A DNA stretch of 64,000 bases from Dolomitihabitans soli. GTDB taxonomy: Bacteria > Actinomycetota > Actinomycetes > Streptosporangiales > Streptosporangiaceae. The notes under the pieces are model-generated. The model saw only the letters and a program-made list of their open reading frames with translations. It did not search any database and was not told where the DNA came from. The first letter of the stretch is position 1, and each line of letters opens with the position of its first letter. The position numbers were made by a program, and so were the translations under genes. This document shows, piece by piece, positions 1 through 64,000 of this stretch. The stretch covers positions 310,001 to 374,000 of the forward strand of contig NZ_JAKNTW010000001.1 in assembly GCF_022213955.1 (NCBI RefSeq). Direction: 5' to 3'.

Positions 1-503
1 ACCAGATGGTCGACGAGGACGCCGAGCCGTCTGCCGGGCCCCGGCTCGAATTCGGCCACGATCGCGGGGAGATCGTCGACGCCCTCCAGGTATTCCACGA
101 CGACACCCTCTACCCGCAGGTCGTGGCCCCAGATCTTCTCGACCAGCGCCGCGTCGTGCACGCCCTCGACGTAGATGCGGCTCTCCCTGGCCACCCTGGC
201 GCGCAACCCCGTCACGGCGATCGAGCCGGAGGCGCTCCGGCCGGGCCCGCTGACAGCCGGCCGGGGGCGCAGCAGGGTGACCGGCTTGCCGTCCAGCAGG
301 AACGCGGCCGGTGCCAGCGGGAACACCCGCCGGCGGCCGAACCGGTCCTCCAAGGTGACGGCCTCCTTGTCGCAGGCCACCACCGCCCCGCAGAACCCGC
401 TGTCGGGATCCTCCACCACCAGATCGCGCTCCGCGGGAATCTGGGGGATCTGGCCTTTCTTCGGCCGCCGCCAATCGCCGGTCAGCACGTCACGCCCGTA
501 CAT
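1..503 (-). CDS. DUF3097 family protein, C-terminus cut by window edge
   Basis: Leftward reading from ATG at 503 opens MYGRDVLTGDWRRPKK and stays open to the left edge (at least 167 residues), so only the C-terminus is missing. The opening, a central basic segment and a later VEGVHDAALVEKIWGHDLR stretch match the actinobacterial DUF3097 family. The VEGxxDA pattern resembles a Toprim-like metal-binding motif, but no function is established for the family. Position beside hrcA-dnaJ is the usual actinomycete arrangement. The frame is judged from protein-like composition; the competing rightward frames here look like shadows. Confidence 0.8.
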   Translation of the reverse strand, partial: MYGRDVLTGDWRRPKKGQIPQIPAERDLVVEDPDSGFCGAVVACDKEAVTLEDRFGRRRVFPLAPAAFLLDGKPVTLLRPRPAVSGPGRSASGSIAVTGLRARVARESRIYVEGVHDAALVEKIWGHDLRVEGVVVEYLEGVDDLPAIVAEFEPGPGRRLGVLVDHL

Positions 504-530
504 ATCAGGTGACGCTAGCAAAACACGCGA

Positions 531-1457
531 TCACCCGGTGGCCATGCGGTTGCGCGCGCCCTTCCGCCGTACGAGGACGACGATCGTCACGATGATCGCG
601 AACAGCAGCCCGGCGGCGGGCACCAGGACGAACACGAGCGCGGCCCCGCCGATCGAGCCCGCCAGCGAGCCGAGGTTCCTGCCCACGCCGAAACGGACGT
701 CGCCGGCCTGGTCGGCGGTGCACGCGATCTTGTAACTGCCCGGCTCGGTGATGCCGATGTCGAGGATGTGCGTCCAGGTGGTCCCCGCGCTGGTGACGGT
801 CTGGGAGACGTTCGAGCGGTTGAGTCTGGCCTGCTTGCCGCCGCCGTCGATCGTGCACCGGTAGCTGACGTTGCGGGCGGTGGCGATGTAGACGGCGGCC
901 CCGTCGGCGGGGTCGAGGGCCACCGTCGCGGCCTCACCGCTGCGGAACGCGTTGGCGGGCGCGGCACTGTTCACCCCGGAGACGACCCCGGTGAGGAAGA
1001 CGACGACGCCGACGACGCCGCACAGGACCGCGATCACCCACGCGATCACCACCCAGGTCAGCCGCGGCCTGATCTGCCGCTTGTCAGGACCGGGGTACTG
1101 CCCGCCGTGCTCCGGACCGGCGGCCCCGAACGGCGGAGGCGGCGGCCCGCCGTACTGGGGCTGCCCGTACTGGGGCTGCCCGTATTGAGACTGCCCGTAT
1201 TGAGATTGAGACTGTCCGTACGAGGGCTGTCCGTACGAGGGCTGCCCGTACGGGGGCGGGTCGTGCTGAGGCTCGCCGTATTGTGGATTGCCGTATTGGG
1301 GGGCGCCCTGCGGAGGCGTCCCGTAGGGTGACGGGTTCGACGGGGGCGGATAAGAAGAAGGGGACCCGTACGGCGGTGCGGGAGGGGGCGTGGCCTGCGA
1401 CGGACGGGGCACACGAGTGGTGCGGTCGTGCTCACCCTCGGGAGGATTGTCGCTCAT
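531..1457 (-). CDS. Pro/Tyr/Gln-rich membrane protein of unknown function
   Basis: A 308-residue protein starting [16 protein letters not shown] at ATG 1457. An upstream in-frame extension exists but looks non-coding. Roughly residues 30-110 are a low-complexity cytoplasmic tail with repeated YGQPQYG-type units. A membrane helix follows ([20 protein letters not shown]), then an extracytoplasmic domain of about 110 residues with two cysteines (YRCTIDGG and YKIACTA) that could form a disulfide, then a second helix near the C-terminus ending in basic residues. The proline/tyrosine-rich tail plus two helices is common in actinobacterial envelope proteins; no specific role can be assigned. Confidence 0.8.
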
Positions 1458-1568
1458 ATCGACGAGTGTGGACCACCTTGCCTGGCGCCGGAAGGCGTCC
1501 GGTGCGGCGGTCCTCGGGAGATCGTTACCTGACCGCGTTATCGCGCTGCCTGTGTCGTGGCCGTACAC

Positions 1569-1595
1569 TTGGCACTCGGGAACACAGAGTGCCAG
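1569..1595 (+). promoter_or_regulatory. CIRCE operator for HrcA
   Basis: TTGGCACTC at 1569-1577 and GAGTGCCAG at 1587-1595 are inverted repeats separated by 9 bp, matching the CIRCE consensus TTAGCACTC-N9-GAGTGCTAA in spacing and in most arm positions. It lies 40-75 bp upstream of hrcA, where HrcA is expected to repress its own operon. A TACACT hexamer at 1564-1569 could be the -10 box. Confidence 0.9.
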
Positions 1596-1644
1596 ACCTG
1601 GCGTTTCTCAGTGGACCGATGCGGATCGCAGGGAGGTGAGCACG

Positions 1645-2661
1645 TTGGTCGACGACCGCAAGCTCGCGGTGCTCCGCGCCATCGTCGAGGACTATGTGTC
1701 CACCAACGAGCCGGTGGGGTCGAAGGCGATAACCGAGCGGCATAATCTGGGCGTCTCGCCCGCGACCATCAGAAACGACATGGCGGTCCTGGAAGAACAG
1801 GGTTACATCGCCCAGCCCCACACGAGCGCGGGCAGGGTGCCGACCGACAAGGGATACCGGCTGTTCGTCGACCGGCTCTCACAGATCAAGCCGCTGTCCG
1901 GGGCCGAGCGGCGGGCCATCGAGACCTTCCTCGCCGGCGCGGTCGACCTCGACGACGTGGTCATGCGCACGGTGCGGCTGCTCGCGCAGCTCACCCGGCA
2001 GGTCGCGGTGGTGCAGTATCCGACGATCACCCACTCCAAGGTCCGCCATGTGGAGTTGGTGCCGTTGACCGACCGCCGGGTGATGCTGGTGCTCATCACC
2101 AACACCGGCAGGGTCGACCAGCGGGTGATCGAGCTGCCCGAGGTGATCGACGAGACGCGCATCGCGCACCTGCGCGCGGTGCTCAACGCCTGCCTCGACG
2201 GCTGTGGGTTGAACCAGGTCCCCGAGACGGTGGCGGACCTGCCGGAGCGGGTGCCGGCGGAGGACCGGCCGGTCGCGGCGACGATCCTGTCGGTGCTGCT
2301 GGAGACGCTCGTGGAGCGGCATGATGAGAAGATCGTCTTTGCCGGGGCGGCCAACCTCGCGGCGGCGGGCGACTTCACCGTCGGCCTGCGCGATGTGCTG
2401 GAGGCGCTGGAAGAGCAGGTGGTGTTGATGCGCCTGCTCGGTGAGACCTCCGACACGACCGCGATAACTGTGCGGATCGGGTCGGAGAACCCCTATACCG
2501 GACTTCGCGGCACGTCCATCGTGGCCGCCGGATACGGTTCGGGCGGCAAGCAACTGGCCCGGCTCGGAGTGCTGGGCCCGACACGTATGGACTATCCGGT
2601 GACGATGGGCGCGGTGCGCGCAGTGGCACGTTACGTCAGCCAGATCCTGGCTGCATCTTAA
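1645..2661 (+). CDS. hrcA: Heat-inducible transcriptional repressor HrcA
   Basis: HrcA is the repressor that binds CIRCE elements and controls class I heat-shock genes. The N-terminal winged helix includes [23 protein letters not shown] and the family-typical [16 protein letters not shown]; the C-terminal two thirds is the dimerisation and GAF-like domain. Length (338 residues) is normal. TTG 1645 is preferred because GGGAGG at 1631-1636 sits 8 nt upstream; an in-frame GTG at 1636 would add three residues but overlaps that Shine-Dalgarno. A CIRCE element lies just upstream, indicating autoregulation, and dnaJ follows 11 nt after the stop. Confidence 0.95.
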
Positions 2662-2672
2662 GAGGTCGATAA

Positions 2673-3812
2673 GTGGCTAAGAGCGACTACTACGGCACCC
2701 TCGGGGTGCGCCGCGACGCCAGTCCGGAAGAGATCAAAAAGGCGTACCGCAGGTTGGCGCGCGAGCTCCATCCCGACGTGAACCCTGACCCCGCCACCCA
2801 GGAGCGGTTCAAGGAGATCACCCAGGCCTACGAGGTCCTGTCCGATCCCCAGAAACGCCAGATGCACGACCTCGGCGCCGACCCGTTCGCCGCCGGCGCG
2901 GGAGCCGGCGCGGGCGGATTCGGGGCGGGCTTCCCGTTCAGCGACATCATGGACGCGTTCTTCGGCCAGGCGGGCGCCGGCGCCCGGGGGCCGCGCTCGC
3001 GGGCCCGCCGTGGCCGCAACGCCACCATCAGGCTGGAGCTGGACCTGCGCGAGTCGGGCTTCGGCACGACCCGTGAGCTGGTCGTGGACACCGCCGTGCT
3101 CTGCGAGATCTGCCAGGGCTCGGGAGCCGCCTCGGGCACCCACCCGGACACCTGTGACATGTGTCACGGGCGCGGCGAGGTGTCGCAGGTCACCAGGTCC
3201 TTCCTCGGCCAGGTGATGACCTCGCGTCCGTGCCCGCAGTGCGGCGGCTTCGGGTCGATCATCCGTAACCCGTGCCAGGAGTGCTCGGGCGACGGCCGGG
3301 TCCGCACCCGCCGTACGATCAAGGTGCGCATCCCCGCGGGTGTGGAGGACGGCACCCACATCCAGCTCGCGGGCGAGGGCGAGATCGGTCCCGGCGGCGG
3401 TCCGCCCGGCGACCTGTTCCTGGAGATCGTCGAGAAGCCGCACGACGTGTTCGAGCGGCGGGGCGACGACCTGCACTGCACCGTGCAGATCCCGATGACC
3501 GCCGCCGCGCTCGGCACGATCCTCACCGTCGAGACCCTCGACGGGAAGGAGGAGATCGACATGCGCCCCGGCACCCAGTCGGGACAGGTCCTCCCGCTCT
3601 ACGGCAGGGGCGTGCAACGGCTCAACGAGTCCGGGCGCGGCGACCTCCTGATCCACGTCAACGTGGAGACCCCGCAGCGTCTCGACCCCGAGCAGGAGGA
3701 GTTGCTCCGCGAGCTGGCCAAGCTGCGCGGCGAGGAACGGCCGACCGGCAAGTTCGCCCCCGGCCAGCAGGGCTTCTTCTCGCGCCTGAGAGACGCCTTC
3801 AACGGCCGATGA
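2673..3812 (+). CDS. dnaJ: Molecular chaperone DnaJ (HrcA-linked paralogue)
   Basis: DnaJ stimulates the ATPase of DnaK and hands it unfolded clients. The 379-residue protein starts at GTG 2673. It has an N-terminal J domain with the HPD triad (ELHPDVNPD, about residue 33), a Gly/Ala/Phe-rich linker, four CxxCxGxG zinc repeats ([32 protein letters not shown]) and the C-terminal substrate-binding domain. It is the copy that actinomycetes keep next to hrcA rather than the dnaK-grpE-linked copy. Its stop overlaps the rsmE start (ATGA), so the genes are probably co-translated. Confidence 0.96.
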
Positions 3813-4540
3813 CCGTGCCCGTGTTCCTCGCCGACGAGGAGCGGCTGGCCCTCGACGAGATCGTCCTCGACGGTCCGGAGGGACGGCACGCCGCGACCGT
3901 GCGGCGGCTGCGCGCCGGGGAGCGGCTCGACCTGACCGACGGCGCCGGGCGAGTCGCCGAGTGCGTCGTGACCGACGTGCTCAAGGACTCCCTGCGGCTG
4001 GCGGTGTCGCGCCGCTACGAGGTGCCCGCGCCCGCTCCCCGGCTGGTCGTCGTGCAGGGGCTGCCGAAGGGCGACCGCGGTGAGCTCGCGGTGGAGATGA
4101 TGACCGAGGTGGGCGTCGACGTCATCGTGCCCTGGGCCGCGGCCAGGTCGATCACGCAGTGGAAGGGCGAGCGGGCGGGCAAGGCGCTGGCCCGCTGGCG
4201 GAGCACCGCCAGGGAGGCGGGAAAGCAGGCGCGGAGGTTTCACCTGCCGGAGGTGACCGAGCCGGCCACCACCGCGGCGGTCGCCTCGCTGATCTCCGCG
4301 GCTTCGCTCGGGGTGGTGCTGCACGAGGACGCGGTCAGCGCCCTGTCGAGCGTGCCGCTGCCGGCCGGGGGAGACATCGTCGTGGTCGTCGGCCCGGAAG
4401 GCGGGATCACCGATGAGGAGACCGAGCGGCTGAGCGCCTCGGGCGCCGTGCCCGCGCTGCTGGGCCCGACGGTGCTGCGCACCTCGACGGCCGGGGTCGC
4501 GGCGGCCGCGGTGCTGCAGACCCGCACCGGCCGCTGGTGA
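3809..4540 (+). CDS. rsmE: 16S rRNA (uracil-1498-N3)-methyltransferase RsmE
   Basis: RsmE methylates N3 of U1498 in the 30S decoding region using SAM. The 243-residue protein has an N-terminal PUA-like domain ([20 protein letters not shown]) and a C-terminal SPOUT fold whose knot carries [14 protein letters not shown] and the terminal [16 protein letters not shown] motif. ATG 3809 overlaps the dnaJ stop. Size and neighbours are standard for the family. Confidence 0.95.
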
Positions 4541-4682
4541 CCGGTCAGCGGCGGCGCGGCGGACTTCGCGTCGGCTGAGGCCGGTCCGGCCTGGTGGTGG
4601 CGCACACCCGCGTCGGCCGTTCTGGGGCGCAGGGGAGCCGTCGGCGGGCGGGCCGGGGATGTCACGGGCCCGCGTCGGCCGG

Positions 4683-5357
4683 TCAGGGAAGCGGAAGCGG
4701 CGTGCCGCTGAGACTCATCATCGGCGTCTGCTGCTCCGTCTCCGTCGGTGTGGGGTGGGACGGCGGGCACTCCTCTGGCGGGCAGGAGTCGCCGGGCGTC
4801 GGGACCTCCGCCGACGGAGTGGGCGTCGGAGTGGGGGTCGGGGTGGACTCGGTCGGGCACGAGCCGGGTTCGCCGGGGGTGCGTGCGGGGACCTCGGTGG
4901 GCTCCGCCGTACCCGTCGGGCACGAGGTGCTCGGGGTGGGGGTCGGCGTCTGCGGGCGGACCGTCGCCGTCTTCGTCCGGCCGCTCGGCGTGGGCTCCGG
5001 CGTGGGCGAGACGGGCGGCCTGGGCGCCACGCTCGTGGCCGGCGGCAGCAGCGGGGAACGCGCGGTCGCCCCGATCTCCGGGGCGTTCGTCTCGTCGTCG
5101 ACCACGGCCACCTCGCTGTTGTTCGGCGGTGACTCCTGGTCGCGGAGCTGGGGGACGGCGATGACGACCGCTGCCGCGACGAGAACCGCGCCGGCCGCGG
5201 AGGCGGCGGCCCGCCACCAGATCAGCCCGCGCGCGCCACGTTCGTCGATGCGGGCACGGATGATCTCCAGCCCGTCCGGGGAGGGAACGACCGCGTCCGC
5301 CTCCGCACGGAGGGCACGGCGAAGAACCTCGCCGTACTCGTCGGGGGACTCGGTCAT
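4683..5357 (-). CDS. Membrane protein, probable regulatory partner of the adjacent ECF sigma factor
   Basis: A 224-residue protein starting MTESPDEYGEVLRRAL. Residues 1-45 are a charged cytoplasmic segment, followed by one transmembrane helix (about 48-70, AAASAAGAVLVAAAVVIAV) and an extracytoplasmic tail that becomes almost pure Pro/Thr/Ser/Val (TPTPTPSTS-type) to the end. Its ATG overlaps the sigma-factor stop, which argues that it works with that sigma factor, as single-helix anti-sigma or cofactor proteins often do. No canonical zinc-containing anti-sigma motif (HxxxCxxC) is present, so the anti-sigma role is an inference from position and topology. Confidence 0.75.
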   Translation of the reverse strand: MTESPDEYGEVLRRALRAEADAVVPSPDGLEIIRARIDERGARGLIWWRAAASAAGAVLVAAAVVIAVPQLRDQESPPNNSEVAVVDDETNAPEIGATARSPLLPPATSVAPRPPVSPTPEPTPSGRTKTATVRPQTPTPTPSTSCPTGTAEPTEVPARTPGEPGSCPTESTPTPTPTPTPSAEVPTPGDSCPPEECPPSHPTPTETEQQTPMMSLSGTPLPLP

Positions 5358-5962
5358 GACAACTGCTCCAGACCGGTACGTAGGGCGGCCATGCCGCGGG
5401 CCGTGTGGCTCTTCACCGCGCCCTTGCTGATGCCCATCGCGTTGGCGATCTCAGCTTCGGACAGGTCACCGTAATACCGTAGAACCAGGGCTTCTCGCTG
5501 GCGTGTCGGCAGTTTTCGCAGTGCTTCGATCACTGCCGTTCTCTCAAGCTCGCCGATCGCTCCGTTCTCCGCGCTCGGCGCGTCGGGTAACCCCTTGGGC
5601 GCGTACTTCTCGACCACCGCGCGGTGGCGGAGCACGGAACGGGATCTGTTGACGACCGATTGACGCAGGTAGGCGAGTGCCTTGTCGGGATCGCGCAGTC
5701 TGCGCCAGGCGCCGTGAATGGCGACGAAGGCATCCTGCACGACCTCTTCCGCGGTCGCGTTGTCGCGGACGAGCAACACAGCGAGACGCACCAGTGACCG
5801 ATAGTGCGCACTGTACAGCGCAGTCACGGCCGCGTCGGCATCCCATCCGACGGTCACCGCCCCGAGCGATCTATCGGCCAGAAGGGTCTCGGAGGTCACA
5901 TCAGTGGGACGCGCGGGGTCCGCAGAGGGTTTACTACGGTCTTCCGGTTCATTAGGGGGCAT
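5354..5962 (-). CDS. ECF RNA polymerase sigma factor, SigE family
   Basis: Promoter-specificity subunit. From ATG 5962 (MPPNEPEDRSKPSADPA) it is 202 residues. Region 2 carries YRSLVRLAVLLVRDNATAEE and VVQDAFVAIHGAWRRL; region 4 is the helix-turn-helix LPTRQREALVLRYYGDLSEA with AMGISKGAVKSHTARGM. The layout fits the actinobacterial SigE-like ECF group rather than group 1-2 sigma factors. An in-frame extension to 6082 exists but looks non-coding. The gene overlaps the downstream membrane protein by 4 nt. Confidence 0.9.
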   Translation of the reverse strand: MPPNEPEDRSKPSADPARPTDVTSETLLADRSLGAVTVGWDADAAVTALYSAHYRSLVRLAVLLVRDNATAEEVVQDAFVAIHGAWRRLRDPDKALAYLRQSVVNRSRSVLRHRAVVEKYAPKGLPDAPSAENGAIGELERTAVIEALRKLPTRQREALVLRYYGDLSEAEIANAMGISKGAVKSHTARGMAALRTGLEQLS

Positions 5963-6075
5963 GACCCAGTCGTGTCCTCGCCGGTGGCCTCGCCCGAATT
6001 CTGTTTTCGCTGCGTTGTTGCACAGACACCCTATCCGGATGGATCTTCCCTCGCAGCCCCACGACTGGTTACCGA

Positions 6076-6102
6076 TTGGCAACAGCCCCCGACCGCTAGG
6101 CT
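6076..6102 (+). promoter_or_regulatory. Candidate promoter of a leaderless HIT transcript
   Basis: TTGGCA at 6076-6081 and TAGGCT at 6097-6102 are spaced 15 nt, and the predicted transcription start falls on the GTG start codon at 6109. No Shine-Dalgarno is visible. The spacing is slightly short, so confidence is limited. Confidence 0.4.
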
Positions 6103-6108
6103 GTGCAC

Positions 6109-6456
6109 GTGGTGACCGACTGCCTCTTCTGTAAGATCGCGGCCAACGAGATCCCGGCCGAGCTCGTCTACGAGACCGAGCGCACGCTGGCCTTCCGTGA
6201 TGTCAACCCGCAGGCTCCGACGCACGTGCTGGTGATCACGAAGGCCCATCACGCCGACGCCGCGGCGCTGGCGGAGGCCGACGAGGGGCTGGCCGACGAG
6301 GTCGTCAAGACCGCCCATGCCGTCGCCGTGCGGGAGGGGACCGCCGAGTCCGGCTACCGTCTGGTGTTCAACACCGGCCCCGCGGCCGGCCAGACGGTCC
6401 CCCATGTGCACTGTCACGTGCTGGGCGGTCGTGATCTGGGCTGGCCGCCGGGCTGA
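6109..6456 (+). CDS. HIT domain nucleotide hydrolase
   Basis: A histidine-triad protein of about 115 residues, of the family that hydrolyses nucleoside phosphoramidates and dinucleoside polyphosphates. The N-terminus has the CLFCKIAANEIPAE pattern (Cys pair typical of HINT-like members) and the C-terminus has the catalytic HVHCHVLGG triad. Possible starts are GTG 6103, 6109 or 6112; none has a Shine-Dalgarno, and 6109 fits a leaderless transcript. It sits upstream of phoH-ybeY, as in many actinomycetes. Confidence 0.92.
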   Translation: MVTDCLFCKIAANEIPAELVYETERTLAFRDVNPQAPTHVLVITKAHHADAAALAEADEGLADEVVKTAHAVAVREGTAESGYRLVFNTGPAAGQTVPHVHCHVLGGRDLGWPPG

Positions 6457-6520
6457 GCGCTACCATGACTCTTGAGAACCGTGCCTAATCCGGGAGGCGA
6501 ACAGGCCGCCAGGCCTGCCC

Positions 6521-7560
<1,040 letters not shown>

Positions 7561-7561
<1 letters not shown>

Positions 7562-8040
7562 TGAGCGTAGAGGTGGCCAACGAGTCGGGCGTCGAGGTCG
7601 ACGAGCGCGCACTGGTCGGGCTCGCCGGGCACGTGCTGGCGCAGATGGGCATCCATCCGCTGGCGGAGCTGTCCATCGTCATCGTCGACGAGCCGGCGAT
7701 GACCGAGCTGCACGAGCGGTGGATGGGCGAGCCGGGCCCGACGGACGTCCTGGCCTTCCCGATGGACGAGCTGCGCCCCGGGTCGGGCGCCGGACGGCAG
7801 GACGAGGACGCGTCCGCCGATCCGGCCCTGCTCGGCGATGTCGTGCTCTGCCCGCAGGTGGCTGCCAAGCAGGCGGCCGAGGCCGGTCACGGCACGAAGG
7901 ACGAGCTGGAGCTGCTCTGCACACACGGAATCCTGCACCTGCTTGGTTACGACCATGCCGAGCCCGAGGAGCACGCCGAGATGTTCGGGCTGCAGGGTGA
8001 GTTGCTCGAGTCGTGGCGGGGGGTGCGGCCGGAACGGTGA
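7561..8040 (+). CDS. ybeY: Endoribonuclease / rRNA maturation factor YbeY
   Basis: A metal-dependent single-strand endoribonuclease required for 16S rRNA 3' processing and 70S quality control. The protein is 159 residues and carries the zinc-binding [17 protein letters not shown] signature (HxxxHxxxxxH) near the C-terminus. ATG 7561 overlaps the phoH stop; a GTG one codon earlier is also possible. The stop overlaps the next gene (GTGA). Confidence 0.95.
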
Positions 8041-9341
8041 GTTCCGCCAACGGATGGTTGCTCTCGGCCGTCGTTCTCGTCGTGATCGGCGGCCTCATCG
8101 CCAGTGCGGAGACAGCGCTGGCGCGGATCTCCAGGGTGCGTGCCGACGAGTTCGCCAGGGAGGGCCGCCGGGGCGCCAAGCGCCTGCAGGCCGTCGTGGC
8201 GGATCCGCCGCGCTACCTCAACCTGCTGCTTCTGCTGAGGCTGAGCTGCGAGCTCATCTCCACGGTGATCGCCACGCTGCTCTTCATCGACCTGCTCGGT
8301 GACCAGGGCTGGGCGTACGCCTCGGCGGCCGCCCTGATGATCCTGGTCAGCTATGTGATCGTCGGCGTCTCCCCGCGGACCCTGGGCCGTCAGCACGCCG
8401 AGCCGATCGCCCTGGCGAGCGCTCCGATCGTGTCCGGGCTGACCCGCATCTTCGGGCCGTTGCCCCAGCTGCTCATTCTGCTGGGCAACGCGCTGACCCC
8501 CGGCAAGGGCTTCCGCGAGGGCCCCTTCACCTCCGAGGCCGAGCTGCGCGACCTGGTCGACCTGGCCGAGGAGCGCAGGGTCATCGAGCCGGACGAGCGC
8601 GAGATGATCCACTCGGTCTTCGAGCTGGGCGACACCCTTGTCCGCGAGGTGATGGTGCCCCGCACCGACATGGTCTTCATCGAGCGCGGCAAGACGCTCG
8701 ACCAGGCGCTTTCGCTCGCCCTGCGCAGCGGCTTCTCGCGCATCCCCGTCGTCGGTGAGAACGAGGACGACGTGATCGGCATCGCCTATCTCAAGGACGT
8801 CGTCCGCCGCGGCCACGAGGCGGCGGTGGACGGTCCGGCGGAGAAGATCGAGTCGCTCATGCGCCCGGCCACCTATGTGCCGGAGAGCAAGCCCATCGAC
8901 CAGCTCCTGCGCGAGATGCAGGCCAGGCAGATCCATCTGGCCATCGTCATCGACGAGTACGGCGGCACGGCCGGGCTGGTCACGATCGAGGACGTGCTGG
9001 AGGAGATCGTCGGTGAGATCGCCGACGAGTACGACCAGGAGGCCCCCCGCGTCGAATGGCTGGCCGACGGGGCGGTGCGGGTGACGGCCCGGCTGACGGT
9101 GAGCGAGCTGGGCGAGCTGTTCGACTGCGAGATCGACGTGGACGACGTCGAGACGGTCGGCGGATTGCTGGCGCACGCGCTCGGCCGGGTGCCGATCGCC
9201 GGCTCCGAAGCCGTGGTCGAGGGCCTGACGCTCACCGCCGAGAGCCTCGCGGGGCGGCGTAACCGGATCAGCACCGTGGTGGTGCGCAGGGCGGGTCCGG
9301 CATGGCACAACGGGGTCAAGGCAGGCGCGGAGCACGAGTGA
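8037..9341 (+). CDS. Hemolysin-like CNNM / CBS-pair / CorC_HlyC membrane protein
   Basis: A 434-residue membrane protein of the family linked to Mg2+/Co2+ export. The N-terminal CNNM domain has about four helices ([20 protein letters not shown] and [18 protein letters not shown] among them). A CBS pair follows ([20 protein letters not shown] and [20 protein letters not shown]), with [20 protein letters not shown], then the C-terminal CorC_HlyC module. GTG 8037 overlaps the ybeY stop; an earlier GTG at 8013 would lengthen the overlap. Despite the hemolysin name, transport or ion sensing is the likelier role. Confidence 0.9.
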
Positions 9342-9526
9342 CCTGGACCGCAACCGTTCTTCAAGCGTTCTGCAAGCGGTTTGGGTGATTCTTTGATCGC
9401 AAGGCCCGCCCATCGCGGGTCGTGCGGGGGGATCTGAGTGCCGGAAGGGGTTCGCGGCACAAGGATTCCGGGGGGTAGGGAGCGGCGTCGCGGTCTGCTA
9501 GCCGGCCGGGGCGCAGCTCAGTACTA

Positions 9527-9565
9527 AGGGTGCTCTCTCCTGTGTTGGGCGGGTGAGAGCACCCT
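9527..9565. terminator. Perfect 11-bp stem-loop (terminator or leader element)
   Basis: AGGGTGCTCTC at 9527-9537 pairs perfectly with GAGAGCACCCT at 9555-9565 around a 17-nt loop. There is no T-tract. It lies in the 298-nt gap between the CNNM/CBS gene and the next lipoprotein gene, so it may terminate the upstream operon or act in the 5' leader of the lipoprotein. Nothing else was recognised in the gap. Confidence 0.55.
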
Positions 9566-9639
9566 AAGCACGTCCCGTGGATTGCCGCGTCGCCGCCGGG
9601 GAAGAACTGCGAGCGGGGATCTTCGGGGATGGGGTTGCT

Positions 9640-10317
9640 GTGCGGATTGCCGGAGTCATCGTGCTCTGTGGGCTGCTCGGGGGTTGCGGCTCGGGGATCG
9701 CGGTCTACGCCGGCTCCTCGCCCGCCGTGGAACGGGCCAGGATCCGCGAACTCCTGCACGACGTGCCGAACCTTCCCGACGGATTCTCCGGCCGGGTGCG
9801 CGACGGGTGGACGGCCCCTTTCCACGTCGCGAGCAGATCGTGCCGGGTCGCGTTCGACACCGTGGCCGGTCGGCCGCCCAGGCGGTTCCTGCGCACGCAC
9901 GCCGAGGTGACCTTTCAGGGCAACGGCCTCGGAGAACGCGCGGGCGCGAGCGTGGCCAGCTACTCGGAGGACGCCGCGGCGGGTTTCGAGGCGATCGAGG
10001 ACGCGCTGCGCGACTGCTCGGCCGTCACGGCCGGCAACGCCACCTCGCTCACCCTCACCAGCCTCCCGATCGCCGAGACCGGTGACGCGATCACGGCCAC
10101 CCGGCTGCGCGGCCACCTGAAGGGGTACCCGTACGAGATGCACCTCGTCTTCGTCCAGGCCGGCGAGGCGCTGATCTCGGTCGTGCACGCCGCCCTCGGC
10201 AGGGCCGACCCGCTTCGCACCGAGCAACTGGTCCATGCCGTGACGGCCACGATGACCGGCGAAGCCCCGGCGACTGCCGCCGTGGCGGGCGCCACGATCG
10301 GCGGCGGGGACCGGTGA
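9640..10317 (+). CDS. Putative lipoprotein of unknown function
   Basis: A 225-residue protein if started at GTG 9640, which has GGGGATGGGG 5 nt upstream. The N-terminus VRIAGVIVLCGLLGGC is a lipoprotein signal peptide with LGGC lipobox (Cys about residue 16-17). The mature part has two cysteines (SRSCRVAF and LRDCSAV) that could pair. The overall pattern loosely recalls the extracellular sensor domains seen in PknH-like kinases and related lipoproteins, but this is only an impression. An in-frame extension to 9577 lacks a signal peptide at its start. Confidence 0.75.
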   Translation: MRIAGVIVLCGLLGGCGSGIAVYAGSSPAVERARIRELLHDVPNLPDGFSGRVRDGWTAPFHVASRSCRVAFDTVAGRPPRRFLRTHAEVTFQGNGLGERAGASVASYSEDAAAGFEAIEDALRDCSAVTAGNATSLTLTSLPIAETGDAITATRLRGHLKGYPYEMHLVFVQAGEALISVVHAALGRADPLRTEQLVHAVTATMTGEAPATAAVAGATIGGGDR

Positions 10318-10355
10318 CGGCCAAGGTGAGCGGCGAAGCTTAGTAACCTGGTGCC

Positions 10356-10682
10356 GTGACTGAGGCGACGCTTCACCCCGAGGACGACAAGATCATTACG
10401 CTGGCGCGTGCCGCCCGTGCGCGTACCGGCGCCGCGCAGGGGGCCGCCGTCCGCGACGAGACCGGCCGCACCTACTCCGCCACCGACGTGGCGCTGCCCT
10501 CGCTCACGCTGTCCGCCCTGCAGGTCGCGGTGGCGATGGCCGTGTCGAGCGGTTCGGAGTCGCTGGAGGCCGCCGCCCTGGTGACCGCCGGCGCCGGGCC
10601 GAGCGAGGCCGACCGCGCCGTCGTCGCCGACCTGGGTGGGTCCACCTTGTACACCGCCGGCCCCGACGGCAAGCTCCGATGA
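10356..10682 (+). CDS. Cytidine deaminase-like protein lacking zinc ligands
   Basis: A 108-residue protein whose fold-level pattern (AARARTGAAQGAAVRDETGRTY, VALPSLTLSALQVAVAMAVS) matches the small cytidine-deaminase-like proteins that actinomycetes encode just before era. The catalytic C/HAE and PCxxC motifs of true cytidine deaminases are absent, and no cysteine occurs at all, so zinc-dependent deamination is unlikely. GTG 10356 is the start. The stop overlaps era (ATGA), implying co-expression. Confidence 0.8.
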   Translation: MTEATLHPEDDKIITLARAARARTGAAQGAAVRDETGRTYSATDVALPSLTLSALQVAVAMAVSSGSESLEAAALVTAGAGPSEADRAVVADLGGSTLYTAGPDGKLR

Positions 10683-11593
10683 TCGAGCCGATCGACAAGG
10701 AGTTCCGCGCGGGGTTCGCCTGCTTCGTCGGGCGGCCCAACGTCGGCAAGTCGACGCTGATGAACGCGCTGGTCGGCACCAAGGTCGCGATCACCTCCTC
10801 CAAGCCGCAGACCACCCGGCGCGCCATCCGCGGCATCGTCCACCGTCCCGAAGCCCAGCTCGTCATCGTCGACACCCCCGGTCTGCACCGTCCGCGGACC
10901 CTGCTCGGCGAGCGGCTCGACAGCCTCGTGCTGTCCACGCTGACCGAGGTCGACGTGATCGGCTTCTGTCTGCCGGCCAACGAGCCGATCGGCAAGGGCG
11001 ACCGCTTCATCGCGGAGAAGCTCGCCGCCGTGAAGAAGACGCCGGTGATCGCCGTCGTGACCAAGTGCGACCTCGCCTCCCGCGAACAGGTCGCGAAGCA
11101 GCTCATGGCGGTGTCACAGCTTTCCGAGTTCGCGGAGATCGTGCCGGTGTCGGCGAAGGCGGGGGAGCAGCTCGACATCCTCGGCGACCTGCTGATCGAG
11201 CGGCTCCCGCACAGCCCGCCGCTGTACGTGGGCGGCGAGCTGACCGACGAGCCAGAGCAGGTGCTCGTCGGCGAGCTGATCAGGGAGGCCGTGCTCGAAG
11301 GCGTCAGGGACGAGCTCCCCCACTCCATCGCCGTCGTCGTGGAGGAGATGAAACCGCGCGAGGGACGCGACGATCTCCTCGACGTGTACGCGTTCATGTT
11401 CGTCGAACGGCCGTCACAGAAGGCCATCGTGATCGGGCACCAGGGCGAGCGGCTCAAGGACGTCGGCACCCGCGCCCGCAAGCAGATCGAGGCGCTCCTG
11501 GGCACCCGGGTCTATCTCGACCTCCGCATCAAGGTCGCGAAAGACTGGCAACGCGACCCCAAACAACTCCGCCGCCTGGGCTTCTACGACTGA
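10679..11593 (+). CDS. era: GTPase Era
   Basis: An essential GTPase that binds the 3' end of 16S rRNA during 30S assembly. The 304-residue protein has G1 GRPNVGKSTLMNAL, switch region TTRRAIRGI, G3 VDTPGLH, G4 VTKCDL and a C-terminal KH domain (RPSQKAIVIGHQGERLKDVG). ATG 10679 overlaps the preceding stop. Length and domain order are typical. Confidence 0.96.
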   Translation: MIEPIDKEFRAGFACFVGRPNVGKSTLMNALVGTKVAITSSKPQTTRRAIRGIVHRPEAQLVIVDTPGLHRPRTLLGERLDSLVLSTLTEVDVIGFCLPANEPIGKGDRFIAEKLAAVKKTPVIAVVTKCDLASREQVAKQLMAVSQLSEFAEIVPVSAKAGEQLDILGDLLIERLPHSPPLYVGGELTDEPEQVLVGELIREAVLEGVRDELPHSIAVVVEEMKPREGRDDLLDVYAFMFVERPSQKAIVIGHQGERLKDVGTRARKQIEALLGTRVYLDLRIKVAKDWQRDPKQLRRLGFYD

Positions 11594-11625
11594 CCCGCGC
11601 CGCCCGGCTGGCAGGCTCCATGCCG

Positions 11626-11657
11626 GCCGGTCTCGTCTGGCATTCTGTGAGACCGGC
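11626..11657 (+). terminator. Stem-loop downstream of era
   Basis: GCCGGTCTC at 11626-11634 pairs perfectly with GAGACCGGC at 11649-11657 around a 14-nt loop, 33 nt after the era stop. It probably ends the ybeY-era transcript. Confidence 0.6.
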
Positions 11658-11677
11658 GATCACGAGGAGATCTGCAG

Positions 11678-11983
11678 ATGGCTCACCCTCCCGGCGCGCA
11701 GCCCGCGCCTCGACGCACCCCTCTCAGCACGGATGAGCGGGTCCGAGCCGAAGCGAACTTCGTTCCCCTCGTCGCCGAGCACCTCGCCGCCAGCGGTCGG
11801 TTCAGGGTGAGCGCCGACACCCCGGAGATGGTGGAGTTGTTCCAGGGGGTCGCCCGCAGGGTGGGTGACGTGCTCCAGCGGCCCGTGGTCAGCCTCGCCA
11901 ACGGCAGGTACATCGTGATCACGTTCGGCCAGGAGGAGGCGGCGGGCGTCACCGATCTGGGCGTCCGCTCGGTGCAGGAGTGA
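11678..11983 (+). CDS. Small hypothetical protein
   Basis: A 101-residue soluble protein (MAHPPGAQPAPRRTPLSTDE). After a proline-rich start it has an amphipathic region, VPLVAEHLAASGRFRVSADT, and a compact domain ending SLANGRYIVITFGQ. I do not recognise the family. The start has no strong Shine-Dalgarno (AGGAG about 12 nt upstream). The gene stands alone between the era terminator and a convergent gene. Confidence 0.65.
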   Translation: MAHPPGAQPAPRRTPLSTDERVRAEANFVPLVAEHLAASGRFRVSADTPEMVELFQGVARRVGDVLQRPVVSLANGRYIVITFGQEEAAGVTDLGVRSVQE

Positions 11984-12038
11984 CTCCCAGCGCCAGGGGC
12001 GTTCCCGCGAACCCCGGTGAACCGTTCCGGTCGCCGCG

Positions 12039-12950
12039 TCAGTCGAACCGGGCCTGGTGCAGGTCGGTGAGACCCATCACCTGGTGCAGGTGGTGGACGC
12101 CGGCGGGCAGGTGCGGGGCGGTGCGGGCGGCGATCGCGGCTGTCACGCCGGTGGCCCGAGCCTGGACCCGGCCGGTGAGCCATCGGGTGTGGCCGTCCCG
12201 GCTGCGGGCGAGTGCCAGCCACCGGTCGTCGCCGGGGAGGTGGAGAGTGGGCGGGATGGTGGAAGCGCCCGGGATCCAGGTCAGCGTGGCCAGTGCGCCC
12301 GTGGCGAGCCGGGAGCCGAGTCCGAAGTAGGTGCGCACGGGCACGCCGAGGTCGCGGCTGAGCACATGCTGGTCGCTGTAGTCGGTCCGGTACAGGCGGC
12401 GCAGGCCGTGGCCGGGCAGTTCGAAGCGCCGTGGACGGGTGTAGTTGCGGACCTCCTCGCCGGTCGCGGGGTCGTCGAATCGGCGGCCGAGCAGATGGTA
12501 GGCCCAGGTGGCCGAGGCTTTGCCGTACCGTTCGCCGCTGCCGAGCAGGAGCGCGATGTCGATCGGCCCGTGCGGGGCCTTTTCGTGTACGGCGGCGGCG
12601 AGCAGGTTGGTCAGGCCGGGGGCGAGTCCGGCGCTGAGGAGGACCGGGGCGGCGGGGGCCGAACTCTCCAGGGCGGCCACGTAGCCGGTGGTGGCGGTGA
12701 CGTCGACGAAGGCCGCGCCATGGCTGGTGACGTGGTCAACCAGCGCCGGATCCTCGGTGCCGGCGGCATTGACGACCACGTCCACGCCGGTCAGCGCCGC
12801 GTCGAGGGTGTGCGGCCGGCGCAGGTCGACGACGAGATCGGCGCGCCGGGGATCACGGCCGGCCGCGAGTGCGACGTCGCCCCGGGCGCGGAGTTCGGTG
12901 ACGACGTGGACGCCGACCGCGCCGTAGCCGCCGAGCACGAGGGCCTTCAC
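12039..12950 (-). CDS. Saccharopine dehydrogenase-like NAD(P)-binding protein
   Basis: A 303-residue protein starting MKALVLGGYGAVGVHVV, a GxGxxG Rossmann motif at the very N-terminus. It then has VVDLRRPHTLDAALTGVDVV and a second half typical of the saccharopine dehydrogenase / trans-acting enoyl reductase-like family (LSAGLAPGLTNLLAAAVHE). Substrate unknown. It is transcribed leftward and convergent with the small hypothetical gene. Confidence 0.85.
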   Translation of the reverse strand: MKALVLGGYGAVGVHVVTELRARGDVALAAGRDPRRADLVVDLRRPHTLDAALTGVDVVVNAAGTEDPALVDHVTSHGAAFVDVTATTGYVAALESSAPAAPVLLSAGLAPGLTNLLAAAVHEKAPHGPIDIALLLGSGERYGKASATWAYHLLGRRFDDPATGEEVRNYTRPRRFELPGHGLRRLYRTDYSDQHVLSRDLGVPVRTYFGLGSRLATGALATLTWIPGASTIPPTLHLPGDDRWLALARSRDGHTRWLTGRVQARATGVTAAIAARTAPHLPAGVHHLHQVMGLTDLHQARFD

Positions 12951-13116
12951 GCCGGCCTGACCACGGGCCGTCTGGTTGTCGCGCCGGTCGTGGGTCGCCC
13001 GGCCGGCATGCCCATCGTGGGTCTGGTCGTCACTGCCTTCGCTCCTCTGAGTGTGGTGGAACCCCTCCGGGCTGGTCGATCACACGGAGGGATACGGCAA
13101 GCCGTCGGACGGAGCA

Positions 13117-13587
13117 TCAGTAGTAGCGGCTCATCAGTTCGGTCGCCCAGGCCGGCTGGGTGACCGGGTGCCGAGGGGCGAACTCGGTCAGGTACGGCTT
13201 GACGTCCAGGATGGGGGAGCCTGAAAGCGCGTCCAAGTCGGCGACGTGCAGGTCCAGGCCGTCCACGGCGAGCAGCCGGCAGCGGGAGACGCCGAGGCGG
13301 TTCGGGCGGTACGGCCCGCGATGAGCGAAGACCCCCACGGGTGCCGCGTTCGGATTCCCCCTCGGGGGGCGAGGTTCGGCGGGCACCTCGGCCGGGTTGA
13401 TCCGATCGAAGAGGAACACGACCTCCAGATGGGAGAAGTGCTCCAGGCCGAGCACCGCCGACGCGGTGAAGGACGCGCCGTCCAGCCGGATCACGGCTCG
13501 AACGTCGTGCCAGTCGTCCTCCAGCACCTCGCCGCGACCGCCCACCACCTGGCCGACGGGCCGCAGCGGCACGGTGTTCGATGTCAT
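13117..13587 (-). CDS. trmO: tRNA (adenine-N6)-methyltransferase TrmO-like (TsaA/UPF0066)
   Basis: TrmO adds the N-methyl group to t6A37 of tRNA-Thr(GGU). From ATG 13587 (MTSNTVPLRPVGQVVG, with GGAG 6 nt upstream) the protein is 156 residues, the size of the single-domain family. Typical motifs are FSHLEVVFLFDRI, VGVFAHRGPYRPNRLGVSR and the C-terminal DVKPYLTEF. A longer in-frame start exists but would translate a duplicated DoxX tail (see 13653-13743). Confidence 0.88.
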   Translation of the reverse strand: MTSNTVPLRPVGQVVGGRGEVLEDDWHDVRAVIRLDGASFTASAVLGLEHFSHLEVVFLFDRINPAEVPAEPRPPRGNPNAAPVGVFAHRGPYRPNRLGVSRCRLLAVDGLDLHVADLDALSGSPILDVKPYLTEFAPRHPVTQPAWATELMSRYY

Positions 13588-13652
13588 GGTGATCTCCGTT
13601 GTGGCGAGAGGGCTGGGGGAGGTCTGAGCTGATCGGCCAGGGTGTTCAGGGA

Positions 13653-13743
13653 TCTCAGAGGGCGTAGGGGCCGAAGCGGCGTGCTCCGCCATCGGCTTCA
13701 CCCTCAGCCGCACCAGGTCTCAGAGGGCGTAGGGACCGAAGCG
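13653..13743. repeat. Duplicated 26-bp DoxX gene tail
   Basis: A 26-bp segment at 13653-13678 recurs at 13718-13743 with one mismatch. The second copy is the last eight codons and stop of the DoxX gene; the first lies 65 bp downstream in the intergenic space before trmO. This looks like a relic of a local duplication or a replaced 3' end. Confidence 0.8.
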
Positions 13744-14091
13744 TTCCCAGGCGATGAAGGCGGTCAGCGCGAGCAGGACCACGTTGACGACGACGGCCGG
13801 GGCCTCCTTGCGGCGGACGTGGGTGGCGGCGGCGCCGAGCATGATGACGGCCAGGCCGGCGGCGGCCAGCGGAGTGAGGATCGGGGCGATCCCGGTTGCT
13901 GCGGGCAGGATCAGACCGAGGGCGCCGAGCACCTCGACCAGGCCGATCAGGCGGACCTGGGCAGGGGTGAAGTCCTTCACCCAGGGAAGCCGGACGGCGA
14001 GCTTGTCCGCCGGTTGGGTGGCCTTCATCAGTCCGGAAAGGGCGAAGACGACGGCCATGACGGCCTGCAGGATCCACAGGAAAGTGTTCAT
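13720..14091 (-). CDS. DoxX family membrane protein
   Basis: A 123-residue protein with four hydrophobic helices, starting MNTFLWILQAVMAVVFALSG. KLMKATQ-like and LPWVKDFTPAQVRLIGLVEV stretches match the DoxX/DoxD-like family of small membrane proteins, often tied to redox stress. It ends ERFGPYAL. ATG 14091 is preferred over an upstream in-frame extension. A good leftward promoter lies at 14259-14287. Confidence 0.85.
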   Translation of the reverse strand: MNTFLWILQAVMAVVFALSGLMKATQPADKLAVRLPWVKDFTPAQVRLIGLVEVLGALGLILPAATGIAPILTPLAAAGLAVIMLGAAATHVRRKEAPAVVVNVVLLALTAFIAWERFGPYAL

Positions 14092-14248
14092 GTCTCGTGC
14101 TCTCTTGGGCGTGGTCGGGGGCGTGGTCGGGGGTGTGGTCGGGGGGCGCGCGGCCGGGTTCGTCGGCCGCATGAGGGGGCTACAGGCTGATTGTGATCTC
14201 ACGGAGCACGCCGGGCCACTCGGGGATGGGCGATGCATTCCGCTAGAT

Positions 14249-14287
14249 TTGAACTCTAGAGATAGGTTATGGCCGGGTCAAGGTCAA
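14249..14287 (-). promoter_or_regulatory. Leftward promoter and operator for DoxX
   Basis: On the minus strand TTGACC (14282-14287) and TATCTC (14259-14264) are spaced 17 nt. The operator-like 11-mer CTAGAGTTCAA (minus strand, 14249-14259) overlaps the expected transcription start and forms part of the palindrome CTAGA-N7-TCTAG. The same 11-mer recurs at the divergent promoter. Confidence 0.6.
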
Positions 14288-14401
14288 GAGCGTGGCCCCC
14301 ATGGATCGCTTCACGGCCTGGATCGCACTCGGTGGCTCGGAGCGCGGGTGTGCCCCAGACCTCGATCCCGTCTCGGGTTCCGGGGTCGGAGCGCCGCGGC
14401 C

Positions 14402-14454
14402 TTGACGCGCCAGTTGCCTGTGCGCTATCACTTTAAACGAACGCTAGAGTTCAA
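14402..14454 (+). promoter_or_regulatory. Rightward promoter and operator for the methyltransferase
   Basis: TTGACG (14402-14407) and TATCAC (14426-14431) are spaced 18 nt. The motif CTAGAGTTCAA at 14444-14454 lies just after the expected transcription start and is identical to the one at the DoxX promoter. The 385-nt divergent gap (14092-14476) holds no gene besides these two control regions. Confidence 0.6.
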
Positions 14455-14476
14455 CTTCAGTTAGAAAGCAGGAGAG

Positions 14477-15316
14477 ATGACGACGTCTTTCGCCAACGTC
14501 CAGCAGGCCGAAGCGTGGAACGGCTGGGAGGGCGAGGTCTGGGCCGAGAACCCGGACTTCTACAACGGGATGCTCGACGGCTTCAACGACGCCCTGTTCG
14601 ACGCCGCCGCGATCCAGCCCGGAGACCGAGTCCTGGACGTCGGCTGCGGCACCGGCCGAACGACCCTGCTGGCCGCGGGCCGCGCGGCCGGCGGATCCGT
14701 CCTCGGCGTCGACCTGTCGGGGCCCATGCTGGCCCGGGCCGGCGCCGACGCGGCTGCCCAGGGTGTGACCAACGCCGTCTTCGAGCGGGGCGACGCCCAG
14801 GTGCACCCGTTCCCGGACGGCGGGTTCGACGTGGCCATCAGCCGGGGCGGTGTGATGTTCTTCGCCGACCTCGTCGCCGGGTTCGCCAACATCGCCAGCG
14901 GGCTCCGGCCCGGCGGCCGGTTGGCCGTCATCACGGCCATGCCGGGCGCCCCGGACGGCGACTACGCCCGGGCCACGGCCGTACTGCGGGAGCACATGCG
15001 CGGACCGTCCCCGGCGGCCCAGGGCATGATGTCCATGGTCGACCCCGCCCGGATCGAGGAGGTCCTGGCCGCCGCCGGGTTCACCGGCGTCACCATGCGC
15101 GTCGTCGAGGCCATGGAGGTGCTCGGCCGCGACGCCGCCCATGCGGCCGAGAACATCTGCGCCATGGGACCGGTCCGTTTCAACCTCGCCGACCTCGACG
15201 AGGCCGCCGTCCGCCGCATCCGCGCCGAGTTGCGGCAAGGTCTGCTGCCCTTCGAGACCCCGCGGGGAGTCAGCCTGCGGGCCCGGGTCCGCCTGGTGAC
15301 CGCGACCCGTCCTTGA
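14477..15316 (+). CDS. Class I SAM-dependent methyltransferase
   Basis: A 279-residue methyltransferase. Motif I VLDVGCGTGRTTLLAAGRA and the post-I acidic segment VLGVDLSGPMLARA are clear, followed by FDVAISRGGVMFF and GGRLAVITAM. The layout is that of the UbiE/Methyltransf_25 group; the substrate cannot be predicted. ATG 14477 follows AGGAG closely. It is divergent from the DoxX gene and shares an operator motif with it, so both probably answer to one regulator. Confidence 0.88.
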   Translation: MTTSFANVQQAEAWNGWEGEVWAENPDFYNGMLDGFNDALFDAAAIQPGDRVLDVGCGTGRTTLLAAGRAAGGSVLGVDLSGPMLARAGADAAAQGVTNAVFERGDAQVHPFPDGGFDVAISRGGVMFFADLVAGFANIASGLRPGGRLAVITAMPGAPDGDYARATAVLREHMRGPSPAAQGMMSMVDPARIEEVLAAAGFTGVTMRVVEAMEVLGRDAAHAAENICAMGPVRFNLADLDEAAVRRIRAELRQGLLPFETPRGVSLRARVRLVTATRP

Positions 15317-15435
15317 CGGTTCACGGCGGAGGTGTTCGGCCGCGACGTTGCTCGGGCGGCTGAGTGCATCTGCAGCAGCGGTTGGGCATCTACATGTCGG
15401 TGACTCCTCCACTCCGTAAACGGGGTGGCTTCTCG

Positions 15436-15681
15436 CTAGGCCGCTAGTGCGGCTTTGCGGAGGACCAGCCCGGCCCTCTTGACGTTGGTCGCCCCGACTT
15501 CGTCTGCGTTGGCGGTATAACCGCACCGGACGTAGACGAAGTCGGCTTGGGTGGTGCGGTTCTCGCCGCTGATGTGCCCGCATTCAGGAGCGGGGCAGGT
15601 GCGGGAGGTGCTGGCGGGGTTGACCGGGATCAACTCTCGACCGGCGCTTTCAGCCTTGTGCATGAGGATGCCCAGGAACAC
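15436..15681 (-). pseudogene. Truncated TnpB/OrfB (IS200/IS605 family) relic
   Basis: Only about 80 C-terminal residues remain. They contain the zinc-ribbon region CPAPECGHISGENRTTQA and the final RuvC motif NADEVGATNVKRAG. The second zinc knuckle reads FVYVRCGY, with one Cys missing from the usual CxxC, and nothing upstream continues the catalytic core. This is a decayed remnant without activity; no TnpA or clear element end is visible nearby. Confidence 0.85.
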
Positions 15682-16055
15682 CCCCCAACCCGGGTCCAGG
15701 ATGCATACGGTGTGTTGGGTCGTTCAGCTCTGCATTCTGGGCCGCTGTAGGCGTTCTCTGTGGAAATGGTCGAGAACGAGGGCGATCTGATGTGACGGCG
15801 GCCGGCCACTCACGCTGGAGTGGCATGTGCCCACGGACCTTGGCCACCTGCGGCGAGTGGCGCCGACGTGGCTTGCCGTACGAGTTCGGGCGCGTCAGGG
15901 TGACGGCGGTGGGGTTTGGTGCGGGTGAGTGGGGTGGCGGCGGCGGTTGCTTTGCGGGGGTTTGGGGCGGGTGAGCGGGGTGGCGGTGGGTGCTTTGCGC
16001 GGGGGCGCTTGGTGTGGGCCGGTGTAGGTGGCAAAGGGAAAGCGGGGGGTCGTGG
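15682..16055. other. Intergenic GT-rich region with two imperfect 46-bp repeats
   Basis: 374 nt between the TnpB relic and the TetR gene with no supported gene. Two imperfect copies of a G-rich unit start at 15921 and 15967 (each beginning GCGGGTGAG and containing GCTTTGCG), a period of 46 bp. Confidence 0.6.
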
Positions 16056-16868
16056 TCAGGGGGATTTGTAGGGGGTGAGGCCGTCGAGTAGGTAGGTCAG
16101 GCCGTGGGTGAAGACGGTGTCCCAGTCGTTGGCGAGGGGGGCGCCGTGGGCGGCGAGGGTGGGGTAGAGGTGGCGGCGGGCGTGGAGGTGGCGGTCGGCG
16201 GCCCGGCGGTCTTCGGGGTGGTCGTGGTCGAGGGCGGCGGCCTGCATGGTGGCCGAGCCGATGACGTAGTTGGACAGGGCGTAGGCGGCGGCGGTGAGAT
16301 GCGGGTCGGTGAAGCCCGCCGCGACGAGGGTGGCGTGCAGATACTCGGTGCGGGCGAGGACGTTCGGGCCGAGTAGCGGGCGGTCGAGGACGGTCACCGA
16401 CCAGGGGTGGCGGAGCATCGTGGCGCGCCAGCCCGTGATGAGCGCGGTGACATCGGCTCGCCAGTCGCCCGCCGGGGTCTGCGGGATGACGGTCTCGCTG
16501 AAGATGGCGTCGAGTGCGAGGTCGAGGACGTCGTCCTTGGTCTCGACGTGCAGGTAGAGGGTCGCGGCGGCGGTGCTCAGGCGTTCGGCGAGGCGGCGCA
16601 TGGTCAGCCGGGCGGCTCCTTCCTCGTCCAGGAGGGCGACGGCGCCCCGCACGATCTGCTCGCGGCTGACGGCCGGCTCGGCCCGGCCCGGACGCGGGGT
16701 GCGAAGCCACACGCCTGTCGCCGCGCTCCTGCGTTGGGTTCGCCTGCCAGGTGTCGCGTTCACGGCTGTTCTCGCCTTCGCTGTCCGCCGGGTTCGGAGT
16801 TCATGCCCCGGGTCCTGCCCTTGGTCCTTGGTCGGTGTGGTGTTCGTCGCCGTGCTGCCTTCGTGCAC
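16056..16868 (-). CDS. TetR family transcriptional regulator
   Basis: A helix-turn-helix repressor, up to 270 residues from GTG 16868; an in-frame GTG at 16763 would give 235 residues. The first 65 residues are Arg/Thr-rich and unusual. The HTH is at about 70-115 (REQIVRGAVALLDEEGAARL, MRRLAERLSTAAATLYLHVE) and the rest resembles the TetR C-terminal ligand domain. It is divergent from an ABC-F gene, the classic position for a drug-sensing regulator of antibiotic resistance. Confidence 0.88.
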   Translation of the reverse strand: MHEGSTATNTTPTKDQGQDPGHELRTRRTAKARTAVNATPGRRTQRRSAATGVWLRTPRPGRAEPAVSREQIVRGAVALLDEEGAARLTMRRLAERLSTAAATLYLHVETKDDVLDLALDAIFSETVIPQTPAGDWRADVTALITGWRATMLRHPWSVTVLDRPLLGPNVLARTEYLHATLVAAGFTDPHLTAAAYALSNYVIGSATMQAAALDHDHPEDRRAADRHLHARRHLYPTLAAHGAPLANDWDTVFTHGLTYLLDGLTPYKSP

Positions 16869-17022
16869 CGCGCTGTGGCCGGCGTGCGGGCGATGCTACC
16901 GCCGGGCCCGCTGACGACGACGCCGATGGCGGACGCTGAGATCAGCGCGTCGTCAACGGGACCGGTACGCAGGTCGCCCGCCGAGGTGCGGCCGCTTGAC
17001 GGGTTGTCGCTGGGCTAATGGG

Positions 17023-17058
17023 TTGTCAGTGGGGCCGATCAATGTTCATAGTGTATGA
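17023..17058 (+). promoter_or_regulatory. ABC-F promoter with palindromic operator
   Basis: TTGTCA at 17023-17028 is followed 18 nt later by CATAGT. The -10 region is embedded in the inverted repeat TCATA-GTG-TATGA (17046-17058), and AATGTTC is repeated directly at 17041 and 17061. A TetR protein bound here would block polymerase. Confidence 0.5.
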
Positions 17059-17086
17059 CCAATGTTCTACCAGCAAGGATGTCGTG

Positions 17087-18706
17087 ATGGGACATGTCGA
17101 GGTCGATGCCCTGACCTACGTGCTGCCGGATGGCCGGTTGCTGCTCAACGAGGTGTCCTTCCGGGTGGGGCAGGGGGTCAAGGCAGCGCTGGTCGGGCCG
17201 AACGGGGCCGGCAAGACCACGTTGATGCGGCTGATCGCGGGTGATCTACGGCCTTCCGGGGGCCGGGTCGCCGGGTCGGGCGGGCTCGGCGTCATGCGCC
17301 AGTTCGTCGGTGTGGCCGGGCGGCGGGAGACGGTACGTGAGCTGCTGCTGTCGGTCGCCCCCGAACGGGTGCGGGCGGCGACCGCCGAGCTGGCGCGGGC
17401 CGAGCGGGCGCTGCGCGCGAGCGATGAGGAGCCTGCGCAACTCGCCTATGCCCAGGCCATCACCGACTACGCCGACGCGGGAGGTTACGACCTGGAGGTC
17501 ACCTGGAGCGTGTGCACGACCTCGGCGCTGGGCGTGGCGTTCGAGGAGGTGGCCGGTCGGCAGGTGAACACGCTCTCCGGCGGAGAGCAGAAGAAGCTCG
17601 TGCTGGAGGCGCTGCTGCGCGGCCCCGACGAGGTTCTGCTGCTCGACGAGCCGGACAACTACCTCGACGTGCCCGCCAAGGAGTGGCTGGAGGAGCGGCT
17701 CCGGGCCACCGCCAAGACCGTCGTGCTCGTCTCCCATGATCGTCGGCTCCTCGCCGAGGCGGCCGACCGGATCGTCACCGTCGAGTCGCGCGGGGTGTGG
17801 GTCCACGGCGGCGGGTTCGCGTCCTACGCGCAGGCCCGCAGGGAACGCGGCGAGCGGCTGCACGAGAGGCGACGCCGCTGGGACGAGGAGCACACCCGGC
17901 TGCGGAGGCTGCTGGACGACCTGCGCCGGCGGGCGACCGGCAACGACGCGGTGGCCTCCGCCTATCGTGCTGCCCAGACCAGGCTGAACAGGTTCGAGGA
18001 GGCCGGCCCTCCGGAGAGCGCGCCCAAGGAGCAGAACATCCGGATGCGCCTCAAAGGCGGCCGAACCGGCAAACGATCGGTCATCTGCGCCTCGCTGGAG
18101 CTGACCGGGCTGACGAAGCCGTTCGACACCGAGATCTGGTACGGCGAGCGGATCGCGATCCTCGGTCCGAACGGCTCCGGCAAGTCTCACTTCCTGCGGC
18201 TTCTCGCCGAGTCGGAGCCCGGGGCGACCTCTTCGGTCCGGCACACCGGCACGGTGTCACTCGGATCCAGGGTGGTGCCCGGACACTTCGTCCAGACACA
18301 TGCCCGGCCCGACCTCGCTGGGCGGGCACCGGCCGACATCGTCATGACGGAGCACGCGCTCGGGCTCAACGACGCGATGGCCGCGCTGGCCCGCTACGAA
18401 CTCGCCCCGGCGGGAAGGCAGTCTTTCGAGACCCTCTCGGGGGGCCAGCAGGCACGATTGCAGATCCTGCTGCTCGAACTCTCCGGCGCCACCCTGCTGC
18501 TGCTCGACGAGCCCACCGACAACCTGGACCTGGCCAGTGCGCAGGCACTCCAGGACGGGCTCGCCTCCTTCTCCGGCACGGTGCTCACGGTCACCCACGA
18601 CCGCTGGTTCGCCGCCGACTTCGACCGCTACCTGATCTTCGATGCCGACGGCGGTGTGCACGAGTCCGCAGATCTTGAGGAAGGTCGTGGCCGGCCAAGG
18701 CCATGA
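17087..18706 (+). CDS. ABC-F family ATPase (ribosome protection / resistance type)
   Basis: A 539-residue protein with two nucleotide-binding domains and no membrane segment, as in ABC-F proteins that act on the ribosome. NBD1 has GPNGAGKTTLMRLI, LSGGEQKKLVLEA and LLLDEPDNYLDVP; NBD2 has GPNGSGKSHFLRLL, LSGGQQARLQILL and LLLDEPTDNLDLA. The linker (about 250-310) is Arg-rich. ATG 17087 has AAGGA 7 nt upstream; longer in-frame starts are less likely. The TetR-divergent context supports an antibiotic-resistance role. The last dozen residues (EEGRGRPRP) look atypical; see findings. Confidence 0.92.
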   Translation: MGHVEVDALTYVLPDGRLLLNEVSFRVGQGVKAALVGPNGAGKTTLMRLIAGDLRPSGGRVAGSGGLGVMRQFVGVAGRRETVRELLLSVAPERVRAATAELARAERALRASDEEPAQLAYAQAITDYADAGGYDLEVTWSVCTTSALGVAFEEVAGRQVNTLSGGEQKKLVLEALLRGPDEVLLLDEPDNYLDVPAKEWLEERLRATAKTVVLVSHDRRLLAEAADRIVTVESRGVWVHGGGFASYAQARRERGERLHERRRRWDEEHTRLRRLLDDLRRRATGNDAVASAYRAAQTRLNRFEEAGPPESAPKEQNIRMRLKGGRTGKRSVICASLELTGLTKPFDTEIWYGERIAILGPNGSGKSHFLRLLAESEPGATSSVRHTGTVSLGSRVVPGHFVQTHARPDLAGRAPADIVMTEHALGLNDAMAALARYELAPAGRQSFETLSGGQQARLQILLLELSGATLLLLDEPTDNLDLASAQALQDGLASFSGTVLTVTHDRWFAADFDRYLIFDADGGVHESADLEEGRGRPRP

Positions 18707-18858
18707 TCAGCGACTCCGACAGGCCGTCGGCCGTGCGCCAGGTGATGACCGAATCCCGGAGCGCATCGTCGCCGTACATGCTCTCGAAGCGGATGCTCTT
18801 CTTGGCCCCAGCGCCCGATGTGCGACGCTTTCACATCGCAAATGGACAAGGTGGACCC

Positions 18859-19449
18859 ATGCCAGCCAATGACTCGACACGTACTCGCCGTCTCGTGCTC
18901 AAACAGCGCGACTGGACGGAGGCCGGCGGCTTCGCCGAACAGCGGGGGTGGCCCGAGGTGCCCACTGACGACAGCGGCACAGGAAGGGAGTCCAGGGTCT
19001 GGTCCGTCGATGAGAGCACCGTCTTCCAAGTGACCCGGGATCGCGCCTCCGGTGAATTCTGCTGTTTCTTCTACGGCTCGGACCGCGAAGAACTGGTCGG
19101 ACTGCTCGGTGAAGCGGATCAAGAGTTGGACGTCTGGCGTATCCCCGAACTCCTCAACGAACCCTTCGAGGAGACCGACCCGCGCAGGTTGGTCCGGTCC
19201 ATCTTCCGGCTGGGGCTGGGCGCACCGCCGGTCCACTCCCTCGAGTTCATGCCTCCGCTGGCGAACGCCCTCGCGCACGAACACTCCATGGTGCGAGCCG
19301 CGGCAGCCCGTACCACCGCCTACATGGAGTGGCCGGAACTGTTTCCGATCGTCAAGACAATGGCGGAGAGCGACGCCGACCAACGAGTACGAGCGGAAGC
19401 CGAGAAGATCGTGACTGCCTACCATCGAGCCGGGCTCGGTGACGCATGA
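18859..19449 (+). CDS. Hypothetical protein with a HEAT-like C-terminal region
   Basis: A 196-residue soluble protein starting MPANDSTRTRRLVLKQRDW. The N-terminal half is acidic and mixed. The C-terminal half is helical with a repeat-like segment (MPPLANALAHEHSMVRAAAA, MAESDADQRVRAEAEKIVTA) reminiscent of HEAT repeats. Family not recognised. A 7-bp hairpin (CGATGTG/CACATCG, 18816-18838) lies just upstream of the start. Composition is slightly less GC-rich than its neighbours. Confidence 0.65.
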   Translation: MPANDSTRTRRLVLKQRDWTEAGGFAEQRGWPEVPTDDSGTGRESRVWSVDESTVFQVTRDRASGEFCCFFYGSDREELVGLLGEADQELDVWRIPELLNEPFEETDPRRLVRSIFRLGLGAPPVHSLEFMPPLANALAHEHSMVRAAAARTTAYMEWPELFPIVKTMAESDADQRVRAEAEKIVTAYHRAGLGDA

Positions 19450-19453
19450 CACC

Positions 19454-19471
19454 TACCGTGATCAGACGGTA
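19454..19471. terminator. Weak hairpin between convergent genes
   Basis: TACCGT (19454-19459) and ACGGTA (19466-19471) form a 6-bp stem with a 6-nt loop between the convergent hypothetical gene and ureD. It could serve as a bidirectional terminator, but the stem is short and there is no T-tract. Confidence 0.35.
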
Positions 19472-19502
19472 ACCCAACACTCACTTGGGCGGGCCGGTGA
19501 GG

Positions 19503-20312
19503 TCAGGAGTGGGTGAGGTGGCGGCGGAGGGTGACGGCGTCGGGGGCCAGGGCGGAGATCAGGGTGCCGGGGCCGGCCAGCGGGAGTACGGCGCGGCCCT
19601 CGGTGACGGAGACCTGGTGGGGACGAGGGGCGGCGCCGGCGAGGAGGAGGCTGCCGACGCAGCGGGCGTCGCCGTAGATCGCGGGGCTGCGGTCGAGGGC
19701 GGGATCGCCGACGGTGAACTCCTGGCGGAGCAGCGGGCGTCCGGCGACGGTGGCGTCGAAACGGGAGTGACAGCGGCCGGGCGGCTCGCCGTGCCGGCCG
19801 AAGACGATCTCCTCGCGCCAGGAGACGACGGCGTCCTCGGCGAGGGCCAGCCGTACGATCATGCGGTGGTGGCAGCCGGTCGCGAGGACGGTGGGCTCGG
19901 GGGCGTAGGTGAGGGTGCCGCCCGGTTCGACGGTGGCGTTGACGATCACTACGGACTCGCCGGGGCCCGGCAGCACCAGCGTGCTCGCGATCGAGCCGAC
20001 CTCCAGCCGAGCGCCCCGGCCTACGCGCAGGTCGAGCCGCAGATGGTCGCCGCCGAGCGGGCCCGCCGCGCTGGCCACGAGGTGCACCCGCTCCGGGCCG
20101 GTCTGGCGCAGGGTCAGCGGCGGGGCCGAGCGGAGCGTGGACAGCACGGTCCGGCCTGCGGCGGTGACCTCGGCGACGACCTCCGCGTGCGCGGTCATCG
20201 TCCGCGAGGCGGTGCCGCGCGTCGGTGTCGTCCGCGGGGTGGGGTGCGGTGCCGAGAGGTCGGTGCGCGGGCCGTTGCTCTGCGGCCGGGGCGTTGGCCG
20301 GAGGGTGGTCAC
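19503..20312 (-). CDS. ureD: Urease accessory protein UreD
   Basis: A scaffold for the UreD-UreF-UreG complex that delivers nickel to apo-urease. GTG 20312 overlaps the ureG stop (GTGA) and gives 269 residues; an ATG at 20198 would give 231 and still retain the conserved core. Typical motifs are [32 protein letters not shown] and [13 protein letters not shown]. It is last in the leftward urease operon. Confidence 0.9.
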
Positions 20313-20986
20313 CGGGTGGGGGCGCCTGCGTGGGTGGCGGGCCAGGCGGCGAGCAGGCCGGTCACCCAGTCGGCCACCGAGTGGGCGCCGTGGTGGTCGC
20401 GGATCGAGGTGAAGAGGACCGGCTTGCCGTCGCGTACGGCTGCCGCGTCGCGGGACATGACCGTGAGGTCGGCGCCGACCATCGGGGCGAGGTCGGTCTT
20501 GTTGATGACGAGAAGGTCGGCCGTGGTCACGCCGGGACCGCCCTTGCGGGGGACCTTGTCGCCGCCGGAGACGTCGAGGACGAAGATCTGCCAGTCGGCG
20601 AGGCCACGGCTGAAGGTTGCGGTGAGGTTGTCGCCGCCGCTCTCCACGATCACCAGGTCGAGCGGGCCGAAACGCTCCTCCAGGGTCTCCACCGCGTCGA
20701 GGTTGGCGGCGATGTCGTCGCGGATCGCGGTGTGCGGGCAGCAGCCGGTCTGCACGGCGAGGATCCGCTCGGGGGCGAGCACACCCGCCTCCCGCAGGAA
20801 GTCGGCGTCCTCGGTGGTGTAGATGTCGTTGGTCACCACGCCCAGGCGGGTCGACGCGCCGAGGGTCCGGCACAGCGCCGATACCAGCGCGGTCTTCCCG
20901 CTTCCCACCGGGCCGCCGATTCCCAGGCGTAGCGCCCGGCCGTGGGTGTCGGGTGCGTGGTGGTGATCGGTGTGGTCCGCGCCCAT
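20309..20986 (-). CDS. ureG: Urease accessory GTPase UreG
   Basis: A SIMIBI-class GTPase that powers nickel transfer to urease. From ATG 20986 it is 225 residues. A His-rich tail ([13 protein letters not shown]) precedes the P-loop [14 protein letters not shown]. Then come [13 protein letters not shown], the metal-binding Cys-Pro-His motif [24 protein letters not shown] and the NKTDLA specificity motif. The 94-nt gap to ureF is the only sizeable gap in the accessory block. Confidence 0.95.
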
Positions 20987-21080
20987 GATCTTTACCGTCC
21001 TTCTCACGATGGATGGATGTCGAGGTCGATGATGTCCCGGCCGCGTGCGCCCGGGTCCCGTGCGGGTGAGGCCGGGAGGG

Positions 21081-21980
21081 TCAGGAGACGAAGAGTCTCG
21101 CTTCGGTGTGGCGGTGCCGCTCCGCCAGGAGGTCGAGGGCGGGGGCGGCGCAGGCGGGCATGCCGGGCGGCTCACGGATGGCGCCTGCCGCACGGGCCGT
21201 GTGCTCGACGGCGGGGGTGAGGGCGGCGAGGACCGCGTGCACCGCGACCGGGTCCAGGCCGAGCAGGCGTACGGCGGCGGTGGCCGGGCCGGTGATCGCG
21301 TGGTAGGCGGTGGCCAGGGCGGCGTCCTCGGGGGTGCAGCCGGTGGTGGCGGCGATCGTGCCGAGGACGACGGGGTGGTGCGGGCTGGGGATGGCGCTCG
21401 CGAGGTCGTCGAGGACGGGGGAGGGCCAGATCCGCCGGGCCACCCGGAGCAGGAGGCGTCCCTGGGTGCGTGCCGCCTCCCGCTGGGCGGGTGACGCGGT
21501 GCGGGCGTCGGCCTCCGCCTCCAACTCGCTCCACACCTCCTCGCGACTGCCGCCCGAACCGGCGTTCCAGGCATCCTCACGCTGGTGGCCCGGGTGAGTG
21601 CTCATGTCCTCGGGCTGGTGGCCCGGGTGTGTGCTGAGCTGTTCGGGCCGGTCGTTCGGATGGGTGCGCATGTCCTCGGGCTGGTGGCCACGGTGGGCGC
21701 TGAGGTGTTCGGGCTGGTGGTCCGGGTGGGCGTGGGCGGGACTGGGCCGGTTGGCTGCGCTGGGCGTCGCGGTGGGGGGCGTGGTGATGCGGGCGCAGGT
21801 CGTGGCGGCGAGGGAGGCGGCGACCAGGGCGGTGGTGGCCAGGCGGCCGTGCAGGAAGGACGTGAGCGTGGGCAGGTCGTGCACGGCTCCGTCCTTGATC
21901 GCCTGTTCGGCGCCGCCGGAGTGCGCGTGGCCGCCGGCGGGGAGCCGGGAGTCGGCCAGGAGCAGCATCGTGGCATTCAT
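21081..21980 (-). CDS. ureF: Urease accessory protein UreF with a His-rich repeat insertion
   Basis: UreF activates the GTPase UreG and gates nickel delivery. The core is recognisable at the N-terminus ([20 protein letters not shown]) and in the C-terminal half ([40 protein letters not shown]). The protein is 299 residues against roughly 220-230 for the family. The excess is an insertion at about residues 65-148 containing five tandem 11-residue repeats (consensus [11 protein letters not shown], residues 85-139) rich in His, Asp and Glu. The ATG overlaps the ureC stop (TGATG). Confidence 0.93.
21564..21728 (-). repeat. Five tandem 33-bp repeats within ureF
   Basis: Five in-frame 33-bp units encode [44 protein letters not shown] and [11 protein letters not shown]. 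At the DNA level the core CGGGCTGGTGG is retained in several units, showing origin by tandem duplication. Each unit carries one to three His plus acidic residues. Confidence 0.9.
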
Positions 21981-23695
21981 CAGAAGAGGAAGTAGCGCTG
22001 GGTCAGCGGGAGGGATCGGGCGGGCGAGGGTTCGATCAGTTCGCCGTCGATGCGCACGGCGAAGGTGTCGGCGGCGATGTCGATGCGGGGGAGCGCGTCG
22101 TTGAGCGGCATCGCGGACTTGCCCCGCCGGCGTACGTCGGCGACGGGAACCAGGCGGCGCCGTACGGCGAGGCGGTCGGCGAGGCCGTCTTCGAGGGCGA
22201 GGGGCGCGACGAAGTGCAGCGAGGTGGCGGCGGCCGTGATGGGGGAGGCGCCGAACATCGGGCGGGGCAGCACGGGCTGAGGGGTGGGGATGGAGGCGTT
22301 GGCGTCGCCCATCTGGGCATAGGCGATCACGCCGCCCTTGATCACCAGGTCCGGCTTGACCCCGAAGAACGCGGGCTCCCACAGGACCAGGTCGGCGAGC
22401 TTGCCGGTCTCGACGGAACCGATCTCGTCGTCCAGCCCGTGCGCCACCGCCGGGCATATCGTATATTTCGCGACATAGCGGCGGGCGCGGAGGTTGTCCG
22501 AGCCGCCGTCCCCCGGCAACGCCCCCCTGCGGCCCTTCATGACGTGCGCCGTCTGCCAGGTGCGGATGATCGTCTCCCCGACGCGGCCCATGGCCTGGGA
22601 GTCGGAGCCGATCATCGCGATCGCCCCCATGTCGTGCAGCACGTCCTCGGCCGCCATCGTCGACGGCCTGATCCGCGACTCGGCGAAGGCCAGGTCCTCG
22701 GGGATCGACGGGCTGAGATGGTGGCAGACCATCAGCATGTCGAGGTGCTCGTCGAGCGTGTTGATCGTGTGCGGCCGGGTGGGGTTGGTGGAGGAGGGCA
22801 GCACGTTCGGGTAGGAGGCGACCCGGATGATGTCCGGGGCGTGCCCGCCGCCCGCGCCCTCGGTGTGATAGGCGTGGATCATCCGGCCGCCGATGGCCTC
22901 CAGCGTCGACTCGACGAACCCGGCCTCGTTCAGCGTGTCGGTGTGGATCGCGACCTGCACGCCCGTGGCGTCCGCGACCGTCAGGCAGGCGTCGATCGCG
23001 GCCGGGGTGGTGCCCCAGTCCTCGTGCAGCTTGAAGCCCGAGGCTCCGGCGCGGAGCTGTTCGAGCAGGCCCTCGGTGCTCACCGTGTTGCCCTTGCCGA
23101 GCAGTGCCACGTTCACCGGGTACTGGTCGAGCGACTCCAGCATCCGGGCGAGATACCAGGTGCCGGTCACGGTGGTCGCCTTGGTGCCCTCGGCCGGTCC
23201 CGTGCCGCCGCCGATGATCGTGGTGACGCCCGCGGCCAGCGCCTCGTCCAGGATCTGCGGCGCGATCAGGTGGACGTGCGAGTCGACGGCGCCCGCCGTG
23301 AGGATCTTGCCGTTCCCCGCGATGATCTCCGTGGACGGGCCGATCACCAGGCCGGGATGGACGCCGTCCATCGTGTCGGGGTTGCCCGCCTTGCCGATCG
23401 CGACGATCCGGCCGTCGCGCACTCCCACGTCCGCCTTGACCACTCCCCAGTGGTCGAGGATCACCGCGCCGGTCACCACCAGGTCGGCCGCGCCCTCGGC
23501 CCTGGTCGTGCGGGCCTGGCCCATGGACTCGCGGATCACCTTCCCGCCGCCGAACACGGCCTCGTCGCCGGCTCCCGAGGGGCCCATCGCGAGATCCTCG
23601 GTGACCTCGATGAACAGGTCGGTGTCCGCCAGCCGTATCCGGTCGCCGGTCGTGGGGCCGTAGAGGGCGGCGTACCGTGCGCGGTCAACCTGCAT
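21980..23695 (-). CDS. ureC: Urease subunit alpha UreC
   Basis: Catalytic subunit that hydrolyses urea to ammonia and carbamate at a di-nickel centre. The 571-residue length is standard. Visible active-site elements are [11 protein letters not shown] (nickel ligands), GFKLHEDWG (the carbamylated lysine), [25 protein letters not shown] and [20 protein letters not shown] with the catalytic flap His. The N-terminus ([20 protein letters not shown]) is typical. It overlaps ureB by 11 nt. Confidence 0.97.
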
Positions 23696-24007
23696 GAGGG
23701 TTCTCCTCCAGGGGTCCGGCCCACTCGGATCGCAGGCCGGGGACGATGCGGTGACCGGCGAGCGGCACGAGGTCGACGTCGCGTTCGACGCCCGGCTCGA
23801 ACCGGATCGCCGTCCCGGCGGGCACGTCCAGGCGCCGGCCCCAGGCCGCCCTGCGGTCGAACTCCAGGCCGGGGTTGGCTGCGGCGAAGTGGTAGTGGGA
23901 GCCGACCTGGACGGGCCGGTCCGCGGTGTTCGTCACCCGCACGGTGACCCGGTCGCGGCCGGGATTGAGCGGGATGGGCGCCTCGCCGTACACGATCTCG
24001 CCGGGGA

Positions 24008-24011
<4 letters not shown>
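23685..24011 (-). CDS. ureB: Urease subunit beta UreB
   Basis: Structural subunit of the urease trimer. The 108-residue protein has the family signatures [20 protein letters not shown] and [15 protein letters not shown], and [10 protein letters not shown] near the end. It overlaps ureA by 4 nt and ureC by 11 nt, as usual in translationally coupled urease operons. Confidence 0.96.
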
Positions 24012-24310
<299 letters not shown>

Positions 24311-24322
24311 GGCCGGACCTTA

Positions 24323-24360
24323 GAAACCGGCTGTTTCGACCGCGTTTCCGGCGAATGTCG
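24323..24360 (-). promoter_or_regulatory. Candidate GlnR site upstream of ureA
   Basis: On the minus strand two GAAAC half-sites (24344-24348 and 24333-24337) are separated by exactly 6 nt, the 11-nt periodicity of actinobacterial GlnR boxes (GTnAC-n6-GAAAC). A weak GACAT lies 11 nt earlier. It sits directly upstream of the ureA start. Nitrogen control by GlnR is common for urease, but the match is partial. Confidence 0.35.
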
Positions 24361-24436
24361 GATGAGTTTCCTGCCCTCCCTGCACGGCGTGATGATCGTC
24401 CCGTACGGCGTGCCGTGGCGCCCAGGTGAATTTTCG

Positions 24437-24474
24437 GTAAAGCGCAATTAACATCCGCGACCTCGCTAAGAAAC
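24437..24474 (+). promoter_or_regulatory. Candidate GlnR site upstream of urtA
   Basis: Four pentamers recur at 11-nt spacing: GTAAA (24437), TTAAC (24448), GACCT (24459), GAAAC (24470). The first and last fit the GTnAC/GAAAC half-sites; the middle two are poor. Together with the site before ureA it suggests shared nitrogen control of the divergent operons. Confidence 0.35.
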
Positions 24475-24540
24475 GTCGCGAAGTCACCTTGTCGGCAGAA
24501 AGCTCGTACGGGGGCCGAAATCGGCAAGGAGGAACATTCG

Positions 24541-25767
24541 TTGCGGAATTCAGCCTGGAGAACCGCGATCCCTCTGGTGGCGCTGGTCGCCACCCTGGGG
24601 GCCTGCGGTGCGGAACCGGCGACATCGCAGCAGGCCGGCGGCGGGGAGGACTCGATCAAGGTCGGCATCCTGCACTCGCTGAGCGGCACGATGGCCATCA
24701 GCGAGGTCACCGTCCGGGACGCCGAACTCCTCGCGATCGAGGAGATCAACGCCGCAGGCGGCGTGCTCGGCAAGAAACTCGTCCCGGTGGTGGAGGACGG
24801 CGCGTCCGACTGGCCCACCTTCGCCGAGAAGGCCACCAAGCTCATCGCCCGCGACAAGGTCGCCACCGTCTTCGGCGGCTGGACGTCGGCCAGCCGCAAG
24901 GCCATGCTGCCCGTCTTCGAACGGCGCAAGGCCCTGCTGTGGTACCCCGTGCAGTACGAGGGCCTGGAGAGCTCGCCGTACATCTTCTACACCGGGGCCA
25001 CCACCAACCAGCAGATCGTCCCCGGCCTTGAGTACCTGAAGGAACAGGGGAAGAAGAAGATCTTCCTGGTGGGCAGCGACTACGTCTTCCCGCGCACCGC
25101 GAACAAGGTCATCAAGGCGTACGCGGCGGCGAACGGGATGCAGGTGATCGGCGAGGAGTACACCCCGCTCGGGCACACCGAGTACAGCACCCTGGTGAAC
25201 AAGGTGGTCCAGGCCAAGCCGGACGCCGTCTTCAACACCCTCAACGGCGATTCGAACGTCGCGTTCTTCAAGCAGCTCAAGAGCGCCGGGGCGACCGCCG
25301 AGTCACTGCCGACGATGTCGGTCAGCGTGGCCGAGGAGGAGGTCAAGGGGATCGGCGTGGACAACATCGCCGGACACCTGGTGGCCTGGAACTACTACCA
25401 GACGACGGAGAACGCCGCCAACGGCAAGTTCGTCGCCGCCTTCAAGGCGAAGTACGGCGCGGACAAGGTGACGTCCGACCCGATGGAAGCCGGCTACAAC
25501 GCGGTCTACCTGTGGGCCGAGGCCGTCAAGAAGGCCGGGTCGGTGGAGGTCGAGGCGGTCAGGAAGGCCGCCGGCGGGATCGAGCTGGAGCGTCCCGAGG
25601 GCCTGGTGACCATCGACGGCGAGAACCAGCACATGTTCAAGACCGCGCGGATCGGCGTGGTGCAGCCGGACGGGCTGATCAAGGAGGTCTGGAACTCCAA
25701 GGAGCCGATCAAGCCTGACCCGTACCTGAAGGGCTATCCCTGGGCGACGGGGCTGGCCCAGGGGTGA
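24541..25767 (+). CDS. urtA: Urea ABC transporter substrate-binding lipoprotein UrtA
   Basis: Binds extracellular urea for import. The 408-residue protein starts at TTG 24541, with AAGGAGGA 7 nt upstream. The signal peptide ends in a lipobox (ATLGACGAE, Cys about 20). The mature part is a type I periplasmic-binding fold with [34 protein letters not shown] and [20 protein letters not shown], which are characteristic of UrtA rather than of leucine-binding proteins. Divergent urease genes fix the substrate as urea. Confidence 0.94.
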
Positions 25768-25860
25768 CCTTTCCCGCCCCGGCGCCAGTTCGCGCCGGGG
25801 CGGTCCGCTGGACTCGCCCGCCGGTGCGGAAGAGGCGGGCTGCGTGTGATGGGAGGCGGT

Positions 25861-26727
25861 ATGGAGGGGTTTCTCAACCAGTTGCCGATCGGGTTGTCGA
25901 TCGGGGCCGTGTTGCTGCTGATCGCGCTGGGACTGACGTTCACGTTCGGCCAGATGGGCGTGATCAACATGGCGCACGGCGAGTTCATCATGGCCGGGGC
26001 CTACACGGCCTATCTGTTGCAGGGCTGGACGGGACGGGCGGCGGTGCTGGTCGCGCTGCCGGTGGCGTTCGTGGTGGCGGGGGCGCTGGGGCTGATCCTG
26101 GAACGCCTCGCCATCCGGCACTTCTACGGCAGGCCGCTGGACACGCTGCTGCTGACCTGGGGGGTGAGCCTGGTGCTGCAACAGCTCGCCCGTGACCTGT
26201 TCGGGGCGCCCAACGTGCAGGTTCAGGCCCCCGAGTGGTTGCAGGGCGGCCCCGGCATCATGCCGTACAGCCGGATGTTCATCCTGGCCCTCGCGATCGG
26301 CAGCGTGGTGGCCGTCTGGGCCTACCTGAACCGCACCGGGCAGGGACGGCGGATGCAGGCGGTGATGCAGAACCGGCGGCTCGCGGCGACCAGCGGCATC
26401 GACACCGGCCGGGTGGACATGCGCACCTTCTTCATCGGCTCGGGACTGGCCGGGGTCGCCGGTGTGGCACTCACGCTGATCGGGCCGGTCGGGCCCGCGC
26501 TCGGCACCTACTACATCGTGGACGCGTTCCTGGTGGTCGTCGCGGGCGGCCTCGGCCAGCTACGCGGCGCGGTGATCGCGGCGGCGGCGCTGGGGCTGCT
26601 CAACTCCTTCGCGGAGTTCTGGACCGACGCCAGCCTGGCGAAGGTCATCGTCTTCGTGGCCATCGTCGGATTCCTGCAGTTCCGGCCGCAGGGGCTGTTC
26701 GTGCTCAAGTCGAGGGCGCTCACATGA
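25861..26727 (+). CDS. urtB: Urea ABC transporter permease UrtB
   Basis: Membrane subunit of the HAAT-type urea importer, 288 residues from ATG 25861 (GGGAGG 4 nt upstream; earlier in-frame ATG 25849 possible). About eight helices, with the family hallmark FTFGQMGVINMAHGEFIMAG near the N-terminus and QLRGAVIAAAALGLLNSFAE later. The stop overlaps urtC. Confidence 0.94.
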   Translation: MEGFLNQLPIGLSIGAVLLLIALGLTFTFGQMGVINMAHGEFIMAGAYTAYLLQGWTGRAAVLVALPVAFVVAGALGLILERLAIRHFYGRPLDTLLLTWGVSLVLQQLARDLFGAPNVQVQAPEWLQGGPGIMPYSRMFILALAIGSVVAVWAYLNRTGQGRRMQAVMQNRRLAATSGIDTGRVDMRTFFIGSGLAGVAGVALTLIGPVGPALGTYYIVDAFLVVVAGGLGQLRGAVIAAAALGLLNSFAEFWTDASLAKVIVFVAIVGFLQFRPQGLFVLKSRALT

Positions 26728-27797
26728 CACTCACCACGGAACGTCCCGTCGCGAAGACACCCCCCGCCACCTGGCGCACCCGGCTCCAGGGCCCGGCGGT
26801 GTTCGCCACCGTCGCCGTGCTCGCCCTGGTCGTGGCGCCGCTCCTGCTCGAACCCTTCCGGCTGGGCCTGCTCGCCAAGTATCTCGTCTACGCCATCGTG
26901 GCGCTCGGCATCGGCCTCGCCTGGGGCCAGGGCGGCATGCTGGTCCTGGGCCAGGGCGTGTTCTTCGGGCTCGGCGGCTACGCGATGGGCATGCACCTCA
27001 AGCTCGTCGAGGCACAGGGCGACCTACCCGACTTCATGGTGTGGAGCGGCGTCGAACAGCTGCCCGCGCTCTGGGAACCGTTCGCCAACCCGGTGTTCGC
27101 GCTCGCCATGGTCGTGCTCGCGCCGATGGCGCTCGCGACGGCGCTGGGCGCGCTGGTGTTCAGGCAGCGGGTGCGCGGCGCCTACTTCGCGATCCTCACC
27201 CAGGCGCTCGCCGCCGCGTTCGTGATCCTGCTGATCGGCCAGCAGGGGCTGACCGGCGGCACCAACGGGCTGACCAACTTCTTCGAGCTGTTCGGCCAGG
27301 ACCTCGCCCTCGACGAAACCCAGCGGGTGCTCTACATCGTGGTCGCCGTCGTGCTCGGACTGCTCTACCTCGGCGCCCGGCAGCTCGTGAACTCCCGCTT
27401 CGGCAGGCTCCTGGTCGCGGTCAGGGACGGTGAGGACCGGGTGCGCTTCCTCGGTTACAACCCGGCCACCGTCAAGACCGTCACCTTCGCGATCTCGGCG
27501 GGCATGGCCGGTCTGGCCGGCGCGCTGTTCGTCCCGGTGGTCGGCATCATCTCCCCGGCGCTGCTCGGCGTGGTGCCCTCGCTGGAACTGGTCGTCGCCG
27601 TCGCCGTCGGCGGCCGGTTCGCGCTCGCCGGGGCCGTACTCGGCGCGGTCGTCATGGGCTACGCGAAGACGACCTTCAGCGAGCAGTTCGCCGGCGGCTG
27701 GCTCTACCTCCAGGGTGCGCTGTTCATCCTGGTCATGACCCTGGCCCCGCGAGGAATCGCAGGCCTCCTGAGACGCAGGCGGAAGGAGACAAGGTGA
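26724..27797 (+). CDS. urtC: Urea ABC transporter permease UrtC
   Basis: Second membrane subunit, 357 residues from ATG 26724 overlapping urtB. Contains LGIGLAWGQGGMLVLGQGVF and the conserved RGAYFAILTQALAAAFVIL segment, FNSRFGRLL-type loop and GGRFALAGAVLGAVVMGYAK. About ten helices, ending in a basic tail (RRRRKETR). UrtC proteins typically are this long. Confidence 0.94.
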   Translation: MTLTTERPVAKTPPATWRTRLQGPAVFATVAVLALVVAPLLLEPFRLGLLAKYLVYAIVALGIGLAWGQGGMLVLGQGVFFGLGGYAMGMHLKLVEAQGDLPDFMVWSGVEQLPALWEPFANPVFALAMVVLAPMALATALGALVFRQRVRGAYFAILTQALAAAFVILLIGQQGLTGGTNGLTNFFELFGQDLALDETQRVLYIVVAVVLGLLYLGARQLVNSRFGRLLVAVRDGEDRVRFLGYNPATVKTVTFAISAGMAGLAGALFVPVVGIISPALLGVVPSLELVVAVAVGGRFALAGAVLGAVVMGYAKTTFSEQFAGGWLYLQGALFILVMTLAPRGIAGLLRRRRKETR

Positions 27798-28552
27798 CGG
27801 CTCTGCTGGAGATCCGCGACCTGTCGGTCGTCTTCGACGGCTTCACCGCGATCGACGGCGTCGATCTCACGGTCGATCAGGGAGAACTGCGCTTCCTGAT
27901 CGGCCCCAACGGCGCGGGCAAGACCACGCTGATCGACGTGATCACCGGCCTGACCAAGCCGGCCGCCGGCGCGGTGCGGTTCGGCGCGGACGACCTCACC
28001 GGCCGCAAGGAGCACGAGATCGTACGGCTCGGCGTGGGCCGCACCTTCCAGACCTCGGTGATCTTCGAGGAGCTCACCGTGGTGGAGAACCTCGACCTGG
28101 CGGCCTCCTTCCGGCGTCCCCTCTGGGCGCTGGCCGGGCGCAGGCGCGGCATCTCCGAGGCCGTCGAACACGCCCTGACCACCACCGGCCTGGACGAGCT
28201 GGCGAACGAGCACGCCCGGGTGCTCTCCCACGGCCAGCGTCAGTGGCTGGAGATCGGCATGCTGCTGGCCCAGCGTCCCCGGCTGCTGCTCCTGGACGAG
28301 CCGGTCGCCGGAATGTCGCTGGACGAACGCTCGCGCACCGGCGAACTGCTCACCGAGATCGCCAAGGACCACACCGTGATCGTCGTCGAGCACGACATGG
28401 ACTTCCTGCGCCGCTACGCCTCCCAGGTCACCGTCCTGCACGAGGGCCGCGTGCTGACCGAGGGCTCGGTCGAGGAGGTCCGCGCGAACCCCAAGGTGCA
28501 GGAGGTCTATCTCGGCCGGGCACGTGAGGAGGCCGACGATGCTGTCCGTTGA
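27794..28552 (+). CDS. urtD: Urea ABC transporter ATPase UrtD
   Basis: ATP-binding subunit, 252 residues from GTG 27794 (overlap with urtC). Walker A IGPNGAGKTTLIDVITG, signature LSHGQRQWLEIGMLL and Walker B RLLLLDEPVAGMS are present. The LSHGQ signature (His for the usual Gly) and the GVGRTFQT pattern are typical of UrtD. Confidence 0.95.
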   Translation: MTALLEIRDLSVVFDGFTAIDGVDLTVDQGELRFLIGPNGAGKTTLIDVITGLTKPAAGAVRFGADDLTGRKEHEIVRLGVGRTFQTSVIFEELTVVENLDLAASFRRPLWALAGRRRGISEAVEHALTTTGLDELANEHARVLSHGQRQWLEIGMLLAQRPRLLLLDEPVAGMSLDERSRTGELLTEIAKDHTVIVVEHDMDFLRRYASQVTVLHEGRVLTEGSVEEVRANPKVQEVYLGRAREEADDAVR

Positions 28553-29231
28553 GGGACTCCAGGCCGGGTACGGCGGAGCCCGCGTGCTGTTCGGGATCTC
28601 GCTGGAGGTGGCGGCGGGGCAGCTCGTCTGCGTGATGGGCCGCAACGGCGTCGGCAAGACGACCCTGCTCGACACGGTCATGGGCGTGCTGCCGGCCACC
28701 GGCGGCACCGTGACCTTCGAGGGCAGGGATGTGACGAGGCTGCGCCCGCACGAGCGGGTCCGGCTCGGCATCGCCTACGTTCCGCAGGGCCACGAGACGT
28801 TTCCGCAGCTCAGCGTGTTGGGCAACCTCCAGGTCACGTTGGAGGCGGCCACCCACCGTGATCCGGCGGCGCTGGAGGAGGCGCTGGAGGTGTTCCCCAG
28901 GCTCAAGCCGCTGCTGAAACGACGGGCGGGCTTCCTGTCCGGCGGCCAGCAGCAGCAACTCGCCATCGCCCGGGCCCTGGTCACCCGGCCCAGGCTGCTG
29001 ATCCTCGACGAGCCGACCGAGGGCATCCAGCCGTCGATCATCATCGAGATCGAGGAGGCGATCGAGCGGCTGCACGCCTCCGGTCTCGCCGTACTCCTCG
29101 TCGAGCAGTACCTCGATCTGGCCCTGCGGCTCGCGGACCGCTTCGTGATCCTGGACGCGGGGCGGGTCGTGCGCGCGGGCGCGGCCCAGGAGTTGCACGA
29201 CGCCGAGGTGCGCAGGCTTCTCGCGGTTTGA
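28539..29231 (+). CDS. urtE: Urea ABC transporter ATPase UrtE
   Basis: Second ATP-binding subunit, 230 residues from ATG 28539, with GAGGAGG 6 nt upstream. Walker A GRNGVGKTTLLDTVMG, signature LSGGQQQQLAIARAL and Walker B LLILDEPTEGIQPSII are intact; EGIQPS is characteristic of UrtE. Overlaps urtD by 14 nt and ends the importer operon. Confidence 0.95.
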   Translation: MLSVEGLQAGYGGARVLFGISLEVAAGQLVCVMGRNGVGKTTLLDTVMGVLPATGGTVTFEGRDVTRLRPHERVRLGIAYVPQGHETFPQLSVLGNLQVTLEAATHRDPAALEEALEVFPRLKPLLKRRAGFLSGGQQQQLAIARALVTRPRLLILDEPTEGIQPSIIIEIEEAIERLHASGLAVLLVEQYLDLALRLADRFVILDAGRVVRAGAAQELHDAEVRRLLAV

Positions 29232-29324
29232 TCTCGGTGTGGGCAGAACCCCTGCCGTGTGCGACACCGGAGACGTAGCCTGCCAGGACGAGACGTGATC
29301 GGGGGACGAGTCCGGGGGGCGAGG

Positions 29325-30530
29325 ATGAGCGACAAGCCCGCAGCAGGGGCACGGTCCGGGCCGACACAGCCCAGGCTGGCACAGACCGGATCAGCACAGA
29401 CCGGATCAGCACAGACCGGATCAGCACAGACCGGATCCGCACAGACCGGATCCGCACAGACCGGATCCGCACAGTCGGGGTCTGCACAGTCCGGGCAGGA
29501 ACAGTCCGGTGCGCCGGGCGGTGCCGGGCCGGGACCGCCGCCGAGGGTGCGGCGGTTCCGGACGGCCAGGCTGCTGGCCTGGCTGGTGGCGATCGTCGCG
29601 GCGGTCGTCGCGGGCGGCTGGATCGTGTTCTCGAACGGCCCGCCGTCCGAGGCCGAGCTGCGCGAGCAGGCCAGGCTGATCGGCAAGGACCGGCTCCGCG
29701 TCGGGGTGAAGCACGACACCCCCGGCATCGCGCTGCGCGACGCGGCGACCGGCAAATTCAAGGGCTTCGACATCGAGATCGCCTATCTCATCGCCGCGGA
29801 TCTCGGTTTCCTGCCCGACCAGGTGGAGTTCCTGTCGATCGAGACCGAGGACCGGGCCCGGATGCGCGCCAAGGACCGCAACGGCGCGTTCGTCACGGTC
29901 GATCTGGTCGTGGCGACCTTCAGCGTCACGGACGACCGGACCAAGGACACCTCGGTCGGCCTGTCCACGCCGTACCTGGAGACCGAGCAGTCAGTGATCA
30001 CCAGGGCCGGGCACCCGCCGGTGACGTCGCTGAGCCAGCTCCGGGGAAAGCAGGTCTGCACCCTGGGCACCTCCACCTCCAGCGGCCCGCTGAAGGACGC
30101 CAGGGCGGAGGTCACCGGCGTGAACCAGATCAAGCAGTGCGTCGACGGGCTCCTCGGCGGCACCTACGAGGCGGTGAGCACCGACGCGGGCATCCTTGCC
30201 GGGTTCGTCACCGCGTCGGACGGCAAGCTGCTCCACCACGACATCGGGCTGGAGACCAGGGAGAAGTGGGCGGTCAACACCGGCACCAACACCGCCCTCG
30301 GCACCCTGGTGGAGCTGGCCCTGCACCGCTCCTACGCCGATCCGCAGGACCGCCGCTGGGAGGAGGCGTACCAGGCCAACATCACCCCCCTGGTCGCCAC
30401 CAACCCTGACGTCGACATCGCGGCCGAGCAGCAGCCCTGTGTGAACGCCCCCGACGTGCGCCGCCTGCCCTGGGAACGTGGCATCTCCACGCCCGACTGC
30501 CAGCGGCCCAGGCCGGGCCCGGCCGGATGA
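29325..30530 (+). CDS. Membrane-anchored amino-acid-type solute-binding protein with QTGSA repeats
   Basis: A 401-residue protein from ATG 29325. Residues 19-63 are tandem QTGSA/QSGSA units. A single transmembrane helix follows (LLAWLVAIVAAVVAGGWIVF), then a family 3 solute-binding domain (LRVGVKHDTPGIALRDAATG, GFDIEIAYLIAADLG, VVATFSVTDDRTKDTSVGLS) resembling glutamate-binding proteins. An N-terminal cytoplasmic repeat tail plus uncleaved anchor is unlike a normal transport SBP and suggests a sensor or a receptor working with the overlapping downstream membrane gene. Confidence 0.8.
   Translation: MSDKPAAGARSGPTQPRLAQTGSAQTGSAQTGSAQTGSAQTGSAQTGSAQSGSAQSGQEQSGAPGGAGPGPPPRVRRFRTARLLAWLVAIVAAVVAGGWIVFSNGPPSEAELREQARLIGKDRLRVGVKHDTPGIALRDAATGKFKGFDIEIAYLIAADLGFLPDQVEFLSIETEDRARMRAKDRNGAFVTVDLVVATFSVTDDRTKDTSVGLSTPYLETEQSVITRAGHPPVTSLSQLRGKQVCTLGTSTSSGPLKDARAEVTGVNQIKQCVDGLLGGTYEAVSTDAGILAGFVTASDGKLLHHDIGLETREKWAVNTGTNTALGTLVELALHRSYADPQDRRWEEAYQANITPLVATNPDVDIAAEQQPCVNAPDVRRLPWERGISTPDCQRPRPGPAG
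29379..29513 (+). repeat. 15-bp tandem repeat encoding QTGSA
   Basis: Six near-identical units of GCACAGACCGGATCA (three ending TCA, three TCC) followed by three diverged units (GCACAGTCGGGGTCT type). The repeat keeps the reading frame and encodes the low-complexity N-terminal tail of the solute-binding protein. Confidence 0.9.
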
Positions 30531-31564
30531 CGGTGCGGGGCCGGGCGCCCGACGATCGCCGTCCCAAGGGGGTCACCCGCCGGGTCATGCCCGTCCCGCG
30601 GAACCAGGAGTGGCTGTTCACGCTGCTGCCCGCCTTCCCGCTCGTCCTGCTCGTCATGCGGCTGTGGTACGCCAGCCGCCAGGACACCCAGACGTTGCTG
30701 CTGCTGGTGCAGCACGTCAGCCCGCTCGGCATGCTCAGCGCGGTGCTGCTGACCGCGCTGTGGGTGGTGCCCGCCGTCGTGCTGGCGCTGCGGGCGCTCG
30801 GCTCCCTCTACCGGATCAGCACGGGACGCTCCTCCTGGCTGGTCAGGTCCGCCGACCGGGTGCCCGACTGGGTGGTCGCGCTCGCCGTCTTGGCGGGGCT
30901 GCTCGGCTGGCAGCTACGCCTGCTGCCCACGTTGCTGACGCTGGCCCTGGCGGTCGCCGGGCTGACGGTCCGCGACCGGTATCCGGAGCGGCCGGGCCTG
31001 GTCCAGTCGGTGTGCGTGGCCGTGCCGGTCACCACGGCGCTGTTCAGCTACGTCGTGCTCCAGCCGGCCATCTGGCAGGCCGCCGCCCAGGGCGACATGG
31101 GCACGCTGATCCTCCTCGCGGTCCCGCCCGGGCTCGCCCCGCTGCTGACCGGCCCGGTGCCCGACGTGTCGGCCCGGCTCATCGCCAACGGGGTGGCGCT
31201 GACACTGGTCGTACTGCTGCCGCTGATCGCGGGGGTGGTGGTGTTGCGGGCGCCGATCCTGCCGCTGACCGCGATGGAGCTGGCCACCTCGCCCGATGGG
31301 GAGCAGGTGGCGGAGGTGGTGGTCGGCCACGTGATCACAAGTGACGACCGGCTCTCGACCCTGCTCGACCGTTCGGGCGCGGTGCGTTTCATCAGGAACG
31401 ACCGGCTGGTCTCCAAGGTGCTGTGCCCGGACCCCGGTGATGTGCCGCGCAGCCAGGTGCAGCTCCACCGGTGGTACGTCGAGCAGAGCATGATCTCCTG
31501 GGTCGCGCCGGATCCGCTGCCCGCCACGGAGGACCCGCGCTGCGAGGGCCGCCCCGCCGGTTGA
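30527..31564 (+). CDS. Multi-pass membrane protein of unknown function
   Basis: A 345-residue protein from ATG 30527, overlapping the solute-binding gene by 4 nt. About seven helices (for example LLPAFPLVLLVMRLWY, VVALAVLAGLLGW, LTLVVLLPLIAGVVVLRAPI), then an extracytoplasmic C-terminal domain of about 90 residues with two cysteines (VLCPDPGDV and PRCEGRPAG). No ABC permease signature is visible. Tight coupling suggests it acts with the anchored solute-binding protein. Confidence 0.75.
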   Translation: MTVRGRAPDDRRPKGVTRRVMPVPRNQEWLFTLLPAFPLVLLVMRLWYASRQDTQTLLLLVQHVSPLGMLSAVLLTALWVVPAVVLALRALGSLYRISTGRSSWLVRSADRVPDWVVALAVLAGLLGWQLRLLPTLLTLALAVAGLTVRDRYPERPGLVQSVCVAVPVTTALFSYVVLQPAIWQAAAQGDMGTLILLAVPPGLAPLLTGPVPDVSARLIANGVALTLVVLLPLIAGVVVLRAPILPLTAMELATSPDGEQVAEVVVGHVITSDDRLSTLLDRSGAVRFIRNDRLVSKVLCPDPGDVPRSQVQLHRWYVEQSMISWVAPDPLPATEDPRCEGRPAG

Positions 31565-31576
31565 CGGATCAGCTCC

Positions 31577-31694
31577 GAGCTGGTCACGAGCCTGCCGGTC
31601 GGCGGGTCACGGTCCGAGCCGGTCACGAGCCCGACGGTTGGCGGGTCACGGTCCGGGCCGGTCACGAGCCCGGCCGGGTCGGCGGGTCACACCA
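31577..31694. repeat. Three tandem 39-bp repeats
   Basis: Copies at 31577-31615, 31616-31654 and 31655-31694 share GGTCACGAGCC and GGCGGGTCAC. They fill the gap between the membrane protein stop and the convergent GNAT stop, the third copy running into the GNAT 3' end. Possibly a local terminator-like or slippage-generated repeat. Confidence 0.75.
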
Positions 31695-32670
31695 GGTGTA
31701 GCTGCCACTCGTGCCATTCGTCGAACGGCTGGAAACCGAGCTGCTCGTTGATGGCCACCATGGGCCCGTTGGACGCCGCGTTCCAGGTGATCACTCTGTC
31801 CAGGCCGGCCCGCCGGTCGCGCAACGCGAGCAGGTTGGCCACCTTGAGCAGCAGGCCGAGCCGGTGGCCGCGGTGCTCGCGCAGCACCACGGTGTCGCCC
31901 TGCCTGGCCCAGCCGGCGTGGTCTGCGGCGTAGTAGACGATCCGGGTCAGCCCGGCGGGCTCGCCGGTGGCGGAATGCCGGGCCAGCAGGTGACAACCGG
32001 TGAACCCCGACCGTTCGTGTTTCTGCTCCATATCGGCCACCCGCCCGGCGTCCCACCGCTCGTCCTCGATGTCGAGATCGTCGATCGGGGCGTCGTTCAT
32101 GCCAGTGACCAGCGTCGCCAGGTCGGGGTACAGGCTCTGCGGCGCGGGACCCGTCCACTGCTCCAGCTCGTAGCCCTCCGCGTGCCGTACGGCCTGCGCG
32201 TGCAGCTCCGTCACCCGGTCCCAGTCGATCGTCCGCAGGTCGAGCACCCGGCGGGCGTCGGTGGAGGCGGCCTCGAAGCCGTGCGCCTTGGCGAAGGCGG
32301 CGCCGGGGCCGGTGGCCGCGCTCTCGCCGATCATCAGACGGCGGCCGTGGGCGCGGGTACGGGCCAGGGCGTGCCGGAGCAGCTCAGAGCCGACGCCGTG
32401 CCGGCGGGCGCCGGGGGCGACGAAGAGCTGGTGCAACAAGGTCAGGTGGGTGTTGTCCGTCTCCGGCAAAGCCAGGGTGTAGCCACCGGCCACCGAGCCG
32501 TCCCGCACCTCGGCGTAGGACTCGACGGAGCACCCCGAGCTGAACAGCAGCGTGATGGTGAAATGGTCGAGCGACATCGCCGGACCGGGATCGTCGTTGG
32601 CCGCCAGATAGACCTCGTGGAGCCGCTCGATGAGAGCGGGTGTGGCGGCGTCGAGCCGTGCGATCGGCAT
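31687..32670 (-). CDS. Tandem GNAT N-acetyltransferase
   Basis: A 327-residue protein (start MPIARLDAATPALIERLHEV at 32670) with two GNAT domains. The first carries the acetyl-CoA loop LFVAPGARRHGVGSELLRHA at about 90-110; the second has VVLREHRGHRLGLLLKVANL and the usual NGPMVAINEQLGFQPF ending. The layout matches actinobacterial two-domain GNATs, including mycothiol-synthase-like and drug acetyltransferases; substrate unknown. Confidence 0.88.
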   Translation of the reverse strand: MPIARLDAATPALIERLHEVYLAANDDPGPAMSLDHFTITLLFSSGCSVESYAEVRDGSVAGGYTLALPETDNTHLTLLHQLFVAPGARRHGVGSELLRHALARTRAHGRRLMIGESAATGPGAAFAKAHGFEAASTDARRVLDLRTIDWDRVTELHAQAVRHAEGYELEQWTGPAPQSLYPDLATLVTGMNDAPIDDLDIEDERWDAGRVADMEQKHERSGFTGCHLLARHSATGEPAGLTRIVYYAADHAGWARQGDTVVLREHRGHRLGLLLKVANLLALRDRRAGLDRVITWNAASNGPMVAINEQLGFQPFDEWHEWQLHLV

Positions 32671-32712
32671 AAGGCCAAGCAAAGCCGATCGGACACCGGT
32701 CGCGCGAGCGAA

Positions 32713-32961
32713 TTACTGGCCGTAGGTCTCCACCTCGTCGATCGGGCGGACGCCCGCCTCGTCCGGGTCCTCGCCGAACTCGCGGCGGGCGCGGCGCTGC
32801 CGCAGCAGATCCCAGCACTGGTCCAGCGCGCGCTCCAGGGTGACGATGCGGTCGTTCTCGTCCTCGGAGGAGACGTCGCCTTCCGCGAGTTTGCGCCGAA
32901 GGGTGTGTTCCTCGTCGATGAGATCGTTGATCCGCGCGAGGATGTCGCTGTCCTGCACCAT
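32713..32961 (-). CDS. DUF2630 family protein
   Basis: An 82-residue, highly charged helical protein (MVQDSDILARINDLIDEEHTL), with LERALDQCWDLLRQRRARRE and a C-terminal VRPIDEVETYGQ. This matches the small actinobacterial DUF2630 family, predicted to be a coiled coil; function unknown. Confidence 0.88.
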   Translation of the reverse strand: MVQDSDILARINDLIDEEHTLRRKLAEGDVSSEDENDRIVTLERALDQCWDLLRQRRARREFGEDPDEAGVRPIDEVETYGQ

Positions 32962-33114
32962 TGCGTCCCCCTTCAGGAAGCGTCCTTTTGGACTCTATCC
33001 ACGGGGTGCCGAAACACACTCGGCGGATGGTTCTTCCGAATAAAAGACTCCCTCTTGGGCAGTTATTGATATGGGCGGATGCGTGTTCATTCGACGGCGA
33101 AGAGTGGTTTGCGA

Positions 33115-33381
33115 ATGAGTCATGAGATGGTGCACGTCAGCACTGGTGAGGACGGGGCGGAGGAGTGGGCGTGCCCTGCCTGTGGCCGCCGCCTGCTTCT
33201 GCGCTGGCCGCCGCGCTACGAGCGGGTGGTGCTGGACCCGGGTGACGAGAGCGTGCCGCATGCCGGGGCGCGTGGTGACGTCGGCATCGCGGCGATGGAG
33301 GTCTCCCAGTTCCCCGGGCCGAGCCAGGCCGAGCGGGAATGGCTCAGGGGCAACGGCATGGAGTGGGACCAGGCGTCCTGA
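33115..33381 (+). CDS. Small hypothetical protein with a CxxC knuckle
   Basis: An 88-residue protein from ATG 33115. EEWACPACGRRLLLRWPPRY provides one CxxC; a second metal-binding pair is not evident, although HEMVH and VPHAG histidines could contribute. WP-rich middle and a charged end (QAEREWLRGNGMEWDQAS). The stop codon sits in the loop of a 7-bp hairpin (GGCGTCC-TGA-GGACGCC, 33372-33388). Family not recognised. Confidence 0.7.
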   Translation: MSHEMVHVSTGEDGAEEWACPACGRRLLLRWPPRYERVVLDPGDESVPHAGARGDVGIAAMEVSQFPGPSQAEREWLRGNGMEWDQAS

Positions 33382-33391
33382 GGACGCCGGA

Positions 33392-33425
33392 TGACCTGGA
33401 GGAACCGTGCGGTTTCTCCAGGTCA
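33392..33425 (+). terminator. Strong hairpin terminator
   Basis: A 16-bp stem, TGACCTGGAGGAACCG (33392-33407) against CGGTTTCTCCAGGTCA (33410-33425), with one G-T wobble and a minimal loop, just after the small CxxC gene. It should isolate leuA control from the upstream gene. Confidence 0.75.
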
Positions 33426-33579
33426 CGCATGTCTCGGGCCGGCCGCGCGGCCGGCGGGGGCGGGCCGTCGGACCGGCGCCTCATCAGGCGGTCGTGAGCC
33501 GTGGTTCCGCGACGGCCGCGCCCATCGGGAGCACGATGGGATGTGCGGTCATCACGGAGGGTCTGGTAACCTCCCAACC

Positions 33580-33615
33580 ATGCTGCGCGGGCTGCTTCTT
33601 ATGTGCCGCGGCGGG

Positions 33616-33624
<9 letters not shown>
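33580..33624 (+). CDS. leuA leader peptide
   Basis: A 14-codon ORF encoding MLRGLLLMCRGGGL, with five Leu codons including the rare adjacent pair CTT-CTT, 71 nt before leuA. No Shine-Dalgarno is close; TAACCT at 33567-33572 places a transcription start at or next to the ATG, so translation may be leaderless. Leu-rich leaders before leuA are known in actinomycetes; ribosome stalling on Leu codons would sense leucyl-tRNA. The last codons and stop form part of a hairpin. Confidence 0.75.
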
Positions 33625-35414
<1,790 letters not shown>

Positions 35415-35433
35415 CCGCCGGCCTCCTTTGACC

Positions 35434-35454
35434 GCGTACGGCCACGCCGTACGC
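35434..35454 (+). terminator. leuA terminator hairpin
   Basis: GCGTACGGC-CAC-GCCGTACGC, a perfect 9-bp stem with a 3-nt loop, 20 nt after the leuA stop. The rest of the 250-nt gap before the TetR gene shows nothing recognisable. Confidence 0.75.
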
Positions 35455-35664
35455 GCGCGCCACCCATTGACCGGGTACGGCAGGGCTGGGACAGCCTGCC
35501 GGACCCTCTGTCGGCCATGCCCACAAGGCGACCGCCGTAGCCGGCCGCTCCGCCCTCGCGATCCGGGGGACGTCCGCGACCGCCCGCCCCGAATACGGGG
35601 TGTGCCGTGAGACCTGCCGTCTGCGCTCCCCGTGATCCGGGGGCGCAGGCGGCTTCGTCAGTGA

Positions 35665-36363
35665 TCAGGCGGGCATGCCGAGCAGGGCCGCGTGACGGCG
35701 CATGAGGTGGTCGAAGGCCGTGGCGCGGTTCAGGATCGCATTGTTGAACTGGCCGAAGAGCTCGAAGCTGACCCAGCCGAACAGGCCCGTCCACGCGACC
35801 AGGGCCTGGGCCACCACGTCGTCGGGGACGCCGGGCATGAGCTCGCGCACGATCGCCGCGTCGCCGGCGAACGCGGCGGGTGGGGCGGGGGTGCCGCCGG
35901 GCGGAGTGAGGGCTCCGGCGGCGTAGGCCTCGGAGATGATCCGGCCGTAGACGACGGTGTCGCGGATGGCCGCCACGACGGTGTCCTCGGGAGCCTGGTA
36001 ACCCGGCACGGGCGAGCCGTACAGCAGCGCGTATTCATGCGGGCGGGCGAGCGCCCATTCCCGCACGGCCCGGCAGACGGCCAGCCATCTGCCGGTGAAA
36101 TCGTCGCGTGGGCACACCGCGTCGGCGTCTTCGACCGCTTCGCCCAGGGCGTTGTAGCCGTCGATGATCAGGGCGGTGAGCAGGTCGTCGCGGCTGGGGA
36201 AGTAGCGGTAGATCGCCGAGGAGACCATGCCCATCTCCCTGGCCACGGCGCGCAGCGAGAGTCCCGGAGCGCCGTCGGTGGCCAGGTGCCGCCGCGCGAT
36301 GTCGGTGATCTCACGGGTCAGCTCCGCGCGGACTCGCTCTCTGGCAGTACGGCTCGCGTTCAT
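35665..36363 (-). CDS. TetR family regulator with TetR_C_33/WHG-type domain
   Basis: A 232-residue repressor from ATG 36363 (MNASRTARERVRAELTREIT). HTH at about 20-60 (LSLRAVAREMGMVSSAIYRY FPSRDDLL region). The C-terminal domain contains WLAVCRAVREWALARPHEYA and LFGWVSFELFGQFNNAI, typical of the WHG-type ligand domain. It is divergent from an epimerase gene, with two palindromic operators between them, so it probably represses both genes. Confidence 0.9.
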   Translation of the reverse strand: MNASRTARERVRAELTREITDIARRHLATDGAPGLSLRAVAREMGMVSSAIYRYFPSRDDLLTALIIDGYNALGEAVEDADAVCPRDDFTGRWLAVCRAVREWALARPHEYALLYGSPVPGYQAPEDTVVAAIRDTVVYGRIISEAYAAGALTPPGGTPAPPAAFAGDAAIVRELMPGVPDDVVAQALVAWTGLFGWVSFELFGQFNNAILNRATAFDHLMRRHAALLGMPA

Positions 36364-36395
36364 GACCTCACCATAACAGAGCACCAGGAAAATAC

Positions 36396-36445
36396 GAGAG
36401 CACCGCTCTTGACACTCTGGGGACTCATGAGAGAGCATTGCTCTC
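36396..36445. promoter_or_regulatory. Paired TetR operators in the divergent promoter
   Basis: GAGAGC-ACC-GCTCTT (36396-36410) and the perfect palindrome GAGAGC-ATT-GCTCTC (36431-36445), centres 35 bp apart. TTGACA at 36409-36414 is a likely -35 box of the rightward gene and is flanked by the two sites, so occupancy would block transcription. Confidence 0.7.
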
Positions 36446-36481
36446 GCAAAGGAACATGGTTCACGAAGAGGGGCAACGCTC

Positions 36482-37426
36482 ATGGGTAAGCATGTCGTCG
36501 TGGGAGCCGGTCAGGTCGGATCCGAGGTCGTCAGGGAGCTCGCGGCTCGTGGGCAGGAGGTCGTGGTGGTGAGCAGGTCCGGCTCCGGTCCGGACCTTCC
36601 GGGCGTGCGAAAGGTCGCGGCGAACGCGGCCGACAGCGCGGAGCTGATCCGCCTGGCCCAGGGCGCGGACGCGCTCTACAACTGCGTCAACCCCGCCTAC
36701 CACCGCTGGCTGACCGACTGGCAGCCGATCGCCGACTCGCTGCTGGCCACGGCGGAGGCGACCGGCGCCGGATACGTCATCCTCGGCAACCTCTATGTCT
36801 ACGGCCCGCCGTCCGGTGTGATGACCGAGAGCCACCCGATGCGGGCGACCAGCGCCAAGGCCGAGGTCAGGGCGCAGATGTGGCGCGACGCGCTCGCCGC
36901 GCACGAGGCCGGCAGGATCAGGGTCACCGAGCTGCGCGGCTCCGACTACTACGGGCCGGGCTGCCTCGACCAGTCGCACCTGGGGGAGAGGTTCATGCCC
37001 AAGGTGCTCGCCGGCAAGATGGCCCGCCTCACCGGCGACCCCGACCAGCCGCACAGCTGGACCTACGTGCCCGACGTGGCGACGGCCCTGGTCACCGCCG
37101 CGCTCGACGACCGCTCATGGGGACGGGCCTGGCACATCCCGACCGCGCCCGCCCTGACCTACCGTGAGATCGCCACCCGGGTCCACGAGCTGGCCGGCAC
37201 GCCCAGCCCCAAGGTCGGCTCCACTCCCCAGTGGCTCGTCGACGCCCTCGGGCGGATGTCGCCGATGCTCGGCGAGATCAAGCACATCCGCTACCAGTTC
37301 GACCGGCCCTTCGTGATGGACTCCACCGCGTTCCAGACCACCTTCGGAATGTCCCCGACGCCGGTGGACGAGGCCCTCGCCGCGACGATCGGCTGGTGGC
37401 GGGCGCGGGAACTGGTCGCCGCCTAG
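36482..37426 (+). CDS. NAD(P)-dependent epimerase/dehydratase-like oxidoreductase
   Basis: A 314-residue atypical SDR. GKHVVVGAGQVGSEVVRELA is the N-terminal dinucleotide motif. YVILGNLYVYGPPSG is the active-site strand and VTELRGSDYYGPGCLDQ the substrate region; the canonical YxxxK is not obvious (ATSAKAEVRAQMW is in its place). GQVGS and the overall pattern resemble NmrA/epimerase-like enzymes. Induced together with or controlled by the divergent TetR. Confidence 0.85.
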   Translation: MGKHVVVGAGQVGSEVVRELAARGQEVVVVSRSGSGPDLPGVRKVAANAADSAELIRLAQGADALYNCVNPAYHRWLTDWQPIADSLLATAEATGAGYVILGNLYVYGPPSGVMTESHPMRATSAKAEVRAQMWRDALAAHEAGRIRVTELRGSDYYGPGCLDQSHLGERFMPKVLAGKMARLTGDPDQPHSWTYVPDVATALVTAALDDRSWGRAWHIPTAPALTYREIATRVHELAGTPSPKVGSTPQWLVDALGRMSPMLGEIKHIRYQFDRPFVMDSTAFQTTFGMSPTPVDEALAATIGWWRARELVAA

Positions 37427-37442
37427 CCCTGCCGGCTCGCCG

Positions 37443-38771
37443 TCAGCCGCTCCCGGACATCCCTCGAACCGCCGGCGCGGTCGACGGCACGGTGCCACCG
37501 GTGCCGCGGAACACGCGCAACAGGCAGGCCGGTCGCAGCAGGGCCGACGGCGGATCGAGGAGGTTCGCCACGCGCAGGAAGCGGCGGCCCAGCTCGACGT
37601 CGTGCTCGGCGGCGCGGTGGAAGCGCTCCAGGTAGGCGTTGATCACCCTGACCTTGAGGGTACGCCGCCCGCGGACCCCGGGCAGCCGCAGGTCGCCGCT
37701 GACCACGATGTCCCACGGCCCGTCGACGACCCGGGCGACCGCCCGGAACAGCTCGCTCGCGGGTCTGTCCCGACGGGCCCACCCGCCCAGCTTCAACGCC
37801 TCCACGGCGGCGACGCTCATGCCCTGGCCGTAGATCGGGTTGAAGGCGCACACCGCGTCGCCCAGGACCGCCAGGCCGCGGGGGAAACGGGACAGCCGCT
37901 CGTATCGCCGTCGCACGCTGGCCGGTGTGCGGTGGTGGCGACCCTGGTCGATCGGCTCAGCCGAGCTGACCAACTCGTGGATGTCGGGCGCGGGCAAGGT
38001 GCTCGCATAGGCCACGAAGCTGTCGTAGTCGGCCGGCGGCGCGTCGCCGTACCCCCCGATGGTGACGATCCACCGGTCACCCTCCATCGCCAGCGCCACC
38101 CCGGCCCGGGGGACCGCGCGGGTCGCGGCCATGATGACCACCGAGTCCCCGGCCAGGTCATCGGCACACCTGCGGAACACCCGGGTGGTGTAGGTCAGGT
38201 CGATCTCGACTCGCTCCTCCGCCGGCGCGGGGAAACCGAGCTCGCCCAGCCAGACCGGGGCGCGCGACCCACGGCCCGACGCGTCGACGACCAGGTCGGC
38301 GGTGATCGTCTCGCCGGAGACGAGACGCACGCCGGTGACCCGGTCGCCGTGGTGAGTGAGGCCGAAGACCTGGCTCTCTCCGAGCACCTCCACCCCGGTG
38401 AGCCCGCCCACCTGCCGCCGGATCTGGCCCTCCAAGAGCAGACGGCTGACCAGGAGTCCGGGCATTCCGCCCGGTGCCGGGGCCAGGCGACGCCCCTCGT
38501 TGATCCACCGGCAGTCGGCCTGCAGGTCTCCGCCGAACGCCCCGCGTGCCGTCAACTCGGCGGTGAGACCCGGCAGCAGCAGTTCCATGGCCTCCAGACC
38601 CCGGGCCAGCAGACCGTGGGCATGCCCGCTCTGCGCCGTGCCGCGGCGATGCACGTCCGCATCGGGTAACTCGTCCCTGTCCAGTACGGTGACCCGGTAG
38701 CCGATCCTGCTGAGCGCGGCGGCGGCCAGCAGACCGGACACGCTGGCCCCGATGACGACGGCATGCCTCAT
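37443..38771 (-). CDS. FAD-dependent monooxygenase/oxidoreductase
   Basis: A 442-residue flavoprotein from ATG 38771 with GGAGGGG close upstream. FAD-binding motifs are VVIGASVSGLLAAAALSRIG at the N-terminus, LVVDASGRGSRAPVWLGELG in the middle and GDAVCAFNPIYGQGMSVAAV (ribose-binding GD motif). The pattern fits group A monooxygenases and the related geranylgeranyl-reductase/halogenase-like flavoproteins; substrate unknown. It is convergent with the epimerase gene. Confidence 0.88.
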   Translation of the reverse strand: MRHAVVIGASVSGLLAAAALSRIGYRVTVLDRDELPDADVHRRGTAQSGHAHGLLARGLEAMELLLPGLTAELTARGAFGGDLQADCRWINEGRRLAPAPGGMPGLLVSRLLLEGQIRRQVGGLTGVEVLGESQVFGLTHHGDRVTGVRLVSGETITADLVVDASGRGSRAPVWLGELGFPAPAEERVEIDLTYTTRVFRRCADDLAGDSVVIMAATRAVPRAGVALAMEGDRWIVTIGGYGDAPPADYDSFVAYASTLPAPDIHELVSSAEPIDQGRHHRTPASVRRRYERLSRFPRGLAVLGDAVCAFNPIYGQGMSVAAVEALKLGGWARRDRPASELFRAVARVVDGPWDIVVSGDLRLPGVRGRRTLKVRVINAYLERFHRAAEHDVELGRRFLRVANLLDPPSALLRPACLLRVFRGTGGTVPSTAPAVRGMSGSG

Positions 38772-38966
38772 GGCCCCTCCGAGGGGAAGCGAGATGGATG
38801 TCGTCCTCATGGTCTCCCAGCCCTTGACGGCTCCCCGCCCCTAATCTCGCGGGCTCACCCCTGATCACGCATCCCGATGGCGCTGGTGACCGAAGGCCGG
38901 TGAAGGGCGGTGTCGGACGAGAGGGGGCTGGTCTCCCGGTTGTCGGGGCCGGAGGATCCGGCCGGG

Positions 38967-39848
38967 TCAGCGATGAATGCCGAGTTCGCAGGGGGAATCG
39001 GTGGCGTCGCGAGGGTCTCGGGTCTCGGCCCTGATCTCGGAGAGGACGCCGAGAAGCCTGTCGCCGTCGACACCGAACTGTGTGACCTTGGCGGTGGCGG
39101 CACGGACCGCCTGCCTGAGAGCCGGTGCGGGCTCGACCCCGGCGGAGCGCAGCGCGAGGAACACCCCGGCCAGGATCTCTCCCGCATGGGTGGTGTCCAC
39201 CGGCGTGACCGGGACGGTGGCGGCGTGCCAGGTCCGCCCGGCCGCCGAGTAGGAAGCGCCCTTCGGGCCGTGCTTCGTGATGGCGGAGTTCTGCGGCAGC
39301 GGACCGTCCGCGAAGAGGATCCGGCGTTCCTCGTCGTTCATGAAGGCGAGATCGCAGCTGTTGAGGGCGACGCGAGACCCCTCCGGATCGAGCTCGGCAT
39401 AGTGCTCGAACGCATCGGCTGACACGGTCCGGTGCCCGGGGAGCGCCTTCAGGAAGGCCAGCCATTCCTGTTGCTGGGCCGGGGGAGCGGTGCAGATATG
39501 CACGTGACCGGCGCTCTCGTACTCCCTGGGAAAGCAGGAGAGGGCGGCGTGCGAGGCCACTCCGAGATCCGTGTCGAACGACCGCCTGCCATCGGAATGC
39601 TGAACAATGCGAAAACGAGCAGAATGCCCGTCCAGGATTCCCAGTCCTCGGGTATCGATGCCCAGCCTCCGGAGTGGACCTAGATCGTAATCGGCACCGA
39701 TCGCCGAGACGAGCCCGACCTGCTGGGGGGCGAGGAGAGCGGCGCCGCGTACGCATCCGTATCCGGCACCGCCTGGACTCCGGGTCTCGCCGTGCGGGGA
39801 GTATTCATCGTTTGTTCCGACGTGACCTATGATTACGATATCGACCAT
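38967..39848 (-). CDS. PfkB (ribokinase)-family protein with altered catalytic motif
   Basis: A 293-residue protein from ATG 39848 with AAGGGGA 6 nt upstream. PfkB landmarks are a short N-terminal strand (MVDIVIIGHVGTNDEYS), GGAGYGCVRGAALLAPQQVG as the substrate-binding GG motif and a nucleotide-binding C-terminus. The DTxGAGD catalytic/anion-hole motif reads DTTHAGE (residues 218-224): Gly to His and the catalytic base Asp to Glu. PfkB enzymes phosphorylate sugars or nucleosides; with a viperin nearby a nucleoside role is tempting but unproven. Divergent from the PRTase-like gene. Confidence 0.8.
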   Translation of the reverse strand: MVDIVIIGHVGTNDEYSPHGETRSPGGAGYGCVRGAALLAPQQVGLVSAIGADYDLGPLRRLGIDTRGLGILDGHSARFRIVQHSDGRRSFDTDLGVASHAALSCFPREYESAGHVHICTAPPAQQQEWLAFLKALPGHRTVSADAFEHYAELDPEGSRVALNSCDLAFMNDEERRILFADGPLPQNSAITKHGPKGASYSAAGRTWHAATVPVTPVDTTHAGEILAGVFLALRSAGVEPAPALRQAVRAATAKVTQFGVDGDRLLGVLSEIRAETRDPRDATDSPCELGIHR

Positions 39849-40038
39849 TGAAGTCCCCTTTGTTCTGGTTCTTGCAATGCTCAGCGCCTCAGTGTACCGG
39901 GTGGCCGTTTTTCGGACTAGCCTTAAATGGAATTATGGATTAGTTGCCTAGTGATCCACGGCTTTGAAGGGGTGGCGGCAGGCTGCTCGAACCGGATATC
40001 CTCTGGCCCATCCGCGTGGGAAGAAGCCTGGTGCAGAA

Positions 40039-40815
40039 GTGGAAGTCGTCATATTCGCTCTCGCCGTGACGGGATCCCTGGTCGGTGCACTGACCTTGTT
40101 GGTCAATTTCAGCCAGTACAGGCTGCAAAAGTCGCTTAAGCCTGGAGCGCCCGGCGAGAGAATGGATCCGGTAGAAGCCGGAAAGATACTCCGCGACGTC
40201 ACTTCCGACCCTGTCAGGATTATTGCCGCGAACCATATCTTCATCGAATCGGAGAAAAAGGGCGTCGGCTATATCGACAAGCAGGAGATCGGGATATATC
40301 TAGACATGCACAGCGCCGCCTGTGATCCGGAAAAACGCGAGACCCTGGCGGGGGCGCTGGCGGATTTCGTCCGGCAAACGGCGGGATATCAATCACTCAA
40401 CGGCGTTTCATTCGCGTCTCCGCGTGAAGGAAATCTCCTTGTGGGGGCCGGTGCGGCACAACGCCTCGGGCTGAACTTCCTGATGATCAGGACCGGCAGG
40501 GCTCCGCGGTTCGGATATCCGATCGAAGGGGCCTTCTCTCCGGGATCGACCGCGATTCTGGTGGATGATCTCTGCATGGAGGCGACGTTCCTCACCCGAT
40601 GCGTCAAACTGCTCCGCAGGTATGGCTTGAATGTGTCCCACTGCGTCTGCCTGTTCGAGAGGCTCGACGGCAATGCCAGGGAGGGGCTCGCCGAGGTTTC
40701 GGTCGAACTTCACTCGAAGTACCAGATCGACGACGAAGAGCTGGCTCGATTCAAACAGTACGGTGAATCCGCCCTGGAAGACGATGGGCGACCGGAAGGG
40801 ACGGAGAAGTCGTGA
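40039..40815 (+). CDS. Membrane-anchored phosphoribosyltransferase-like protein
   Basis: About 258 residues from GTG 40039 (TTG 39964 would add 25). A single N-terminal helix (VIFALAVTGSLVGALTLLVNF, with residues 3-23 spanning the membrane) anchors a cytoplasmic type I PRTase-like domain reminiscent of orotate PRTase: GNLLVGAGAAQRLGLNFLMI, PIEGAFSPGSTAILVDDL and a long C-terminal helix. The PRPP loop, normally DDVxTTGxS, is VDDLCMEATF, keeping the two Asp but losing the TTG. GC content and codon choice (ATA, AAA, TAT) are less biased than neighbours. Overlaps the next gene (GTGA). Confidence 0.75.
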   Translation: MEVVIFALAVTGSLVGALTLLVNFSQYRLQKSLKPGAPGERMDPVEAGKILRDVTSDPVRIIAANHIFIESEKKGVGYIDKQEIGIYLDMHSAACDPEKRETLAGALADFVRQTAGYQSLNGVSFASPREGNLLVGAGAAQRLGLNFLMIRTGRAPRFGYPIEGAFSPGSTAILVDDLCMEATFLTRCVKLLRRYGLNVSHCVCLFERLDGNAREGLAEVSVELHSKYQIDDEELARFKQYGESALEDDGRPEGTEKS

Positions 40816-41864
40816 CCGGCGACCTGACATCCTGGGGCGAAAAAGGATTCTTGGCCGACCTGCTTCCCGGGTTGTATGTGGACCCCCTGTTGCTTGGCGG
40901 ATTCGGGCATGACGCATCGGTGATCGAGTTGCCGGATGCCCCCTTCAATCTCATCCAGAAGATCGATCGGGCTTCGCACCCGGTGGCGCTCAAAGAAGGC
41001 TGGTCCGGATATCGAACCTGGGGACGAATGGCGGTCACCGCGAATTGCAGTGACATCCTCGCGTCGGGCGGGCGGCCGATCGCCTGCATGATGGCGGTCA
41101 TGGTACCCGGTACCGAGAAGGCCGTTAACGTGCGGGACATCATTTTCGGCGCCGCCGACGAATGCCGGGCCAACGGAGTGATCTACGCCGGCGGCGACAC
41201 GAAGGAGGCTCAGGACCCCCATGTGGTGGGAACCGCCATCGGTATTATCGAAAAGGACGGATTCCTGCCGAGAAACACGGCGGAACCCGGGGATCAGCTG
41301 TTCTGCGCCGGATTGGTAGGCGGTTTCGCCGGAGCGTACTTCATGCTGAAGAACGTGCCGCAGGATGAGCGGGACCACACGGTCGACGCCTACATCGAGT
41401 ATCTCGCCTCACCCATTGCGCAGTGGTGTGCGGCACGGGAGATGAACAAGAGAAAGGCGGCACGCTGCGGCATGGACGCCAGCGACGGTATTTTGGACGT
41501 GCTCCAGACGTTCTCGTCGGCGGGCGTTCAGGTCAACCTCGACCTCGCCGAGGTTCCTTACCATGATTTCGCCGTCGAGTGTGCACGAAAGACCGGTATC
41601 CCGCTCACGCAACTTATCTTCGGCGGCGGTGACTGGAACATCCTGTACTGCGTTCCCCCTGATCGGGTGGCGGAACTGCGCGAGGTGCGCGGTGTTCCCA
41701 TCTATCGCATCGGCGAGATCACGGCTGGCAGTGGTGTCGTCGCGCGCGCGGGCGATGGGGCCGAACACATGGTGCGTGGCGTGGTGAACGAACACTTCAA
41801 AAGCAGGATCGAGGATGCCACCGGTTTCATGGACAGCATCGAGAAGGGGAGGTTCATTCAGTAA
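40812..41864 (+). CDS. PurM/ThiL-like (AIR synthase-related) ATP-binding protein
   Basis: A 350-residue protein from GTG 40812 with GGAGAAG upstream. It shows the AIR-synthase superfamily layout: RTWGRMAVTANCSDILASGG (the DxxAxGG metal/ATP site), GVIYAGGDTKEAQDPHVVGT, and CGMDASDGILDVLQTFSSAG at the start of the C-terminal domain (the MDxSDGL motif of ThiL/PurM). Members phosphorylate or activate small molecules with ATP (thiamine phosphate, FGAM, selenide, HypE). Exact activity unknown. It is coupled to the PRTase-like gene and overlaps the convergent viperin 3' end by 7 bp. Confidence 0.82.
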   Translation: MTGDLTSWGEKGFLADLLPGLYVDPLLLGGFGHDASVIELPDAPFNLIQKIDRASHPVALKEGWSGYRTWGRMAVTANCSDILASGGRPIACMMAVMVPGTEKAVNVRDIIFGAADECRANGVIYAGGDTKEAQDPHVVGTAIGIIEKDGFLPRNTAEPGDQLFCAGLVGGFAGAYFMLKNVPQDERDHTVDAYIEYLASPIAQWCAAREMNKRKAARCGMDASDGILDVLQTFSSAGVQVNLDLAEVPYHDFAVECARKTGIPLTQLIFGGGDWNILYCVPPDRVAELREVRGVPIYRIGEITAGSGVVARAGDGAEHMVRGVVNEHFKSRIEDATGFMDSIEKGRFIQ

Positions 41865-42729
41865 AGCCCACCACGGGCGAGGAATTTCTTGCGATTTATA
41901 GTAATTTGGGAGATGGCCTCTCCGACGCCGACCTGGAGAATGCTGTCGCTGTACGTGTAGCCGTGGCCAAGGGCGTCGAAGAAGCGGCCGGCTGGGTCGA
42001 CCATCGCATAACTGCCGGTCATCGCCTCGTTGTCCTCAGGAATGATCCGCACGCCGTGCGCCTCCACGGATACGCTCCGCGCGACGAATCGTGCGAACTG
42101 GTCGGCGGTGACCAGCAAGGGTTCCACCTTTCCTGAGTTCTGTCCCCAGACGGGAGTACCTCGAATATCTTCCAGCGTTCCGGCTGGGCGGCGATGATGA
42201 ACTCGGTCAGGTCCTCGAAGTGGTTGGCGGTGGTGACCACGGTGTTGATCTTCAGGCGAAAGCCGTTCTCCTTGAGACGCAGGCACAGGTCGAGGTAGTG
42301 GGTTTCGCTCGCGGGTAGCGCCGCTGTCACCCGGCCCGTCATGGCCAGGGTGGCGGAGTTCAGGCTGTCGACGCTGATCGTCACCCAGTCGAGGATGCCG
42401 CGTAGGCTCCGGAGGGTCTCGGTGCTCAGCAGGCTGCCGTTGGTGACGAGTGCGGTGGTGAGGCCATGGGCGCGGGCGAGCCGGATCAGATCGATGATCC
42501 AGGGGCAGAGCAGTGGCTCTCCGCCAGCGAAGGTGATCTTGAGAAACCCGGCGTCCGCGAGCAGGGACACCACCCGTTCCGCATCATTTTGAGTGAGGTG
42601 TCCCTCAGGCAGGACCGTGCGCCGCACGTCGCGGAAGGTGGCAAAGCAGAAGCGGCATTTCATATTGCAGGGTTGCCAAAGATGAAAATTAACTGTCTCG
42701 ACTGGTACGCGCGCGCCTGTTAAGATCAT
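41858..42729 (-). CDS. Prokaryotic viperin-like radical SAM enzyme, apparently frameshifted
   Basis: Viperins use SAM and a 4Fe-4S cluster to turn a nucleoside triphosphate into its 3'-deoxy-3',4'-didehydro form, a chain terminator. From ATG 42729 (GGAG 6 nt upstream) the protein has the cluster motif QPCNMKCRFCF (CxxxCxxC, Cys 21/25/28), FAGGEP at 67-72 and viperin-specific LKINTVVTTANHFEDLTEF and ERWKIFEVLP. The frame then breaks at 42152-42154 (CCC on the coding strand). One base missing there restores TADQFARF, IIPEDNEAMTGSYAMVDPAG, SILQVGVGEAISQITI and FLARGGLY, all viperin C-terminal features. Restored length is about 290 residues. Codon 3 is TTA. Confidence 0.85.
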
Positions 42730-43126
42730 TATAATCTCCATTGGCTATACGTCCCTGTCACGCGAATGTTAGTGTGATTTATCGGACTTGTCAGCTCAGG
42801 GGCCGTTTAAAAGTCAGACGCGGGATGATACCCCTTGGACGCAGCGGCGGATCGCTTGAGATCGAATGGCTCAGGGAAAGCATCGGCCTTCGGCAGAACC
42901 GTGCGTAACAGCTCCTTTCGTACAGCGCCTCTCGTTGTGATCGCCTGAACACCGTGCCTGACGGGTGAAGAGCCTGAGATCCTTACAGGAGGGGGCTCCG
43001 GGTTCCGCAGCACGGCCTGCGTCACCCGCGAGGTGCCGTTCGCCATCCGGGGGGCGGTGCCGCCCCCCGGCCAAGAGTGCGGGAACCAACCGAAGGGGGG
43101 CTGGGGCACCGCGCCCCTGACAGCCA
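42730..43126. other. Intergenic region with GC hairpin
   Basis: 397 nt between the viperin start and the next rightward gene. The left part is AT-richer and should hold the viperin promoter. The right part holds the hairpin CCGGGGGGCGG/CCGCCCCCCGG (43047-43070, 11-bp stem, 2-nt gap) and a smaller GGGGC/GCCCC hairpin near 43105. No gene could be supported. Confidence 0.6.
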
Positions 43127-44011
43127 ATGAGAGTCGCCATGATCGGCCTTGGAGACATCGCCCGCAAGGCGTACCTGCCCGTGCTCGCCCAGGTGCCGGG
43201 CATCGAGCTCCATCTGTGCACACGTGACAGGGAGCGGCTCGACCTGCTCGGCGACGAACACCGGATCCCGGCCAGGCACACCTCCGTGGACGAGGTGGTC
43301 AAGGCGGGAGTCCAGGCCGCACTCGTGCACGCCGCGACCGTGGCGCACCCCGAGATCGTCGAGCGGCTGCTGCGCGCGGGCGTGCACGTCTATGTGGACA
43401 AGCCGATCGCCGACAACCTGGCCGACGCCGACCGGCTCGTACGGCAGGCGCGGGCGGCCGGGTGCTCGCTGATGACCGGGTTCAACCGCAGGCACGCTCC
43501 CGGCTACGCGGACCTGCTGGATCTCCCACGTGACCTGGTCGTCATGCAGAAGAACCGGGCGGCGTTCGCGGCCACGCCGCGCAAGGTGGTGTTCGACGAC
43601 TTCATCCACGTGGTGGACACGCTGCGGTTCCTGACGCCGGGAGAGGCGACCCGGACCGAGATCCGCGCCAGGGTCAGGGAGGGCCTGCTCGAACACGTCG
43701 TCCTTGAGCTGTCCGGCGACGGCTTCACCGCGCTCGGCATCATGAACCGGGTCAGCGGAGCGGCCGAGGAGAGCTGCGAGGTCATGGGCGGCGGCATGAA
43801 ACGGCGGGTGGTCAACCTCGGCGACGTGGTCGACTACGCGGCGGGGGAGACCCTCACCCGCAGGCCCGACTGGACCTCCGTGGCCAGGCAGCGCGGCATC
43901 GAGCAGATCTGCCTCGCGTTCCTCGCCGCCGTCCGCGAGGGCCGCGTGATCGACGGGGCGGACGCCCTCCGCACCCACGCGCTCTGCGAGGAGATCGTCG
44001 CCGCCTGCTGA
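43127..44011 (+). CDS. Gfo/Idh/MocA family oxidoreductase
   Basis: A 294-residue NAD(P)-dependent dehydrogenase-like protein. MRVAMIGLGDIARKAYLPVL is the N-terminal Rossmann motif, GVHVYVDKPIADNLADADRL contains the EKP-equivalent (DKP) lysine motif, and GFNRRHAPGY follows. The C-terminal domain is shorter than in most family members. Substrate unknown. It is preceded by strong GC hairpins rather than an obvious promoter. Confidence 0.85.
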   Translation: MRVAMIGLGDIARKAYLPVLAQVPGIELHLCTRDRERLDLLGDEHRIPARHTSVDEVVKAGVQAALVHAATVAHPEIVERLLRAGVHVYVDKPIADNLADADRLVRQARAAGCSLMTGFNRRHAPGYADLLDLPRDLVVMQKNRAAFAATPRKVVFDDFIHVVDTLRFLTPGEATRTEIRARVREGLLEHVVLELSGDGFTALGIMNRVSGAAEESCEVMGGGMKRRVVNLGDVVDYAAGETLTRRPDWTSVARQRGIEQICLAFLAAVREGRVIDGADALRTHALCEEIVAAC

Positions 44012-44024
44012 CCCGGTGGCCGGC

Positions 44025-44912
44025 TCAGCGGGCGAGCGCGAGCATCCTGGTGAGGCGGTGCGGGGTGAGGCGGGTGATCAGGGTGAAACCGTTGCCCCTG
44101 CGGTAGGGGCTGGAGGAGGAGGCGACTCCGGCCACCGCGCCGCCGTACACCACGGGGCCGCCGCTGTGGCCGCCGACGATCTGGCAGTTGCGCGTCATCA
44201 GCATGCCCGGTCCGGGCCCGCCCGACTCACCGGCGTCGGCGAGGCAGCGGAACATGTCGTCGCCCGAGTAGCCGACGTCGCCCGGGTAGCCGAGCAGCGT
44301 GAGCCCGGACAGCTGTTCGCCCGAGCGGCTGACCAGCGGTCGTAGCCCCGGCCCGGTGACCTTCTCCAGCCGCCGCCCGGCCCGGCCGGCCACGCGGACC
44401 ACACCGACATCCCACGGGAGCACGCTGGGGGAGTAGGAGCGGGTCCGCCACCTTCTGGGCACCCACAGCCGCTCGGCGGGCCAGACCCCGAGCGGCGTGT
44501 CGCCGAGGCCCGTGCTGTTGTACGCGGGCACGAACACGACTCCGTCGTACCAGCGGCGGTTCCGCCCGTAGTTGTCGAACAGGCAGTGCGCCGCGGTGAG
44601 GACCAGGTCGCGTCCCGGGGAACGGAGCACGGCGGCCCCGCAGACCCTGTTCCGGCCGGTGAACCGGTCATGCGCGAGCAGCAGCCCGGTCACCCGCTCG
44701 GGCGCTTCCGCCGTGTACGGCCTGCGCACCCGGGCGTAGCCGTACCGGTCGCCGCCCGGCGTGATCACCTGCCGTCCCGGCACATCCCGCGTGTGCGGAA
44801 CGTGCCGGGACGTCCCGGCCCGAGCCCACGCCACCTCCGTGGGTACGGCGGGCAGCGCCGCGGCCGGTAGGAACAGGAGTACCGCGAGGAGGAGACGCCA
44901 TCCCGTGAACAC
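44025..44912 (-). CDS. Secreted trypsin-like serine protease
   Basis: A 295-residue protein from GTG 44912. Signal peptide MFTGWRLLLAVLLFLPAAAL. Catalytic triad: LVLTAAHCLFDNYG (His), LPWDVGVVRVAG (Asp), IVGGHSGGPVVYGG (Ser, GHSGGP). Cysteines at VCGAAV/TAAHC and FRCLAD/RNCQIV can form the expected disulfides. Chymotrypsin-fold proteases of this kind are exported by many actinomycetes. Confidence 0.92.
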   Translation of the reverse strand: MFTGWRLLLAVLLFLPAAALPAVPTEVAWARAGTSRHVPHTRDVPGRQVITPGGDRYGYARVRRPYTAEAPERVTGLLLAHDRFTGRNRVCGAAVLRSPGRDLVLTAAHCLFDNYGRNRRWYDGVVFVPAYNSTGLGDTPLGVWPAERLWVPRRWRTRSYSPSVLPWDVGVVRVAGRAGRRLEKVTGPGLRPLVSRSGEQLSGLTLLGYPGDVGYSGDDMFRCLADAGESGGPGPGMLMTRNCQIVGGHSGGPVVYGGAVAGVASSSSPYRRGNGFTLITRLTPHRLTRMLALAR

Positions 44913-45042
44913 GTGGATCGGTTACCCGGAGTCACGATCGGTCACGCCTGCGGTAAGGTCCGGAGATCGCAAACGGATCGTCCGCGAACTCCCGCCCACT
45001 CCCTGCCCAGCTCTGGTGCCGTGACAATCCGGTGTCCTGCCC

Positions 45043-45121
45043 AGGTTCGAGCTGCCAAGGTCCGCGCTGACCCGGGTCCGCGCTGTGCAGGGTCGGTGCT
45101 GACCAAGGTTCGTGCCGTGGG
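45043..45121. repeat. Five degenerate 16-bp tandem repeats
   Basis: Units starting at 45043, 45058, 45074, 45090 and 45106 follow the consensus RGGTYCGNGCTGNCCA (first unit 15 bp). They lie in the 271-nt gap between the protease start and the glutamate dehydrogenase stop. Nothing else was recognised there. Confidence 0.65.
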
Positions 45122-45183
45122 CTTGCCGTTCAGGGCCGGGTTGTCCAGGTTCTGCCGTTAAGGGTGCGTGAGATCGGGTGCCG

Positions 45184-46470
<1,287 letters not shown>

Positions 46471-46486
46471 GAAGACCTCCGGATGG

Positions 46487-46549
46487 GCGGGGCGCCGTTG
46501 CCCCGCTCGATGAAGTTGGCCGGATCGGTGCGGGGCGCCGTTGCCCCGC
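46487..46549. promoter_or_regulatory. Twin identical 20-bp hairpins upstream of glutamate dehydrogenase
   Basis: GCGGGGCGCCGTTGCCCCGC occurs at 46487-46506 and again at 46530-46549, identical, 43 bp apart. Each folds as GCGGGGC/GCCCCGC around a 6-nt loop. They begin 17 bp upstream of the start codon, so they are either in the mRNA leader or serve as operator copies. Confidence 0.7.
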
Positions 46550-47643
46550 CGCCGATCACGCCTACTGATCCAACCGGGTTCGGGCGGTCAAGGGAACGTG
46601 CCAATGTGGCGCGCTTCATCCCTGGAATTTGCCTATCTGTCACACCCGAGGAGGCGGGAGGGCCCGGCAGTCGTCCGCGCCGGCCACGCCCGCGGCTCCG
46701 GCGCCCATCGAACGGCTGGAACCGGCCGCCTCGATCGCAGGCGGCCCCACCTTAGGGGGTGTTCGCCGGGGCGAGATCGCCGGCGTCCCCGACCGGGATG
46801 GCGGACGACGCCGCACCTTCCGGATATGCGCTCCGCCTGATCGGGGTTTCGCGAGCACGCGGGCCGCCTGCCTCGGCCCTTCTTCGCGGTCGCTCATGGT
46901 CTCCGTCGTGAGCGGGGTGAATGGAATCTCTCGGTGTCGACCATTCTTTTGGCCTGCTCCGGCCCTGATCGGATTCACCCGGACCGGACGTTCATGATTG
47001 CTCGGTCCTATGACCCCATCGCCCTCTTCCCCATTCCCAGGCGCGGATTTCCCCGCACCAAGTGAGATGGCGTTGACCGGCGGCGAGCCGGCAGATGAAG
47101 CCGCTCGCCGGGTTCCGGCCTGACCGCGTTCGGCTCGTCGTCCTGGAGCGGAATCGGGGGGAGGGGCCTCGGTCATATGCCGCCACCTCGGTTCGTGCGG
47201 ATCCCGGCCGACGTCGCGGCGGTCCCTTGACGGCGCTCGAACACCGAGGTCATGGCCGCCTGAACCCTGCGTTCCCGGTCCGTTCCCCTCGACTGGGCGC
47301 GAGTCGGCGAGGCGGTCGACGACGCCGTTCTGTCGCTCCCGGAACAGAGCACGCATGAAGTCGTAGGAGGGTTGTCTCGCACCAGACCGGCGACCTATAG
47401 TCATTGACATAAATGATGTTGACAGCGCATGTAATTATTTCATGTCGAGTCATGCTCCTGGTGGATTTACTTTTCCTATTCGGGTTCAGAAATCATAAGC
47501 ATCTTTCGGATGTCGATTCCATCGTGACGATCCGGCGATGAAGGTCTGCGGTTCTCGCGCGAACCGGCGCCGGTGTTTCCGTGATGACGTGCCGTGTACC
47601 CATCGCGTCCGTGCGCGCTCGGCGATCCGGAAGGGAAGTGAGG
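46550..47643. other. 1.1-kb region without a supported gene
   Basis: Open frames exist on both strands but all look low-complexity (Arg/Gly/Pro-rich) and lack start signals or recognisable domains. The right part (about 47395-47520) is clearly AT-rich for this genome and contains two TTGACA hexamers (47404-47409, 47419-47424) and CATG-N9-CATG (47429-47444 region). It is probably the promoter region of the sugar cluster that starts at 47644. Confidence 0.6.
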
Positions 47644-48345
47644 ATGCGGTTGACCGGCACCCGGTTACGACCAGAGCCCGACGCCGTGCTGTTCGACGTC
47701 GGGTCCACGCTGATCCACGCCGACCCGGTGATCCTGACCACCTGCCTGACCCGGTACGGCGTGCGGGACGTCGCGCCGGAAGACGCCTCGGCGGCCTTCG
47801 TCCTGGCGCTGGAGGCCAGCCGGGAGCTGCTGCCGCGCGGGCTGGACGACATAGCGAAGGAGGCGGCGCGCTGGGGCCAGTTGCTGGGCATCGCGCCGGG
47901 CCCGGCGATGGCGGCCTTCCGGGACGTGCTCGACACGCCGGGGCTCTACCGATGCGTCGATCCGGACGCCCTCGTGGTCCTCGACGCGCTGCGTGCCGCC
48001 GGGGTGCTGCTGGTGGCCGTGGCCAATGCCGACGGAAACGTGGCGGAGGAGCTCGCCGAGGCCGGATTGCGCGAGTTCTTCGACGTGACGGTCGACTCGG
48101 CGGTGCTGGGGGTCGAGAAGCCGCGCCCGGAGATCTTCCACGACGCCTGCCGTCAGGTGGGGATCCCACCTGCCCGGTCGTGCTTCGTCGGGGATGGGCT
48201 GATCAACGATCTGCTCGGTGCGTGGGCGGCGGGCATCGGGCGCTGCGTCCTGTACGACCCGCTCGGTCTCCGGCCGGAGCTGCCCGGAGCCCTGCGGATC
48301 GGCCGGTTGACCGAGCTGCTCGATGTCACGGGTGAGGAGCGGTGA
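47644..48345 (+). CDS. HAD family hydrolase (probable sugar-phosphate phosphatase)
   Basis: A 233-residue HAD protein from ATG 47644. Motif I AVLFDVGSTLIHADP (nucleophile Asp; the usual second Asp is Gly, as in several HAD subgroups), motif II VAVANADGN, motif III lysine GVEKPRPEIFHDACRQ, motif IV CFVGDGLINDLLGAWAAGIG. As first gene of an operon with Gfo/Idh and DegT enzymes it may remove phosphate from an amino-sugar phosphate. Confidence 0.87.
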   Translation: MRLTGTRLRPEPDAVLFDVGSTLIHADPVILTTCLTRYGVRDVAPEDASAAFVLALEASRELLPRGLDDIAKEAARWGQLLGIAPGPAMAAFRDVLDTPGLYRCVDPDALVVLDALRAAGVLLVAVANADGNVAEELAEAGLREFFDVTVDSAVLGVEKPRPEIFHDACRQVGIPPARSCFVGDGLINDLLGAWAAGIGRCVLYDPLGLRPELPGALRIGRLTELLDVTGEER

Positions 48346-49349
48346 TGGCCGCGCACACGACCGTCCTGGTGGGCTTCGGCCACGTGGCGCGGAACTCCTA
48401 CCTGCCGGAGCTGGCCGCGAGGGGCGCGCGGGTGCGGGTGGTCGACCCCTCCCCGGCCGCACGGGCGGCGGCCGAGGGGCTCGGACTCGACGCGCTCACC
48501 GAGCTGCCGCCCGCGGAGGCCGGAGACCGGGCCCTGATCCTGACGCCCATTCCGAGCCATGCCGCCATGACCAGGGCGGCCATCGAACGCGGCTACCACG
48601 TGCTGGTGGAGAAGCCCGCCGCGCCGACCACCCGGAGCTGGGCCGACCTGTGCGGCATGGCCCGCCGGTCCGGGCGGGCGCTGGTGGCCGCGCCGTTCAC
48701 CGCCTCCGGCTGGGCCGCCGAGGCGATCCGGGCGCTGGTGACGGCCGGCGGGCTCGGCCGGCTCACCTCGATCACCGTCGACTTCGCCAAGTCCGGGCCC
48801 TTCGACAACGGGGAGGTGGCTCCCGAACGGGCCTGGTTCCTCGGCCCGGAGGCGGGCCCGGCGCGTGACTTCGGTCCTTATCCCCTGACCCTGCTGGTCG
48901 GGCTGTTCGGCCCGCTGGAGCAGGTGCGCTGGACCCGCGAGGAAGGCGCGGACCTGGGCCATGTGCTCCGCGGGCGGTTCGTCGTCGACGGGGTGGCCGT
49001 GCCGCTGCGGGCCTGCTTCCGCTACGCGGACGGCCGCGGCGACCGGCCGGTCGTCATCACCGGCACGCGAGGGGAGCTGGTCGTGGACAGCGAACGGGTC
49101 GACGGGCCGCTGACGGCTCCGGTGCCGCTGCCCGGGCCATCGGCCCGCCGGTCGAAGTACCAGCTCGCGCTGGCACAGTTCGACCTGCTGACCACCGACC
49201 TGCTGACCACCGGCCTGCTGACCACCGGCCTGCCGTCCGTCGCGCCGCCGTCCGCCGGTGACACGGCGCTGGACGCGCACCAGCGGATGGTGGGCGAGGT
49301 GATCGGCGTGCTCGAACGAGTCGACCTGGCGGAGAAGGGTGCCGCATGA
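48345..49349 (+). CDS. Gfo/Idh/MocA family dehydrogenase
   Basis: A 334-residue protein from ATG 48345 overlapping the HAD stop (GTG 48342 also possible). TTVLVGFGHVARNSYLPELA is the nucleotide-binding motif and HVLVEKPAAPTTRSWADLCG the EKP motif. Near the C-terminus a LLTTG-type unit is repeated three times (49185-49229). Adjacent to a DegT aminotransferase, it may oxidise a sugar hydroxyl to the ketone that is then aminated. Confidence 0.87.
   Translation: MAAHTTVLVGFGHVARNSYLPELAARGARVRVVDPSPAARAAAEGLGLDALTELPPAEAGDRALILTPIPSHAAMTRAAIERGYHVLVEKPAAPTTRSWADLCGMARRSGRALVAAPFTASGWAAEAIRALVTAGGLGRLTSITVDFAKSGPFDNGEVAPERAWFLGPEAGPARDFGPYPLTLLVGLFGPLEQVRWTREEGADLGHVLRGRFVVDGVAVPLRACFRYADGRGDRPVVITGTRGELVVDSERVDGPLTAPVPLPGPSARRSKYQLALAQFDLLTTDLLTTGLLTTGLPSVAPPSAGDTALDAHQRMVGEVIGVLERVDLAEKGAA
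49185..49229 (+). repeat. Three 15-bp repeats in a Gfo/Idh gene
   Basis: CTGCTGACCACCGAC and two copies of CTGCTGACCACCGGC in frame, encoding LLTTD-LLTTG-LLTTG. The repeat falls in a surface-like loop before the C-terminal helix. Confidence 0.85.
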
Positions 49350-50527
49350 CCGCCGATTACGCTCAGGCCACCTCCACGGTGCCGTCGCACGAGGTCTGGC
49401 TCGACGACGACGGCGTCGAGGCGGTGCTGGCACGAATCCGGACGTCGCTGGAGTCCGGGGCGCTGACCTCGGGCCCGCTGGTCGCCGAGTTCGAGTCCGC
49501 GCTGCGGCGCCGTACCGGACGGCGTGCCGCGGTCGCGGTGACGAACGGCACCGCGGCGCTGGAGCTGATGCTGCGCGCGCTCGGCGTCGGGCCGGGGCAT
49601 GAGGTCCTGGTCCAGGCGGGCAGCTTCATCGCCAGCGCCGCCGCGGTGCTCGCGGTCGGTGCCGACGTGCGGTTCGTCGACATGGACACCGGCAGCCTGG
49701 GCCCGACCGCCGCCCAGGTGGAACATGCCCTCACACCGGCGACCACCGTCGTCATGGTCACCCACCTGGGCGGGCTGATCAGCGGGCATCTGGACGAGGT
49801 CGCCCGGTTGTGCCGCGACCGGGGGATCCATCTGGTCGAGGACGCCGCGCAGGCGCTGGGCAGTACCCACCGGGGCAGGGCCGCGGGGTCCTGGGGGGTG
49901 GCCGCCACTCTCTCGTTCTACGCGCGCAAGGTGCTGACCACCGGCGAGGGCGGTGCCGTGCTCACCGACAACCGGGAACTGGCGGACCGGGTCCGCCTGC
50001 TCGGCGACCAGGGACGTTCGGCGGACGGCGTGCACCGCCACGCGGGCGGCAACTGCCGGATGACCGAGATGCAGGCCGCGCTCGGACTGGTTCAGCTGGA
50101 CCGGTTCGAGGAGAGCCTGGCTCGGCGCAGAGCGATCGCCGCGCGGTACGACGCGCACTTCGCGGGCTACCGGCGGCCGTTCGGCGCCGAAGTGGTGGTG
50201 AACCACTACAAATACTGGCTGGAGCTGCCGACGAGACAGGCGCGCGACGGCTTCGCCGCGGCGATGGGCGAGCAGGGGATCGAACTGCCGGGGCCCCTCG
50301 CCGGGCATGCCGAGCCCATTCACCGGCAGCCGGCGTTCGCCGGCCTGAGGCGGAGCGGGCCGCTGACGGAGACCGGGATGCCGGAGATGCCGGAGACCGA
50401 GCGGTTCTCCGGCCGCCATGTCTGCCTGCCGGTGTATCCGGGGCTGTCGGACGGCGGGCTGGAGAAGATCATCACGGCCGGCGCGCACGCGCTGCGCCGA
50501 TGCGACCCCTCGACGGAGAGTGTGTGA
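49346..50527 (+). CDS. DegT/DnrJ/EryC1/StrS family sugar aminotransferase
   Basis: PLP enzyme that aminates keto sugars or keto cyclitols. 393 residues from ATG 49346 (overlaps the previous gene). Typical motifs are TSGPLVAEFESALRRRTGRR, VTNGTAALELMLRALGVGPG, HLVEDAAQALGSTHRGRAAG, the PLP-lysine segment SFYARKVLTTGEGGAVLT and GGNCRMTEMQAALGLVQLDR. Substrate probably supplied by the adjacent Gfo/Idh dehydrogenase. Confidence 0.93.
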   Translation: MTADYAQATSTVPSHEVWLDDDGVEAVLARIRTSLESGALTSGPLVAEFESALRRRTGRRAAVAVTNGTAALELMLRALGVGPGHEVLVQAGSFIASAAAVLAVGADVRFVDMDTGSLGPTAAQVEHALTPATTVVMVTHLGGLISGHLDEVARLCRDRGIHLVEDAAQALGSTHRGRAAGSWGVAATLSFYARKVLTTGEGGAVLTDNRELADRVRLLGDQGRSADGVHRHAGGNCRMTEMQAALGLVQLDRFEESLARRRAIAARYDAHFAGYRRPFGAEVVVNHYKYWLELPTRQARDGFAAAMGEQGIELPGPLAGHAEPIHRQPAFAGLRRSGPLTETGMPEMPETERFSGRHVCLPVYPGLSDGGLEKIITAGAHALRRCDPSTESV

Positions 50528-50574
50528 CGCATGAGGTGTCTCGACCGGGCGGGCCTGATGATCGGAGCTGGGTG

Positions 50575-51414
50575 ATGGCGACGGGGAACATCGGCTACCT
50601 CGTGCTGGGCGCTCCCCGGTCGGGTACCAACCTGCTCTGCCACGCGCTGCACGCCACGGGCGAGGCGGGCGAACCCGACGAGTGGTACGGCCTGTCCCGG
50701 CTCCACCGGAGGCTGCTGCGCTGGGGGCTGGCCCACCCGGACTCGCGCCAGGAGGCGCCCCGGGCGACCGACTGGCCGGCCTACCGGCAGCGGCTGGCGG
50801 AGCGGGCCGCCGGCGAGGGGCGGTTCGGCGTGAAGGTGTTCCCCTATCACGTGGACCCGCTGTTCCGGTCCGGGCAACTGTCCTCTCCGGTGGATCTGCT
50901 GCCGACGGGATATCGCGCGGACATCCGGGTGATCGTGGTCAGCCGCCGTGACGTGGTCGCCCAGGCGGTCTCGATGGCGATCGCGTCCCGGACGGGTGTC
51001 TTCGCCGACGTGCCGGGCGACGTGCCGGTCCGGGTGCCCACGAGGGTGGCGTGGTGGCGGGAGGGGCCCCCGCCGGCGCTCGTCCCGGAGGGTCACCGGC
51101 TCACCGCCGACGCGTTCGACCCGGCGGAGATCCACCAGATCGTCGCCGGCGTACGGCGGCAGCACGCGGTCTGGGCGGGCTGGCTCGCCGCCACCAGGTT
51201 CCCGCGGTTGTCCGTGACGTACGAGGATCTGGTGGACCGGCGGGAGCTCGTGCTGCAGTCCGCCTTCGATCTGCTCGGCATGTCCGCCCGTGCCGTCGAC
51301 CACCCCGACTCCGGGCTCCGCCGCCAGGCCACCGCCCTCAACGGGGAGATCGGCGAGGCGTACCGGGAGTGGCTCGGCGCCCGGCCGGCCGGCGTCGAGG
51401 GGGCGGCCCGATGA
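50575..51414 (+). CDS. Stf0-like sulfotransferase
   Basis: A 279-residue protein from ATG 50575 with GGAG 7 nt upstream. GYLVLGAPRSGTNLLCHAL is the 5'-phosphosulfate (PAPS) binding loop; AGEPDEWYG follows as in Stf0 trehalose sulfotransferase (TGxAGxPxEYF pattern). IRVIVVSRRDVVAQAVSMAI is the 3'-phosphate motif and LSVTYEDLVDRRE the C-terminal family motif. It likely transfers sulfate from PAPS to a sugar of the product. Confidence 0.88.
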   Translation: MATGNIGYLVLGAPRSGTNLLCHALHATGEAGEPDEWYGLSRLHRRLLRWGLAHPDSRQEAPRATDWPAYRQRLAERAAGEGRFGVKVFPYHVDPLFRSGQLSSPVDLLPTGYRADIRVIVVSRRDVVAQAVSMAIASRTGVFADVPGDVPVRVPTRVAWWREGPPPALVPEGHRLTADAFDPAEIHQIVAGVRRQHAVWAGWLAATRFPRLSVTYEDLVDRRELVLQSAFDLLGMSARAVDHPDSGLRRQATALNGEIGEAYREWLGARPAGVEGAAR

Positions 51415-52571
51415 GCGGCCGTTCCGGCGGGACGGCCGGCCCCGAGCGCGTGCTGCTGGCGGCCCCCGGCGAGCTGTCCGACTCCCGCGGGGGCGCCCCC
51501 ATGCGGTGGCGTGCGCTCCACGCCGCGCTGTCCGCCCATGCCACCATCGACTACCTTCCGGTGACCTGTGCCGCTCCGGGACGGACCTGCCCGCATCGCG
51601 CCGGGTCCACGCGGCAGGCGCGCGACGACCCTTTCGCGAAGTCCTACTGCCCGGTCCAGAGCGACGACCTGCTGGCCAGGGTGACGGCCGGCAAGCCCGA
51701 CCTGGTGATCTCCAGTGAGCTTCGGCTGCATCGCTACGCGGAGCGGATCCGGCGGCTCACCGGAGTGCCCGTGGTGGACGACATGCACAACGTGGAGTTC
51801 GCGCTGCGCCGCGAACTGGAGAGCGAGCGGCTGTCGGAGCGGTACACCCCCGAGCACGCCCAGCAGGTGTTCGACGTCGAGGAGAAGGTGCTCGCCGAGG
51901 CCGCCGGAGTCTGGGTGTGCAGCGAACGCGACCGCGAGCTGCTGCTGTCGCTGCACGGTTCCCGGCACGCGGACCTGGTGCGGGTGGCGAGCAACGCGAT
52001 CCCGGCGCCGGCGGTCCTCGCCGCGGCCGGCGGGATCGAATCGGTCGTTTTCACCGGGCGGCTGGGCTACGAGCCCAACAGCCAGGCCGTGCGCCTGCTG
52101 ATCGAGGAGATCGTGCCGCGGCTGCGCCGTGCGCACCCCGGTCTCCCGGTCGTCATCGCCGGTGCGCGCTGCCCGGAATGGGTGCTCCGGGCGGCGGGCA
52201 CGACACCGGGCCTGCGGGTGATCGCCGATCCACCCGACCTGTCCGAGGTGATCCGGCGTGGCGTGATGGTGGTGCCGCTGCGGGTGGGCGGCGGGACCAG
52301 GTTCAAGGTGCTCGAAGCGTTCGCGCTCGGCGCCCCGGTGGTGTCGACCGCCAAGGGCGTGGAGGGGCTGGACCTGGCCGACGGATGCCACTATCTGCGG
52401 GCCGAGCGGCCGGAGGAGTTCGTCGAGGCGATCGGGCGGATCCTGGCCGACGGAGGGCTGGCGGCGCGGCTGCGGGCCGGCGGCCACGAGCACCTGCGGC
52501 GGCGGTTCTCCTACGAGGCTCTGACCGGCCAGGTCGGGGCCGCCCTCGCGGCGTTGCGGGGAGCGTCGTGA
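51411..52571 (+). CDS. Glycosyltransferase, GT4-like
   Basis: A 386-residue GT-B protein from ATG 51411 overlapping the sulfotransferase stop. N-terminal LLAAPGELSDSRGGAPMRWR; VPVVDDMHNVEFALRRELES in the acceptor half; donor half with VVFTGRLGYEPNSQAVRLLI, VMVVPLRVGGGTRFKVLEAF and APVVSTAKGVEGLDL. Pattern is that of capsule/antibiotic GT4 enzymes. Donor and acceptor unknown. Confidence 0.9.
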   Translation: MSGRSGGTAGPERVLLAAPGELSDSRGGAPMRWRALHAALSAHATIDYLPVTCAAPGRTCPHRAGSTRQARDDPFAKSYCPVQSDDLLARVTAGKPDLVISSELRLHRYAERIRRLTGVPVVDDMHNVEFALRRELESERLSERYTPEHAQQVFDVEEKVLAEAAGVWVCSERDRELLLSLHGSRHADLVRVASNAIPAPAVLAAAGGIESVVFTGRLGYEPNSQAVRLLIEEIVPRLRRAHPGLPVVIAGARCPEWVLRAAGTTPGLRVIADPPDLSEVIRRGVMVVPLRVGGGTRFKVLEAFALGAPVVSTAKGVEGLDLADGCHYLRAERPEEFVEAIGRILADGGLAARLRAGGHEHLRRRFSYEALTGQVGAALAALRGAS

Positions 52572-53695
52572 GCGCCTCCCGGGCCGGCATCGCGGTCGTC
52601 GGCTGCGGCTATGTGGCGGACTTCTATCTGAACACCCTGGAGGATCATCCGGGGCTCACCCTGGTCGGCGTGCACGACCGGATCGCCGAGCGGGCGGTCC
52701 TGGCGGCCGGGAGACACGGGGTGAGGGCGTACGAGGACCTGCCGCGGCTGCTCGCCGACGACCGGGTGTCGATCGTCGTCAACCTGACGAACCCGGCGAG
52801 CCACGCCGAGGTCACGCTCGCCGCGCTGGCCGCCGGGAAGCACGTCTACTCGGAGAAGCCGCTGGCCACCCACGTCGCCGACGGGCGGCGCATCGTGGCG
52901 GAGGCCGAGCGGCGCGGGCTGCTCGTCTCGTGCGCTCCGGCGAACGTCCTCGGGGAGGCGTTCCAGACGTTGTGGCGGGAGATCCGGTCCGGGGCGGTGG
53001 GGGAGCCGCGCCTGGTCTACGCCGAACTCGACGACGGTGCCGTCCACCTCATGGACTACCAGACCTGGAAGAACAGCATGGGCAGCCCGTGGCCGTACCG
53101 CGACGAGTTCGCGGTGGGGTGCAACGCCGAGCACTCGGCGTACCATCTGGCGGCCCTCACCACCATGTTCGGGCCGGTGCGCCGGGTGGTGGCCGACCAC
53201 GGCACGCTGATGCCGGACAAGCTGCCCCCCGGCGAGGACGGGCCGGTCGGTCCGGACTACGTGACCGCCTCGCTGACCTTCGGCTCCGGTGTGATGGCCA
53301 GGTTGACGTGCAGCATCGTCGCCCCGGCGGACCGTTCCCTGACGGTGGTCGGAGACGGTGGCGTGCTGCGGCTGGACAACTGCTGGGACTTCGGCTCGGG
53401 CCTCACCCTCCGGGCGCCGGCCGGGCGCGGGCACGACTACCTGCTCGGCGCGCGGCCGGTGGATCCCGTCCGGCCGTACGCCTATCGGAAGCGCTACGCG
53501 GCCGACCACCGGATGGACTTCCCCCGGGGCGTCGCCGAACTCGCCGCCGCGGCCGGGGAACGGCGGCAGCCGCGGCTGTCCGCCCGGCACGCGCTGCACG
53601 TCCTGGAGGTCACGGACGCGATGACCGCGCGCCACGGCAGCACGGAGATCACGTCGGAGTTCGCCGCCCCGGAGCCGATGACGTGGGCGCGATGA
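52568..53695 (+). CDS. Second cluster Gfo/Idh/MocA dehydrogenase
   Basis: A 375-residue protein from GTG 52568 (overlap GTGA). GIAVVGCGYVADFYLNTLED and HVYSEKPLATHVADGRRIVA are the nucleotide and EKP motifs; the C-terminal domain is full length, including CNAEHSAYHLAALTTMFGPV in which the His could act in catalysis. It is clearly different from the dehydrogenase at 48345, so two oxidations or an oxidation/reduction pair are possible. Confidence 0.88.
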   Translation: MSASRAGIAVVGCGYVADFYLNTLEDHPGLTLVGVHDRIAERAVLAAGRHGVRAYEDLPRLLADDRVSIVVNLTNPASHAEVTLAALAAGKHVYSEKPLATHVADGRRIVAEAERRGLLVSCAPANVLGEAFQTLWREIRSGAVGEPRLVYAELDDGAVHLMDYQTWKNSMGSPWPYRDEFAVGCNAEHSAYHLAALTTMFGPVRRVVADHGTLMPDKLPPGEDGPVGPDYVTASLTFGSGVMARLTCSIVAPADRSLTVVGDGGVLRLDNCWDFGSGLTLRAPAGRGHDYLLGARPVDPVRPYAYRKRYAADHRMDFPRGVAELAAAAGERRQPRLSARHALHVLEVTDAMTARHGSTEITSEFAAPEPMTWAR

Positions 53696-54804
53696 CCGGC
53701 GTGACGACCGGCGCGGCGCCGGGAGCCGGGCGGCGGCCCGCGCTCTCCTGCGCGATCATGGCTCATCCGGCGAGGCGCCGCTCCGCCGAGCGGATCGCGG
53801 TACGGCTGGCCGCGCTGTCGCCGACGATCGTGTACGACCCCGATCCCGGCGGGCCCAGGTCGACGCTGCGCACGGCCGTCGCCGCGTGGTCGGCCGTCAC
53901 GGACGGGGCCACCCACCATCTCGTCGTGCAGGATGACGTCGAGCCGGTGGACGACTTCGTCCCGCGCCTGCGCCACGCGGTGGCCGGCCATCCGGACAAG
54001 GTGCTCTGCGCGTTCACCGAGTGGGGCTGCCAGACGGCGACCATGGTCCGCTGGGGGGCCATGCACGGCATCGGCCTGGTGGAGTGCGTCGACAACTACG
54101 TGCCCACCCAGGCGACGGTGCTGCCCGCCGCCGACGCGACGGCGTTCGCCGCCTACGCGGCGGAACATCTCTCCTGGGACACGCCCGACGACATCGGCCT
54201 GCGCCGGTACCTGGCGGCGGGGGGCCGGTCGGCGTACGCGCTGGCGCCCAACCTGGTGGACCACGACGCGATGGCGAGCCTGGTGGGCAACGAGTCGGAC
54301 GGCCTGCGTCCGGCCGCCTGGCTGCCCGCCCGCGGCGAGGCTCCGGGTGGGCCGGGCGTGCTGCTCGCGCCGCCCCGCATACCGACGCAGACCTGGAGCA
54401 AGGGCCGGGCCCTGTGCTTCAGGTACGCCCCCGAGTCGCTGCGCATGGAGGACTCGGAACCCACCCGCCGGGTGCTGGCCCGGCGGGGCACGGCTCCCCG
54501 CCCGATCACCGACCGGCTGGACGCGGCGTTGGACGCGGCGGGCCGGGCCGTGGACCTGGAGCTGCACATCGGCTACGCCCTGCTGCACGAGCTGTGGGTG
54601 ACCGCGGTCGCCCTCGGTGCGCTGCTGCCCGCCGTGCCGGGGGAGAAGGAGCCGTCTCCGGACCGCGCCGCGCGCCGGGCGCTGAGCACGATGGGGCCGG
54701 GGGCGCTGCGGTGCTTCGCCGGCGCCGCGGTGCTCCGGGAGTGCGGACCGGTTCTGACCGATCTGGTCGTCGAGGGGGTGTCCTGCGGACTTGAGACCCG
54801 ATGA
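53692..54804 (+). CDS. Putative glycosyltransferase-like protein
   Basis: A 370-residue protein from ATG 53692 (overlap ATGA). The N-terminal half, ALSCAIMAHPARRRSAERIA, and HHLVVQDDVEPVDDFVPRLR recall a GT-A nucleotide-sugar fold in which DDV would be the metal-binding DxD-like site. YVPTQATVLPAADATAF and LVDHDAMASLVGNESDG resemble the acceptor side. The C-terminal 100 residues are helical and unassigned. Glycosyl transfer is an inference from weak motifs and context. Confidence 0.65.
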   Translation: MTGVTTGAAPGAGRRPALSCAIMAHPARRRSAERIAVRLAALSPTIVYDPDPGGPRSTLRTAVAAWSAVTDGATHHLVVQDDVEPVDDFVPRLRHAVAGHPDKVLCAFTEWGCQTATMVRWGAMHGIGLVECVDNYVPTQATVLPAADATAFAAYAAEHLSWDTPDDIGLRRYLAAGGRSAYALAPNLVDHDAMASLVGNESDGLRPAAWLPARGEAPGGPGVLLAPPRIPTQTWSKGRALCFRYAPESLRMEDSEPTRRVLARRGTAPRPITDRLDAALDAAGRAVDLELHIGYALLHELWVTAVALGALLPAVPGEKEPSPDRAARRALSTMGPGALRCFAGAAVLRECGPVLTDLVVEGVSCGLETR

Positions 54805-56704
54805 GCGTGGACGATGGAAGGACTCGGTCGCCGTAACGCGGGAGATCGCACGGCTGCTGCCGCAGGCCGGGTGGGCCCCGGTGCTGGCGATGATCGTGAC
54901 CAACGTGCTGCTCGGCGTGCTGCCGGTGGTGTTCGTGGTCGGCACGAGCGTGCTGCTGGGCCGGGTGTCGGCGGCCGTGGCCGCAGGGACCGCCTCGGCG
55001 GAGTGGTCGGCGATGGCGACCGCCTTCCTGGCGGCCTCCGCGGCGTTCAGCGTGCAACAGGCGCTGGCGCCGGTGCAGAACGCGCTGGGCGAACTGGTCG
55101 CGCGCCGGATCGACGGGCGGATCTTCGACCGGCTGATCGCCGCCGCGCTGCGCGGTCCGGGCATCGGCCCGCTGGAGGATCAGCGGCTGCTGAGCCACCT
55201 GAGCGAGGCCGGCAGCGAGCTGGAACAGGGCGTGCACAGCCCCGGCAGGGCCTGCGCCGGCCTGCTGCACCTGATCACCCGCTCGGTGCAGCTCGCCGGA
55301 TACGTGGCGGTCATCGGGCTGGCCTTCTCCTGGTGGGCGGGGCTCGGGCTGCTGGTCGCGGTCATGGCCTTCCGGTACGGCCTGCGCAGAGGGCTGCGGG
55401 CGTACGCGGAGGTGTTCCCCCGGCTGGCGGCGGAGCGGCGCGAGAGCCGTTATCTGCGGGGCCTGGCCATGGACGCCACGGCGGCCAAGGAGATCCGGGT
55501 GTTCGGCCTGATGAAGTGGCTGCTCGCGCGTTATCGCAAGGTCTACCTGGGCTGGATCATGCCGGTATGGCGGGAGCGGCGTCGGCTGCTGCTGTGGCCC
55601 TACCTCCGGTACACGGTCTTCGGGCTGCTGGTCACCATGGCGGTGCTGGCGTCGGTGGCTGCGGCCGGAGCCCGGGGGGCGACGCTGACCAGCCTGGCGC
55701 TGGTCTGCCAGGCCGTGCTGAACGGCCTGCGCCTGGGCGAGTTCTATCCGGAGGCCGACATGCAGACGCTGCTGGGCATGAACGCCTTCCGGGCGGCGCG
55801 GGACTTCGAACAGGGGGTGGCGGAGCACCTGGCGGCCGAGCCGGCGGCCCCGCGAGGGCAGCTCGCCGAGGCCCCCGTCCCGCGCGGGGAGATCCGGTTC
55901 GACGGGGTGTCCTTCCGGTACCCGGGCCGGGAGCGGCCGGTGTTCGACGACCTCCGGTTGCGCCTTCCCGCGGGGAAGTGCACGGCGATCGTGGGCCTCA
56001 ACGGCGCGGGTAAGACCACGCTGGTCAAGCTGCTCACCCGCCTGTACGAGCCGGACACGGGGATGATCACGGTCGACGGCGCCGACGTCCGGTCGTTCGC
56101 GGTGGACGCCTGGCGGGCCCGCGTCGCGGTCGTCTTCCAGGACTTCAACCGGTACGAGGTGAGCGCGGCGGACAACATCGGGTTCGGCGCCGCGCCGCAC
56201 GCCGGCGATCGGGAGGAGATCCGGGTGGCGGCCAAGGACGCGGGCGTCCTCGACGTGCTCGAAGCCCTGCCGCAAGGGCTCGACACGCCCCTGGTACGGC
56301 ACGTCACCGGCGGGACCGACCTGTCCGGCGGGCAGTGGCAGCGCGTGGCACTCGCCCGTGCGCTGTTCCGGCTGCGGCACGGCGGCGGAATCCTGGTGCT
56401 GGACGAGCCGACGGCCAGTCTCGACGTGCGGGCCGAGGCCAGGTTCTTCGACGAGTTCATCCGGCTCACCAGCGGCGCGACCACCATCCTGATCTCACAC
56501 CGGTTCTCCACCGTGCGGCACGCCGACCACATCGTGGTGCTGGCGGACGGCCGAGTCGGCGAGGCGGGCTCGCATGAGGAGTTGCTCCGCGACGGCGGCC
56601 GGTACGCGGACCTGTTCCGGTTGCAGGCCGCCCGGTTCACCGAGCATCGGGCATCCGAGGCGCCGGCCGGTGCCCGAAGCGGCGGCGGCCAGGTGATTCC
56701 ATGA
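54791..56704 (+). CDS. ABC transporter, fused permease-ATPase (exporter half 1)
   Basis: A 637-residue half-transporter. TTG 54791 overlaps the previous gene and no in-frame ATG lies nearby. Six-helix membrane domain at about 20-310, then an ATPase with GLNGAGKTTLVKLLTRLYEP, signature LSGGQWQRVALARALF, LVLDEPTASLDVRAEARF and the switch His in ILISHRFSTVRHADHI. It overlaps a sister gene with the same architecture, so the two probably form a heterodimeric exporter for the cluster product. Confidence 0.92.
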   Translation: MRPDERGRWKDSVAVTREIARLLPQAGWAPVLAMIVTNVLLGVLPVVFVVGTSVLLGRVSAAVAAGTASAEWSAMATAFLAASAAFSVQQALAPVQNALGELVARRIDGRIFDRLIAAALRGPGIGPLEDQRLLSHLSEAGSELEQGVHSPGRACAGLLHLITRSVQLAGYVAVIGLAFSWWAGLGLLVAVMAFRYGLRRGLRAYAEVFPRLAAERRESRYLRGLAMDATAAKEIRVFGLMKWLLARYRKVYLGWIMPVWRERRRLLLWPYLRYTVFGLLVTMAVLASVAAAGARGATLTSLALVCQAVLNGLRLGEFYPEADMQTLLGMNAFRAARDFEQGVAEHLAAEPAAPRGQLAEAPVPRGEIRFDGVSFRYPGRERPVFDDLRLRLPAGKCTAIVGLNGAGKTTLVKLLTRLYEPDTGMITVDGADVRSFAVDAWRARVAVVFQDFNRYEVSAADNIGFGAAPHAGDREEIRVAAKDAGVLDVLEALPQGLDTPLVRHVTGGTDLSGGQWQRVALARALFRLRHGGGILVLDEPTASLDVRAEARFFDEFIRLTSGATTILISHRFSTVRHADHIVVLADGRVGEAGSHEELLRDGGRYADLFRLQAARFTEHRASEAPAGARSGGGQVIP

Positions 56705-58500
56705 GAAACCTCGTCCTGGCGGCGGCACGGTTGCTGGCCATGTCGTGGCGGCAGAGCCGGCGGAAGACCGCCGCCGCGACCGTGCTGATGCTGGCCAGCG
56801 GCACCGCCGTACCGCTGGCCGGGCTCGGCCTGCGCCAGCTCTTCGACGCGGCGCTCGCCGGGCGGGCCGGCGAGGCGGTGATCGCGGGCGTCCTGGTCGC
56901 GGTGCTGCTCATCGCGGGGCTGACGTTCACGCACTTCGCCCACATCGCCTACTTCGAGCTCGCCGAGCTGAACATGCTGCACTACGACGAGGAGTTGATC
57001 ACCCTTGCCAACGGCTCCCCCGGCCTGGAGGCGCACGAGGACTCCGCCCACGCCAACCGTTTCACCGTCCTGGCGCAGGAGGTGCAGCAGACCCGCAACA
57101 CGCTCCGGTCCCTGCTGACCTTCGCCGGGCTCGGTGTGGGGATGCTGCTGACCGCCGTACTGCTGGCGATGCTGCATCCGGTGCTCCTGCTCCTGCCCGT
57201 GGTGGCGGTGCCGCCGCTGCTGGCGGGACGCAGGTCCGAGCGGCTGGCGGACCGGGCCAGGGAGGCCACGGCCGAGCCGACCCGGCTCGCGCTCAATCTG
57301 TTCCGGCTGGCCGGGGACGAGGGCTCCGCCAAGGAGGTGCGGGTCTACCACCTGCAGGACGAGGTACGGCGTCGCCACACGGCGCTGTGGAACCAGGTGA
57401 GCACGACGCTCTGGCGGGCGCACCGCCGATCCACCCTGCTGCGGGCCGCCGGCCAGCTCGTGTTCGCCGCCGGATACGTCGCCGCGGTGTTGCTGGTCGT
57501 CCGCGAGACCATCGCCGGCCGGCGGACGGTGGGCGACGTGGTGCTGGTGGTCGCGCTCGCCGCCCAGGTGAACGCGCAGGTCGCCCAGACGGTGGCGCTG
57601 GTGCCCGATCTGCAGCGCCTGACCGGCGTCGACCGGCGCCTGCGCGAACTGCGCGAAGCGCTCTCACCCGCCTCCGCCGCCGCCCGCACCGCTGATGGGC
57701 CCGCCGCCGCGCCCGTGCCGGAGCGGCTGGAACAGGGCATCACCCTGCGGGGGGCGTCCTTCTCCTATCCGGGCACCAGGGCGCCCGCGCTGCGCGACGT
57801 CGACCTGCACCTGCCCGCGGGCTCCACGGTCGCCGTCATCGGCGAGAACGGCGCCGGCAAGAGCAGCCTGGTCAAACTGCTGTGCGGGTTCTACCGGCCC
57901 GCCGAAGGCGAGATTCTCATCGACGGCATCGACTTGGACCGCATCCCGCTCGGCGGTTGGCGCACCCGGATCGCGGCGGGCTTCCAGGACTTCGTCCGCT
58001 ACGAGTTCGCGGCCCGGCGGGCCGTGGGCGTGGGCGACCTGCCCCTGGAGGGCTACGAGAAGGCGGTGCTGGCCGCTCTGGACCGGGCCCACGCGGCCGA
58101 CGTGCTCCCCACCCTGCCCGCCGGGCTGGCCACGCAACTCGGCAGGAGCTACGCCGACGGGATCGAGCTCTCCGGCGGGCAGTGGCAGAAGCTGGCCCTC
58201 GGGCGCGCGCTCATGCGCGAGCAGCCGCTGCTGCTCGTCCTGGACGAGCCCACCTCGGCACTGGACCCCGAGGCCGAGCACGCCCTCTTCGAACGCTACG
58301 CCGCGCAGGCCGCGCGGGCCGCCACCACGGGCGCGATAACCCTGCTGGTCTCGCATCGCTTCTCCACCGTCCGTACGGCCGATCTCATCGTCGTGGTCTC
58401 GGGCGGCCGGGTGACCGAGGTCGGGGACCACGCCGCCCTGGTGCGCGAGGGCGGCCTCTACGCGGAGCTGTACGGACTGCAGGCCCGGGCCTACCGCTGA
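56701..58500 (+). CDS. ABC transporter, fused permease-ATPase (exporter half 2)
   Basis: A 599-residue half-transporter from ATG 56701 overlapping half 1 (ATGA). Membrane domain at about 15-300, ATPase with GENGAGKSSLVKLLCGFYRP, LSGGQWQKLALGRALM and LLVLDEPTSALDPEAEHALF, plus LLVSHRFSTVRTADLIVVVS. The LSGGQWQ signature is shared with half 1. It is last in the rightward operon and its 3' end overlaps the convergent phosphatase gene by 10 bp. Confidence 0.92.
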   Translation: MRNLVLAAARLLAMSWRQSRRKTAAATVLMLASGTAVPLAGLGLRQLFDAALAGRAGEAVIAGVLVAVLLIAGLTFTHFAHIAYFELAELNMLHYDEELITLANGSPGLEAHEDSAHANRFTVLAQEVQQTRNTLRSLLTFAGLGVGMLLTAVLLAMLHPVLLLLPVVAVPPLLAGRRSERLADRAREATAEPTRLALNLFRLAGDEGSAKEVRVYHLQDEVRRRHTALWNQVSTTLWRAHRRSTLLRAAGQLVFAAGYVAAVLLVVRETIAGRRTVGDVVLVVALAAQVNAQVAQTVALVPDLQRLTGVDRRLRELREALSPASAAARTADGPAAAPVPERLEQGITLRGASFSYPGTRAPALRDVDLHLPAGSTVAVIGENGAGKSSLVKLLCGFYRPAEGEILIDGIDLDRIPLGGWRTRIAAGFQDFVRYEFAARRAVGVGDLPLEGYEKAVLAALDRAHAADVLPTLPAGLATQLGRSYADGIELSGGQWQKLALGRALMREQPLLLVLDEPTSALDPEAEHALFERYAAQAARAATTGAITLLVSHRFSTVRTADLIVVVSGGRVTEVGDHAALVREGGLYAELYGLQARAYR

Positions 58501-59033
58501 AGGGCGGTGAGCGCCCAGTCGACGGCCTCCCCTATGTGACGGGCCACGAAGTCCGCCGAGGACTCGGCCACCTCCCGGCCCAGGGGGTGGATGAGGACGG
58601 TGGCGGCGCCGACGGCGCGGCCCGCCAGCAGGTCGGACACCGAGTCCCCGACCATGCAGGAGCCCGGCAGGGAGATGGAGTGGTCGGCCGCGGCGCGGGT
58701 CAGCATGCCGGGGGCGGGTTTGCGGCAGTCGCAGCGGTCCAGGGGATGGGGGCACACGTAGCCCGCGTCGAGCCGGGCTCCCCGCTCGGCCAGCAGCTCA
58801 CGCAGACGGGCGTCCACCGCCGCGTACGCGGCGGGGCCGGCCGGGGGGCGGGCGAGCCAGCGCTGGTTGGTGACCAGGACGGCCAGGACGCCGGCCCGGT
58901 TGACGCGGCGTACGGCTTCGGCGGCGCCGGGGAGCAGCACCAGTTCCTCGGGCCGGCGGATGTACTCGCCCGGTGGAGCCTTCTCGTTGAGCGTGCCGTC
59001 TCGGTCGAGGAACACGGCACGGTTCCGGGACAT
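58491..59033 (-). CDS. GmhB-like HAD-IIIA phosphatase
   Basis: A 180-residue protein from ATG 59033 (GGTGG 8 nt upstream; GTG 59045 possible). AVFLDRDGTLNEKAP is the DxDGT nucleophile motif, AVLVTNQR motif II, and CPHPLDRCDCRKPAPGM has the zinc-binding Cys/His pattern and lysine of D-glycero-manno-heptose-1,7-bisphosphate phosphatase GmhB. MVGDSVSDLLAGRAVGA is motif IV. The neighbouring nucleotidyltransferase supports a heptose-type pathway. Confidence 0.9.
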   Translation of the reverse strand: MSRNRAVFLDRDGTLNEKAPPGEYIRRPEELVLLPGAAEAVRRVNRAGVLAVLVTNQRWLARPPAGPAAYAAVDARLRELLAERGARLDAGYVCPHPLDRCDCRKPAPGMLTRAAADHSISLPGSCMVGDSVSDLLAGRAVGAATVLIHPLGREVAESSADFVARHIGEAVDWALTALQR

Positions 59034-59055
59034 CGTCTCGGCCACCCCGGCGAGC

Positions 59056-59634
59056 TCAGATCAGGCCGAAGTGCAGGGCGTGCAGGAGGGCGACGGTGCT
59101 CAGCGCCCCGGGCACCCGCCCTTCCTCGATCAGACCGGACAACCGGTCCCGCGAGACCCAGACCCGTGACGAGGACTCGTGCGCGTCGACCGGATCTCCG
59201 GCCCGTTCGCCCGCGGTCCCCAGCACGAAATGGAAACGCTGGTCGCTCACGCCGTCGGAGGGGCTGCACGAGAACATCCTGGTCACGGTCCGCAGGGTCC
59301 ACCCGGTCTCCTCCAGGACCTCCCGGGCCGCCGCCTCCTCGACGGTCTCGCCCTCGTCCACCCCTCCGGCGGGGATCTCCAGCCCGGTGGTGCCGGTGAT
59401 GAAGCGGTGGCGGTGCAGCAGCAGAACCCCGTGCTCAGGGTGGACCAGCACGACGCCGACGGCGTCGGGCACCCGGACGACGTGGTGGTCGTACGGCTCG
59501 CGGCCGGGTGGCGCGACGGTCACCAGATCGAGGCTGACCCAGCGGCTGGTGTAGAGCCGCCGGCTGCCCAGCGCGTCCCAGTGCTGCGAGCTCGGCAGCC
59601 GGCCGACGCCGCCTGCCGGGGAAACGATCTCCAT
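59056..59634 (-). CDS. Nudix hydrolase
   Basis: A 192-residue protein from ATG 59634. The Nudix box GGVDEGETVEEAAAREVLEE followed by TGW is complete, preceded by TGTTGLEIPAGG, a pattern found in ADP-ribose/nucleotide-sugar pyrophosphatases. In this operon it may act on a nucleotide sugar or recycle intermediates; substrate unknown. Confidence 0.9.
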   Translation of the reverse strand: MEIVSPAGGVGRLPSSQHWDALGSRRLYTSRWVSLDLVTVAPPGREPYDHHVVRVPDAVGVVLVHPEHGVLLLHRHRFITGTTGLEIPAGGVDEGETVEEAAAREVLEETGWTLRTVTRMFSCSPSDGVSDQRFHFVLGTAGERAGDPVDAHESSSRVWVSRDRLSGLIEEGRVPGALSTVALLHALHFGLI

Positions 59635-59646
59635 CGGTCTTTCCTC

Positions 59647-60624
59647 TCAGTCGGACGTCACCGGGTGCCGCCGGCCCAGCAGGGCCCGGGCGGTGTGCCG
59701 TACGGCTTGCTCCGAGGTCCGCACCGGGCTCCAGCCGAGGCTCCGCAGCGCGTCCGGCCGCAGGCGCAGGGTCGGCACGTCACCTCGCCAGCCCTCCTCT
59801 CCGCCGGCGCAGGTGATGCTCGGCGTGCCGTGCGGCGACTCCGCCGCGATGATCTCCGCGACGCGCCGGGCGGTGATCGCGTCGGAGTTGCACACATGGA
59901 AGATGGAGAACGGGGCGTCGGTCGTGGACAGGGTCCGCAGCGCGGCGACGCAGTCATCCACGTGCAGGTAGCTGCGGGTCTGCCTGCCGTCGCCGAGGAG
60001 CTGTATCCGCTCGGTGCCGTCGTCGAGGCGGTTGACGAGGTCGGAGACGATGCCGCGCCGCATGCCGGGGCCGACGATGTTGGACAGCCGGCCCACGGCC
60101 GTCGTGAGCCCGCACTCGTGGGCGTACGCCCGCAGGAACGCCTCGGCGGCGGTCTTCCCCGCGCCGAACCGCGTGGTCGGCCGCGGCACCCCGGTCCGCT
60201 CGGTGACCGGGTCACCGTCGGGCGCGGAACCGTACACCAGCTGACTGGACGTCAGCACCACCCTTGTGGGCACACGCGCCGCGCCGGGGGCGGTGAGGGC
60301 TTCGAGCAGCGCGACGGTGCCCCCGACGGTGTCGGTGAAGTCGGCGGTACGGCCGGCCCGGTCGCCTCTGTTCTCGGTGTTCGCCGACAGGTGGTAGACG
60401 ACCTCGGAGTCCGCCAGGAGCGGGCGGAGCCGCTCGGCGTCCCGCACGTCCGCGAAATGGTAGGTCAGGCCGTCGCCGCGGAGCGGGTGCAGCCGGTCGG
60501 CCTCCTCCCACGGCACCCGGTCGATCACCGTCACCGGTGTCCCGTCCCGCCGCAGGGCGGTCACCAGGGCCGCGCCGATGAATCCGGCGCCGCCCGTGAC
60601 GACGGCTCGATCGTGTGAGGTCAT
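59647..60624 (-). CDS. NAD-dependent epimerase/dehydratase with Tyr-to-Phe at the YxxxK site
   Basis: A 325-residue extended SDR from ATG 60624 with AAGGAG upstream. Cofactor motif AVVTGGAGFIGAALVTALRR; VVYHLSANTENRG; VVLTSSQLVYGSAPDGD supplies the active-site Ser region. The usual YxxxK appears as RFGAGKTAAEAFLRAY, so the catalytic Tyr is Phe while Lys is kept. VGRLSNIVGPGMRRG and YLHVDDCVAAL are typical of nucleotide-sugar epimerases. Overlaps the nucleotidyltransferase gene by 4 nt. Confidence 0.87.
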   Translation of the reverse strand: MTSHDRAVVTGGAGFIGAALVTALRRDGTPVTVIDRVPWEEADRLHPLRGDGLTYHFADVRDAERLRPLLADSEVVYHLSANTENRGDRAGRTADFTDTVGGTVALLEALTAPGAARVPTRVVLTSSQLVYGSAPDGDPVTERTGVPRPTTRFGAGKTAAEAFLRAYAHECGLTTAVGRLSNIVGPGMRRGIVSDLVNRLDDGTERIQLLGDGRQTRSYLHVDDCVAALRTLSTTDAPFSIFHVCNSDAITARRVAEIIAAESPHGTPSITCAGGEEGWRGDVPTLRLRPDALRSLGWSPVRTSEQAVRHTARALLGRRHPVTSD

Positions 60625-61343
60625 CGTCGTGGCTCCTTGGAAGTGATCTGCCGGGTTCTCAGGTGCGTGATCAGCGCGGCGTGCCGTTCGGGCGTCCCGA
60701 TGTCGAAGAACCGCCGGTCGGTGGTGGTGCCGGCGAGAGCGCCGTGGTCGATGAGCCGTCGGAACAGCACGCCCAGGTCGACGGGTGCCCCGGTGCGCGG
60801 GAGCAGGTCGAGCGCCCGGCGGCGCAGGAAGGTGACGCCGGTGTCCACCCACCCGCCGGGCATCCCGCGCTTGTCGTAGCCGGTCACCGTCGTGTCCCGC
60901 AGCCGGACGTTGGGCCGCACCTCGCTCGCCGCCCTGGTCAGCACCATCATCCCCAGCATGTCCTCGGGGCACAGGTCGAACAGGCGCCCGTAGTCGATGT
61001 CCAGGTAGGTGTCGCCCAGCATGACCAGGAACGACTCGTCCAGGTGGCGGGCGCTGTGCAGCAGGGCGCCCGCGGTGCCGAGTGGGGCGGGCTCGATCTC
61101 GCTGGTGATCTCACAGTCGCCGGCCAGGGCCGACAGGTGGCCGGCGACCTGAGCGCCGAGGTGCCCCAGGCAGAAGTGAAACCGCCGCAGACCGCTCGCG
61201 CGCACCGGTTCGAGCATCGTGTCCAGGAAGACCCCGCCCTCGACGTCCTGCAGCACCTTCGGCCGGTTCGCGGCCATCCGCCCGAGCCGGCTGCCGAGGC
61301 CACCGGCGAGGAGCACCACCTGTTCGCCGCGTCGCGCCGCCAT
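60621..61343 (-). CDS. Sugar-1-phosphate nucleotidyltransferase (HddC/RmlA-like)
   Basis: A 240-residue protein from ATG 61343. VVLLAGGLGSRLGRMAANRP is the nucleotide-binding signature with PKVLQDV, and VMLGDTYLDIDYGRL the metal-binding Asp region. EPAPLGTAGALLHSARHL and GGWVDTGVTFLRR are the sugar-phosphate segments. The short length fits heptose-1-phosphate guanylyltransferase HddC. Together with the GmhB-like phosphatase it suggests activation of a heptose. Confidence 0.87.
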   Translation of the reverse strand: MAARRGEQVVLLAGGLGSRLGRMAANRPKVLQDVEGGVFLDTMLEPVRASGLRRFHFCLGHLGAQVAGHLSALAGDCEITSEIEPAPLGTAGALLHSARHLDESFLVMLGDTYLDIDYGRLFDLCPEDMLGMMVLTRAASEVRPNVRLRDTTVTGYDKRGMPGGWVDTGVTFLRRRALDLLPRTGAPVDLGVLFRRLIDHGALAGTTTDRRFFDIGTPERHAALITHLRTRQITSKEPRR

Positions 61344-61345
61344 CG

Positions 61346-62302
61346 TCAGGCCTTCGGCGCCGCGCCGGGCGGTCCGCCCAGCAACGCGCGCACGTCCGGG
61401 CGCAGGAAGATGTCCGCGCACCACCGGAAGTGGCCGTCCTGCCCCCGGGGGTCGTAGGCGTTGCTGGTGATCGCCCCGTAGGCGGCGCGGTACAGCGTCA
61501 TGCGGTGCGCCGGATGGTCGAAGCGTTCGGCGATGGCGGCGTCGATGGAGGTCTCCACCTCACGCGCCTGCGGGCCGTACATGTCGAAGATGCTGGCCGT
61601 CACGGCGGCGTCGAACACCGGGTCACCGATCGTGGACAGGAACCCGAAATCGACGACCGCGGTCGGCCGCAGCGCGTCGTCCACGAGGACGTTGCCGGGG
61701 ACCAGGTCGCCGTGCATCAGGCCGAGCCGTACGTCGGGCAGCGCCGCCACCAGCTCCAGCAGGCGCCGCGCCATGTCGTCGAACCCCGGTACGGCGACGC
61801 GGAGCTGGTCGCCGAACAGCTTGAGCCTGCGGGCGGTCAGCTCCGCGAGGGCGTCCGGCCAGCTCCCGCGTCCGGCCCAGAACGGCTCGGCCTCGTCGAG
61901 TACGGCGAGCCCGCGCAACGCGGGGGCGTCGGCGACGGAGGCGACCTGTTCCAGCACGTCGAGCATGCACCGCACCGCCACCGGCCATGTCTCCGGCCGC
62001 CGGGGTGCCAGGTCCGGCAGCGGAGTGCCGTGCAGCCGGTGTTCGATGGTGACGAACCGGCCGTCCTCGTGCAGCACCCGCTCGATCCGCGGCGTATCGA
62101 AGGTCAGGCCGGCCCGGGAGAGCTCGTCGTAGAAGAGTTTGAGCCGCTCCAGCTCCGTTCCTGTGCGGCTGCCCCACACCTTGGCCACCAGCTCGTCGTT
62201 CAGCGTGTAGACCGCACCCTCCATGCCGGCCGCGAGCGCGCGGGCGTCGGGGAATCCGTTTGCCGCGAAGTATCGGATCCACTTCTCGTCATGCTGCTGC
62301 AC
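61346..62302 (-). CDS. APH/choline-kinase-like phosphotransferase
   Basis: A 318-residue protein from GTG 62302 with GGAG 5 nt upstream. AGMEGAVYTLNDELVAKVWG gives the N-lobe lysine, LGLMHGDLVPGNVLVDD the Brenner motif (HGDxxxxN) and TAVVDFGFLSTIGDP the metal-binding DFG-like motif. It could phosphorylate a sugar or the product (self-protection), or act as the anomeric kinase missing from the heptose set. Only 2 nt separate it from the nucleotidyltransferase. Confidence 0.85.
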   Translation of the reverse strand: MQQHDEKWIRYFAANGFPDARALAAGMEGAVYTLNDELVAKVWGSRTGTELERLKLFYDELSRAGLTFDTPRIERVLHEDGRFVTIEHRLHGTPLPDLAPRRPETWPVAVRCMLDVLEQVASVADAPALRGLAVLDEAEPFWAGRGSWPDALAELTARRLKLFGDQLRVAVPGFDDMARRLLELVAALPDVRLGLMHGDLVPGNVLVDDALRPTAVVDFGFLSTIGDPVFDAAVTASIFDMYGPQAREVETSIDAAIAERFDHPAHRMTLYRAAYGAITSNAYDPRGQDGHFRWCADIFLRPDVRALLGGPPGAAPKA

Positions 62303-62333
62303 GTGCTCTCCACGACCTCTCTGGTCAGATCGT

Positions 62334-63287
62334 TCACCGGCTCGGCCGGAGCCGCTCGACGGGTATGGGATACAGCATCTCCTGGTCGGGCGGGTCCTCC
62401 CGGCCGGTGCAGATGGCCAGATAGAGTTCGCGGACGGCTGTGGTGACCGGCCCCGGCGCGGCGTTCGCGGGCAACCCGTCGATGCTGCCGATGGCGCGTA
62501 TCTCGTCGAGGGTGCCGCAGACGAACGCCTCGTCGGCGAGGTGCAGCTCCGTGCGCGGCACCGACCTCTCCACCACCGGCACCCCCAGCCGGGAACGCAG
62601 CAGATCGATGACGACGCCGCGGGTGATGCCGTCGAGCACGCCGTCGGCCAGCGGCGGGGTGACGGCCGTGCCGCCGCGCAGCAGGAACACCGCGGCGCCG
62701 CCGGTCTCCGCGACGGTGTCGCCTGCGTTGAGCAGGATCGCCTCGTCGGCGCCCGCCAGGGCCGCCTCGATCCGGGGCAGACGGAACGCCTGGTAGGCGG
62801 CACCCACCTTGACCAGGGGCGAGACGGCGAGATCGGAGGTGCGGCGCCATGAACTGACGATGCACGACATCGGTGCCTCCGAACGGGCGTCGGTGGGGTA
62901 CCCCGCGATGTAGCTCCCCAGCCTCACCTGGCCCGGCCGCCAGCCGTAGCGTCCCTCTTCGATGTAGAGCGTGGGCCGGAGATAGAGGTCGCCCTGGTGG
63001 TTCAGCGCCTGAATGAGCCGCGGCACGCCGTCCAGCAGTTCCTTGACGAGTGCGGCGCTCTCGTCGGCCGGGAACCGGATCAGCCGCGCCGACTGTTCCA
63101 GGCGGGCCAGGTGCCGTCGCAGGTACACCACCGCGTGCCGCCGGCGCCCGGGTTGCCAGTACGCCCGGAGTCCCTCGAAGACGTTGGTGCCGCGCGTCGC
63201 CACCTCGGAGGTGACGTGCACACGCGCGTCGTCCCACGCCGTCAGCCGGCCGTTCCACCAGATCAGCTCCGGGTCGCGCTCATACAT
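62334..63287 (-). CDS. Branched-chain aminotransferase-like (class IV PLP enzyme)
   Basis: A 317-residue protein from ATG 63287. IWWNGRLTAWDDARVHVTSE, TRGTNVFEGLRAYWQ and LYLRPTLYIEEGRYG are typical of IlvE. The PLP lysine lies in SPLVKVGAAYQAFRLPRIEA (family pattern K-x-GxNY) and LADEAFVCGTLDEIRAIGSI is the C-terminal phosphate-binding region. It may make an amino-acid or amino-acyl moiety of the product. Overlaps the glycosyltransferase by 8 bp. Confidence 0.9.
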   Translation of the reverse strand: MYERDPELIWWNGRLTAWDDARVHVTSEVATRGTNVFEGLRAYWQPGRRRHAVVYLRRHLARLEQSARLIRFPADESAALVKELLDGVPRLIQALNHQGDLYLRPTLYIEEGRYGWRPGQVRLGSYIAGYPTDARSEAPMSCIVSSWRRTSDLAVSPLVKVGAAYQAFRLPRIEAALAGADEAILLNAGDTVAETGGAAVFLLRGGTAVTPPLADGVLDGITRGVVIDLLRSRLGVPVVERSVPRTELHLADEAFVCGTLDEIRAIGSIDGLPANAAPGPVTTAVRELYLAICTGREDPPDQEMLYPIPVERLRPSR

Positions 63288-64000
63288 GTCCGGCCTCCTG
63301 CGGCTTCGGCGGGTTCACGGTGCCACCGGCGGCCAGGGCCAGCAGGGCCGCCTCGGTCCGTTCGAGCATCCGGTGGCGGGAGAAGAGGTTCCGCACGTGG
63401 CGGCGGGCGGCGTCGCCCAGCCGCGCCCGCAGGTCGCCGTCGGCCACCAGGTCGAGCAGGGCGCCCCCCAGCGGTCCCGGTGCGCCCGGCGGCACCACCC
63501 GGGCGATGCCGGGAGCGGTGAGGATCTCCCGGATACCGACGATGTCCGTGGTGACGACGGCCCTGCCCGTGCTCATCGCCTCCAGCACCGACATGCCGAG
63601 CCCTTCCTCGTGGCTGGGCTGGGCGACGATGTCGGCCGCGGCCAGCACCTCGGGCATCTGGTCGAACGTCACCGTCTCGTCGATGGTCACCACCTCGCCC
63701 AGACGTGCCCGGGCGATCTCTTCGTACAGCCGCGCGGCGTAGTCGAGCGACGCGGAGCTGACGCTTCCCACGATGAGCAGCCGGGCTTGCGGGCGGGCGT
63801 CGTGGACGTCGGCGAAGGCACGGATCGTCTCCAGGATGCCCTTGCGCGGCTTGAGCCGTCCCGCGCACACGATCACGGTGTCCTGCGGCGTGTATCCGTA
63901 GCGCCGCCGCATCGGCCCCCCGTCGACTCCGGGATGGAACCGGCCGGTGTCGACGCCGTGGTAGACCAGCTTCACCGGGACGCCGCCTCCCCAGTGGGCG
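63280..64000 (-). CDS. Glycosyltransferase GT4, N-terminus beyond window
   Basis: At least 240 C-terminal residues; the frame is open to the right edge (GGVPVKLVYHGVDTGRF). Donor half of a GT-B enzyme: VIVCAGRLKPRKGILETIRA, RLLIVGSVSSASLDYA, VLAAADIVAQPSHEEGLGMS and VLEAMSTGRAVVTTDIVGI with the GT4 E(x7)E pattern. It is the first visible gene of the leftward operon and probably glycosylates the cluster product. Confidence 0.92.
   Translation of the reverse strand, partial: AHWGGGVPVKLVYHGVDTGRFHPGVDGGPMRRRYGYTPQDTVIVCAGRLKPRKGILETIRAFADVHDARPQARLLIVGSVSSASLDYAARLYEEIARARLGEVVTIDETVTFDQMPEVLAAADIVAQPSHEEGLGMSVLEAMSTGRAVVTTDIVGIREILTAPGIARVVPPGAPGPLGGALLDLVADGDLRARLGDAARRHVRNLFSRHRMLERTEAALLALAAGGTVNPPKPQEAGHV

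Follow-up and report, generated by a model that had tools for sequence, protein, structure and literature searches.

In the window (the whole 64,000-nucleotide stretch that was analysed), which comes from the 10.8 Mb genome of an actinomycete in the same family as Nonomuraea sp. G32, we found four adjoining genes: a PfkB-like kinase (minus strand), an OPRT-like PRTase (plus), a PurM/ThiL-like protein (plus) and a viperin (minus). The first-pass annotation had proposed this set, and open reading frames together with Pfam/NCBIfam and PADLOC matches placed all four genes at the positions it gave. The features are as follows.

38967-39848, minus: PfkB-like kinase (PF00294, 7.9e-17)
39177-39197, minus: altered catalytic motif DTTHAGE (canonical [DN]xxGAGD), invariant in the three orthologues
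39849-40038, no strand: divergent intergenic region, a 190 bp gap with the presumed promoters of PfkB and PRTase-PurM
40039-40815, plus: OPRT-like PRTase with an N-terminal TM helix (NCBIfam OPRT, 1.1e-7; PDB OPRT 2wns, 1.7e-6)
40048-40107, plus: hydrophobic N-terminal segment, a predicted single TM helix (Kyte-Doolittle mean)
40561-40590, plus: degenerate PRPP loop VDDLCMEATF, aligned with VEDVVTSGSS of OPRT
40812-41864, plus: predicted PurM/ThiL-like ATP-binding enzyme (TIGR01379 thiL, 8e-43)
41858-42741, minus: viperin interrupted by one frameshift (NF038283; PADLOC pVip), intact in Nonomuraea at 72% identity
42140-42160, minus: single-base frameshift site, near 42150, where the reading frame changes

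The genes are tightly packed. The PRTase and PurM-like genes share 4 bp, and the 3′ ends of the PurM-like and viperin genes share 7 bp, as had been annotated. The interval 39751-42750 is the lowest-GC 3-kb stretch in the window (0.600 versus 0.705 for the whole window), GC3 is 0.70-0.80 in the island genes versus 0.90-0.94 in the flanking genes, and ATA, AAA and TAT codons are enriched in the island, in agreement with the initial description of 39.8 to 42.8 kb as less GC-rich DNA with these codons. Neither a tRNA nor convincing border repeats were found at the island, and we therefore assigned no mobile-element mechanism.

Nonomuraea sp. G32 and Catellatospora paridis carry the same four genes, each at an unrelated site with different flanks. 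Because they recur in these two other genera and are all under purifying selection (dN/dS 0.11-0.15 across the four genes), the grouping is more than a chance cluster. In Nonomuraea sp. G32, the viperin is intact, gene order and overlaps are as in the window, and the GC content of the island is also low. The order in Catellatospora paridis is PfkB (minus), PRTase (plus), PurM (plus) and viperin (plus), and its PRTase, PurM and viperin genes, which lie on one strand with a 4-bp overlap at each junction, probably form a single operon. The gap between PfkB and PRTase is present at all three loci, with little conservation of its sequence. The trio, by which we mean the PfkB-like, OPRT-like and ThiL/PurM-like genes, is orthologous across the three genera; identities to the window proteins in Nonomuraea and Catellatospora are 77% and 67% for PurM, 74% and 59% for the PRTase, and 67% and 47% for PfkB. 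Unrelated flanks in three genomes and low GC content also uphold the earlier suggestion of transfer, and we regard the island as a horizontally mobile module.

Among the 297 genomes of the order covered by a protein search, only 2 carried the trio, and the PurM subfamily did not turn up in any of 53 other Nonomuraea genomes, 299 relatives of Catellatospora that were sampled or 252 further members of the class. The trio is known from three instances, two of which (the window and Nonomuraea) belong to one family, and this count is a lower bound because the scan of public genome contigs, which added the Catellatospora locus, used weak N-terminal patterns. Strong viperins (E<1e-50 with the PADLOC profile PDLC02903) were found in 8 of 294 genomes of the order, with the trio beside two of them and absent from the other six (hypergeometric p 6.5e-4 for co-occurrence, uncorrected for the relatedness of the genomes). 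Weak PDLC02903 matches in the order (1e-20 to 1e-27) probably represent other radical-SAM proteins and were not counted. The trio thus implies viperin (3/3 genomes, never seen without it), whereas a viperin need not be accompanied by the trio, and the trio-viperin association is well supported. Homologues of the PRTase/PurM pair occurring mostly without viperin would, according to the first-pass annotation, have spoken against a viperin module; the neighbourhood survey that it proposed gave the reverse. Neighbours changing freely between relatives were to count in the same way, and here the outcome is divided, as the order of the trio is conserved but the viperin does change. We consider it very probable that the trio and viperin constitute a real functional module, mobile and viperin-associated as had been envisaged. 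No description of it was found in the open-access papers searched, from which the main pVip paper is excepted, and its novelty is provisional to that extent. Nonomuraea sp. G32 and Catellatospora paridis offer a small, intact and testable locus.

The window viperin is read in two frames (42019-42741 and 41858-42286, minus). The N-terminal frame alone scored 201.5 bits against NF038283 (cutoff 180), the PADLOC pVip model matched at 2.6e-58, and the radical-SAM motif CxxxCxxC appears in the alignment as CNMKCRFC. The reading frame is broken in the window copy but intact at both related loci. The dN/dS was 0.11 downstream of the break versus 0.15 upstream; codons past the break are still strongly constrained, and therefore the frameshift is either a very recent lesion or a sequencing error. 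Programmed frameshifting was rejected as unlikely; every relative seen reads in one frame. Viral contigs queried with the viperin, PRTase, PurM, PfkB and the TIR-fusion domain described below gave no match. With the module found on no phage or viral contig, it is the viperin by itself that points to a role in defence.

The window and Nonomuraea viperins are 72% identical, and the Catellatospora viperin is 37% identical to both. The latter is equally close to Moraxella and Pseudoalteromonas plasmid viperins and, like them, lacks the GQNSG insert. Grouping of the three viperins as one clade was rejected (AU p 4.6e-5 with 16 sequences and 3.2e-6 with 22 sequences), although long branches in the tree leave the exact place of the Catellatospora viperin uncertain. 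Judged by these alignments and trees, the Catellatospora viperin is from another lineage than the window and Nonomuraea viperins. The trio was absent from all 11 plasmid viperin loci and all 6 close chromosomal viperin loci inspected. These six viperins surround the window viperin in the tree, and at their loci (L076, L077, L079, L080, L081 and L078, with the viperin at approximately 7.9-8.9 kb of each) the viperin overlaps a squalene-hopene-cyclase-like protein of approximately 590 aa, which in L078 has C-terminal hydrophobic segments. An inositol monophosphatase (IMPase) follows in L076 (by Pfam) and, by sequence, in L077, L080 and L078. A Thiodictyon plasmid (L047:4034-6849) carries both squalene-cyclase-like and IMPase genes, in split form, beside integrases. 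No description of a squalene-cyclase-like/IMPase viperin module was found in the papers searched. Additionally, three cyanobacterial plasmid viperins and one from Pseudoalteromonas adjoin a thymidylate/deoxynucleoside-kinase-like (tmk/dNK) gene, a partner type already known for viperins; two of the four loci were checked by Pfam. Because the trio pairs with two viperin lineages and the nearest relatives of the window viperin carry another module, viperin is the exchangeable part and the trio the constant part. Bacterial viperins are thus plug-in components, for which at least three types of partner module exist.

Other layouts were observed on plasmids. A Treponema 'viperin' (L053:2435-6798) lies in a same-strand run with cytidylyltransferase-, PEP-synthase- and cysteine-desulfurase-like genes; its sequence is very divergent, and its function may not be that of a viperin. 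The Acinetobacter (L052:5246-6897) and Moraxella (L051:5192-6873) plasmid viperins have comparable local surroundings: both lie directly 3′ of a gene of similar size, which in Acinetobacter belongs to the lecithin-retinol-acyltransferase family and in Moraxella encodes a hypothetical protein.

The PfkB-like protein matches PF00294, and its closest solved structure is 3kd6 (1.9e-16), but the GAGD with the catalytic Asp base is replaced by HAGE in all three orthologues, whereas the PfkB paralogues of the window genome with a readable motif all end in AGD ([DN]xx(G/A)AGD). The PurM-like protein had been called both PurM/ThiL-like and AIR-synthase-like, and only the former name holds, as the closest family is thiamine-phosphate kinase (ThiL) and not AIR synthase. 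It has the AIRS N and C domains with GGDT and SDG (PF00586 at 1.7e-18, above the cutoff; PF02769 just below the cutoff), its closest solved structure is ThiL 2yxz (5e-20), and the ThiL ATP/Mg motifs GGDT, MDxSDG and GGxDWxxL are largely kept. Its score of 146.6 bits falls below the curated ThiL equivalog cutoff of 184.15. The plasmids searched with PurM-like gave ThiL/SelD-type matches only. The ThiL-like protein could be a functional kinase that uses ATP and has a phosphorylated nucleoside as its substrate, an assignment that we hold tentatively and at rather less than an even chance.

The mechanical open reading frame of the PRTase spans 39964-40815 (plus), with a likely GTG start at 40039 that agrees with both homologues. 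Its N-terminus exceeds a Kyte-Doolittle mean of 2.3 in all three homologues (2.4-3.05 over 19 residues). The OPRT PRPP 5′-phosphate loop (TSGxS/TTGGS) is replaced by MEATF, MEASF or MEGSF, and VDDLCME is invariant in the three island PRTases; the loop is canonical in the other PRTases of the window genome. Because the phosphate loop is gone, the island PRTase probably does not work as an ordinary PRPP enzyme. Of the earlier label 'membrane-anchored PRTase-like', the conserved hydrophobic N-terminus thus stands, while ordinary PRPP chemistry is improbable. Relatives of the PRTase were not found on the plasmids. AlphaFold models based on three-sequence alignments were poor for both this protein (pLDDT 40) and PfkB (pLDDT 45). 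The OPRT-like protein may be a nucleotide-binding sensor rather than a transferase, and we put this only slightly short of an even chance.

In the order survey, the best relative of the PRTase domain outside the islands was a 611-residue TIR-OPRT-HIT protein from another genome, G162.

L006:949-2784, strand not given: TIR(PF10137)-OPRT-like-HIT fusion of G162 (PF10137, 3.7e-27)

The OPRT-like domain of this apparently undescribed effector architecture matches the window PRTase at 1e-12 by blastp, with 25% identity, and its TIR domain is of the CAP12/Pycsar type found in Pycsar/CBASS effectors. A tree grouped the island PRTases and the G162 protein against 28 ordinary OPRTs (100/100). This link is a weak point, as it depends on 25% identity and very long branches. 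No viperin match was found in the G162 genome in the order survey, and none lies near the fusion gene. Exchange of TIR and TM parts on one sensor domain is typical of Pycsar/CBASS effectors. That the OPRT-like domain follows a TM helix in the island and a TIR domain in G162 recalls such effectors and suggests that it would be a sensor rather than an enzyme.

Overall, our putative model treats the island as a mobile defence locus built around viperin: the trio would be a conserved accessory cassette that works with an exchangeable viperin. Viperin would make a ddh-nucleotide. The PfkB- and ThiL-like kinases, neither of which is a P-loop enzyme, would act on the viperin substrate or product in its nucleoside, NMP or NDP form and would stand in for the thymidylate/deoxynucleoside-kinase-like protein that accompanies other viperins. 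The OPRT-like protein, without the usual PRPP binding, would bind a nucleotide at the membrane as a sensor, regulator or effector. Beyond the association itself, this processing of the viperin nucleotide by altered kinases and its sensing at the membrane are what we infer, and PfkB, which is divergently transcribed, could simply lie beside the module without belonging to it. With the mechanism included, we judge the model about as probable as its negation.

Other explanations account for part of these data. The protein families of the trio would suit a substrate supply or salvage chain of three ordinary enzymes that leads from base or nucleoside through NMP to NDP and feeds NTP to viperin, the PRTase converting base and PRPP to NMP, PfkB converting nucleoside to NMP and the ThiL-like protein converting NMP to NDP. 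P-loop nucleotide kinases do accompany other viperins, and viperin-kinase models exist in PADLOC. However, the PRTase phosphate loop and the PfkB catalytic Asp/anion hole are both altered, and actinomycetes already make NTPs; we consider the supply chain unlikely. We are more doubtful that the trio uses a ddh-nucleotide intermediate from viperin to make either a nucleoside natural product that diffuses or a modified cofactor. The actinomycete setting would favour such biosynthesis, as would the metabolic-looking squalene-cyclase-like and IMPase genes beside other close viperins, but the island has four genes only, with no transporter, regulator or tailoring genes. Hitch-hiking, in which genes of a defence or mobile region moved together without joint function, would agree with a low-GC island at a different site in each genome and a sporadic distribution; yet order and overlaps are conserved at 59-77% identity, the viperin is swapped by lineage but always present, and all genes are under purifying selection, and we regard it as very unlikely.

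A further possibility concerns signalling: viperin, with the PfkB- and ThiL-like proteins, would make a nucleotide that the TM-anchored OPRT-like protein senses, acting as a membrane effector in the manner of Pycsar and CBASS effectors. The PRTase has lost its PRPP loop while its fold is kept under selection, its domain follows a TM helix in the island and a TIR of the Pycsar/CBASS type in G162, and PRTase-like partners are present in other defence systems, such as DprA+PRTase (PMC9122126). Nevertheless, a single TM helix may be an anchor only, ddh-NTPs are known as chain terminators and not as signals, and the G162 relative is distant with no viperin nearby. We find signalling improbable in this general form, and more so the specific proposal that a ddh-nucleotide or derivative from the altered kinases is the messenger and the membrane OPRT-like protein, as kin to TIR-OPRT-HIT, its receptor or effector. 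If signalling were true, viperin would be a signal synthase and not a maker of chain terminators alone, and a long-standing view would need revision; as a receptor, the OPRT-like protein would provide a candidate sensor fold for ddh-nucleotides.

To place our preferred model, the mobile viperin defence locus, among known systems, we compared the island with each of them. Prokaryotic viperins (pVips) are reportedly the subject of Bernheim et al. 2021. The window viperin resembles them in matching both pVip models (NF038283 and PADLOC) and in carrying the motifs of radical-SAM proteins and of viperins. Known pVips are partnered by P-loop nucleotide kinases or have no partner, whereas the partner genes of the island are new and the window copy is frameshifted. 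The 2021 work is cited in PMC9122126 and PMC10732462. In comparison with ThiL, the closest family, the PurM-like protein has GHDAS in place of GDDAA, a score under the curated cutoff and no thiamine genes nearby. DprA-PRTase is an anti-phage system that also contains a PRTase-like protein (PMC9122126), but its partner differs and it has no viperin. The TM and TIR effectors of Pycsar/CBASS parallel the OPRT-like domain behind a TM helix in the island and behind a PF10137 TIR in its relative; however, the island sensor domain is OPRT-like and not cNMP-binding, SAVED or STING, no cyclase lies near the island, and of the two fusions the island has the TM one, with TIR in the distant relative only. 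The loci that pair pVips with cytidylate/thymidylate-type kinases, and animal RSAD2-CMPK2, likewise place viperin beside nucleotide-phosphorylating genes. At the window viperin there is no adjacent P-loop nucleotide kinase; its neighbours instead comprise two unrelated kinase folds (PfkB and ThiL) and an OPRT-like membrane protein.

Follow-up and report, generated by a model that had tools for sequence, protein, structure and literature searches.

An interrupted prokaryotic viperin gene in a conserved four-gene cassette of Dolomitihabitans soli

The window, a 64,000-nucleotide stretch of Dolomitihabitans soli contig NZ_JAKNTW010000001.1, carries on its minus strand (42741 to 41858) a gene that profile searches and phylogeny identify as a true prokaryotic viperin by descent, interrupted in the assembly. 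Together with three neighbours it makes up a conserved cassette at 38967-42741. Our overall reading, held at a probability of about 0.6, is that a true, recently selected viperin with one base missing belongs to a conserved cassette that would act against phages through a ddh-nucleotide and nucleotide-handling partner proteins. The unusual part of the locus is the set of three partner genes, more so than the frame break, and the sequence-only reading of this DNA missed the cassette.

Viperin is a human antiviral enzyme with bacterial relatives, and for the family as a whole antiviral action is established. The radical SAM gene at 41858..42741 had been proposed, from its motifs, to encode a viperin (a radical SAM nucleotide dehydratase) rather than a MoaA/SPASM enzyme, and profile searches bear this out. 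The protein obtained by joining the two frames scored 288 bits against NF038283 (cut-off 180), residues 16-291 aligning with positions 3-280 of 281 and so covering almost the whole model, and 74 bits against MoaA, below the cut-off of 284. PADLOC pVip models gave 263-319 bits, the top match being a viperin-kinase fusion model. Its closest PDB matches were all viperins or viperin-like enzymes (E 1e-33 to 1e-39), viperins reaching about 1e-38 compared with about 1e-6 for MoaA. Both pieces match the NCBI viperin model independently, the 5' piece with 201 bits (E 1.5e-59) and the 3' piece with 75 bits (E 5.1e-21), far more agreement than chance would produce. All of the viperin motifs named earlier were found, as LKINTVVTTAN, ERWKIFEVLP, RIIPEDNEAMTGSYAMVD, SILQVGVGEAI and FLARGGLY; the 5' piece contains CNMKCRFC, which fits the CxxxCxxC cluster motif, and GGEP, and the C-terminal motifs SILQVGVGEAI and FLARGGLY lie in the 3' piece. 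The likeness to the pVip family (NF038283; PADLOC PDLC02903/02904/02905; Bernheim et al. 2021) is full-length, taking in the catalytic core with CxxxCxxC and GGEP as well as the C-terminal part with its motifs; the nearest solved structures are viperins, and the tree places the window protein inside the pVips. It differs from them in its broken reading frame and in its neighbours, with PRT-like, ThiL-like and PfkB-like genes adjoining instead of a thymidylate or deoxynucleoside kinase. The 10.8 Mb genome has no second viperin, its remaining radical SAM matches falling under the cut-off.

The 5' in-frame piece (42154..42741, minus strand, 196 codons) encodes the radical SAM core. Its frame runs from the ATG at 42741 to 42154, ending in RWKIFEVL; two C's (42153-42152) come next. 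The 3' piece (41858..42151, minus strand) continues in a second frame from 42151, reading VWGQNSGK, then RIIPEDNEAMTGSYAMVD and SILQVGVGEAI, and closing with FLARGGLY and a stop at 41858. The CCC at 42152..42154 is the break site. Here the window has one base fewer than the aligned relatives, all 11 of which keep a continuous frame with a codon for Pro (CCN) in most and for Arg or Ser in two, so the junction had been placed correctly at 42152-42154. No single open frame spans the whole enzyme: ORF 42019-42741 runs on for more than 40 codons out of frame past the break, and ORF 41858-42286 contains the C-terminal part. The truncated product would be missing its C-terminal third, a part that all viperins conserve, so the gene as it stands in the assembly could not yield a working enzyme and would be inactive. 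The alternative that the two frames are separate functional genes, also raised in the sequence-only reading, was rejected, as no relative with the viperin frames as separate genes was found.

The age of the break was assessed against the intact viperin ortholog of G287, a genome of the same family and a different genus, which is 72-73% identical to the window viperin. Differences at codon positions 1/2/3 numbered 43/35/99 in the 5' piece and 22/11/51 in the 3' piece, with third-position changes dominating on both sides of the break. The corresponding dN/dS values were 0.147 and 0.107, and the three partner genes fall in the same range (0.11-0.15). Where six outgroups are invariant, 4 changes are private to the window viperin and 6 to the G287 ortholog, and the comparison with G287 and the outgroups revealed no excess of amino-acid changes in the window viperin. 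All same-family relatives are open across the break site. These substitution patterns show that selection acted on the gene up to the very recent past and, with no sign of decay in either piece, leave two origins for the break, a very recent mutation or a sequence or assembly error.

For the second of these, in which the base was lost in sequencing or assembly and the viperin of the strain itself is whole and functional, we see something close to an even chance. It agrees with the absence of relaxed selection in either piece, with the intact state of the cassette partner genes and with the draft nature of the genome (81 contigs). Against it, the assembly yielded 31 matches to the aldehyde dehydrogenase domain, none of them in a split gene, and is therefore not generally frame-broken, although this sample of some 40 kb leaves room for a single error. 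No other obvious frame break was seen in the inspected parts of the window, and a run of three or four C is an untypical error site for short reads.

Recent inactivation and sequencing error, two of the three causes first offered for the break, thus stand; the third, phase variation, fares badly. Slipped-strand changes toggling the viperin would suit a break within a C run, and switching could benefit an enzyme that makes toxic nucleotides, but the supposed homopolymer is CCC only, unremarkable at a genomic GC content of 70% and not of the contingency type. At CCC/CCCC the run is short, and the codons of relatives at this point (CCG, CCC or CCT) form no run, leaving slipped-strand switching without a substrate; we consider it very improbable. 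Slighter still is the chance that a programmed -1 frameshift yields the full viperin: both frames are conserved in sequence, but the X XXY YYZ heptamer is absent at ATTCGAGGTACTCCCGTCT and relatives read the break region in one frame.

The cassette comprises a PfkB-family kinase-like gene (38967..39848, minus strand), a gene for a phosphoribosyltransferase-like (PRT-like) protein with an N-terminal membrane helix (40039..40815, plus strand), a ThiL-like AIRS-superfamily kinase gene (40812..41864, plus strand) and the viperin gene on the minus strand. The last two end tail-to-tail, their stops overlapping by 7 bp. The cassette has a GC content of 59-67% within a background of 70-73%. In G287 all four genes recur intact, with strand arrangement and 7-bp overlap unchanged and at 69-77% identity; neither the intergenic nor the flanking sequence is conserved between the two cassettes. 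Judged by this comparison, the four genes are a conserved cassette moving together, and it appears to move horizontally.

The cassette is known from two genomes only. The PRT-like gene was found in 2 of 299 genomes in the family draw and in 1 of 55 from the genus of G287. Among 347 genomes of the order it occurs in two, those of the window and G287, beside the viperin in both, and the single hit among 396 genomes of the phylum is the window genome itself. The searched plasmids and viral contigs yielded no match to it. The ThiL-like gene had no viral contig match; on plasmids it had just two distant ones, at 26-29% identity. None of 12 viral-contig loci with viperin relatives carried the cassette or the cyclase/IMPase partners described below. 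At the viperin site, scans for Rfam families and tRNAs were negative, and a repeat search found no flanking repeats marking a mobile element. Since PADLOC detected no other defence gene among ten tested neighbours, the locus is not an obvious defence island. Elsewhere in the window, 47581-59045 looks, from its sequence alone, like a cluster for sugar/glycan biosynthesis; it contains Gfo/Idh oxidoreductases, an aminotransferase-like gene, several glycosyltransferase-like ones and two resembling ABC transporters.

The ThiL-like protein shares with ThiL (TIGR01379) the AIRS fold and the GGDT and DxSDG motifs. It scores only 146 bits against a cut-off of 184, and the true ThiL of the genome is encoded elsewhere (G000:C66, 272 bits), so that the cassette gene is not the housekeeping ThiL. 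The longest ORF of the PRT-like gene opens at 39964; the conserved start is the GTG at 40039, the G287 ortholog (74% identical) beginning at the equivalent point. Mean hydropathy over 19 residues is 2.4-3.1 in its N-terminal helix. Its PRT domain shows a weak match to orotate phosphoribosyltransferases that takes in the acidic pair of the PRPP loop, but the protein differs from them in the membrane helix, in a degenerate loop (TxGx to MEAT, with DDLCMEA[T/S] in the two copies) and in E-values of only 1e-5 to 1e-7. A structure predicted with its one ortholog had a pLDDT of 42 and was set aside. The PfkB-like protein scores 62 bits against PF00294, above the curated cut-off; alignment with canonical PfkB showed that the catalytic signature GAGD has become HAGE in both orthologs. 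The changed motifs, DDLCMEA and HAGE, suggest that the PRT-like and PfkB-like proteins, two of the three partners, may be altered enzymes or binding proteins, perhaps not catalysts.

All seven other viperins found in the same family (L024-L030) lie alongside genes for a squalene-hopene-cyclase-like repeat protein and an inositol-monophosphatase-family protein (IMPase). The same triad occurs, across phyla, on a Thiodictyon plasmid (L034). In the two examples examined, the cyclase-like partner has a hydrophobic, membrane-type C-terminal segment. The literature searched was not found to mention this arrangement, which spans eight loci in two phyla. The known deoxynucleoside/thymidylate kinase adjoins the cyanobacterial and Pseudoalteromonas plasmid viperins. 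Neither set of partners was found at the cassette locus L023, where the kinases of L033 and L036 had no match and the squalene-cyclase-like and IMPase genes were absent; the window viperin adjoins PfkB-like and ThiL-like genes, not a deoxynucleoside kinase. The cyclase-like partner is absent in G287 and has a single short 36% match elsewhere in the window genome (G000).

The two cassette viperins group together in the tree (98/98), nested in a larger clade (100/99) that also holds six cyclase-type viperins. These six sisters are 64-68% identical to the window viperin and, like it, have a membrane-anchored partner, whereas their partner genes are wholly unlike those of the cassette. As all seven other same-family viperins pair with the cyclase-like and IMPase genes, the window gene is best described as a pVip with swapped partners, and the simplest reading of the tree and neighbourhoods is that the enzyme stayed while the partners changed. 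Reported pVip neighbours include HicA and RelE (PMC10865869). The partner set of the cassette went unmentioned in the literature searched, which left out the principal pVip papers, Bernheim 2021 and Shomar 2024. Other neighbourhoods were observed among the viperin loci: a Dehalococcoidia viperin is followed by an overlapping gene for a 569-aa protein with a helix-turn-helix and TPR repeats (L020:8899-10608), a Poseidoniales archaeal viperin by AAA ATPase and helicase-like genes (L022:8798-14213), and a Pseudoalteromonas plasmid viperin, shortly downstream, by a reverse transcriptase domain gene in a likely defence island (L036:9699-13376).

Viperins act on CTP, UTP or GTP, and the ddh forms that they produce terminate RNA chains (PMC10732462). 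By analogy, an intact cassette viperin, such as that of G287, would convert a nucleoside triphosphate to its 3'-deoxy-3',4'-didehydro form, which would serve as a chain terminator for phage polymerases; both the ddh-nucleotide product and the defence role are inferred from the family. The membrane PRT-like, ThiL-like and PfkB-like proteins might make, phosphorylate or sense this nucleotide, standing in for the nucleotide kinase that accompanies other pVips and presumably has this task there, a role that we propose only tentatively. ThiL adds a phosphate to a monophosphate, so the ThiL-like protein would suit a part in nucleotide phosphorylation. A bolder version, in which the partners build, phosphorylate or sense a non-standard nucleotide and the locus represents a new class of viperin system whose product is not ddhCTP, ddhGTP or ddhUTP, seems improbable.

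A further reading, unlikely but less so than that version, is that the cassette serves not phage defence but the biosynthesis of a ddh-nucleoside natural product that is secreted or stored. The partners do resemble nucleotide and sugar-phosphate enzymes, the host is a large-genome actinobacterium and no defence genes were found in the neighbourhood. The conserved cassette, however, contains no transporter, regulator or tailoring gene, and the sister viperins have other partners. Antiphage activity published for the pVip family (PMC10865869) also argues for a defensive cassette, the reading we favour.

Few cases of immunity common to humans and bacteria are as clear as the viperins, and the roles of their partner genes are largely untested. 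The frame break, ordinary in itself, matters for this strain only. A viperin whose sequence is kept while all of its partners change shows which parts of such a system are exchangeable, and the intact cassette of G287 would provide a means of testing whether the partners set the modified nucleotide.

Follow-up and report, generated by a model that had tools for sequence, protein, structure and literature searches.

We describe a self-contained saccharide-type cluster of 20 genes (~21 kb), acquired by a soil-type actinomycete, which, on balance, appears to direct the synthesis of an exported, sulfated, amino-sugar-bearing heptose or heptose-like glycoside. The right edge of the window (the whole stretch of 64,000 nucleotides analyzed) truncates the locus, which in its complete form runs from 47644 to ~68449 as two converging operons, with four further genes beyond 64000 (positions above 64000 carry on the window numbering; C17 numbers are contig coordinates). 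The original prediction, an uncharacterized cluster of saccharide type that combines heptose genes with a sulfotransferase and an exporter, was supported, and the rightward extension that it had proposed added genes for an HddA-type kinase, a ManC-like nucleotidyltransferase, a GmhA-like isomerase and a NagA-like protein. The absence of a PKS, NRPS or RiPP core, also predicted, held in domain searches across all 20 genes. None of the known clusters examined was equal to the locus. The main catalytic motifs are kept across the cluster, except for altered residues in the GmhA-like isomerase and in a short-chain dehydrogenase/reductase (SDR).

The forward (+) operon opens with an HAD phosphatase (47644..48345; PF00702, 1.7e-19; TIGR01509/TIGR01549 above cut-off), a first Gfo/Idh/MocA oxidoreductase (48345..49349, alternative start 48342; PF01408, 7.3e-11; EKP motif) and a DegT/DnrJ sugar aminotransferase (49346..50527; PF01041, 5.4e-89), the three reading frames overlapping by 1-4 bp as had been noticed earlier. 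Gfo/Idh and DegT genes that lie side by side and overlap usually serve amino-sugar synthesis, and the set had been read as following the kanosamine logic of NtdC, NtdA and NtdB. A kanosamine- or aminoglycoside-type product made by these three enzymes is nevertheless very improbable: the DegT protein matched perosamine synthetase in the PDB at 4.8e-50 vs 1.8e-29 for NtdA, and the phosphatase is of subfamily IA, not a Cof-type HAD-IIB protein, whereas NtdB is of an HAD subclass other than IA. In a related Streptomycetaceae cluster, moreover, the HAD gene is located between those of a class IV aminotransferase and an APH kinase.

Downstream, an Stf0-type PAPS sulfotransferase (50524..51414) carries both the Pfam domain, as predicted (PF09037, 7.7e-23, 81.7 bits for a cut-off of 22), and the phosphosulfate-binding motif GAPRSGTN. 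It has the Stf0 domain and PAPS-binding motif in common with Stf0 trehalose 2-sulfotransferase, but scored 57 bits with the model of the trehalose enzyme (cut-off 400). It is followed by a GT-B glycosyltransferase (Glyco_trans_1_4; 51411..52571; PF13692, 1e-17), with which a PDB search returned nothing useful, and by a second Gfo/Idh/MocA oxidoreductase (52568..53695; PF01408, 4e-24). The next gene (53692..54804), which the original prediction did not name, encodes a conserved protein with no Pfam or NCBIfam match, and a PDB search with its family also gave nothing useful; from the invariant H25, R60 and DD81-82 signature of a 15-member alignment, it is probably a GT-A glycosyltransferase. Two ABC exporter halves of TMD-NBD architecture (54791..56704, PF00005, 5.5e-28; 56701..58500, PF00005, 1.5e-26), each with Walker A/B and LSGGQ motifs, complete the operon. 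The at least two glycosyltransferases, the class IV aminotransferase and the paired ABC exporter of the original prediction are all present by domain matches.

On the opposite (-) strand, the converging operon encodes a GmhB-like heptose-bisphosphate phosphatase of the HAD superfamily (58491..59033; NF006506, 2.6e-38, under the curated equivalog cut-off) with a DxDGT motif and the cysteine cluster CPHPLDRCDC, a NUDIX hydrolase with an intact Nudix box (59056..59634; PF00293, 1.9e-18), an extended SDR of the epimerase/dehydratase family (59647..60624; PF01370, 2.4e-40), a MurU/HddC/GlmU-like nucleotidyltransferase, NT1 (60621..61343; PF12804, 2e-8), an APH-fold small-molecule kinase (61346..62302; PF01636, 4.8e-15; HGDLVPGN and DFG motifs), a BCAT-like class IV aminotransferase (62334..63287; PF01063, 1.7e-38; PDB 6gkr, 8.8e-57) and a GT4 glycosyltransferase (63280..64494, its 3' part inside the window and 494 bp outside, up to C17:374494; PF00534, 3.5e-28). 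Most of the heptose enzymes lie beyond the window edge, upstream of GT4 and likewise on the minus strand: the HddA-type GHMP kinase (64578-65594, C17:374578-375594; NF049969, 4.7e-37; PDB 4n3o, 4.1e-33), the ManC-like nucleotidyltransferase NT2 (65587-66636, C17:375587-376636; PF00483, 4.7e-41; NF052502, 2.5e-50) and the GmhA-like isomerase (66633-67331, C17:376633-377331; TIGR00441, 7.1e-26; PDB, 6.8e-25). The NagA-type deacetylase gene, on the minus strand too, lies at the right end of the locus (67379-68449, alternative end 68578, C17:377379-378449; assigned from its fold and metal-site residues).

The convergent heptose operon proposed from the window therefore stood in outline, but its key enzymes lie outside the window and two cluster enzymes have altered catalytic residues. 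The in-window protein described as HddC-like is indeed a nucleotidyltransferase, but NT1 matched the HddC model weakly, at 47 bits for a cut-off of 300 (NT2, 45 bits); its score with NCBIfam MurU was 52 bits, and all its NCBIfam matches were under cut-off. Likewise, the in-window kinase exists but belongs to the APH family, and the heptose kinase is instead the HddA-type protein beyond the edge, a GHMP family member with the motif PSGGGLGGS whose score is under the equivalog cut-off; elsewhere in the host genome, the sole other match to the HddA model was a 22-bit fragment. The best model for NT2 was a mannose-1-P guanylyltransferase. Overall, no heptose enzyme of the cluster reached its NCBIfam equivalog cut-off.

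The GmhA-like protein belongs to the GmhA family, yet E68D and Q175E are fixed in four cluster members, which also have Val in place of a normally conserved Thr in the phosphate loop, whereas the GmhA proteins of 12 relatives have canonical catalytic residues. Because conserved catalytic residues are replaced, the substrate of the cluster isomerase may be other than sedoheptulose-7-P. In the SDR, the catalytic Tyr is replaced by Phe (FGAGK/FAAGK in 3/3 cluster orthologues). The exact sugar is unproven as a consequence of these GmhA substitutions and of an SDR without its catalytic tyrosine. The four genes of the NDP-sugar module, whose isomerase has altered residues, pose a defined enzymology problem.

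Compared with the GDP-D,D-manno-heptose pathway, the cluster GmhA departs at the catalytic Glu/Gln residues of the isomerase; the HddA-type GHMP kinase and the GmhB-like phosphatase with its DxD motif and Cys cluster agree with that pathway, both at scores under the equivalog cut-off. The isomerase, GHMP-type C1 kinase, phosphatase and nucleotidyltransferase families are shared with the C. jejuni capsule (PMC10680097) and M. tuberculosis GmhA (PMC7705670) systems, but here the isomerase residues are altered, the nucleotidyltransferase is ManC-like, and the genes belong to an acquired cluster with a sulfotransferase and an ABC exporter. Septacidin/spicamycin and hygromycin B are similar in being actinomycete secondary metabolites from heptose precursors. 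For septacidin/spicamycin, this precursor is given as ADP-beta-D-manno-heptose in work cited by PMC10948575, whereas the present cluster has a kinase of HddA type (alpha-anomer logic), and no HldE-type (PfkB-fold) heptose kinase/adenylyltransferase was found among the 20 genes.

The enzyme classes of the cluster also figure in the lincosamide octose pathway. An octose or another non-heptose higher sugar could be made by similar logic, with the isomerase, GHMP kinase, phosphatase and nucleotidyltransferase followed by SDR, Gfo/Idh and DegT enzymes acting on the NDP-sugar. The likeness to the GDP-octose pathway is by enzyme class, with enzymes of the SDR, Gfo/Idh and DegT types coming after a higher-sugar nucleotide, and GDP-octose is acted on by CcbZ and CcbS together with LmbM/LmbL (PMC12945683); the altered GmhA residues also hint at a non-standard substrate. 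We nevertheless consider this reading improbable, since neither a transaldolase, a carrier protein nor a proline pathway was found among the 20 genes, the cluster is without condensation genes or thiol chemistry, and LmbT was not among the PDB matches of the GT4 protein at E<=1e-12. The best of these matches was PimB' (3.8e-18), followed by MshA. PimB' is a GDP-mannose-using enzyme.

The NagA-like protein had no Pfam or NCBIfam match and its PDB sequence search was empty. A model of the Streptomonospora orthologue has a TIM-barrel amidohydrolase fold with the NagA metal and acid/base residues, and the metal-site residues are invariant; the gene product is accordingly annotated as a divergent putative deacetylase. 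It has the fold, the HxH/E/H/H/D metal-site pattern and the DGxHVD motif in common with NagA GlcNAc-6-P deacetylase, but is only about 15-20% identical to solved NagAs and forms a family of its own, associated with saccharide clusters and with a few operons of Bacillota.

In the heptose glycoside pathway that we favor, the GT4 enzyme would transfer the heptose or heptose-like sugar to an acceptor that the class IV aminotransferase, the HAD phosphatase and the APH kinase make or modify, and the NagA-type enzyme would remove an N-acetyl group. The forward operon would contribute an amino sugar through Gfo/Idh and DegT, one or two more glycosyl units and, through Stf0, a sulfate; its heterodimeric ABC transporter would carry out the export. 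The expected product is a polar metabolite of small size, sulfated and amino-glycoside-like.

Similarity to the relative G009 stops at ~46507 and restarts at ~68963, so that the segment missing from the relatives' empty site spans 46508 to ~68962 (C17:~378962; edges approximate). In the host, the insertion lies between gdh and phoD, and the glutamate-dehydrogenase and PhoD genes are adjacent in G009, G005 and G015. Among the genomes checked, the full block was found in only one other, Streptomonospora nanhaiensis 12A09, with 20/20 genes in identical order, unrelated flanks and 58-75% amino acid identity (HAD 64%, Gfo/Idh 1 58%, Gfo/Idh 2 75%). Conservation of the order of all 20 genes in a second genus excludes a chance grouping. 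Since the 20 genes stand at an unrelated site in S. nanhaiensis and relatives have empty sites, genome comparison indicates that the block is a horizontally moving biosynthetic cassette. A search for signs of a mobile element at the junctions was negative: the window holds no tRNA, 44900-64000 matched nothing in Rfam, and the two junctions have no 12-mer in common.

The NagA-like marker is rare in the class and was detected in 0/119 other relatives of the host. This count and the empty sites rule out a core cell-wall glycan locus and answer the earlier concern about constitutive conservation in relatives. An NDP-heptose, several glycosyltransferases, Stf0 and the ABC pair, as a PglK-like flippase, would also suit a sulfated, lipid-linked glycan of the surface or of the spore/sporangium, and sulfated exopolysaccharide clusters have been proposed in Actinoplanes missouriensis (PMC13390465). 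Such a glycan is rather unlikely, however, given the absence of the marker in the 119 relatives and a core module common to clusters with MFS genes, and because the 20 genes include no priming glycosyl-phosphate transferase, no Wzx, Wzy or Wzz and nothing for polymer anchoring; the same missing transferase, Wzx, Wzy and Wzz rule out a Wzx/Wzy polysaccharide locus.

A literature search for an equivalent cluster returned nothing relevant, nor did we find a metabolite tied to any one of them. The antiSMASH 8.0 list published for S. nanhaiensis is empty from 214,488 to 605,576, and the copy of the locus lies at about 574,891-596,531; natural products of the saccharide type easily escape notice when their clusters have no PKS, NRPS or RiPP genes. 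The product is directly testable, since the locus has a boundary, a cultured type strain holds a second, intact copy, and the gene core recurs.

This smaller core, comprising the NagA-like deacetylase, NT2, GT4 and often the class IV aminotransferase, was seen again in Streptomyces, Kitasatospora and alphaproteobacterial MAGs. We tentatively propose that the locus makes a new class of amino-glycoside-like products, sulfated and secreted, with an NDP-heptose as their basis or else a heptose-like higher sugar from a re-tuned GmhA. It would belong to a wider, unrecognized family of saccharide clusters in Streptomyces, Kitasatospora, rare actinomycetes and Alphaproteobacteria, of which the NagA-like/NT2/GT4 core is the mark. 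The related Streptomycetaceae MAG has the heptose genes, GT4, class IV aminotransferase, HAD, kinase, NT1, SDR and NUDIX in a single operon, some clusters with the shared core module carry MFS genes, and none of the other seven genomes tested that bear a cluster has a close homologue of Gfo/Idh 2. A Bacillota plasmid relative has, by annotation, only a catabolic-looking NagA operon. In one Streptomyces strain, NagA, NT2 and GT4 adjoin a phosphomannomutase (above its cut-off), which is consistent with replacement of a mannose-type donor by its heptose homologue. Against this, the mutase adjoining the core in S. achromogenes is of another kind, a phosphoglucomutase (slightly below its cut-off) instead of a phosphomannomutase.

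The cluster runs past the edge of the window (G000:C17:310001-374000), which lies in a 10.8 Mb actinobacterial genome. We examined the next 19 kb of sequence and observed that the whole cluster comprises 20 genes in two convergent arms, nine of them in the plus-strand arm and 11 in the minus-strand arm. The plus-strand arm (47644-58500) encodes a HAD protein, a Gfo/Idh oxidoreductase (Gfo1), DegT, Stf0, GT-B, a second Gfo/Idh (Gfo2), an unassigned conserved protein and two ABC halves. The minus-strand arm (58491 to 68449/68578, continuing the window numbering) encodes GmhB, NUDIX, SDR, a nucleotidyltransferase (NT1), an APH kinase, a class IV aminotransferase, the glycosyltransferase GT4, the HddA kinase, a second nucleotidyltransferase (NT2), GmhA and a NagA-like protein. 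Most neighbouring genes overlap or nearly do so. Families were assigned with Pfam and NCBIfam, nearly all at family level, and no cluster protein reached an NCBIfam equivalog cut-off. Active-site signatures were intact in the ABC proteins, Stf0, NUDIX, DegT, GmhB, HAD, HddA, the APH kinase and the NagA-like protein.

The cluster is one unit. In Streptomonospora nanhaiensis 12A09 (NZ_CP113264.1), we observed all 20 genes in the same order with 58-75% identity, between flanking genes unrelated to those at the host site. The sole difference seen was an extra gene for a SAM methyltransferase (L026:16676-17533), which separates hddA from GT4 there and is missing in the host, whose product may therefore be an unmethylated congener; several related clusters also carry methyltransferases. 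At the host site, DNA similarity to the closest relative ends at about 46507 and restarts at about 68963, and in three relatives the flanking genes for glutamate dehydrogenase and PhoD lie side by side, indicating that these genomes lack about 22 kb. We saw neither a tRNA nor an integrase nor a flanking repeat. The NagA-like marker was found in none of the 119 other relatives; among 394 genomes sampled from the class, three others gave a match, at 66% and 37% in two and weakly in the third. The original prediction of an amino-sugar/heptose, sulfotransferase and exporter cluster thus withstood the test of constitutive conservation, and a constitutive cell-wall locus is ruled out by the marker absence and the empty sites.

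In a membership comparison, none of the defined pathways tested was found complete. The S. nanhaiensis copy (about 574,891-596,531) falls in an interval, 214,488 to 605,576, containing none of the 23 clusters listed by antiSMASH 8.0 (PMC12842786). The cluster is well bounded, testable and overlooked, and we rate it as belonging with saccharide clusters using an NDP-heptose logic.

The isomerase, GHMP-type kinase, phosphatase and nucleotidyltransferase of the cluster are of the families that also serve the C. jejuni capsule pathway (PMC10680097). HddA is the sole substantial match to its family in the host genome, and GmhA-like proteins are common among the host's relatives. In the cluster GmhAs, Asp replaces the catalytic Glu, Val replaces the phosphate-loop Thr and Glu replaces a Gln described as fully conserved (PMC7705670); these substitutions were present in 4/4 cluster members and 0/12 GmhAs of other genomes. 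In addition, the SDR (59647-60624) carries Phe for the catalytic Tyr (FGAGK in the host), a change present in all three cluster orthologues; two distant relatives retain Tyr. The simplest guess is a re-tuned substrate use, and these substitutions warn against treating the heptose chemistry as settled.

We scanned 84,980 species genomes for the pattern of the NagA-like alignment and mapped the cluster proteins onto the 20 loci recovered, whose gene content forms nested layers. The first layer consists of NagA-like, NT2 and GT4 and occurs in Streptomyces and Kitasatospora, in a Frankia and in two alphaproteobacterial MAGs; most of these loci also have a class IV aminotransferase, and those of Kitasatospora and the MAGs have HAD and the APH kinase as well. 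The second adds gmhA, hddA, gmhB, NT1, SDR and NUDIX; a Streptomycetaceae MAG (L032) has this set, and a short S. violaceorubidus contig has part of it. The third (Gfo1, DegT, Stf0, GT-B, Gfo2, the unassigned protein and the ABC pair) is found together only in the host and Streptomonospora. In L032 the HAD gene sits between the aminotransferase and the kinase, suggesting that HAD probably works with these rather than with Gfo1/DegT. The NagA/NT2/GT4 set of Streptomyces sp. MJM8645 is followed by a phosphomannomutase, above the curated cut-off, and S. achromogenes has a phosphoglucomutase nearby, just below its cut-off; these neighbours fit, short of proof, an exchange of sugar-1-phosphate supply for the heptose set. 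In Kitasatospora and in alphaproteobacterial MAGs, NUDIX and the NagA/NT2/GT4/aminotransferase core are accompanied by a conserved protein of about 400 aa (L042:8038-9264, L033:5125-6339), one member of which weakly matches SIR2. Remoter NagA-like homologues (35-36% identity) occur in Bacillota (loci L041, L039, L040, L043 and L048), and a plasmid pBpOF4-01 homologue, annotated as GlcNAc-6-P deacetylase, adjoins a LacI regulator, a permease and a Cof-type HAD gene.

GT4 is nearest to PimB', which is GDP-mannose-dependent, and MshA. The NagA-like protein had no match in Pfam, NCBIfam or PDB sequence searches; for a model of the Streptomonospora orthologue (19 sequences, pLDDT 92), the best 32 PDB folds were all NagA or AMDHD2. 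Every aligned sequence retains the HxH, E, H, H, D pattern, and on a reading of these motifs the residues would be equivalent to those of NagA. The sequences establish the gene content, motifs, synteny and insertion; we infer the substrates, step order and product as follows: an NDP-heptose(-like) donor would be supplied and its unit transferred by GT4, a deacetylation would take place, Gfo1/DegT would form an amino sugar, further glycosyl units would be added, Stf0 would sulfate the product and the ABC pair would export it. The ABC pair may instead flip a lipid-linked oligosaccharide, but we favour a free sulfated saccharide over a surface glycan, since none of the 20 genes has a priming, flippase/polymerase or anchoring role.

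In a neighbouring patch, a prokaryotic viperin (41858-42741, minus strand) is split by a frameshift, with two overlapping reading frames matching PADLOC PDLC02905 (1e-66 and 6.6e-23). This stretch is missing in the closest relative, where glutamate dehydrogenase comes straight after a TetR gene. The viperin adjoins a PurM/SelD-like gene, a phosphoribosyltransferase-like gene and a PfkB kinase, and the patch is GC-poor (60%).
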